Positions 1 through 25,850 of a DNA stretch of 25,850 nt are shown one piece after another; within the stretch, counting starts at the first letter, position 1, and every line of letters begins with the position of its first letter. The notes below the pieces were generated by a model that was not told where the DNA came from, ran no database searches, and saw nothing but the letters and a program-made list of their open reading frames with translations. Where the stretch lies: positions 1 to 25,850 of IMG/VR virus record IMGVR_UViG_3300034631_000013; one strand, given 5' to 3'. Source of the stretch: a virus. The position numbers and the translations under genes were made by a program.

Positions 1-108
1 GCGTTCGCTGCCGGGTTCGAACCGCAACTGGCGGGGTTAACCCCGCCAGTTGCTTCACCTGCGCTCATGCGCGACAATACCGGTCGGTCTCTGGTTGCCG
101 CTGGATGA
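1..108 (+). CDS. 3' end of upstream head gene (portal position), partial
   Basis: Frame 1 is open from the window edge to the TGA at 106-108 and encodes 35 residues ending in GRSLVAAG. The stop overlaps the ATG of the gpF-like gene in an ATGA, the coupling seen throughout this late region. In many phages the gene directly before a Mu gpF-like protein is the portal, so a portal C-terminus is the best guess. That is a positional inference, because no portal motif is visible in so short a tail. The other two frames are less convincing: frame 2 meets a stop near 40, and frame 3 is open but reads as a Cys/Arg-rich, unprotein-like string. Confidence 0.55.
   Translation, partial: AFAAGFEPQLAGLTPPVASPALMRDNTGRSLVAAG
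24..53. repeat. 30-bp perfect palindrome
   Basis: Each base from 24 to 38 pairs with its partner from 53 back to 39 without a mismatch or spacer. The centre is GTTAAC and the arms are rich in GGCGGGG. It lies inside the 3' coding end of the upstream gene, where it encodes roughly QLAGLTPPVA. It could act as DNA (a dimeric protein site or a cruciform) or as an RNA hairpin near the gene end. Confidence 0.85.
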
Positions 109-1043
109 AAGACTGGGGTCACGTCAAGGAACGCGGCATCGATGTAGGCAAGGCGACCACAAAGCGCTTGGAAGCCATGCTTGAGGAGGTCCGCTCCCTC
201 AATGCCGCGATCTACGCCAAGATGCGAGAAGCTCTGACGGACGAGCTGGTCGAATTCTCAGCAGCAGAAGCCGGATACCAGAGGGCCGCGCTCGACGGCG
301 CGATTGGCGTTTCTTTAGAGACTAAACTTCCTGCACCCACCCGCCTTGTCGCGATCGTGACTGAGACGCCCATGGAAGGCCGACTACTCACCAGTTGGTT
401 CGAAGGCATGGAAAGCGGTCGAATGGATCGCATCGCCCAGGCTGTCCGGTTAGGGATGACGCAGGGCGAAGGCACCGACGCGATCGTTCGGAGGATCAAG
501 GGGACGAAGGCCGCCCGCTATAGTGATGGCGTCCTAGATATTAGCCGCCGTTCCGCGCAGTCGATCGTCCGTACATCGGTCAACCACGTATCGAACGTAG
601 CCGCACAGGCAACGTGGAAGGCAAACGCTCACGTCGTCAAAGGCTGGCAGTACCTCGCTACCCTTGATAGCCGCACCACAATCACATGTGCGGGATTGTC
701 AGGTCAGGTGTTTTCAATTGGCGAGGGTCCAATCCCTCCCCGCCATGTGAACTGCCGTAGCATCAGCGTACCGGTCACACGGTCATTCCGCGAACTAGGT
801 GTGGATGCTGACGAACTACCTCAGGGTAAGCGCGCCAGTATGGACGGCGAAGTCGCCGGGGATACTGCTATGGCAAAATGGCTGACCATGAAAGGTGCAG
901 CAATGCAGAATACTGTCTTAGGTCCAACTCGCGCTAAGCTGTTCCGTGAGGGCAAGCTAGACCTAGCACAGTTCATCAAGAACGACGGTACGGTTCTGAC
1001 GCTTGAGCAGCTTCGCAACCGTTATGGTGATCTCCTAATCTAG
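105..1043 (+). CDS. Phage head morphogenesis protein, Mu gpF-like
   Basis: This is a minor head protein of the Mu gpF family (SPP1 gp7 group), which sits at the portal vertex during procapsid assembly. The diagnostic part is residues about 150-225: a helix with RTSVNHVSN, then WQYLATLDSRTTITCAGLSGQVF, then PPRHVNCRS. This gives the family's two Cys-containing motifs and the Pro-Pro-x-His-x-x-Cys-Arg signature. At 312 aa it is slightly short. The helical N-terminus begins abruptly compared with typical members, but no better in-frame start is visible, and the ATG overlaps the upstream stop (ATGA). Its 3' end overlaps the convergent Ntn-hydrolase gene by 9 bases. The family assignment is firm; the exact start is less so. 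Confidence 0.85.
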   Translation: MKDWGHVKERGIDVGKATTKRLEAMLEEVRSLNAAIYAKMREALTDELVEFSAAEAGYQRAALDGAIGVSLETKLPAPTRLVAIVTETPMEGRLLTSWFEGMESGRMDRIAQAVRLGMTQGEGTDAIVRRIKGTKAARYSDGVLDISRRSAQSIVRTSVNHVSNVAAQATWKANAHVVKGWQYLATLDSRTTITCAGLSGQVFSIGEGPIPPRHVNCRSISVPVTRSFRELGVDADELPQGKRASMDGEVAGDTAMAKWLTMKGAAMQNTVLGPTRAKLFREGKLDLAQFIKNDGTVLTLEQLRNRYGDLLI

Positions 1044-1694
1044 TATTTGAACGACGACCGCGCCAGCTGGTGGCGCGTTGACGAATCCCTGCTCCTCAAC
1101 CCCGTCAGAGGTTATCTGCGCAATGTCTAGCGGGTAATCGACGGCGTACTTATGATCGATCTGCTCGTCGGCAATTATCGAAGCAGCCCAGCGCCCAACG
1201 TCTAGCATTGACTTGTCATGCACTCGTCGCATGTGGAGAGAAACTAAATCATACGCACGGTCATTCGTCTCTGGTCGCATTCCCATAGCTAAGGTCTTTC
1301 CAGGTCCCTCGTCATCAGTACGCTTAGCGATAGCCGCTTGGTAGGAGTGGATTGTAGGAACGCCGTCAGTAAGACCGGCGACGATGAAATTCATTGGTGT
1401 GTCCTTCTCGTAGCCATCGGCCCAGCATTTTTTCAGTACGTCAGGCGAGAAGCGTTCTAACAGGTCTGCTACTTCTTGGGCGCTAGCCTCCCGCCCGTTC
1501 AATTCATCGCGAACGAGATCGTATATAAAGTCGGCATGAGGGCCGATCCCTGCTTTTGCAACTGCGGCATAGCGAGACAGTACGACAGTCTTTTTGCCCC
1601 GACCTGCATCCAGCTTCGAGCGGCTAAGGTGACGCTTTTGATCAGCGCCCACGATCGCGCCACCGACGAACGTCGTGCCAAAAATCAGCGTCAT
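1035..1694 (-). CDS. Proteasome-beta/HslV-like Ntn hydrolase
   Basis: This 219-aa protein looks like a beta-type proteasome subunit. The chosen ATG at 1694, preceded by GGGGGA, starts Met-Thr-Leu. Removal of the initiator Met would expose Thr1, as in HslV. Numbered from that Thr, Asp falls at 17 (in VGADQK) and Lys at 33 (in GRGKK), exactly the spacing of the proteasome/HslV catalytic triad. Near the middle, MNFIVAGLTDGVPTIHSY resembles the conserved IAGxDxxGPxLY strand. The usual Gly-Ser-Gly segment around Ser129 is not obvious, so activity is unproven. The frame extends upstream to 1814, but that portion would bury the Thr and overlap the scaffold start. The gene lies antisense in the head operon, where head proteases often lie. 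It could be a capsid-maturation protease, a host-directed protease or a lysogeny cargo gene. Confidence 0.7.
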   Translation of the reverse strand: MTLIFGTTFVGGAIVGADQKRHLSRSKLDAGRGKKTVVLSRYAAVAKAGIGPHADFIYDLVRDELNGREASAQEVADLLERFSPDVLKKCWADGYEKDTPMNFIVAGLTDGVPTIHSYQAAIAKRTDDEGPGKTLAMGMRPETNDRAYDLVSLHMRRVHDKSMLDVGRWAASIIADEQIDHKYAVDYPLDIAQITSDGVEEQGFVNAPPAGAVVVQILD

Positions 1695-1705
1695 GCTTCC
1701 CCCAA

Positions 1706-1711
1706 TAAATA
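1706..1711 (+). promoter_or_regulatory. TAAATA box (scaffold unit)
   Basis: Copy 1 of 11, in context CCAATAAATAG. It lies 79 bases before the scaffold ATG, in the divergent gap next to the Ntn-hydrolase start. It matches the core of the T4 late-promoter box, and no -35 element is evident. Promoter function is inferred from the repeated placement. Confidence 0.6.
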
Positions 1712-1790
1712 GTTCGCAGTCGAAGCTAGGCCGAGACTGAGAACGCGGCAAGGCCGCCAACCAAGAAGTCCAAGGGGCCGAAAGGACGCT

Positions 1791-2405
1791 ATGAGCGAAA
1801 ACACCGATACCCACGAAGACCTAAGCGGTCTGAAAAATAAGATCACTGAACTCCTCGGAACGATCAAATCTGAGAAAGCCCGCGCCGACAAGGCAGAGCG
1901 GGAACGCGAGGAAGCTGCCGAGAGCGCAGCGACCGCGAACTCCACAGAACTAGAGAAGATGCAGAAGCGCGCTGAGAAGGCAGAGCGCGAACTAGAAGCT
2001 GCCAACAAGCTAGCCAAGGACAACGCACAGGCACTCCGCAACACCCGTGCGGATCACTCTATCGCCAAAGCAATCGCTGAGGCGAACGTCGATGCCAAGC
2101 ACGTCCGCGCGGCAACCGCCCTCCTCAAACTCGATATGTCGTTCGATGACGAAGGCAATGCCTTGATCGAAGGCAAGAGTGTTCAGGACTATGCTAAGGC
2201 CTACTTTGCCAAAGACGGCCTGACCTATGTCCGTGCAGCGGACAATGGAGGTGGTACGGCAAGTGGCAACACCTCAACAAAGCCGCCTGCCAAGCTGACT
2301 GCTCGTCCTACCACTTCTGCCGAATGGGACATTCTGGATGGTATGGATAAGACCGAGCGAAACGCATTTGCAGACAGCATCGGCGCACCTGACCTCAAGG
2401 TATAA
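1791..2405 (+). CDS. Capsid scaffolding protein, GP20-like
   Basis: This 204-aa acidic, highly helical protein has a long charged coiled coil at residues about 1-85 (repeated EKARADKAERERE-type heptads). A conserved segment follows at about 85-140 (SIAKAIAEANV...AATALLKLD...IEGKSVQDYAKAYF), then a low-complexity Gly/Thr/Ser linker and a C-terminal helical hook (EWDILDGMDKTERNAFADSIG). This is the layout of the phage minor structural protein GP20/scaffold family, whose C-terminus binds the coat protein inside the procapsid. It sits directly before the major capsid gene. The ATG at 1791 has an AAAGGA Shine-Dalgarno at 1781-1786 and a TAAATA box upstream. No separate maturation protease follows it on this strand. 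Confidence 0.85.
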   Translation: MSENTDTHEDLSGLKNKITELLGTIKSEKARADKAEREREEAAESAATANSTELEKMQKRAEKAERELEAANKLAKDNAQALRNTRADHSIAKAIAEANVDAKHVRAATALLKLDMSFDDEGNALIEGKSVQDYAKAYFAKDGLTYVRAADNGGGTASGNTSTKPPAKLTARPTTSAEWDILDGMDKTERNAFADSIGAPDLKV

Positions 2406-2424
2406 GTCACCAACTAGAGCCGCA

Positions 2425-2430
2425 TAAATA
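2425..2430 (+). promoter_or_regulatory. TAAATA box (major capsid unit)
   Basis: Copy 2 of 11, in context GCATAAATAGGG, 20 bases after the scaffold stop. The capsid ATG lies 78 bases downstream behind a structured leader, so this would be a leadered promoter. Confidence 0.65.
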
Positions 2431-2458
2431 GGGAACAGGCTGAAGTTTGCCTGTTCCC
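2431..2458 (+). repeat. 10-bp perfect inverted repeat after the TAAATA box
   Basis: GGGAACAGGC at 2431-2440 pairs perfectly with GCCTGTTCCC at 2449-2458 around an 8-base loop, and starts directly after the TAAATA box. There is no following T run, so it is not a classical terminator. If transcription starts 5-7 bases after the box, the 5' arm would be cut short. The full hairpin would then form only in read-through RNA, or act as a DNA site. Confidence 0.7.
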
Positions 2459-2498
2459 GGCTCCAACTTGCGAGCCGATTGGCTTAAACAAGTTGGAG
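2459..2498 (+). promoter_or_regulatory. Capsid leader with paired Shine-Dalgarno and competing hairpin
   Basis: CTCCAACTTG (2461-2470) is the perfect complement of CAAGTTGGAG (2489-2498), with an inner stem GAGCC/GGCTT around GATT. The capsid Shine-Dalgarno GGAG (2495-2498) is in the 3' arm and so is paired. A competing hairpin, GGCTC (2459-2463) with GAGCC (2472-2476) and loop CAACTTGC, uses the same CTC bases and would free it. The tail-tube leader has the same design. Confidence 0.55.
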
Positions 2499-2508
2499 AA
2501 CAACACGC

Positions 2509-3471
2509 ATGGCAATCACGAATACCACTATTGCTGGTCTAGCTGGTTCTGAGCGCAAAGTGGAAGTGCGTGTCAACGCAATCCGCGAAGCGTCGAACGA
2601 ACTGGTACAGAGCGGCCTCACTGCATCGAGCGAGGAAGTTAGCGCGCTCGCAAATGGCGGACCTCGCAAGGTATCGCTAGACTATCGCAAGCCACTGAAC
2701 GCAGACGCATTCAACGTTTCCAATGACAACATCAACACTGAAGGTGATGTCGGCAACATGGAAGCCGGTAGCTATTCGGCTATGCGTCTCGATCTAAACT
2801 ACGCATGGGCAACTACTGACCTTACCCAGATTGTAACTCAGTACGGTCGCAACCAAGACCTGTACGAAGGTATCGCGGGCTATCAGAACGCAGTAAGCAA
2901 AGGCCTACTGGCTTCCGCGCTTAAGGGCGTCAAGACCAAGCTTGCTACCAACACCAACATCACCAAGGCAGTTGCAACCGACTTCGACATGCAGGCGGTG
3001 TTCGACCTCTGCGCAACCGCTGAAGAGTGGTCGTCGCTGTTTCGCATTATGATCGTCAGCCACGGTCGCTACGCAAAGCTTCAGGGCCAGCAGAAGAACG
3101 GTTTTGTACCTGCATCGCAGACTCAGACCAAGTTCGATGAGTACCAGGGTTTCGTACTTCTAAAGAGCAACACTGTGGTAACCGATAACGATCTGATTAT
3201 CGCTCGCACTGGCGCGCTTGCATATGGTGAAGGCACTGCTCAGCAGGCTTTTGAAGTCGAGCGCAGGCAGAACGCTGCTGGCGGCGGTGGCGCAGACATC
3301 CTGCACTCGCGCTTCTCGCGTGTTATCCATCCACAGGGTATGGACTTTAAGGGCGCAATCCCAACAACTTCAGCACAGGTAAAGAGCGTCCTAGAAGCAG
3401 CCGCTTCATGGGACAAGGTAGCGCCAGACGCACAGTTTGGTTTCCGCTTCCTACAGTTCAACAAAGCTTAA
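2509..3471 (+). CDS. Major capsid protein
   Basis: This 320-aa protein follows the scaffold gene, is preceded by a dedicated box and structured leader, and is followed by a very stable hairpin, as expected for the most highly expressed virion gene. It reads MAITNTTIAGLAG with no signal peptide. Later segments (NYAWATTDLTQIV, IMIVSHGRYAKLQGQQ, HSRFSRVIHPQGMDFKGA) resemble coat proteins of HK97 fold found in phages with a GP20-like scaffold. The Gly-rich stretch NAAGGGGAD at about 257-265 may be a surface loop. The start is ATG 2509, with GGAG ten bases upstream. The role is well supported by position and pattern; the exact subfamily is not resolved. Confidence 0.85.
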   Translation: MAITNTTIAGLAGSERKVEVRVNAIREASNELVQSGLTASSEEVSALANGGPRKVSLDYRKPLNADAFNVSNDNINTEGDVGNMEAGSYSAMRLDLNYAWATTDLTQIVTQYGRNQDLYEGIAGYQNAVSKGLLASALKGVKTKLATNTNITKAVATDFDMQAVFDLCATAEEWSSLFRIMIVSHGRYAKLQGQQKNGFVPASQTQTKFDEYQGFVLLKSNTVVTDNDLIIARTGALAYGEGTAQQAFEVERRQNAAGGGGADILHSRFSRVIHPQGMDFKGAIPTTSAQVKSVLEAAASWDKVAPDAQFGFRFLQFNKA

Positions 3472-3480
3472 TCGTACTGC

Positions 3481-3508
3481 AAGGCTGCATTCTACGGAAT
3501 GCAGCCTT
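3481..3508 (+). terminator. Stable hairpin after the capsid gene (UACG loop)
   Basis: AAGGCTGCATTC (3481-3492) pairs perfectly with GAATGCAGCCTT (3497-3508) around a TACG loop. The closing C(UACG)G is a UNCG-type tetraloop, among the most stable known. It begins 10 bases after the capsid stop. No T run follows, so it may block 3' exonucleases or attenuate transcription rather than terminate fully. Confidence 0.65.
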
Positions 3509-3527
3509 CGCCATGACTGCCAGCCTC

Positions 3528-3533
3528 TAAATA
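3528..3533 (+). promoter_or_regulatory. TAAATA box (head-tail connector unit)
   Basis: Copy 3 of 11, in context CCTCTAAATAG. It ends 15 bases before the ATG at 3549, with GGAGG (3539-3543) between them, giving a very short leader that just includes a Shine-Dalgarno. CCTC (3524-3527) can pair with GAGG (3540-3543) in read-through RNA only. Confidence 0.65.
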
Positions 3534-3548
3534 GTCGTGGAGGTATTC

Positions 3549-3941
3549 ATGGCTACACTGAACCAAGCGAACTTATATCATGCCGTGCGGGACAATACCG
3601 CCTGGGGCAATCTCGATCCCTTGAAAGCGGAAGCGCTGTTGCAAGACGCAAGCGATTACATCCGAAGCCGGTATGACGTTCGCTCTGTCCTGACAACTGA
3701 TGAACAACACTTGTTCGACCAAGCGGTGTATCGACTTGCAGGTATCTTTCAAAGCAATCCGCCCGCAGGCGCTGCCTTGCCTTCCATCAAGAGCGAGAAG
3801 AAGGAACTGGCAGGTATGAAAAAGGAAGTGGAGTACACCGCCGCTGACCCCGATCCATATCCCTACATCACTGTGATTGTCCGGTCATTGTTGCGCGCGG
3901 ATACGTCCCACACCGTTCTTGTCGGCAAGGTGACAGGATGA
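3549..3941 (+). CDS. Head-tail connector/adaptor-like protein
   Basis: This small (130 aa) mostly helical protein comes first in the block between capsid and tail-tube genes, where tailed phages keep adaptor proteins that dock on the portal. The N-terminus (LNQANLYHAVRDNTAWGNLDPLKAEALLQDASDYIRSRYDV) has the pattern of gp6-type or DnaT-like connectors, whose helices bundle around the portal. I chose ATG 3549 because GGAGG lies five bases upstream; an in-frame GTG at 3537 has no ribosome site. Its stop overlaps the next ATG (ATGA), implying coupling. The assignment rests mainly on position and helical pattern. Confidence 0.65.
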   Translation: MATLNQANLYHAVRDNTAWGNLDPLKAEALLQDASDYIRSRYDVRSVLTTDEQHLFDQAVYRLAGIFQSNPPAGAALPSIKSEKKELAGMKKEVEYTAADPDPYPYITVIVRSLLRADTSHTVLVGKVTG

Positions 3942-4285
3942 ACCTCTACGAAGAGTTCTACCCCCTCGCTGTCGAGTTGCTTGAGGAGTTTGGCGCAGAT
4001 GCGCAGTTGGTAAAGACCGCCCCGGCTATCACCAACTATGATCCAGTCACCGATCGCGTAACTAGCACGACCACTCCCCAGACGATCAACGTTCGCGCGG
4101 TCGTCGGACCGTTCGAATGGGAGGACGACCAAGGACGGGCCGTAACGCGCTCTACTGCGACGCTGCTCGTTGCACCGGCGATGGGCGACATCCTGAAACT
4201 GGGCGACCTGTCCTATACCATAGGACGCTTCAAGACGATTGCTCCACAGGGCAAGGCCATCCTCTATCTCGCTGAGGTGTCGTAA
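3938..4285 (+). CDS. Head completion/stopper-like protein
   Basis: This 115-aa protein is encoded between connector and gp10-like genes, overlapping both (ATGA at 3938-3941, TAATG at 4283-4287). After an N-terminal helix it is mainly beta: TINVRAVVGPFEWED, ATLLVAPAMGDILKLGDLSYTIGRFKTIAPQGKAILYLAEV. The pattern of strands followed by 'GD.L..GD..Y.I' is typical of head-closure or stopper proteins (FII/gp16 class) that seal the packaged head. I recognise no named family with certainty. The order connector, stopper, gp10-like, tail terminator supports the call. Confidence 0.55.
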   Translation: MNLYEEFYPLAVELLEEFGADAQLVKTAPAITNYDPVTDRVTSTTTPQTINVRAVVGPFEWEDDQGRAVTRSTATLLVAPAMGDILKLGDLSYTIGRFKTIAPQGKAILYLAEVS

Positions 4286-4608
4286 TGGCACGGCGCACGG
4301 TGGATATGAGCGATTTGATCGCCAAGCGGGGAGCGCTGGAAAAGCTGCTCGAAAAGACCGTCCTCGACACCACGCAGAAAATCACGCTCGACGCAGGCGC
4401 TAGGCTTATGATCGCCTCCCCGGTCGATACAGGCGAGTTCCGTGGCGCTTGGGAGATTGAGGCGCCAATGAAGTCCTACGAGCCAGGGAGGATCACCAAC
4501 AACACCGTCTACGGCCCTGCGCTTGCGAGCGGCCATTCTGACCAAGCCAGCGACGGTTGGGTTGAAAACGCCTTGCTTGCGGCTGTCCGCTTTGGAGGTG
4601 GTCAGTGA
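4285..4608 (+). CDS. HK97 gp10-like head-tail joining protein
   Basis: This 107-aa protein carries the family core: a helix (KLLEKTVLDTTQKITLDAGARLMIASPVDTGEFRGAWEIE), then ITNNTVYGPALASGHSDQASDGWVENAL. The 'sPVDTGxfRgaW' motif followed by 'NxxxYaxxlExGhS' is the hallmark of HK97 gp10-type (gpZ-like) proteins that act at the head-tail or tail-completion stage. It is coupled to both neighbours by stop/start overlaps (TAATG upstream, GTGA downstream), so it depends on the box at 3528 for transcription. Confidence 0.75.
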   Translation: MARRTVDMSDLIAKRGALEKLLEKTVLDTTQKITLDAGARLMIASPVDTGEFRGAWEIEAPMKSYEPGRITNNTVYGPALASGHSDQASDGWVENALLAAVRFGGGQ

Positions 4609-5006
4609 TCCAGCAGGACCTAACGGCACTTCGCGCCCGTTTCTTCAGTGCCTTTGACGCGCAAGATGCTCAGGTACTCTGGCAAGGCAAGCCGACAATC
4701 AATCTGAATGAAACCAAACCTTACTCCCGCCTCCTGATTGAGCCGGGTGCGCGCGAGTTGGTCGAGATGGGGAACAGCCGAACCTATCTTCAACTCGGCC
4801 TGATTACCTTGTCGATCACCATTCCCAAAGGTGTGGGATTGGCCGTTGGATACGACCTCAGAGACAAGTTCGACAATCTGTTCCGCGACTGGCGCAGTGC
4901 CGACCGGGCAATCTCAATCAGAGGATCATCCGACACACTAACGGAGAACGACACTCACTTTATCCTACGCATTCGCTTTCGTTGGGAGAGCTTTAGAACT
5001 CTCTAA
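4605..5006 (+). CDS. Tail terminator-like protein
   Basis: The start is GTG 4605, overlapping the previous stop as GTGA. The 133-aa product has an N-terminal helix (IQQDLTALRARFFSAFDA), then strands including RLLIEPGARELVEMGNSRTYLQLGLITLSITIPKGVGLAVGYDLRDKFDNLFRDWR. This is the alpha/beta pattern of gpU/DUF4128-type tail terminators, which cap the tail tube and join it to the head. It is the last gene before the tail-tube gene, the usual place. The family call is by pattern and position. Its expression probably ends near 5006, where a new box serves the tail-tube gene. Confidence 0.65.
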   Translation: MIQQDLTALRARFFSAFDAQDAQVLWQGKPTINLNETKPYSRLLIEPGARELVEMGNSRTYLQLGLITLSITIPKGVGLAVGYDLRDKFDNLFRDWRSADRAISIRGSSDTLTENDTHFILRIRFRWESFRTL

Positions 5007-5031
5007 GTCCAAGCGACTTCCTCTCGTCCAA

Positions 5032-5037
5032 TAAATA
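5032..5037 (+). promoter_or_regulatory. TAAATA box (tail-tube unit)
   Basis: Copy 4 of 11, in context CCAATAAATAGACG, 52 bases before the tail-tube ATG. It sits in the loop of an inverted repeat: CCTCtCGTC (5020-5028) against GACGcGAGG (5038-5046), eight of nine pairs. Confidence 0.65.
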
Positions 5038-5044
5038 GACGCGA

Positions 5045-5085
5045 GGAGCCAGACTTGCGGCTCCAGTTTCAACATTGGAGGCCGC
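5045..5085 (+). promoter_or_regulatory. Tail-tube leader with paired Shine-Dalgarno and competing hairpin
   Basis: GCGGCTCCA (5057-5065) pairs with TGGAG-g-CCGC (5076-5085), nine pairs with one bulged G, hiding the GGAGG Shine-Dalgarno (5077-5081). A competing hairpin, GGAGCC (5045-5050) with GGCTCC (5059-5064) and loop AGACTTGC, uses the same CTCC bases. The capsid leader has the same arrangement and a loop ending in the same ACTTGC. Confidence 0.55.
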
Positions 5086-5088
5086 AAA

Positions 5089-6009
5089 ATGCCAATTAAT
5101 ACTGCCGACTTGCTTTTCTCCGCGATCAAAGAAACTGTCGCGGGAACGACCCCAACCACTGGTACTCGACTTGAGATTCCAGTGAAGACCGATCAGGCTC
5201 CACCTGTTCGCAACACTAGCCAGATTGAAGACGAAACCAAGCGTCCGAATCGCGAAGGTAACGCTCCATCGTCCGGTCACGCAATGACCGAATGGGACTT
5301 GTCCATGGTATCGCGCGGTGGCGCACTTATGGACCTCCTGATCGAAAGCGCAATCTCAGGTACTTTTGCAGGCACTTCGCCGGTTAAGGCACAGGGCGGC
5401 ACTGCCGACAGCACTTTCACGGTCGTATCGGTTCTGAAGACTGGTACTTCAGGCAATGCACTCGTGTACGAAGATGCAGGTTGCATGGCTCGTTCGTGGT
5501 CGGTCACTGCATCGGCCAAGGAAGGCGCAGAAGTTCAGTTTGGTATTCTCGGCACCAAGCGTACGGAGAAGACCAGCGACAACTCCCTGACTGTCACTAA
5601 GACCCCGGCTAGCGCAGTCCGTCACCTTTATAGCGATGTCAACGTAACCATCGCAGGTCAGGCCCTAGCTTATAGCAGCTTGGAGTTCTCGACCGAACAG
5701 GAGCGTGATGTCCGTGTCGTACTAGGTCAAATTTCGGCATCCGACATTTACACCACTGGCAAGCGCAAGACCACACTGACACTCAAAGCATACCGTGAAA
5801 GCTTTGCGGTAAACGCACTTGCGAATGCAGTCATGTCGGTTTCATTCACCATCGGCACTACTGGCAACGGCTACAAAGTCACTATCCCAGCCGCAAAGCT
5901 GATGACCCCAACGGACGAATTGGACGCTAGCGGCTTGCTCGTAGCGCTTGAGTTTGAAGCTAGCTACGACACTGTCACTGACACAGGTTTGGTTATCGAA
6001 AAGCTCTAA
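5089..6009 (+). CDS. Major tail (tube) protein
   Basis: This 306-aa, beta-rich protein lies between the tail terminator and the tail-assembly chaperones, the fixed place of the tail-tube subunit in siphoviruses. The N-terminus (MPINTADLLFSAIKETVAGTTPTTGTRLEIPVKTDQ) and the later segment SVTASAKEGAEVQFGILGTKRT match tube proteins of the 'phage tail tube, TTP' type. The C-terminal half repeats Ser/Thr-rich strands and may include an added Ig-like decoration. It has its own box at 5032, a structured leader and a downstream hairpin, the same treatment as the capsid gene and consistent with very high expression. ATG 5089 has GGAGG seven bases upstream. Confidence 0.8.
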   Translation: MPINTADLLFSAIKETVAGTTPTTGTRLEIPVKTDQAPPVRNTSQIEDETKRPNREGNAPSSGHAMTEWDLSMVSRGGALMDLLIESAISGTFAGTSPVKAQGGTADSTFTVVSVLKTGTSGNALVYEDAGCMARSWSVTASAKEGAEVQFGILGTKRTEKTSDNSLTVTKTPASAVRHLYSDVNVTIAGQALAYSSLEFSTEQERDVRVVLGQISASDIYTTGKRKTTLTLKAYRESFAVNALANAVMSVSFTIGTTGNGYKVTIPAAKLMTPTDELDASGLLVALEFEASYDTVTDTGLVIEKL

Positions 6010-6038
6010 GGTTTTCTCCTTTTCCCTTGATGCTTTTG

Positions 6039-6074
6039 ATGGGTGGGTGGCTCGCAAGGGTCGCCCATTCCCAT
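6039..6074 (+). terminator. Hairpin after the tail-tube gene
   Basis: ATGGG (6039-6043) pairs with CCCAT (6070-6074). After a small internal loop, GGGTGGC (6045-6051) pairs with GTCGCCC (6060-6066), allowing two G-T pairs. It lies 30 bases after the stop and just before the next box, like the hairpin after the capsid gene. There is no T run after it. Confidence 0.5.
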
Positions 6075-6086
6075 GTCTGCCGTATC

Positions 6087-6094
6087 TATAAATA
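6087..6094 (+). promoter_or_regulatory. Full TATAAATA box (tail-chaperone unit)
   Basis: Copy 5 of 11 and the only one matching all eight bases of the T4 late consensus. ATCTAT (6084-6089) and ATAGAT (6092-6097) form a perfect inverted repeat around it. The ATG at 6121 follows with AAGGAG upstream, so the leader would be about 20 bases. Confidence 0.7.
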
Positions 6095-6120
6095 GATTGC
6101 CTCATATAAAGGAGAACAAC

Positions 6121-6555
6121 ATGGCAAAGATTAAATTCGACAAACCTGACCGCTTCGACGCAGTACGTGCCGAGAAGGGTGTCAACCATACAATCTATGG
6201 CGCAAACGGCCATAACTACGGCACGTTCAAGACTTCGCTGATGGATGAAACTACTAAACTGTACCGTTTGGCTTACGAGCGCTTCCAGCGCGAGCATGGC
6301 GACGATCCTGAAGCAACGAGTGAAACAGCAGGTGTCTACTCGTTTGTAATGATCAATTTGCATGACTGGTCAGGTATTACTAGCGGTGGCAAGCCAGTCC
6401 CGTTCAGCAAAGAAGTCGCATATGAGTATCTGAAGGATGGAGTCCTCGAAGATGGCTGGCTCTATGCTGAGCTTCGCGCAAGAAGCATGGACGTGGCCAA
6501 CTACCAAAAGGTCGGCGATCCTCGTGCCACTAAGGATGAAGCGGCGGGAAAATAA
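6121..6555 (+). CDS. Tail assembly chaperone (gpG-like)
   Basis: This 144-aa protein lies between tail-tube and tape-measure genes, where siphoviruses encode the chaperones that coat the tape measure during tail assembly. It begins MAKIKFDKPDRFDAVRAEKGVNHTIYG and ends DEAAGK. The last sense codons form the slippery heptamer G GGA AAA, followed directly by the TAA stop. This is the lambda G/G-T arrangement and is the best evidence for the role. ATG 6121 has a good AAGGAG site. The ORF stays open upstream to 6043, but that would skip the Shine-Dalgarno and the box. Confidence 0.8.
   Translation: MAKIKFDKPDRFDAVRAEKGVNHTIYGANGHNYGTFKTSLMDETTKLYRLAYERFQREHGDDPEATSETAGVYSFVMINLHDWSGITSGGKPVPFSKEVAYEYLKDGVLEDGWLYAELRARSMDVANYQKVGDPRATKDEAAGK
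6546..6552 (+). other. Programmed -1 frameshift site GGGAAAA
   Basis: The heptamer is read G GGA AAA in the gpG-like frame (X XXY YYZ) and is followed at once by the TAA stop. Slipping back one base gives ATA ATC GCC GTC and enters the frame of the next gene at 6552 with no stop in between. Lambda uses GGGAAAG at the same place. Confidence 0.8.
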
Positions 6556-6563
6556 TCGCCGTC

Positions 6564-6899
6564 TTGGACTTTTGGAACAGCATTCCTCCCGAAGTGATTG
6601 CTGATGCCAAGGCGGGCAACCCACACGGGATAAGGGCGATGGCGAAAGCTCCTAAACTTGAACCGCGCTACGATTACTACATGGAGGCTTACAAGGAACT
6701 AGGCACCGAGAGACAGCAGGGTATGTCTCTCGGCCCTATACCAAACAGTGCAATCAGACAGTGGTGCGAGAATGAGGAACTCGACCCACTAGAAACTGAA
6801 GCCTTTCAATACGTCATCCGGACACTCGACAATCATCAGCGTGAGAAAGCCGCTGAGAAGATGGAGAAGGAACACGCTAAGTCGAAGGCCAAGCGATAA
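6564..6899 (+). CDS. Tail assembly chaperone, T part (made by frameshift)
   Basis: This frame has no convincing start of its own: TTG 6564 lacks a ribosome site. It is most likely translated only as an extension of the gpG-like protein after a -1 slip at 6546-6552. The fusion would add 115 residues from 6552, giving about 259 aa. The segment WNSIPPEVIADAKAGNPHGIRAM is followed by MSLGPIPNSAIRQWCENEELDPLETEAFQYVIRTLDN, which has the 'piP.saI..w....gldp.e.e.f..viR.lD' pattern of T-type partners upstream of tape measures. The C-terminus is highly charged (KAAEKMEKEHAKSKAKR). The tape measure starts 50 bases downstream. Confidence 0.75.
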   Translation: MDFWNSIPPEVIADAKAGNPHGIRAMAKAPKLEPRYDYYMEAYKELGTERQQGMSLGPIPNSAIRQWCENEELDPLETEAFQYVIRTLDNHQREKAAEKMEKEHAKSKAKR

Positions 6900-6922
6900 C
6901 GCCCCTGCCTACTCCCCCTGCG

Positions 6923-6928
6923 TAAATA
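6923..6928 (+). promoter_or_regulatory. TAAATA box (tape-measure unit)
   Basis: Copy 6 of 11, in context GCGTAAATACA, 21 bases before ATG 6950. CTACTCCC (6909-6916) and GGGAGTAG (6940-6947) flank it. The second arm contains the tape-measure Shine-Dalgarno, so only read-through RNA, and not RNA started at this box, could hide it. Confidence 0.65.
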
Positions 6929-6949
6929 CAATACACTTTGGGAGTAGAC

Positions 6950-9900
6950 ATGACAGACTTAGCAGCACGTATTGGTATTTCGATTGACAGTGGTGCTGCA
7001 AGGTCTGGTGCCAACTCCGTTATCGCAGAATACAATCGCATTATCAGCGGCGCACGTCCTGTAGCCGCCGCCAATGACAACATTGGCAAATCACTCGACA
7101 ACATTCGAAGGAAGGCCGGCGGCGCAGCTTCCGGCAGTAGCGCGGTTGCTCGTGCGTTCGATGACATTCGGGGCCGTGCAGCAGGTGCTGTTCCAGCCGT
7201 AGGCGGCCTAGTCAACAATCTCACTGCAATGGGACCAATGGCCGCTATCGTCGGCGGAGTTGCCCTAGCACTTGCGGCAGTCGGTACGGCTGCAATCAAG
7301 GCCGCTGCCCAGACACAGAGCTGGCTTGCACAGATCGAGACGATCACCAAGAGCAGCGAGAAGGCAAAGGAAACCTACGCCGCTGCCGTCCAGTTCGCCA
7401 ACACCACCCCATTCGATACCGGTCAATCCGTTCAGGCGTTCGTCAAGCTGCGCCAAATGGGTCTGGCTGCGACTGAGGAACGTCTGAAGTCCTTCGGCAA
7501 CACGGCATCGGCATCTGGGAAGTCGCTCAACCAGATGATCGAAGCCGTTGCCGATGCTGCAACCGGCGAGTTCGAACGCCTCAAGGAGTTCGGCATCAAG
7601 TCGAAGGTTGAAGGCGATAAGGTCCGTATGACGTTCCAGGGTGTCACCACCTCCATTGCCAACAACAGCGTTGCGATCACCAAGTACCTCGAAAGCATCG
7701 GCAACACTGCATACGCCGGGGCAATGGCCAAGCAGATGGCCGGGTTGAACGGCATGTTCGCCAACGTCGCAGACAGCGCCCGTTCCATGCTTTCTGCGAT
7801 CGGCGAGGGTCAGCTAGGCAAGGCCGTGGCCGCGATCGGCAATAGGATTGCGCAGGGCATCAGCGGCATTACGCCGTTCCTGGCCGCAATCGGCAACGCG
7901 GTCGGTGGCATCATCAGCGGTGTAGGTTCAGTCGTAGACGGGCTTGCGCAGGTCTGGATGAGCTTCGGCCAAGGGACGATGGCGCTCAGCATTCTCGACG
8001 GCCTGACCATTGGCTTCAACCTCGTCGCGCAAGGCGCACAGACGTTCGGCAATATCGTAGGCAGCGTGCTTGGGGCCGTGGGTTCGTTCGCATCGCAGGT
8101 CAGTTCGGCAATCGGGCTGTCGTTCGGTGGCGTACTCGACTGGCTAGGTATCAAGTTTGAGACCGGTGGCCGGTCATGGGCAAACAGCATCGTAGGAACG
8201 CTCCGTGCGGCCAAGACCGTTGCAGGCTTGCTCCCTCAGTTGTTCGGCATCGCGATCAACGAAGTGATCCGCATGTTCAGCAACCTGGGCAACATCATGA
8301 AGCGGGTGCTGAGCGGTGAGAGCATTGGCGACATTGCAGCCGGTACGTTCAAGCAAACCATTCGCGGTATCAACGCCGTAGGTCGTATCGCTGCCGCCGT
8401 TCAGGGAGACGTAAAGGGCGCAGAAGCAGCGATCGGTCGCCTGCGCGGACAGACTGTTGCTCCCAAGTGGGATAGCGGCACCGATAGCAAGCCGGACCCA
8501 TCGGGCAAAAAGGACGACAAGAAGGACAAGGGCAAAAGCGAAGCCGAGAAGCTAAAAGAGCGCATCGACGATTTTTGGAAGAAGCTTGAAGGCGACAACA
8601 AGGACGCCGACGCTCTTTGGAAAGCGCTCCAGCAGGCAGCAGCGCAGGGCAAGAACCTAGCCGTCGTCAGCGCAGACGTATCCAAGCAACTTGAGTATCA
8701 GCGCCTCGTAGGCCGCGACATCACGCAGGCTGAACGCCAGCGCATTGAGACCGCGCAGCAGATGGGTCGCACGGCCAAGTTCTTCAGCGACCAGCTCGTC
8801 AAATCCGCCGAGCGCACCATGGACATTTCCCAGCAGGAAGCACTGCTCGCCGTAAGGAAGACGGGCGCATCCGATGCTCAGCTTGCGGTCGAGAAGGCCA
8901 TTCTGGACAACCGGGAAACGGCGCTCAAAGCGGGTGTCGATCTGACCAGCGCAGCATATCGCGCACAGGAAGCGGCACTCCGTACAGACGTAGCGCGGGA
9001 ACAGGCCATCAAGGCTCAGAACGCGGCCCTGGACGAGCAGGCATCCAAGCTAGCTGAGATAACCCGTACAGGGGCCAGCTACGCCCGTGACGCCCTCAGG
9101 GACTACGGGAACGTCGGGCAGCGTCGTGGGGTCGCACAGGGTGAGTATGACGACCGTATGCGGGGTCTAAGGGCCGCCCGCGATAGCACGGGCGCCGACA
9201 AGATCTCGGCTGCACAATTTGAGGCAGGCGCAAAGCGAGCAGGCGAGGAATTGCAGGAACGGTTCCGTGACATCGGGACCGAGTTTGCCAATCGCATGAA
9301 CAAGGTTGCCAACCTCCTTGGCCGGATCGGTTCGGCTATTGGTGGCAGGGTTGGCGAAGCCGTGGACGGCATCGGCAATGTCGCGCGTGGCATCGGTGAT
9401 TTCGGCACAACCAAGGACGGCGTGAGCGCAGAGTTCCAGCAGCTATTTGCAAAAAACTCTGATTTGGTGAAGGGCATTGGCAACGCGGTCGGTGGTGCAG
9501 TCGGCGGGCTTCAGATTAGCGAAAGCATCACCAGCCTTGGCAAGACCCTGGGCATCAAGCTCAACGAAACCGGTTCGAAGATTGGTGGAGCGCTCGGCGG
9601 TATGGTCGGTGGCCCATTGGGTTCGATCATCGGCAGCATCGGCGGCGGGTTGATCGGCAACCTGTTCACCAAGCCAAAATACGGGACCGCGCAGCTTACC
9701 GGCGCAGGCGACCCTACGTTGTCGGGCCGTGGCAAAGGGCAGAAGAAGATTGCCAGCGGCGCAGCCGGTAGCGTTCAGGCAGGCATTGCGAACCTCGCTG
9801 AGCAGCTGGGCGGCCAGGTTGGCAAATACCTCGTTTCCATCGGCACCTACGATGGCAAGTGGCGTGTCAGCACGTCCGGTCAAACCGGCGAAATGTCGTT

Positions 9901-10732
9901 CGGGAAAAAGAACAAGAGCAAATCCACGCTCGTGGACTTCGGTGACGATCAGGCAGCAGCAGTCGCTTTCGCGATCCAAGATGCTATCAAGGACGGCGCG
10001 ATCACCGGCCTGTCGGACTTCGTGCAAAAGGCACTGTCAGGTCTAGGCAGCGATGCAGCGATCCAGTTTGCGCAGGACTGGACCTCCGCAATGGACGATT
10101 TCAAATCGATCACCGATCCCATTGGTTCGGCAATCGATGCGGTGACGAAGCCCCTCGATGCGCTGCGCAAGACCATGACGACCATTGGTGCGTCCTCGAC
10201 CGATCTGGCCAAGCTGGAAGAGTATCGCGGCCTGAAGATGAAGGCTGCGCTTGAGGAGCAGACCAGCGGCTTCCGCGACCTACTGAAGAGCCTAAACGGC
10301 GATGCCGGGGGCGTGACAGCACTTAACCAACTCGACAGCAGCCTGAGTGAGTTTGAGAAATACCGTACCGACATTGCGGCGGGTAAGACTGTCGATCAAT
10401 CCAAGTTCGTTGAACTTGCGGGTAGCATCGCGAACTTGAACGGACAGGTCAACGGCAGCAACACGACCGACTTCCAAAGCATCGTGTCCATGTTGAAGAC
10501 CGCAACCAACGGCGCAGTCGGTTTGGTTGAAGCGAAGTTCAATCCGGCTCAAGCGGCACAGGCTCAGATTGATGCAATGAAGGACGCCAGCAACGCGGCA
10601 TTGGCGAATAGTGACAAGACCAACGACTACCTGAGCCAAATCCTTATCACGCTACAGAACAACAACGTCATCGACTACTCGACAAGAGGTAACATTAAGG
10701 CGATCAACGGCGGTATGGTCAATGCCTACTAA
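6950..10732 (+). CDS. Tail tape measure protein
   Basis: This is the longest gene, 1260 aa. Residues about 130-250 hold the conserved tape-measure segment (QSWLAQIETITKSSEKAKETYAAAVQFANTTPFDTGQ, then LKEFGIKSKVEGDKVRMTFQGVT). Hydrophobic Gly/Ala stretches appear at about 85-120 and 280-400, alanine- and charge-rich coiled coils at about 510-770, and glycine-rich repeats (GGALGGMVGGPLGSIIGSIGGG) near 870-905. It sets tail length; at roughly 0.15 nm per residue the tail would be near 190 nm. I chose ATG 6950 because GGGAG lies five bases upstream; an in-frame TTG at 6938 has no such support. Base composition rises toward higher GC after about 7300, leaving the first 120 codons more like the head genes. 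Confidence 0.9.
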   Translation: MTDLAARIGISIDSGAARSGANSVIAEYNRIISGARPVAAANDNIGKSLDNIRRKAGGAASGSSAVARAFDDIRGRAAGAVPAVGGLVNNLTAMGPMAAIVGGVALALAAVGTAAIKAAAQTQSWLAQIETITKSSEKAKETYAAAVQFANTTPFDTGQSVQAFVKLRQMGLAATEERLKSFGNTASASGKSLNQMIEAVADAATGEFERLKEFGIKSKVEGDKVRMTFQGVTTSIANNSVAITKYLESIGNTAYAGAMAKQMAGLNGMFANVADSARSMLSAIGEGQLGKAVAAIGNRIAQGISGITPFLAAIGNAVGGIISGVGSVVDGLAQVWMSFGQGTMALSILDGLTIGFNLVAQGAQTFGNIVGSVLGAVGSFASQVSSAIGLSFGGVLDWLGIKFETGGRSWANSIVGTLRAAKTVAGLLPQLFGIAINEVIRMFSNLGNIMKRVLSGESIGDIAAGTFKQTIRGINAVGRIAAAVQGDVKGAEAAIGRLRGQTVAPKWDSGTDSKPDPSGKKDDKKDKGKSEAEKLKERIDDFWKKLEGDNKDADALWKALQQAAAQGKNLAVVSADVSKQLEYQRLVGRDITQAERQRIETAQQMGRTAKFFSDQLVKSAERTMDISQQEALLAVRKTGASDAQLAVEKAILDNRETALKAGVDLTSAAYRAQEAALRTDVAREQAIKAQNAALDEQASKLAEITRTGASYARDALRDYGNVGQRRGVAQGEYDDRMRGLRAARDSTGADKISAAQFEAGAKRAGEELQERFRDIGTEFANRMNKVANLLGRIGSAIGGRVGEAVDGIGNVARGIGDFGTTKDGVSAEFQQLFAKNSDLVKGIGNAVGGAVGGLQISESITSLGKTLGIKLNETGSKIGGALGGMVGGPLGSIIGSIGGGLIGNLFTKPKYGTAQLTGAGDPTLSGRGKGQKKIASGAAGSVQAGIANLAEQLGGQVGKYLVSIGTYDGKWRVSTSGQTGEMSFGKKNKSKSTLVDFGDDQAAAVAFAIQDAIKDGAITGLSDFVQKALSGLGSDAAIQFAQDWTSAMDDFKSITDPIGSAIDAVTKPLDALRKTMTTIGASSTDLAKLEEYRGLKMKAALEEQTSGFRDLLKSLNGDAGGVTALNQLDSSLSEFEKYRTDIAAGKTVDQSKFVELAGSIANLNGQVNGSNTTDFQSIVSMLKTATNGAVGLVEAKFNPAQAAQAQIDAMKDASNAALANSDKTNDYLSQILITLQNNNVIDYSTRGNIKAINGGMVNAY

Positions 10733-10742
10733 GGAGAAAGCG

Positions 10743-10748
10743 TAAATA
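10743..10748 (+). promoter_or_regulatory. TAAATA box 5 bases before an ATG
   Basis: Copy 7 of 11, in context GCGTAAATAGGTCT before ATG 10754. A T4-type start would fall on or beside the ATG, giving a leaderless message. An AGGAG lies 17 bases before the ATG, upstream of the box and too far for normal use. Confidence 0.65.
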
Positions 10749-10753
10749 GGTCT

Positions 10754-11110
10754 ATGAATGAGATTGACGCACAGAGGGTAGCTTTCGTCCAGCAAGCGCA
10801 CCGCTACACGGAAGCTAAGGACGTAACTGTTCTGGCTAGGAACCCGGACGCGGTTCTAGTCCGCATGGACACCAACCTTTCCTACGACGCGGCGGTAATC
10901 CGTGCGTCAGACGAACTGGAGGCTAACAACAGCGTAAGGGTCTTCGATGTAGAAGTTCATGCGCTCATGTACTTCGATGATTTCGTCGGTGGTCCTCCTG
11001 CGTTCAGTTTCACGAGCAAGGACCACAAGGTTTTCGATCGGACGATGAAGGTGGTTGCCTTCGCCTGTGATAGCAACACTGGTACTACTAATCTGAGGCT
11101 TCGCGGCTAA
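10754..11110 (+). CDS. Minor tail protein, hypothetical
   Basis: This 118-aa protein directly follows the tape measure and precedes the tail-tip genes, so a small distal-tail role is likely. It has an N-terminal helix (EIDAQRVAFVQQAHRYTEAKDVTVLARNPDAVLVRMD) followed by strands (SVRVFDVEVHALMYFDDFVGGPPAFSFTS, MKVVAFACDSNTG). I do not recognise a family. No Shine-Dalgarno lies within the usual distance of the ATG; the box at 10743 ends five bases before it. The stop overlaps the next start (TAATG). Confidence 0.65.
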   Translation: MNEIDAQRVAFVQQAHRYTEAKDVTVLARNPDAVLVRMDTNLSYDAAVIRASDELEANNSVRVFDVEVHALMYFDDFVGGPPAFSFTSKDHKVFDRTMKVVAFACDSNTGTTNLRLRG

Positions 11111-11868
11111 TGGCAGTAGTGTTTTGCGCCCCGAACGATCTCGTCGCCTATGCTACGCCTTCGCAGACAACCGCTCCCTTTACGAACATGCTTCGCGATG
11201 AACCTGCGAGAGTTTGGCGCAGTCCTGGAACGACTGCCTATCTGACCATGCAGGTTACCGGCACTTGGGACACTTTCGCACTTGTGGATAACAATCTCCC
11301 TGCGAGTGCGACCATCCGCCTACGCGCCGGTCCTAGCGTCCAATCGGTCGATGGCTCAACTGCCCCAGTGGACGTAACGTTCCCGGCATGGACAGGCACT
11401 GCGCCACTGAACCGCGCAACCTCGTTCAATCTGCTGAACGCTCCCGTGAGCCATCCCTACGTGCGCCTCGACATCAGTAGCTCAGGCAATCCCGATGGCT
11501 TCATTCAGGCATCCCGGCTAGTCATCGGAAAGCGGGTAGAAACCTCAGGCGTCAATATTGGTGCAGAGCGTCAGCACACTGATGGAAGTATAGTAAGCGA
11601 AGGAGCCGGCTATACCACAATCCAAGAGTACCGCCGCCGCCTGCAATGGAAAGTGAACATTGGTCCTATCACTGCCACGGCCTACTACAATGATTGGGAC
11701 AGGTTCCTTTATCGAGTAGGCAAGAGCCGAGGTTTCCTATTCGTTGAAGATACGACCGCGCCATACGTCCAGAGTGAAACTGCCTTTGTGCGTTGTCAGG
11801 CAGAAGCCAAGAGCGTCAACGTATCAAGCGACTATGCAAAATTGGAAATGAGCCTCCTCCAAGTCTGA
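11110..11868 (+). CDS. Distal tail-like protein, beta-rich
   Basis: This 252-aa protein is coupled to the previous gene by TAATG. The N-terminal half has the pattern of phage tail proteins with a discoidin-like fold: RDEPARVWRSPGTTAYLTMQVTGTWDTFALVDNNLPASATIRLRAG, then SHPYVRLDISSSGNPDGFIQASRLVIGK. The C-terminal part (TIQEYRRRLQWKVNIGPITATAYYNDWDRFLYRVGKSRGFLFVED) resembles proteins encoded just before the central tip protein in many alphaproteobacterial and Burkholderia phages. A distal-tail or baseplate-hub role is inferred from this and the position. No catalytic motif is visible. Confidence 0.65.
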   Translation: MAVVFCAPNDLVAYATPSQTTAPFTNMLRDEPARVWRSPGTTAYLTMQVTGTWDTFALVDNNLPASATIRLRAGPSVQSVDGSTAPVDVTFPAWTGTAPLNRATSFNLLNAPVSHPYVRLDISSSGNPDGFIQASRLVIGKRVETSGVNIGAERQHTDGSIVSEGAGYTTIQEYRRRLQWKVNIGPITATAYYNDWDRFLYRVGKSRGFLFVEDTTAPYVQSETAFVRCQAEAKSVNVSSDYAKLEMSLLQV

Positions 11869-11882
11869 TTTTGCGATCCGCT

Positions 11883-11888
11883 TAAATA
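11883..11888 (+). promoter_or_regulatory. TAAATA box 4 bases before an ATG
   Basis: Copy 8 of 11, in context GCTTAAATAACGG before ATG 11893. ATCCG (11876-11880) and CGGAT (11890-11894) flank it, with the A and T of the start codon in the second arm. No Shine-Dalgarno is visible upstream, making this the clearest leaderless candidate. Confidence 0.7.
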
Positions 11889-11892
11889 ACGG

Positions 11893-14800
11893 ATGGCAAG
11901 TCTTAATATCCTTTTCGAAGTCCGCCCGTATATGCCGGGTGCCGGTCGATCCACAATCCGTCTCGCGAGTTCATCGGCAGATGCTACCGGAACCCAACTA
12001 GATGGATTGCAGTGGGAGCCGCTGATCGTAAGCGGCCCCGAATACTCATTCAAATATACAAGCGACCAGAACGGCCAGTTGGTTGAAGGCTCTGCCGATC
12101 TAGGCACGATCCAGTTCCGCATGGGCGACTTCTACGACAACGAGATTTGCACAACTTACGACTGGAACAACGCATCGTGTCGTGTCTGGGTTGGCGAACT
12201 AGGATCACCCTTTGCCTCTTACCGCAAACTCTTCGAAGCCACTACAAGCGGTATTCAGCGCGAAGGCGTAACCGCTACTGTTGCTCTTCGCTCCTTAACC
12301 GGACGACTGAACCGTCCCCTCCTTAGTGCAGTGTACGCAGGAACCGGAGGCGCAGAAGGTCCAGTAGGCATGAAGGGTGCGGTAAAGCCGATCACCATCG
12401 GCCACTGCCTCAGTGTCGAACCCGTCATCGTAGACGCCGCGAAGTGGATTTATCAGGTCCACGGCTACGGACCGGTTCAAGACATCGCAGCCGTCTATGA
12501 CTTTGCGCAGGCGTTGGCCGCACCTATCGCAAGTGTGGGAACCTACAACGAACTTGCTGCCCTTACCCTCAAGCCGGGTAAATGGGCAAAGTGCAATGCG
12601 CTCGGCATGTTCAGGCTTGGTGGAGCGTCCGACAAGAAGATCACCGCCGACGTGCAGGGAGGTATATTCTACGGCCAGTACCCCGACACAGTCGCAGACA
12701 TTCTTCCGGCCCTCCTGCGCAAAGCTGATTTCAGTGCTTCAGAAATTGGGTCGTTCGCCGCGCTAGCGAACAAGGGTTGGTCATTCTACTCGAAAGAACC
12801 CGTCGATGTAGGAACCGTCTGCCGCAAGGCCGTTCTGGATGCCGGTGGCTATCTAATTTCAGATAATCAAGGCGTCTGGCAGGTTGGCAACGCATTCGCG
12901 CCTAAGGCTGCAAAGCCCTTGCTCGCAGACGGGTCCGCAGAACCCTCTGTAGGGGCAATCCTCGAACGCAACGTCGCTGATCCCCTATGGCAAGTCGAGG
13001 TCGGCTATAACCCTTGCTGGGGCGTACACAGCGCCTCTGACATCAGTCCCAAGCTGCTGGAACTCGCCGGGTCGATCGCAGAGCAGGACGCCGCGTTAGA
13101 GCTGGTTAGGGAAACCGCAGATTTGGCCAAGGCCACAGCGGAAGCCGCGGAAATCGAAATCGACAACATGGGTGCCGACGGCATGCTCGATCGCAGCGAG
13201 AAAATCGACAATCAGCGATTGCTTGAGGAGGCTGCCGCCGAGCGCAGCGCCATCGCGAGCAAGATTGGTATCTACAACGCCGCGACCGAATGGAACGCCT
13301 ATGTCGCAGCCCATGAGGCTCTGAAGGCCTACCTAGCCCCGCTCCTGGCCGACATCACTGTCAACAGCCCGATCGATCGCGCGGCGTTCAAGGGCCGTTG
13401 GGCAACGTACCGGGAAAAGCACCAGGCCGTATGGAACGCCATGGCCGGGGACGCCCGCACGGTATCGACCTGGGCAGGCACGTCAGGAGCGGGAAAGCCG
13501 CAGGACAACGCGACGGTAGGCGCGAAGGCTGGCCTGAATCTCCTCGACCAAAACGGTGCAGCAATCGTGACGTTGGAGGACGGCGCGACCAAGGGTGCAC
13601 CAGTCGGAACGGATGTCGGCGGAAAACCCGTTATTGATGTCATATCCGATTTGGGAAAGATCGCCCCTATCGAGGTAGCGCAGGTGGAAGCGGGTCGCGC
13701 AATCCTCAATGCGCAGCTTTTGGCGGAACAGCGCCGCCAACGATACGAAGACATCACACACGTCAGCGGTCTACCGCTCGGTCCTGTCGTAGCTCGTATC
13801 GATCAAGAACGGGTGCAGGGCGACAAGGCAATAACCGATACCGTCTCGTTGATCGGGCAGAAGCGGGCAGACGGGCAAGCCTTCATCCTCAACGGTTCCA
13901 CGGTCGAGATCGAACCCGGCAAGTCACTGGTTTCGCGGCTGTCGGAATTAAGCAGCCTGACGACAGCGGACGTAAGCAGCGCTGTTTCAGCCCGCATATC
14001 GTCATACGACGAAGTTCTGACTTCGCGTACCGGTGCTATTGCCCGTCAGGTAGATGGTTTAGAGGCAAAAATAAACGCCCCCGGCGGCCCCATCGCGGCT
14101 GCAATCAACAGCTATGACCGTACAACCGTTGATCCAGCTGACCCGACTACCAAGACGGTAGCGGAATCGGTTCGCACTCTGCGATCCACGGTCGGTGGCC
14201 AATCCAGTGAAATTGCGTTCATCCTTCGCGCACTGAACGGCAACGAAGCTACCGCCCAACTTGTCCTGACTGCGAACGGGAAAGTGTCGGGTCTGCGTTT
14301 GCAGGGAAGCACCCGCAGCATCGCGTTCGATGTAAAGAAATTCAGCATCGAAGACCCGGACACCGGAAAATCCTACTTCGTCGCCGACGCCAACGATGGC
14401 GGCAAGGTGAAGATGTATGACGTTGAGGTTGACCGGATCAAAGCTGGTTCGGTGGATAGCCCGAGCCTTGCAATCGCCGCTACCTCACGCAGCAGCTTCG
14501 CGACACTATCGAGTGACGTGGCGTGTCCTTACAATACGACCGCCGATGTCATCTCGTTCGTATTCGACAAGGTTGACGCCGATAGCGTCCTAAAGGTCCA
14601 GATGTTCGCGCAGGCGGACCATGCCGACGATCTTATCTTTACGGGCGAAATCGTGGTGGATGGCAACGTAGCCCAGACCGCGCGAGTTCGAATGCCGTTC
14701 GACAACAGTAATTCTCGTGGCTCTGTCCCGATCACCCCATTTGCGTTCGTGTCTGGCATCGCGCCGGGAAGCCATACCGTCACGTTCCGCTTGCGCAGTC

Positions 14801-14946
14801 TCGATACGGAAGGACCGACATACGTTCGCGCGGGATCGACGCTGGAGGTCACGGAACTACGTCGTGCGGCGGCGGCAGTCGTCCAAACCAACACGGTTGT
14901 TAACGGCAGCGGTGGCGGTGGCGGTGGTGGCGAGGTGCTGGAGTAA
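11893..14946 (+). CDS. Central tail tip / host specificity protein, gpJ-like C-terminus
   Basis: This 1017-aa protein is the main tip protein. Residues about 1-370 form a beta-rich hub region (YMPGAGRSTIRLASSS, GSADLGTIQFRMGDFYDNEICTTYDW, TVALRSLTGRLNRPL). Residues about 385-500 are a helical region with DNMGADGMLDRSEKI and WNAYVAAHEALKAYLAPLLAD, the 'D.vLs..EK....y.....aY.aa..aL..YL' pattern common in gpJ-type proteins. A long coiled region follows. Near 810-855, VSGLRLQGSTRSIAFDVKKFSIEDPDTGKSYFVADANDGGKVKMYDVEVDRIKAGSV is a DUF1983-like tip segment. It ends in a Gly-rich tail before EVLE. No Shine-Dalgarno precedes the ATG; the TAAATA box ends four bases before it. Confidence 0.8.
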   Translation: MASLNILFEVRPYMPGAGRSTIRLASSSADATGTQLDGLQWEPLIVSGPEYSFKYTSDQNGQLVEGSADLGTIQFRMGDFYDNEICTTYDWNNASCRVWVGELGSPFASYRKLFEATTSGIQREGVTATVALRSLTGRLNRPLLSAVYAGTGGAEGPVGMKGAVKPITIGHCLSVEPVIVDAAKWIYQVHGYGPVQDIAAVYDFAQALAAPIASVGTYNELAALTLKPGKWAKCNALGMFRLGGASDKKITADVQGGIFYGQYPDTVADILPALLRKADFSASEIGSFAALANKGWSFYSKEPVDVGTVCRKAVLDAGGYLISDNQGVWQVGNAFAPKAAKPLLADGSAEPSVGAILERNVADPLWQVEVGYNPCWGVHSASDISPKLLELAGSIAEQDAALELVRETADLAKATAEAAEIEIDNMGADGMLDRSEKIDNQRLLEEAAAERSAIASKIGIYNAATEWNAYVAAHEALKAYLAPLLADITVNSPIDRAAFKGRWATYREKHQAVWNAMAGDARTVSTWAGTSGAGKPQDNATVGAKAGLNLLDQNGAAIVTLEDGATKGAPVGTDVGGKPVIDVISDLGKIAPIEVAQVEAGRAILNAQLLAEQRRQRYEDITHVSGLPLGPVVARIDQERVQGDKAITDTVSLIGQKRADGQAFILNGSTVEIEPGKSLVSRLSELSSLTTADVSSAVSARISSYDEVLTSRTGAIARQVDGLEAKINAPGGPIAAAINSYDRTTVDPADPTTKTVAESVRTLRSTVGGQSSEIAFILRALNGNEATAQLVLTANGKVSGLRLQGSTRSIAFDVKKFSIEDPDTGKSYFVADANDGGKVKMYDVEVDRIKAGSVDSPSLAIAATSRSSFATLSSDVACPYNTTADVISFVFDKVDADSVLKVQMFAQADHADDLIFTGEIVVDGNVAQTARVRMPFDNSNSRGSVPITPFAFVSGIAPGSHTVTFRLRSLDTEGPTYVRAGSTLEVTELRRAAAAVVQTNTVVNGSGGGGGGGEVLE

Positions 14947-14949
14947 ATA
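14944..14949 (+). promoter_or_regulatory. TAAATA box 5 bases before an ATG
   Basis: Copy 9 of 11; its TAA is also the stop codon of the tip protein. It is followed by CCGTC and ATG 14955. A GGAG directly before the box (14940-14943) is 11 bases from the ATG, so a weak normal ribosome site cannot be excluded. Confidence 0.55.
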
Positions 14950-14954
14950 CCGTC

Positions 14955-15434
14955 ATGCCGACACCTACAATCGAAGAACTGCTGACAAAGAATGGCGACC
15001 TGTTTGCTGCGATGGAGCGCGAGCAGCTTGGCTGGTCCATGATCCTGTCAGGAACAGCGAACGACCCGAACAGCTATGACGAAGCGGGCGGCAAGACTGG
15101 TCCGTTGGGCTATTATCCGCTGACAGATGCGAATGGCGCGATCCATTATCGACCGTGCATCGCCCGCATTCGCGCTATGGCCGAAACGCCTTCGACTGCG
15201 GTTTCCGAAGCGGTTCAAACGCTTGCGAACGCGCGCCTTGAACGAACATCGCTGGTCAACGGTAGCGCGACCATGACCCTTACCGGCAACGGCGCAACGA
15301 CCATCCAGCTTGGTGGGGACATGACCTATACTGGTCGCCTCGATGTTACGGAAAACGGCTTGGCGATCCACGCCGGGGTCATCTCCGTCAGCGACACGAA
15401 CGGCATCATGCGCGTCAGGATCGGGCGACGGTAA
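14955..15434 (+). CDS. Tail tip accessory protein, hypothetical
   Basis: This 159-aa protein follows the tip protein. The N-terminal third is helical (TIEELLTKNGDLFAAMEREQLGWSMILS). The rest is strand-rich with regular Thr/Gly repeats (GSATMTLTGNGATTIQLGGDMTYTGRLDVTENGLAIHAGVISVSD) that look like a short beta-helix or fibre shaft. I do not recognise a family. It is coupled to the next gene by TAATG (15432-15436). The position and beta repeats suggest a virion tip or fibre-base protein. Confidence 0.6.
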   Translation: MPTPTIEELLTKNGDLFAAMEREQLGWSMILSGTANDPNSYDEAGGKTGPLGYYPLTDANGAIHYRPCIARIRAMAETPSTAVSEAVQTLANARLERTSLVNGSATMTLTGNGATTIQLGGDMTYTGRLDVTENGLAIHAGVISVSDTNGIMRVRIGRR

Positions 15435-15742
15435 TGCTCGAAACATGGGACGCCGCCGGCCAGCCAGTTATTGATCGGGAAACCCGACTGTTTCGACAGT
15501 TCGGCACACTGCGCATCGGTCGAGATTTCACCGGGAACGATGGCGTTGGGACCGTCTTTGACGAACGGTTTGCTACCGGGACCGCTGTGTTTCTCCGCCT
15601 CGACGGTGGTGCAAATGCCTACGATGCCGTCGTGACGATCGCGGGGCGGACCCTGACGTGGGAGTTTTTTGAACCGGTCCGTTGGCGCAACGGCGTATTG
15701 GTGACGCGCCCGAACGCACGCTACGCCTATGGTGTAATGTGA
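15434..15742 (+). CDS. Tail tip accessory protein, DUF6453-like pattern
   Basis: This 102-aa beta-rich protein starts MLETWDAAGQPVIDRETRLFRQFGTLRIGR. It ends with VVTIAGRTLTWEFFEPVRWRNGVLVTRPNARYAYGVM. The layout 'fd..G..v.d..tRl.r.lG...' followed by 'tltW.....' resembles small proteins found after tip genes in enterobacterial phages (DUF6453 type). This is recalled from pattern, not checked by search. The start overlaps the previous stop (TAATG) and the stop overlaps the next start (GTGA). It is probably a tip accessory subunit. Confidence 0.6.
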   Translation: MLETWDAAGQPVIDRETRLFRQFGTLRIGRDFTGNDGVGTVFDERFATGTAVFLRLDGGANAYDAVVTIAGRTLTWEFFEPVRWRNGVLVTRPNARYAYGVM

Positions 15743-16269
15743 TCCAGACGTTCGCAGACAACCGTGTTCAGTTCGATGGTGATGATATGACCTGGGCGTT
15801 GGCACGCAGTGGGACCGCCACAGTCCAGAGCGGTCAACTGACGATTCCGGCAGATCGCGCATCAGTCGTTGCCCTCGCAGGCGACATTGGAAGGATCGCA
15901 ACCCAGTCTGCTGGCAATCACAACTCCCGAACATTCTCAGTGTCCGGTCAGAACGGCAACGCTACGAACTACTTCGTTTTCGAAGAAGTGGCCACTCTCA
16001 GCGACGGGCAACCGCTTTTTGAGACGCGGAATAGTAAGGGCGAAACCACTTTTACATCGGGGCTGTATCCACTCAAACTTATTGCGGTGATTGATCGTGG
16101 GCAGCATTTTGCAACAGGAAAGATCATAGCTTATGTTCAGATTTCAGGGCGGACCACTGTCGTTGACGTGACCGGCTGCCCGATAATCGCAACAGTGGTT
16201 CGGAGAGTAAATAGTCCTATGCGGGCCACGAACCGAATGAGCGGTTCATCATTCTGGCTCGGCATTTAG
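15739..16269 (+). CDS. Tail tip/fibre protein, hypothetical
   Basis: I set the start at GTG 15739, which overlaps the previous stop as GTGA. The ATG further upstream (15682) would overlap the previous gene by 60 bases and adds unlikely residues. The 176-aa product is strand-rich (MTWALARSGTATVQSGQLTIPADRASVVALAGDIGRIATQ, FVFEEVATLSDGQPLFETRNSKGETTFTSGLYPLKLIAVIDRG), has no catalytic motif, and ends RMSGSSFWLGI. The box at 16208 lies inside its last 21 codons, with an in-frame ATG five bases after it. Family unknown; position argues for a virion protein. Confidence 0.6.
   Translation: MIQTFADNRVQFDGDDMTWALARSGTATVQSGQLTIPADRASVVALAGDIGRIATQSAGNHNSRTFSVSGQNGNATNYFVFEEVATLSDGQPLFETRNSKGETTFTSGLYPLKLIAVIDRGQHFATGKIIAYVQISGRTTVVDVTGCPIIATVVRRVNSPMRATNRMSGSSFWLGI
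16208..16213 (+). promoter_or_regulatory. TAAATA box inside the end of a coding region
   Basis: Copy 10 of 11, in context GAGTAAATAGTCCT. It lies within the previous gene and 64 bases before ATG 16277, which has its own AGGAG. An ATG at 16219, five bases after the box and in frame with the host gene, would give only a 16-residue peptide. Confidence 0.55.
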
Positions 16270-16276
16270 GAGACGA

Positions 16277-17014
16277 ATGGCATTTGTTAGTAAGACACTC
16301 GTAGATGCAAACGGAGTAGAGTTCCCCGGACTGTTTTTTGATGCCGGTGGTGCTGGCATCATACCTGTTTCGGTCGCGGTCGATAGGTTCGCAACGCCGG
16401 TCGATTTCTCAACCAAGCCGATGATCGGCGGTCTCTACAACGATATGCGGCTTGGCGCGGGTAAGGTTCCCCCGCTGGTCGCGATCGGTGATACCGCAAC
16501 AATTCAGAGCGACAAATACGGCGTATTGCGGGTCAGCCTCGCACAAGACGGGCGCGAAATGGTTTGCGCGACCATGACCACGATGGTCAATCAGCAGGTG
16601 TTCTCAAACACCGGGTTGGCACTTTTGGGGTCGATGCCCGCCAACATTGATGGCCGCACGAACAAGATCACCTTTGACCGCTGCGTCAACTCGAACTGGC
16701 GCTTGATGCAGTCGGCGGCAACGACGAACGCCACCCTTGTCTTTGCCGGAGCGTCGCGTTTGGCCCGGTTGCAGGGGCAATGCGCCACCGATGTTGTTTC
16801 ATATGTCAAAATCTACGACCTCGCGACCGCTCCCACGCAATCGTCGGTGCCCGTCATGGTGTTCGAGGTAACGGGCGCGTTCTCGCTCGACCTTTGCAGC
16901 CTCGTGATGCTTAACGGCATCGGGGTACGCATCACGCGCAACATCGCGGATAACGACAACACGGCGGTCAACGCAGGAGATGTCCGCGCGCTGAATCTGA
17001 CTTACGCGCGATGA
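16277..17014 (+). CDS. Virion surface/tail fibre-base protein, hypothetical
   Basis: This 245-aa protein has a good AGGAG seven bases after the previous stop. Its last 60 residues (VVSYVKIYDLATAPTQSSVPVMVFEV...GIGVRITRNIADNDNTAVNAGDVRALNLTYAR) match a domain often seen in phage tail and fibre-associated proteins, of pattern 'lKlYnkatapt.g...Pv......G.a..it...ad.D.tav.agdv..n..Y'. The N-terminal half is beta-rich and probably anchors to the tip. The stop overlaps the next ATG as ATGA, coupling it to the lyase-like gene. It is likely the anchor or base of a receptor-binding assembly. Confidence 0.65.
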   Translation: MAFVSKTLVDANGVEFPGLFFDAGGAGIIPVSVAVDRFATPVDFSTKPMIGGLYNDMRLGAGKVPPLVAIGDTATIQSDKYGVLRVSLAQDGREMVCATMTTMVNQQVFSNTGLALLGSMPANIDGRTNKITFDRCVNSNWRLMQSAATTNATLVFAGASRLARLQGQCATDVVSYVKIYDLATAPTQSSVPVMVFEVTGAFSLDLCSLVMLNGIGVRITRNIADNDNTAVNAGDVRALNLTYAR

Positions 17015-17817
17015 TGTACTCCCGTCCCGACTTCCGGGGAAACGCTATCAACGAACCGATGCGACATGTCGTAGGCGGCTCGCAATATCGCCGCTCCTAC
17101 GCCTTCGAACGTGCCAATACCCACCAGTACAAGCTGGTGCTCGATGGCCAAATACAGCGGTTCGAGGTGCGGTCCGGTGATGTAGGCGACGCGACGAATC
17201 TGGTCAGCGGCAACGAACGCTCGGAGGTCGTTGTCGATGCGCCGCTCACACCGGGCAGACCGGAAAGCATCTTCGCATTCGAGGAAGAGGGTTGGCTCGC
17301 TTACTCATTCATGATCGAAACGCCGATCACGGCAGAATTCGCCATTGTCGGACAATGGCACGATTATCCTGAGCCGGAAGACGTGCATATGTCACCGCCA
17401 CTATCATTCGTGGCTTACCCATCGAAGGTGCAGAACGGGCAAACTGTCATCCCCTTCGCAATGGCGACGATGTTTGATCCAAACTTGGCCTCACCAATCG
17501 CGAATCCAAATTACCGAACTCGATGGAGCGGTTCGCTCGTGATGGGGAAATGGACGAACATTGTCCTGAACTTTCGGGCGAGCATCAAAGATACTGGGTT
17601 CCTGCGACTTTGGCTCGATGGTGAGCTTGTATGCAACGCGGAAAATATTAGCTTCGGGTTCAACAACAGAACCGGTTTTGCATACTGGCAGTACGGCATT
17701 TACCGGAAGAAAGATGCGAACACGATGATCGCGCACTACGCGAACATGCGGGTCGGGCGCGAGAATATGGCGCATCTGATTGACCAGCCAAACCCGCTGC
17801 TAGGTAGGAGCGCATAA
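17011..17817 (+). CDS. Polysaccharide lyase-like tail depolymerase
   Basis: This 268-aa protein has the signature elements of heparin-lyase-like and alginate-lyase-like jelly-roll enzymes: NERSEV (residues 68-73), GQWH (114-117), and AYWQYGIYR (to 232), preceded by TNIVLNFRASIKDTGFLRLWLDGELV. In this superfamily (heparin lyase I, PL7, PL20) the Arg-Ser-Glu, Gln-x-His and Tyr-x-Tyr-Arg elements line the catalytic groove. It has no signal peptide and is coupled to the fibre-base gene (ATGA), so it is most likely a virion-bound depolymerase that strips capsule or exopolysaccharide for adsorption. The substrate cannot be read from sequence. Its TAA stop is the first half of the next box. Confidence 0.75.
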   Translation: MMYSRPDFRGNAINEPMRHVVGGSQYRRSYAFERANTHQYKLVLDGQIQRFEVRSGDVGDATNLVSGNERSEVVVDAPLTPGRPESIFAFEEEGWLAYSFMIETPITAEFAIVGQWHDYPEPEDVHMSPPLSFVAYPSKVQNGQTVIPFAMATMFDPNLASPIANPNYRTRWSGSLVMGKWTNIVLNFRASIKDTGFLRLWLDGELVCNAENISFGFNNRTGFAYWQYGIYRKKDANTMIAHYANMRVGRENMAHLIDQPNPLLGRSA

Positions 17818-17820
17818 ATA
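17815..17820 (+). promoter_or_regulatory. TAAATA box 6 bases before an ATG
   Basis: Copy 11 of 11; its TAA is the lyase stop codon. CGCAT (17811-17815) and ATGCG (17822-17826) form a perfect hairpin that lies exactly between an AGGAG (17806-17810) and ATG 17827. In read-through RNA, folding could bring that distant Shine-Dalgarno next to the start. Confidence 0.6.
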
Positions 17821-17826
17821 AATGCG

Positions 17827-18090
17827 ATGGCATACTCTCCCGCATACTTCCCGAACACTCCTGCGACACCTGTTCGCCGAAGTGTAGTAGTCACCCCCAG
17901 TGATACAGCGAGAATCGACCCCACGAAGTCACTCATTATAGTGTCCGGTGGAACGGTTGTGATCCAGTGTAGCGAAGACACAGCCCCTCAGATTTTTCCA
18001 AACCTGCCACCCTATGCAGAACTGATCTTTGAAGTGGTGAAGGTTCTCGCGAGCGGGACAACGGCACAAGACATTCGAGGCTGCTACTGA
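17827..18090 (+). CDS. Spike-base-like small virion protein
   Basis: This 87-aa beta protein has the pattern RRSVVVTPSDTARIDPTKSLIIVSGGTVVIQCSEDTAPQIFPNLPPYAELIFEVVKVLASGTTAQDIRGCY. The sequence 'vtpsDt..l...trgl.v...G.v.v.........n.p.g..lp..v..v.aTGTTA.dI...' is widespread among phage tail genes in proteobacteria, often beside fibres and esterases, and has been seen as a spike-base fold. ATG 17827 sits six bases after the box. An earlier ATG at 17822 is out of frame. The stop overlaps the next ATG (TGATG), coupling it to the esterase. Confidence 0.7.
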   Translation: MAYSPAYFPNTPATPVRRSVVVTPSDTARIDPTKSLIIVSGGTVVIQCSEDTAPQIFPNLPPYAELIFEVVKVLASGTTAQDIRGCY

Positions 18091-19442
18091 TGGGCTTCGT
18101 TCGTATCCCCTCTGCGCCTACCGTCCCGGTGATGCCTGCGAACAACCGCATCGCGGTGTTTGGGCCAAGTCATGCGGCACAGCACTTTACCGGCGTAAAT
18201 GCCGCTGGCGATGTCCCGATGCTATTCTCCCAGACGACCGGTGCCGTCCACTGGGCCAACTTCCTGTCTGGTGGTCGCGCTGTTCTTGAGCCTGCCGATA
18301 TGGTGGCGCGCAACGGCGAATGGACCGGGCCGATGACGTGGAACAGCATTGACTATCCCGGCCTCATGTCGCGCGTCGACAAGCTGCTGGCGACCGGTGT
18401 TGGGCATGTCGTGATGGTCGCGCCAAGCGCCAATGACCGCAACGCATGGACCGCTACGCAGTCGATTGCGAACCTCAATGCGATCATCGACCGGATCGTA
18501 GGCGCGGGCATGTTGCTGACCATCCTGCTAGACTATCCGCATGGCGCAGCCGCTTACACGAACATGCGCTTGTCCAACACGTCAGCAAGCCCGCAACTCG
18601 ATCACTGGAACGCGGTCAACCGTTGGCTGCTGACGCTACACGGGCAGCGCGGTATCCGCGTTGTCGATACGCCTGCAATCCTTGCCGACTTTAACAGTGC
18701 CGAAGGTCAGGCGGCGGCGGGCGTCACTATCGACGGGCTGCACCTTTCCACGGCAGGGGCTTACGCCGTTGGTCGCGTTCTAGCGCGCGAATGGCGGCGA
18801 CTTTATCCACTTGGAGGCGCGCTTCCATTTGGTCAGGCTGAACGTGCGGGCGTCGTAGGTATCAATCCAGCACCCATGATTTCGAACAGCCCGTACTTCC
18901 CCGGGACGGGCGGCACGCTCGGAGCGGGCGCAACCGGCCAGCTTGCTAGCGGCTGGCAAACGCAGTTGGGTAGCGGCGTCAGCGCCGCCTATTCCAAAGT
19001 CTCGACAACAGCTTTCGCGGGCCGCAGCTACAGCGACGACGATGGTCCGCTGTCGAAAGATTGGCAGCAAATTACGCTTTCCGGCACCGCTTCCGGAACC
19101 GGCGATGTGATGATTTTGCGCCAGGCGGTGAACAGCACGATTGGCGATGTTCTACGGGCTTGCGCAGAGATTGAAGTCGATGCAGGTGCCGCCGGGCTGT
19201 CCGGCATTGGAATTTACATCTTCCACAGCGGGTCTGGACAGCAAATCCGCGCCTTTGGGACACCGCCAGCTAACTTGGCCGATGCGATGCCTTCGCAGGC
19301 CATGGCAGGCGTAATGCGAACGCCCCGTTGGACTGCCGACAGCAACCTCTTCTACCTTCAGCTATCTGCGAAACCTATCAATGGCGCGTCCGTATCGGCA
19401 ACGATCCGCGTTCGCGGCTTCGCGGCAGGAAGGGGGCTTTAA
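18090..19442 (+). CDS. SGNH-type esterase, virion-associated
   Basis: This 450-aa protein carries the GDSL/SGNH catalytic elements: Ser27 in IAVFGPSHA, Asn115 in VAPSANDRN, and Asp215/His218 in IDGLHLSTAG. The spacing fits the family's blocks I, III and V. The usual Gly of block II is unclear. After about residue 235 comes a second, beta-rich domain of about 200 residues (GTGGTLGAGATGQLASGWQ...SATIRVRGFAAGRGL) that resembles carbohydrate-binding or fibre C-terminal domains. There is no signal peptide. It is coupled to the spike-base gene, so it probably deacetylates host surface glycan while mounted on the tail. It works plausibly alongside the lyase 300 bases upstream. Confidence 0.8.
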   Translation: MGFVRIPSAPTVPVMPANNRIAVFGPSHAAQHFTGVNAAGDVPMLFSQTTGAVHWANFLSGGRAVLEPADMVARNGEWTGPMTWNSIDYPGLMSRVDKLLATGVGHVVMVAPSANDRNAWTATQSIANLNAIIDRIVGAGMLLTILLDYPHGAAAYTNMRLSNTSASPQLDHWNAVNRWLLTLHGQRGIRVVDTPAILADFNSAEGQAAAGVTIDGLHLSTAGAYAVGRVLAREWRRLYPLGGALPFGQAERAGVVGINPAPMISNSPYFPGTGGTLGAGATGQLASGWQTQLGSGVSAAYSKVSTTAFAGRSYSDDDGPLSKDWQQITLSGTASGTGDVMILRQAVNSTIGDVLRACAEIEVDAGAAGLSGIGIYIFHSGSGQQIRAFGTPPANLADAMPSQAMAGVMRTPRWTADSNLFYLQLSAKPINGASVSATIRVRGFAAGRGL

Positions 19443-19630
19443 TGGCAAACCTCCGTACGATCCTTGCCTTTGCACAGCGCCGACTAGCCGAACGCTCAAC
19501 CCGCGTGGCGCTTGTGACGCTGGCCGGTACGCTGGGCATGTCGATCGCCGCCGAACACTTGGAGGTCATCGCGGCACTCATGGGGCTGGCGCTGCTCGTC
19601 GTTGCGCCTGACGGTGACGCCAATGGCTGA
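19442..19630 (+). CDS. Holin-like small membrane protein
   Basis: This 62-aa protein starts at an ATG that overlaps the esterase stop (TAATG at 19440-19444). The N-terminal 18 residues are basic (ANLRTILAFAQRRLAERSTR), followed by two hydrophobic stretches (VALVTLAGTLGMSIA and VIAALMGLALLVVA) separated by EHLE, then a short acidic tail. This is a class II holin layout. It stands before a second membrane gene at the end of the structural operon, a common place for lysis genes. No endolysin is visible, so the lysis role is inference. Confidence 0.55.
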   Translation: MANLRTILAFAQRRLAERSTRVALVTLAGTLGMSIAAEHLEVIAALMGLALLVVAPDGDANG

Positions 19631-19952
19631 TCCAGCGATCCCTCAGGATATGCGTGACCTTCTGATCCGTTTGGATCAGCGCGTCACGGACGGCTTCGCA
19701 ACGATCAATCAGCGGCTCGATGCGTTCGATCGTCGGGCAGAGAACCTCGATGCCCGCGTGACGAAGTTGGAAACCGCTGAAGTTAAGCGGGCGGGTGAGT
19801 TGGCTGGTGCGCAGCGCCTCGGCAGCTACCTCAAAATAGCGGTTACGGCATTGGTCGCGGTCGTAGGATACCTCGGCTATCAGATCGAGTTGGCTCCTCG
19901 ATCCGATAGGGTCGTATCGAAGACCGTTATCCAAACGCCCTCTCGTTCTTAA
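19623..19952 (+). CDS. Tail-anchored coiled-coil protein, XhlA-like
   Basis: This 109-aa protein starts at ATG 19623 and overlaps the holin-like gene by 8 bases. Residues 10-60 form a coiled coil (LLIRLDQRVTDGFATINQRLDAFDRRAENLDARVTKLE), followed by one membrane span at about 70-86 (LKIAVTALVAVVGYLGY) and a short outer tail. XhlA-type holin partners have the same order, cytoplasmic coil then a single C-terminal span. A spanin or antiholin is also possible. Its stop overlaps the convergent SRAP gene by 4 bases, marking the end of the late block. Confidence 0.6.
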   Translation: MADPAIPQDMRDLLIRLDQRVTDGFATINQRLDAFDRRAENLDARVTKLETAEVKRAGELAGAQRLGSYLKIAVTALVAVVGYLGYQIELAPRSDRVVSKTVIQTPSRS

Positions 19953-20587
19953 TCTGCATCAATTGTCCGACGGGTCGGAAAAACTGGGCCGCGCACTGTC
20001 ATTCTCGCCGCATCGTATGGACGCTGCAAAGCGGCCACCTCGTCATACGACCCCCGCAACCACGTATCGGCATCCTTGGGTTCTAGGACCGTTATCATGG
20101 CCTTGGGGTGGATTGGCTTCACAAGGTCGTTGGCGTCGCACGTAACCATCGTGAAGCCGTTACCCTCGGCGGTGTGCTGCCAGAACCCTGCGACGGCGAA
20201 CACCGGTTGGTCCGTAACCTGAAACCACATCTCTCCCTTCAACGGCTTTCGTCCGTCGTTCAGGTCGATTGGCTCAGGCGTCCATTCGCAAAACTCGGTC
20301 AAGGGGATCAGGCATCGGTTCGCCGGATCGCTGGCTAGCCTGCGCCATTGTGGAAGGTGCAATTGCCGGACGTTCGTCATCGGCCATTTCGCTTGGCCAC
20401 CGAGAACGTCCCATGCCATCACGTCCCAAGCGCGCTCACCGTCCTGTTCGCGGATCACGTAGGCGCGGCCCTTGGGGCGCAGTTCTTTGGGATCGAACCG
20501 ATTGTCGCGTGGACGCTCGCCGAATAGCTTCTTAGCCGATCCGAAGATCGTTTCCGGCTCGCCGTCATATCGCGCTCGATTACACAT
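19949..20587 (-). CDS. SRAP family abasic-site protein (YedK/HMCES-like)
   Basis: This 212-aa protein is a SOS-response-associated peptidase-type protein that crosslinks covalently to abasic sites in single-stranded DNA. Cys2 (MCNR) is the nucleophile exposed when Met is removed. Asn72 lies in TNVRQ (family TNAR), Glu101 in EFCEW (family FYEW), and His160 in IHPKAM (family IHdRMP). All key residues are present, and length fits the family. It is the first leftward gene and meets the late operon tail-to-tail. In phages it may protect DNA with abasic sites or modified bases. The start is ATG 20587; the 9-base gap to 20597 suggests co-transcription with the membrane protein upstream of it. Confidence 0.9.
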   Translation of the reverse strand: MCNRARYDGEPETIFGSAKKLFGERPRDNRFDPKELRPKGRAYVIREQDGERAWDVMAWDVLGGQAKWPMTNVRQLHLPQWRRLASDPANRCLIPLTEFCEWTPEPIDLNDGRKPLKGEMWFQVTDQPVFAVAGFWQHTAEGNGFTMVTCDANDLVKPIHPKAMITVLEPKDADTWLRGSYDEVAALQRPYDAARMTVRGPVFPTRRTIDAD

Positions 20588-20596
20588 GCGACCCTA

Positions 20597-21598
20597 CTAC
20601 TTCGAAGCAAATTCAATATGCGTTATCGTTGCAGTAACCTTACCAGTGGCCCACTCTGATGGGACGCTCTTAGCGCTATAAAACTTGTCCTTCTCATTTT
20701 GCCAGATATAGTTTGGTCGAAGCGGGGTGTTGTTGTCGCTAGAATAGCTATCCTCCACCACCCAGACCGGATTATACTCTTCCTCAGCGATTGCTTTACC
20801 AAGATCATCCTGGAAAACGACTTTTACCGTAACGCGGTCAAGCGTGCGACCTCCGGAATTCTTAAGCTTGAAGTCTACCCCAGGTATCCGTCCGTCGAGT
20901 ATACTGTCGTAATATTTCGCCTTTAAGTCATACACTCGCAGGTTGTCGCGGATGTATGCAGCCTCCGCGGGGCTGGGACCACTAGCGGTTGAGCCAGACA
21001 CGTCGCTGGTATCCGTCCCAGTAATGGCAGGCGACGCATCACCAGAGGCGGCGCTGTTACCTGCACCTCTGAAATTATCGACGTACAGTGTCCATCCAAT
21101 GACCGCTACGGCAAGTAAAGCTGAGACAGATGAGATCGTTCTGCTGGCGCTATCGGGGGCATTGGTCGCAGGCTCGCTGGCCTCCTTGCGCGCCTGAACG
21201 GCAGCGTAAATCAGTAAGCCCGCACCAGCAGCAAGGAACAACCAGCCCCATTGTAACTGAATTGTTCCGACGGCCGCTTTAGCAATGCCAGCGAATGGGT
21301 TGTCCTTCAGTTGATCCATGCTGTTCCGCATTTGGGACAAACGGTATTGGAGTACGGCGAAATGATAGACGAGCAGCACGGATGCCGCGACGCCGGGCCA
21401 GAAGGTGTCACGCTCACGACCGTTCAGGGCAACCGCGCCGCCAACGACGGCCAATGCTAGTAGAGCAAGCGCCGTCAGGCTCGTCCCGTCGTTGAACAAG
21501 TTGACGTTGCCAAGGATGGGTACCGTTACGATCGGGCAAAAAAGGCCGACGATCAGTAGCGCTGCGCCTGCCAGCGCCAAATTCCTAGTGGTTGTCAT
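20597..21598 (-). CDS. Five-span membrane protein with exposed C-terminal domain
   Basis: This 333-aa protein has likely membrane spans at residues about 7-30, 41-58, 67-85, 116-134 and 155-173. A Ser/Thr/Gly-rich linker follows (GASGDASPAITGTDTSD region), then a beta-rich domain from about 215 to the end. That domain (IPGVDFKLKNSGGRTLDRVTVKVVFQDDLGKAIAEEEYNPVWV...LRPNYIWQNEKDKFYSAKSVPSEW) matches a bacterial domain of unknown function that resembles FxLYD-type envelope domains. It sits in a leftward pair with SRAP and diverges from the secreted-protein gene. It is not a known virion component, so it is probably cargo acting at the host envelope. No enzyme motif is seen. Confidence 0.75.
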   Translation of the reverse strand: MTTTRNLALAGAALLIVGLFCPIVTVPILGNVNLFNDGTSLTALALLALAVVGGAVALNGRERDTFWPGVAASVLLVYHFAVLQYRLSQMRNSMDQLKDNPFAGIAKAAVGTIQLQWGWLFLAAGAGLLIYAAVQARKEASEPATNAPDSASRTISSVSALLAVAVIGWTLYVDNFRGAGNSAASGDASPAITGTDTSDVSGSTASGPSPAEAAYIRDNLRVYDLKAKYYDSILDGRIPGVDFKLKNSGGRTLDRVTVKVVFQDDLGKAIAEEEYNPVWVVEDSYSSDNNTPLRPNYIWQNEKDKFYSAKSVPSEWATGKVTATITHIEFASK

Positions 21599-21733
21599 GA
21601 TAGCCCCCAGCTCGAACCAGAACGGACCCGTTCCATAAGAGGATTGCGTACTTTCCCCGTGCGATCAACCTTGCAGATCAGCAAGTTACTAGGCCATGTA
21701 GGACAGAACGCAGCGGAAGGTGAACGGGGGACA

Positions 21734-22300
21734 ATGAGGCGAGCAATAGTCGCGGTGGGGCTGATCGCATGTGCGACGGGCGCCCTTTACGCGCGTGATT
21801 TCGGAACGGCGGGCGGCTTCGACATCGTAGCCCAAGAAAGCGACGCCGAAACCCCGAATACCGGCGCGTGTATAATGTCAGAAGAGTATGAGGGAACGGG
21901 GGATACCGAACTCAGTGTAGTTCGAAGCCTGAAGAATCCCGCACTTGTAGCCGTAATCGTAACCAACTACAATTGGTCGATAAAGGATGGCGAAGAGCAT
22001 CAGCTGTCCTACCATATGGGCGGTTATTACTACGATCGAGTAGCGTCCGGATATCAAGAAGGCATCAGAAAGGGTTTCACCGCTGTATTTCCAGCGGATG
22101 ACTTTTTGCCAACCTTTGCAAAAAGTACCAATTTTCGTATTAAGAAGGGCGATACGACTGTTGATAGCCTTTCGCTCGACGGCTCAAGTGCTGCTGTCCA
22201 AGCTTTCAACCGTTGCTGGGCCTACGTTAAAAATGACGAAGCAGCTAAACAGCGCGAGCGCGACCGCTTTTCGCATATCCCAAAAGACCCATTCAAATGA
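21734..22300 (+). CDS. Secreted protein, hypothetical
   Basis: I start this 188-aa protein at ATG 21734, after a GGGGGA site, because it then begins with a signal peptide: MRR, a hydrophobic run AIVAVGLIACATGALYA, then RDF. An ATG at 21644 in frame would place about 30 polar residues before the signal. The mature part contains two Cys (ACIM near 43, NRCWAY near 165) that could form a disulphide, and the segments EYEGTGDTELSVVRSLKNPALVAVIVTNYNWSI and HMGGYYYDRVASGYQEG. I do not recognise a family. It diverges from the membrane-protein gene and is followed by the SHOCT gene, probably a host-facing envelope cargo set. Confidence 0.7.
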   Translation: MRRAIVAVGLIACATGALYARDFGTAGGFDIVAQESDAETPNTGACIMSEEYEGTGDTELSVVRSLKNPALVAVIVTNYNWSIKDGEEHQLSYHMGGYYYDRVASGYQEGIRKGFTAVFPADDFLPTFAKSTNFRIKKGDTTVDSLSLDGSSAAVQAFNRCWAYVKNDEAAKQRERDRFSHIPKDPFK

Positions 22301-22365
22301 ATAATGCTGTAGTGCCTGCCAATGACAAGGCGAGCGAACAAAGCAATATTGGAGGGCTGGTATAG

Positions 22366-22671
22366 ATGACGACTACCGGCGAGTATCTGAGTGTCGCTGG
22401 CGCATGTGCTGGTATCGCGATTATCATCGCGATGATACCCACAGAAAAATGGCCGGACCTAACATTCCCTTGGTTTCGGAACAAAGCGAAGCAGGTATCC
22501 GATCGTCGCAACGTTCGACCGTCTTCCACACCGATTTTCAAGCGCGATAATTTAAAAACCTACTCCGTGGCCGACGAGCTAGCAAAGTGGAAAAAGCTTC
22601 GCGACGAGGGCGTGGTGACCGATGAAGAGTATGATGAGGCCCGGCAATCGTTGCTCAACCGCCCGTTATAA
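22366..22671 (+). CDS. Small membrane protein with C-terminal SHOCT domain
   Basis: This 101-aa protein has one membrane span near residues 8-26 (LSVAGACAGIAIIIAMIP) and a basic middle. It ends in ADELAKWKKLRDEGVVTDEEYDEARQSLL (residues 69-97), a clear SHOCT domain, a short helical pair often found at the end of membrane and stress-linked proteins. GGAGG lies about ten bases before the ATG, and 65 bases separate it from the secreted-protein gene. Function unknown; SHOCT is thought to mediate oligomerisation. Its stop lies within the palindrome cluster at 22662-22687. Confidence 0.75.
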   Translation: MTTTGEYLSVAGACAGIAIIIAMIPTEKWPDLTFPWFRNKAKQVSDRRNVRPSSTPIFKRDNLKTYSVADELAKWKKLRDEGVVTDEEYDEARQSLLNRPL

Positions 22672-22687
22672 CGGGCCGAGGCCCGTT
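22662..22687 (+). repeat. Overlapping palindromes at the SHOCT gene stop
   Basis: CCCGTTATAACGGG (22662-22675) is a perfect 14-base palindrome. AACGGGCC (22670-22677) also pairs perfectly with GGCCCGTT (22680-22687) across GA. The middle AACGGG can pair with either neighbour, giving two mutually exclusive hairpins. No T run follows, so this is terminator-like but not classical. Confidence 0.6.
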
Positions 22688-22822
22688 GCACGATGGAGTA
22701 GCAGCCGACGAATGCGCGCATGGCTATCGCTTACCAGACCGTTCCATCGACGGTTGGCGGAACAGTTCAGCCAGTCCATCCGCGAGGTGGGGGACGTAAA
22801 GACCCGCCAACACCCCGTAGCC

Positions 22823-22845
22823 GCCCGCTGAGCGCCTTTGCGGGC
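22823..22845. terminator. Possible terminator between convergent genes
   Basis: GCCCGC (22823-22828) pairs with GCGGGC (22840-22845), followed by TTTGGG on the plus strand. It lies in the 244-base gap between the rightward SHOCT gene and the leftward small genes. I see no gene in that gap. The stem is short and the loop 11 bases, so support is modest. Confidence 0.35.
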
Positions 22846-22915
22846 TTTGGGCTATCCGGGGAAGCCATTGCGACTTCCGATGCCCTACGGCCCTAAAACC
22901 CGCTTCGCCTGCTCG

Positions 22916-23197
22916 TCATTCAACCCAAGCAAGTTTGAAAAGTACGGCCTGATCGGCATCGTCGAACATGACCATCAGCGCTGCCTTTCGGATCAGCTTT
23001 AGCGCCGACCGCGAAACAATATCCTCTTTGCCCAACAACCGCTGCGCAAGAGCGGCATTTTCCTGGCTTAGAGGCCGTCCCGTGTAGGGGTTAATCCAGC
23101 GTGCCCAAACACCCTCGCCGGTGCTGTAGAGGCTTCTCTGGGCTTCTATGACCCTATCGTGGGGTATGATGAAGGTCGTCGTCACCGACCACCCCAC
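22916..23197 (-). CDS. Small protein, hypothetical
   Basis: This 93-aa protein starts at GTG 23197, 16 bases inside the previous gene, which suggests coupling. It reads MGWSVTTTFIIPHDRVIEAQRSLYSTGEGVWARWINPYTGRPLSQENAALAQRLLG and ends in MVMFDDADQAVLFKLAWVE. That ending resembles the end of the neighbouring 73-aa protein (FTDWVTDRRKATLLKLTW). This 'd..da.l.klaW' ending appears in small accessory proteins of phages. No function can be assigned. It is the last gene of a leftward group led by the helicase-primase. Confidence 0.6.
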   Translation of the reverse strand: MGWSVTTTFIIPHDRVIEAQRSLYSTGEGVWARWINPYTGRPLSQENAALAQRLLGKEDIVSRSALKLIRKAALMVMFDDADQAVLFKLAWVE

Positions 23198-23403
23198 GTC
23201 AGCTTGAGTAAGGTTGCCTTGCGCCGATCCGTCACCCAGTCGGTAAAAACGGAAAATTCCCCGTCGGCGGCAACCATATCATGCGTGTACTTGATGCCGT
23301 TGGCATCCAGCCATGCTGCAAACTCAACCAAGAGTTCGCCGTCGTCGCTGGTCAGACAAGCGCGATAGCCCTCGTCGTCGTGAAAATCCACATACTCCCT
23401 CAA
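23182..23403 (-). CDS. Small protein, hypothetical
   Basis: The likely 73-aa product starts at TTG 23403, overlapping the helicase-primase stop as TTGA. The open frame continues to 23550 but is then a shadow of that gene. An in-frame GTG at about 23391 is another possible start, but its AGGGAG is too close. The sequence (REYVDFHDDEGYRACLTSDDGELLVEFAAWLDANGIKYTHDM) is acidic and mixed alpha/beta. Its ending LLKLTWGGR is similar to the next gene's LFKLAWVE, so the two may be distant paralogs. Function unknown. Confidence 0.55.
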   Translation of the reverse strand: MREYVDFHDDEGYRACLTSDDGELLVEFAAWLDANGIKYTHDMVAADGEFSVFTDWVTDRRKATLLKLTWGGR

Positions 23404-25721
23404 CGCGACACCTTCATCTTTCCGCGAGCAGCATCGTCTCGGATTGCCTTGAGATCGGTCATGTGCGCCTTGCCACCGGGGCGAGCGTTCAGCAGCGCGC
23501 CCAACTCGGCGTACATCTCGTCTGGCGTGTAACCGCTCGCCACCAGCCATTTCGCCAGTCGATATAGATTCTGGTTCATGCCGCCTGCGGGGATGGCAGC
23601 AAACTCTTCGGCAACACGCGCCAGCGCATCACGCTTCAAAGCTTCGGCTGCCTGAGCGCGATACATTTGCAGCAGATCGGGTACGTCGCGGAAGATGGCT
23701 TCCGCTGCGACTTCCTTTGCCTTTCGTTCTTCGAGCCAGAGGTCGAGCATGTCCTCTTCGTCGTCGGTGATAGCGTCCGCGAATGCGTCGACCGACAGTA
23801 TCGGCAACTCCCAGCGATCAATCCAGACGTTGCGGTCCCGCAGTGCGGTTCGCACCGGGCGGTACATAAAGTCGCTGACCTTGCACTTGCTGTAGTCCAG
23901 GCCGCTGACTGGTCGGTTACTCGGCACCTCCTCACCGGCCTTCTCCGGCACCCAGTATCCTACCCCGGCAAAGCGGTCCGCCAGTACCTGCCAAATCGCC
24001 CGATAGGTCGATGCATCGACCGGCTTATCCAACGGTACGACGATGCGGAAACGATGCCTTCCCTGCACCTTGCCGTTGTTGTAGCTGGAGTAAACGAGGT
24101 GCTTGACGTCACCAAGCAAGCGCGAAGCCTGTTCCGGCGAAATGTCGCCGTCGTCGATGTCCATCCAGGCCATCTGCGTATAGACAACGTTCGCCAGTCC
24201 CGCGACGCTTTCCTCTACGGCGTCTGGGTCCACGAGCGAGCCGACGATCAAACCGGCTTGCTCCTTTGGCAGCTTCCGATGCCGATCGCTTTCGAGAAGA
24301 TCACGCAGCGCATTCCAGTCTGGCAGCGCGTGGCTCTCGATATCCCGCGTTGCTACCACGGCCTTGCTGGTTACAATGACCGGACCCAGCCCGACGAGCG
24401 TGCCACTGGCCATTCGGTGCATATCTAGTAATTCATTGCTCCGCTCAACCGCTGCCGCTTGCTTGGCTAGCGTCTTGGCTTTGCGCTCGGCCGATGTGGT
24501 AGCGATACGGAAACGGGGCTTTGCCCCCCGCAATTCCTCGATGCCAAGGTCAAGGTATTCAACGCGGGCGCCTGGCAGCAATTCGCCAAGAAACTCGGCG
24601 GTACGCCAATCCGGCACAAACGCGCTCACGGGTTCATGTTGGCCTTCCATGCGCAGCGAAGTACGCATGACCATCTGGTAGATCATTTCTCCGGCACGGC
24701 TGCGAAATAGATCCTCGTCGGAAAGCTGGTACGCATCGGTTAGGAAGCGTGCATGAGCGAGGTCGTCGTTGAAGCTGCCGAAGCTGACCGCTGCGTTGAC
24801 GTTCCGGTAGGCGTTCAGGCCATGGGATACCGGCGGCAGTTTTCGACCAACCATGATCTGTTCGACCTTGCCGCTGTCGGCGTTGTTCGCGGTCCAGATA
24901 TAATCGTCGGGCAGGCTGGGGGTTAGCTTCTGCACCATGTCGCGGAAGCCGTTGCGTCCGAGCCTGCGTTCGCGAAGGTCGCGCGTCCATGGCTTATTCG
25001 TCATGTAACGAACCGTCAGCCGCATTCCCGTGCGCTCGTCGTGCGCCATATCCTCGATATCGGGATGCGCAGAGAAGGTAACGCCCATCTGCGACCAAAT
25101 CTGAACGAGGCGGCTTGCGCGGGCGTTGGCACCCATCAGCGTGACCGACTTCCAACCGGCGAAGATGCTGGGTTGTAGGATCGCATGGGCGTTGAGTTCG
25201 ACATCGCCGCGCGCAGTCTGACCGGCGTTCAGCCATTCCGACTTCGTGACGTACACGCGGTAATGCGGGTTCAGCAGCAAGCGCCATAGATCAGCTAGGG
25301 CAGCCGCGAGTGTGTCCTTCCCGGCGTCGCGCATCATCGCTTCTACGTCCGCGACATGACCGGGCTTGACGACGAGTTCGTAGCTGTCGCCGATCCCCGA
25401 CCGAATTGACAGATGACGAACGACCCATCGGCGGGTCAGCTTCAGCTTATATTCCAGGTGTTCGGTCGCGCTGGGGATTTCGTCAACAATCAGGTTCCAA
25501 CCGCCGCGATCCGCGCCGTCAAGGTCCATGACGCCTTGATGCGTTACGAACAGCAGGTTGGGCGACTGCGCGAGCAGGCCGGGTCGCGACAACGCGGCAC
25601 GAATGCTCTGACTGACGCCGCCATTGGTGTCGCTGGTGATGATCTGTGAGCGAGCATCCGGGTTCTTGCCCATGAGATCGGCATGGCTCTGGTTAACGAG
25701 ACGTAGGCTCGGCTGTGCCAT
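23400..25721 (-). CDS. Helicase-primase fusion, 5' end truncated by IS element
   Basis: From ATG 25721 this is 773 aa. The first part looks like a DEAD/DEAH-type helicase: QIITSDTNGG (26-35), FVTHQ (58-62), WNLIVDEIP (75-83, motif II Asp-Glu), TLMGAN (194-199, motif III-like) and YQMVMRTSLR (347-356, motif VI-like). Walker A (motif I), which should lie about 30-60 residues before the present start, is absent. The IS21-type end begins 3-4 bases from the ATG, so truncation is likely. Residues about 515-575 (AWMDIDDGDIS, YSSYNNG, GRHRFRIVVPLDKPV) resemble the catalytic core of archaeo-eukaryotic-type primases, with Asp521/Asp523. The combination suggests a phage or plasmid replication protein, probably inactive as a helicase here. 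A TTG at 25730 lies in IS-derived sequence. Confidence 0.7.
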   Translation of the reverse strand: MAQPSLRLVNQSHADLMGKNPDARSQIITSDTNGGVSQSIRAALSRPGLLAQSPNLLFVTHQGVMDLDGADRGGWNLIVDEIPSATEHLEYKLKLTRRWVVRHLSIRSGIGDSYELVVKPGHVADVEAMMRDAGKDTLAAALADLWRLLLNPHYRVYVTKSEWLNAGQTARGDVELNAHAILQPSIFAGWKSVTLMGANARASRLVQIWSQMGVTFSAHPDIEDMAHDERTGMRLTVRYMTNKPWTRDLRERRLGRNGFRDMVQKLTPSLPDDYIWTANNADSGKVEQIMVGRKLPPVSHGLNAYRNVNAAVSFGSFNDDLAHARFLTDAYQLSDEDLFRSRAGEMIYQMVMRTSLRMEGQHEPVSAFVPDWRTAEFLGELLPGARVEYLDLGIEELRGAKPRFRIATTSAERKAKTLAKQAAAVERSNELLDMHRMASGTLVGLGPVIVTSKAVVATRDIESHALPDWNALRDLLESDRHRKLPKEQAGLIVGSLVDPDAVEESVAGLANVVYTQMAWMDIDDGDISPEQASRLLGDVKHLVYSSYNNGKVQGRHRFRIVVPLDKPVDASTYRAIWQVLADRFAGVGYWVPEKAGEEVPSNRPVSGLDYSKCKVSDFMYRPVRTALRDRNVWIDRWELPILSVDAFADAITDDEEDMLDLWLEERKAKEVAAEAIFRDVPDLLQMYRAQAAEALKRDALARVAEEFAAIPAGGMNQNLYRLAKWLVASGYTPDEMYAELGALLNARPGGKAHMTDLKAIRDDAARGKMKVSR

Positions 25722-25724
25722 GAC

Positions 25725-25850
25725 TGTCAATCGGCGTCCAAAAAGGACCCCCTATCGGCGTCCAAAAGGGACCCCCTTCGTCGAGCAGCGTTACGGGTAT
25801 GACGGGTGCACCGTTCGCGCTGGTTGCGGCGTAGGGCGGGCGTAGCCCGA
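25725..25850. mobile_element. IS21-type element end, partial
   Basis: From about 25725 the sequence reads TGTCAATCGGCGTCC and contains two copies of a 23-base repeat. IS21-family elements have ends that start with TG and carry several internal repeats of this kind, often with GTCC...GGAC cores. No istA or istB coding is reached before the window ends, so the family call rests on the terminus alone. The element abuts the helicase-primase gene and appears to have removed its 5' end. Confidence 0.6.
25730..25776. repeat. Tandem 23-base repeats in the IS end
   Basis: Two copies at 25730-25752 and 25754-25776, starting ATCGGCGTCCAAAA and ending GGACCCCC, differ at one base (A to G). Each holds a GTCC/GGAC inverted pair around five bases. 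They probably are transposase-binding repeats of the IS end. Confidence 0.85.

Follow-up and report, generated by a model that had tools for sequence, protein, structure and literature searches.

A strand-oriented TAAATA array at late-gene junctions of Sphingomonadales prophages: a putative -10-only late promoter that may also gate translation

Introduction

Late promoters of the T4 style are tied to T4-related phages and to replication-coupled machinery. The T4 element is a TATA box of 8 bp in the -10 position, and the -35 position is empty; in the T4-like phage Aeh1, -13/-12 differ from the late consensus (PMC2988020). Ribosome-binding-site locks operate at the T4 genes e, soc, 49 and I-TevI, and in the case of gene e the late promoters supply an RNA that is without the 5' strand of the lock hairpin (PMC3014915). 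Alphaproteobacterial phage-like late genes under a sigma-like activator are described for the Rhodobacter GTA with its activator GafA, a system compared here by description and for which no TAAATA array is described in the part of the source drawn on (PMC9638019).

The window, by which we mean the whole stretch of DNA analysed here, is the 25,850-base IMG/VR record IMGVR_UViG_3300034631_000013, probably a fragment. Its late genes carry TAAATA boxes which resemble the T4-family late promoters (gp55/gp33/gp45) in being confined to the -10 region, with no -35 (PMC2988020). They share the TAAATA core, corresponding to positions -11 to -6 of the T4 late consensus TATAAATA, and the arrangement of one (here putative) promoter per late gene group. 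In T4 the RNA begins about 6 bases past the core, and for the boxes two sequence arguments point to base 5-6. Unlike in T4, only six bases are kept, T is avoided at -2, no AT-rich stretch follows the box, the array resides in prophages that are GC-rich and about 25-45 kb long, and the records searched gave no gp55-family protein. As in the T4 ribosome-site locks, read-through RNA is predicted to hide the Shine-Dalgarno sequence (SD) while RNA from the late promoter would be free of the 5' hairpin strand (PMC3014915). However, the T4 locks are described for a few genes, whereas a trend over many junctions is seen here beside an equally large leaderless class. No such array was found by us in the literature searched.

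Results

The TAAATA array of the late gene block

The window has a GC content of 56.9%, slightly below the value of about 58% given in an earlier note on this DNA, and contains a late gene block of siphovirus type (Table 1), beyond which, from about 19.95 kb onwards, genes lie mostly on the minus strand. The eleven plus-strand TAAATA positions listed in the earlier note proved exact, with none on the minus strand and none outside the late block. Dinucleotide shuffling of the 19.95-kb block gives an expectation of 1.6 occurrences on the plus and 1.1 on the minus strand, and not one of 2000 shuffles reached 11 on the plus strand. All 11 boxes are located at late-gene junctions and 10 of them fall into non-coding gaps, which make up roughly one tenth of the block; two (14944 and 17815) supply the TAA stop codon to the preceding gene. 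Late genes that lack a box of their own overlap the stop of their neighbour or follow by frameshift, as the earlier note had described.

Table 1. Late gene block, TAAATA boxes and capsid leader of the window.
Feature	Position	Strand	Description
Late gene block, siphovirus type	105..19952	+	Head morphogenesis, scaffold, capsid, adaptor, head closure, tail terminator, major tail, chaperones, tape measure, tip, lysis
Box 1	1706..1711	+	Before scaffold gene (start 1791), SD present; same junction boxed in relatives
Box 2	2425..2430	+	Before major capsid gene (start 2509)
Structured major capsid leader	2431..2508	+	Hairpin P1 directly behind box 2; hairpin P2 with SD in its 3' strand
Box 3	3528..3533	+	15 bases upstream of adaptor gene (start 3549)
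Box 4	5032..5037	+	Before major tail gene (5089); SD lock (predicted)
Box 5	6089..6094	+	Within TATAAATA; before tail assembly chaperone (6121)
Box 6	6923..6928	+	Before tape measure gene (6950); box in loop of SD lock (predicted)
Box 7	10743..10748	+	5 bases before ATG 10754; leaderless class
Box 8	11883..11888	+	4 bases before ATG 11893 of tail tip gene; leaderless class
Box 9	14944..14949	+	TAA is preceding stop; 5 bases before ATG 14955; leaderless class
Box 10	16208..16213	+	63 bases before ATG 16277; in last 60 bases of small ORF 15739-16269
Box 11	17815..17820	+	TAA is preceding stop; 6 bases before ATG 17827; leaderless class

Conservation in related prophages

Conservation of the boxes at the same junctions in relatives, a check which the earlier note had proposed, was clearly borne out. 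Relatives identified by their capsid protein carry 12/0, 11/0, 9/0, 7/0, 7/0, 9/2 and 10/0 boxes (plus/minus strand) and, even where capsid identity falls to 36%, keep them at the same junctions, although the intergenic DNA has otherwise diverged. Their named hosts are Sphingobium, Novosphingobium and Croceicoccus, and every array prophage with a known host belongs to the Sphingomonadales. Searches with the head morphogenesis and tape measure proteins led to further array contigs: those with a head protein at least 54% identical carry arrays (a few short or partial, with 1-5 boxes), and among the more distant head-protein matches only L114, the contig of L008, has one. When six late blocks were pooled, TAAATA came out top among the hexamers for both Markov excess and strand asymmetry, with 58 occurrences against 23 expected under a maximal-order Markov model and a single occurrence of its reverse complement.

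The named phages with a related capsid, the Guernseyvirinae, have no array, and their boxes are unordered and on both strands. Two of the tail genes gave no match to any named phage. In one contig (L144 / G418, 13397-13877) TAAATA repeats are spaced 60 bases apart (120 in one place); this is probably a tandem repeat, which inflates the TAAATA count there.

Arrays in prophages with unrelated virions

Scanning of 60 Sphingomonadaceae genomes for TAAATA-N4/5-ATG revealed a cluster in one genome, corresponding to a prophage of about 33 kb (L241-L243; G021:C7, about 96700-130000). This prophage carries the same box array, yet its structural genes are without blastp homology to the window phage and its portal is of the P22 type (Pfam P22_portal, 7e-81). 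Two of its boxes stand back to back (TATTTATAAATA), each 4 bases from an ATG, and the pair (CATCGCGTATTTATAAATATCCGATG) faces the divergent terminase and portal sides, leaving no room for a -35 element or for a shared upstream element. One-strand boxes are also present in a prophage remnant with another terminase type, including TAAATA-CCGG-GTG before the terminase gene, and the structural genes of this remnant again have no detectable homology to the window phage. A search of viral contigs for the back-to-back pattern matched almost only AT-rich phages and was uninformative.

Sequence of the motif

Logos of 91 and then of 232 junctions show that the TAAATA hexamer alone is conserved. Upstream of the box no base exceeds 0.36 bit in any class; there is thus no -35 element, as the earlier note had stated, and the back-to-back pair leaves no space for one. 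T is avoided two bases before the box (4 of 91), and therefore the 'TA' prefix of the T4 consensus is not part of the motif. The full 8-mer TATAAATA occurs at just one of the 11 window boxes (6089), so that the complete T4 consensus reported in the earlier note is real at that box while its prefix is not conserved in the family. Behind the box the bases are C/G-rich, without an AT-rich stretch, and G is weakly favoured at +4. Similarly, the G reported after seven boxes is true of the window and is not conserved in the family.

Leaderless starts close behind the box

The boxes at the 232 junctions fall into two classes, one with a start codon close behind the box and no SD (class L) and one with an SD (class S); with start codons chosen by rule, 34 boxes (about 15%) fit neither class under the start rules used. 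Junctions were removed from this set only at 70% identity or more; related phages contribute orthologous junctions, so that the counts are not independent events. Neither the fusion of many boxes to start codons nor the ribosome-site locks at many others had been seen in the earlier note.

In 94 of the 232 junctions the box is followed after 3-7 bases by a start codon (after 4 bases in 42, after 5 in 41), and only one of these 94 class L starts has an SD. A neutral count, in which any ATG opening at least 100 codons without an SD was accepted, gave box-to-ATG distances of 4 (29 cases), 5 (30), 6 (3) and 7 bases (1), none at 8-11 and the next at 12. TAAATA is the commonest hexamer at the 4-5-base spacing before an SD-less ATG, with 60 occurrences compared to 12 for the next independent hexamer. 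With class L start codons 4-5 bases past the box, the first base of the codon is base 5 or 6 behind the box.

Predicted ribosome-site locks

Most other junctions belong to class S, and in about half of all cases 12-106 bases, the SD among them, separate the box from the start. In read-through RNA, bases upstream of the box or immediately after it are predicted to pair with this SD and mask it. Compared with shifted control windows, stems starting at the 3' edge of the box are strongly enriched, an excess that may arise partly from the placing of an AT-rich hexamer in GC-rich DNA. For short leaders, the predicted cost of opening the SD is 5.3 kcal/mol in read-through RNA and 2.2 kcal/mol when the RNA starts at base 6. 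The difference between the two costs amounts to 3.1 kcal/mol, as compared to 0.9 in a control set of 90 no-box genes from these phages (p = 1.4e-4) and 1.0 in shuffled leaders.

When the 5' end is moved base by base, the predicted SD cost drops only between base 1 (4.55) and base 5 (3.69). The minimum lies at base 5 in 77% and at base 6 in 15% of bootstraps, and shuffled leaders remain flat. This boundary at base 5 implies that the SD-hiding strand ends where class L puts the RNA start. The earlier note had placed the RNA start 5-8 bases past the box, and two independent arguments from sequence now point to base 5-6.

In the window, the tape-measure junction is a clear lock case, as CTACTCCC just upstream of box 6923 is predicted to pair with GGGAGTAG at the SD and the opening cost falls from 10.2 in read-through to 1.0 in box-started RNA. 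The corresponding predicted costs are 12.5 and 7.5 at box 4, and 5.2 and 0.4 at box 1 with a start 6 bases past the box. In leaders longer than 45 bases, above all in the capsid leader, the SD is often predicted to stay hidden whatever the RNA start.

The major capsid leader

The two stable hairpins predicted in the capsid leader are conserved in nine phages, with compensatory changes, and the leader has no Rfam match. An RNA start at base 5-6 is predicted to trim P1 to about half and to leave P2 intact. The capsid gene does not fit a simple lock because P2, which holds the SD, survives such a start; the leader may be a separate translational regulator.

Candidates for the reader of the box

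Searches for a protein that could read the box were made in related records, in which the early regions are mostly missing; they gave no Sigma70_r4 (region 4) domain and no Sigma70_r2 (region 2) match above the cut-off, and a 12-bit Sigma70_r2 match in G412 was rejected as it lies inside a 3000-codon frame. The gp55 family (phrog_234) had no match in 18 records or genomes, where early regions are often missing.

A family of proteins of about 130 amino acids, X1, is often found beside a larger paralogue (L303:9905-10294 and relatives, A7). The X1 genes lie near the packaging genes on the strand opposite to the late genes, and all eight viral contigs fetched with X1 have one-strand or strongly one-sided arrays. 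The AlphaFold model of X1 is confident, and a fold search with it gave no significant match and only weak PUR-like matches. As a candidate reader, X1 has against it that several array phages are without it, and its model does not resemble the helical sigma-2 fold. A zinc-ribbon family shared with the P22-type prophage, a second candidate, is scattered over many genomes, and DUF6771 is a third candidate.

Discussion

A conserved, oriented box at late junctions, the lack of a -35 element and two features that agree on the start position together argue for a promoter. The late-promoter reading of the array, put forward in the earlier note, gains support from box conservation at the same junctions and from both start-position arguments. 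We consider it highly probable that TAAATA is a -10-only late promoter, that RNA begins 5 or 6 bases behind it and that the same box gates translation. The box would be read when the phage enters the late phase, with TAAATA as the whole promoter core, by host RNA polymerase carrying a phage-encoded specificity factor functionally like T4 gp55. The gene behind a box would be translatable only from RNA begun at that box. In class L the start codon would be the first codon of a leaderless RNA without SD, while in class S the box-started RNA would be without the upstream hairpin strand and the SD would be freed. Such locks could keep lysogens from making late proteins off stray transcripts, and in Sphingomonadales a factor of one type may act in two or more kinds of virus whose virions are unrelated. 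A stronger version, which we advance tentatively and with rather more doubt than belief, is that the factor is unrelated to both gp55 and sigma-70, occurs across Sphingomonadales prophages of unrelated sipho- and podovirus type and locks nearly every late gene at the levels of transcription and translation.

The same 5' ends, and hence leaderless or unlocked mRNAs, would be produced if long late transcripts were cut about 5 bases past each UAAAUA by an endonuclease specific for this sequence. In keeping with such processing, many boxes are flanked by co-oriented genes, and hairpins start right after boxes. However, the two units behind the back-to-back pair of the P22-type prophage diverge, so that read-through RNA reaches either box only antisense to the other gene, and processing would leave unexplained why the oriented element in use matches the T4-family late core exactly; we therefore judge processing improbable. 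Some mycobacteriophages have start-associated sequences, and a translation signal of that kind would account for class L boxes standing exactly 4-5 bases before the ATG, but it has next to no probability in view of the half of the boxes that are 12-106 bases from the start with an SD between. Mycobacteriophage L5 has stoperators, and the boxes could likewise be oriented repressor sites that halt elongation in the prophage, being short, oriented, at gene boundaries and in prophages. This also seems very improbable, as neither the fixed 4-5-base spacing to SD-less starts nor the SD-lock boundary at base 5 would be explained.

Within the promoter reading itself, the boxes might be recognised by the host housekeeping sigma together with a phage activator in place of a phage sigma-like factor, for which it speaks that a phage sigma factor was not found in the related records. 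The -10 element of sigma-70 has a conserved T at -7 that TAAATA does not have, and there is neither a -35 element nor a conserved upstream activator site; we regard this variant as unlikely, while giving it some weight.

If the late-promoter reading is true, the T4 core would serve small temperate sipho- and podoviruses as their late code, and its reader would be a widely travelled or re-invented factor, for whose discovery the array is a ready assay. From the array, the 5' ends of RNAs can be predicted with single-base precision for dozens of prophages, and start codons can be corrected. The locks would represent a general route to silent prophage late genes, in which stray RNA is untranslatable, and class L would amount to a large natural collection of leaderless phage mRNAs.

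Other features of the window and related prophages

The late gene at 18090-19442 of the window contains a domain of the SGNH/GDSL hydrolase type and is possibly a tail-associated esterase. On the minus strand, two small overlapping genes (22916-23197 and 23182-23550) encode products with similar C-termini (LFKLAW and LLKLTW), and short proteins resembling them occur elsewhere in related prophages, for example at 5413-5685 of G003. A small serine recombinase gene is located beside or between the genes for the small and large terminase subunits, in varying orientation, in G001, G003, G006, G408, G411 and G412, and large serine integrases are present in several of the prophages.
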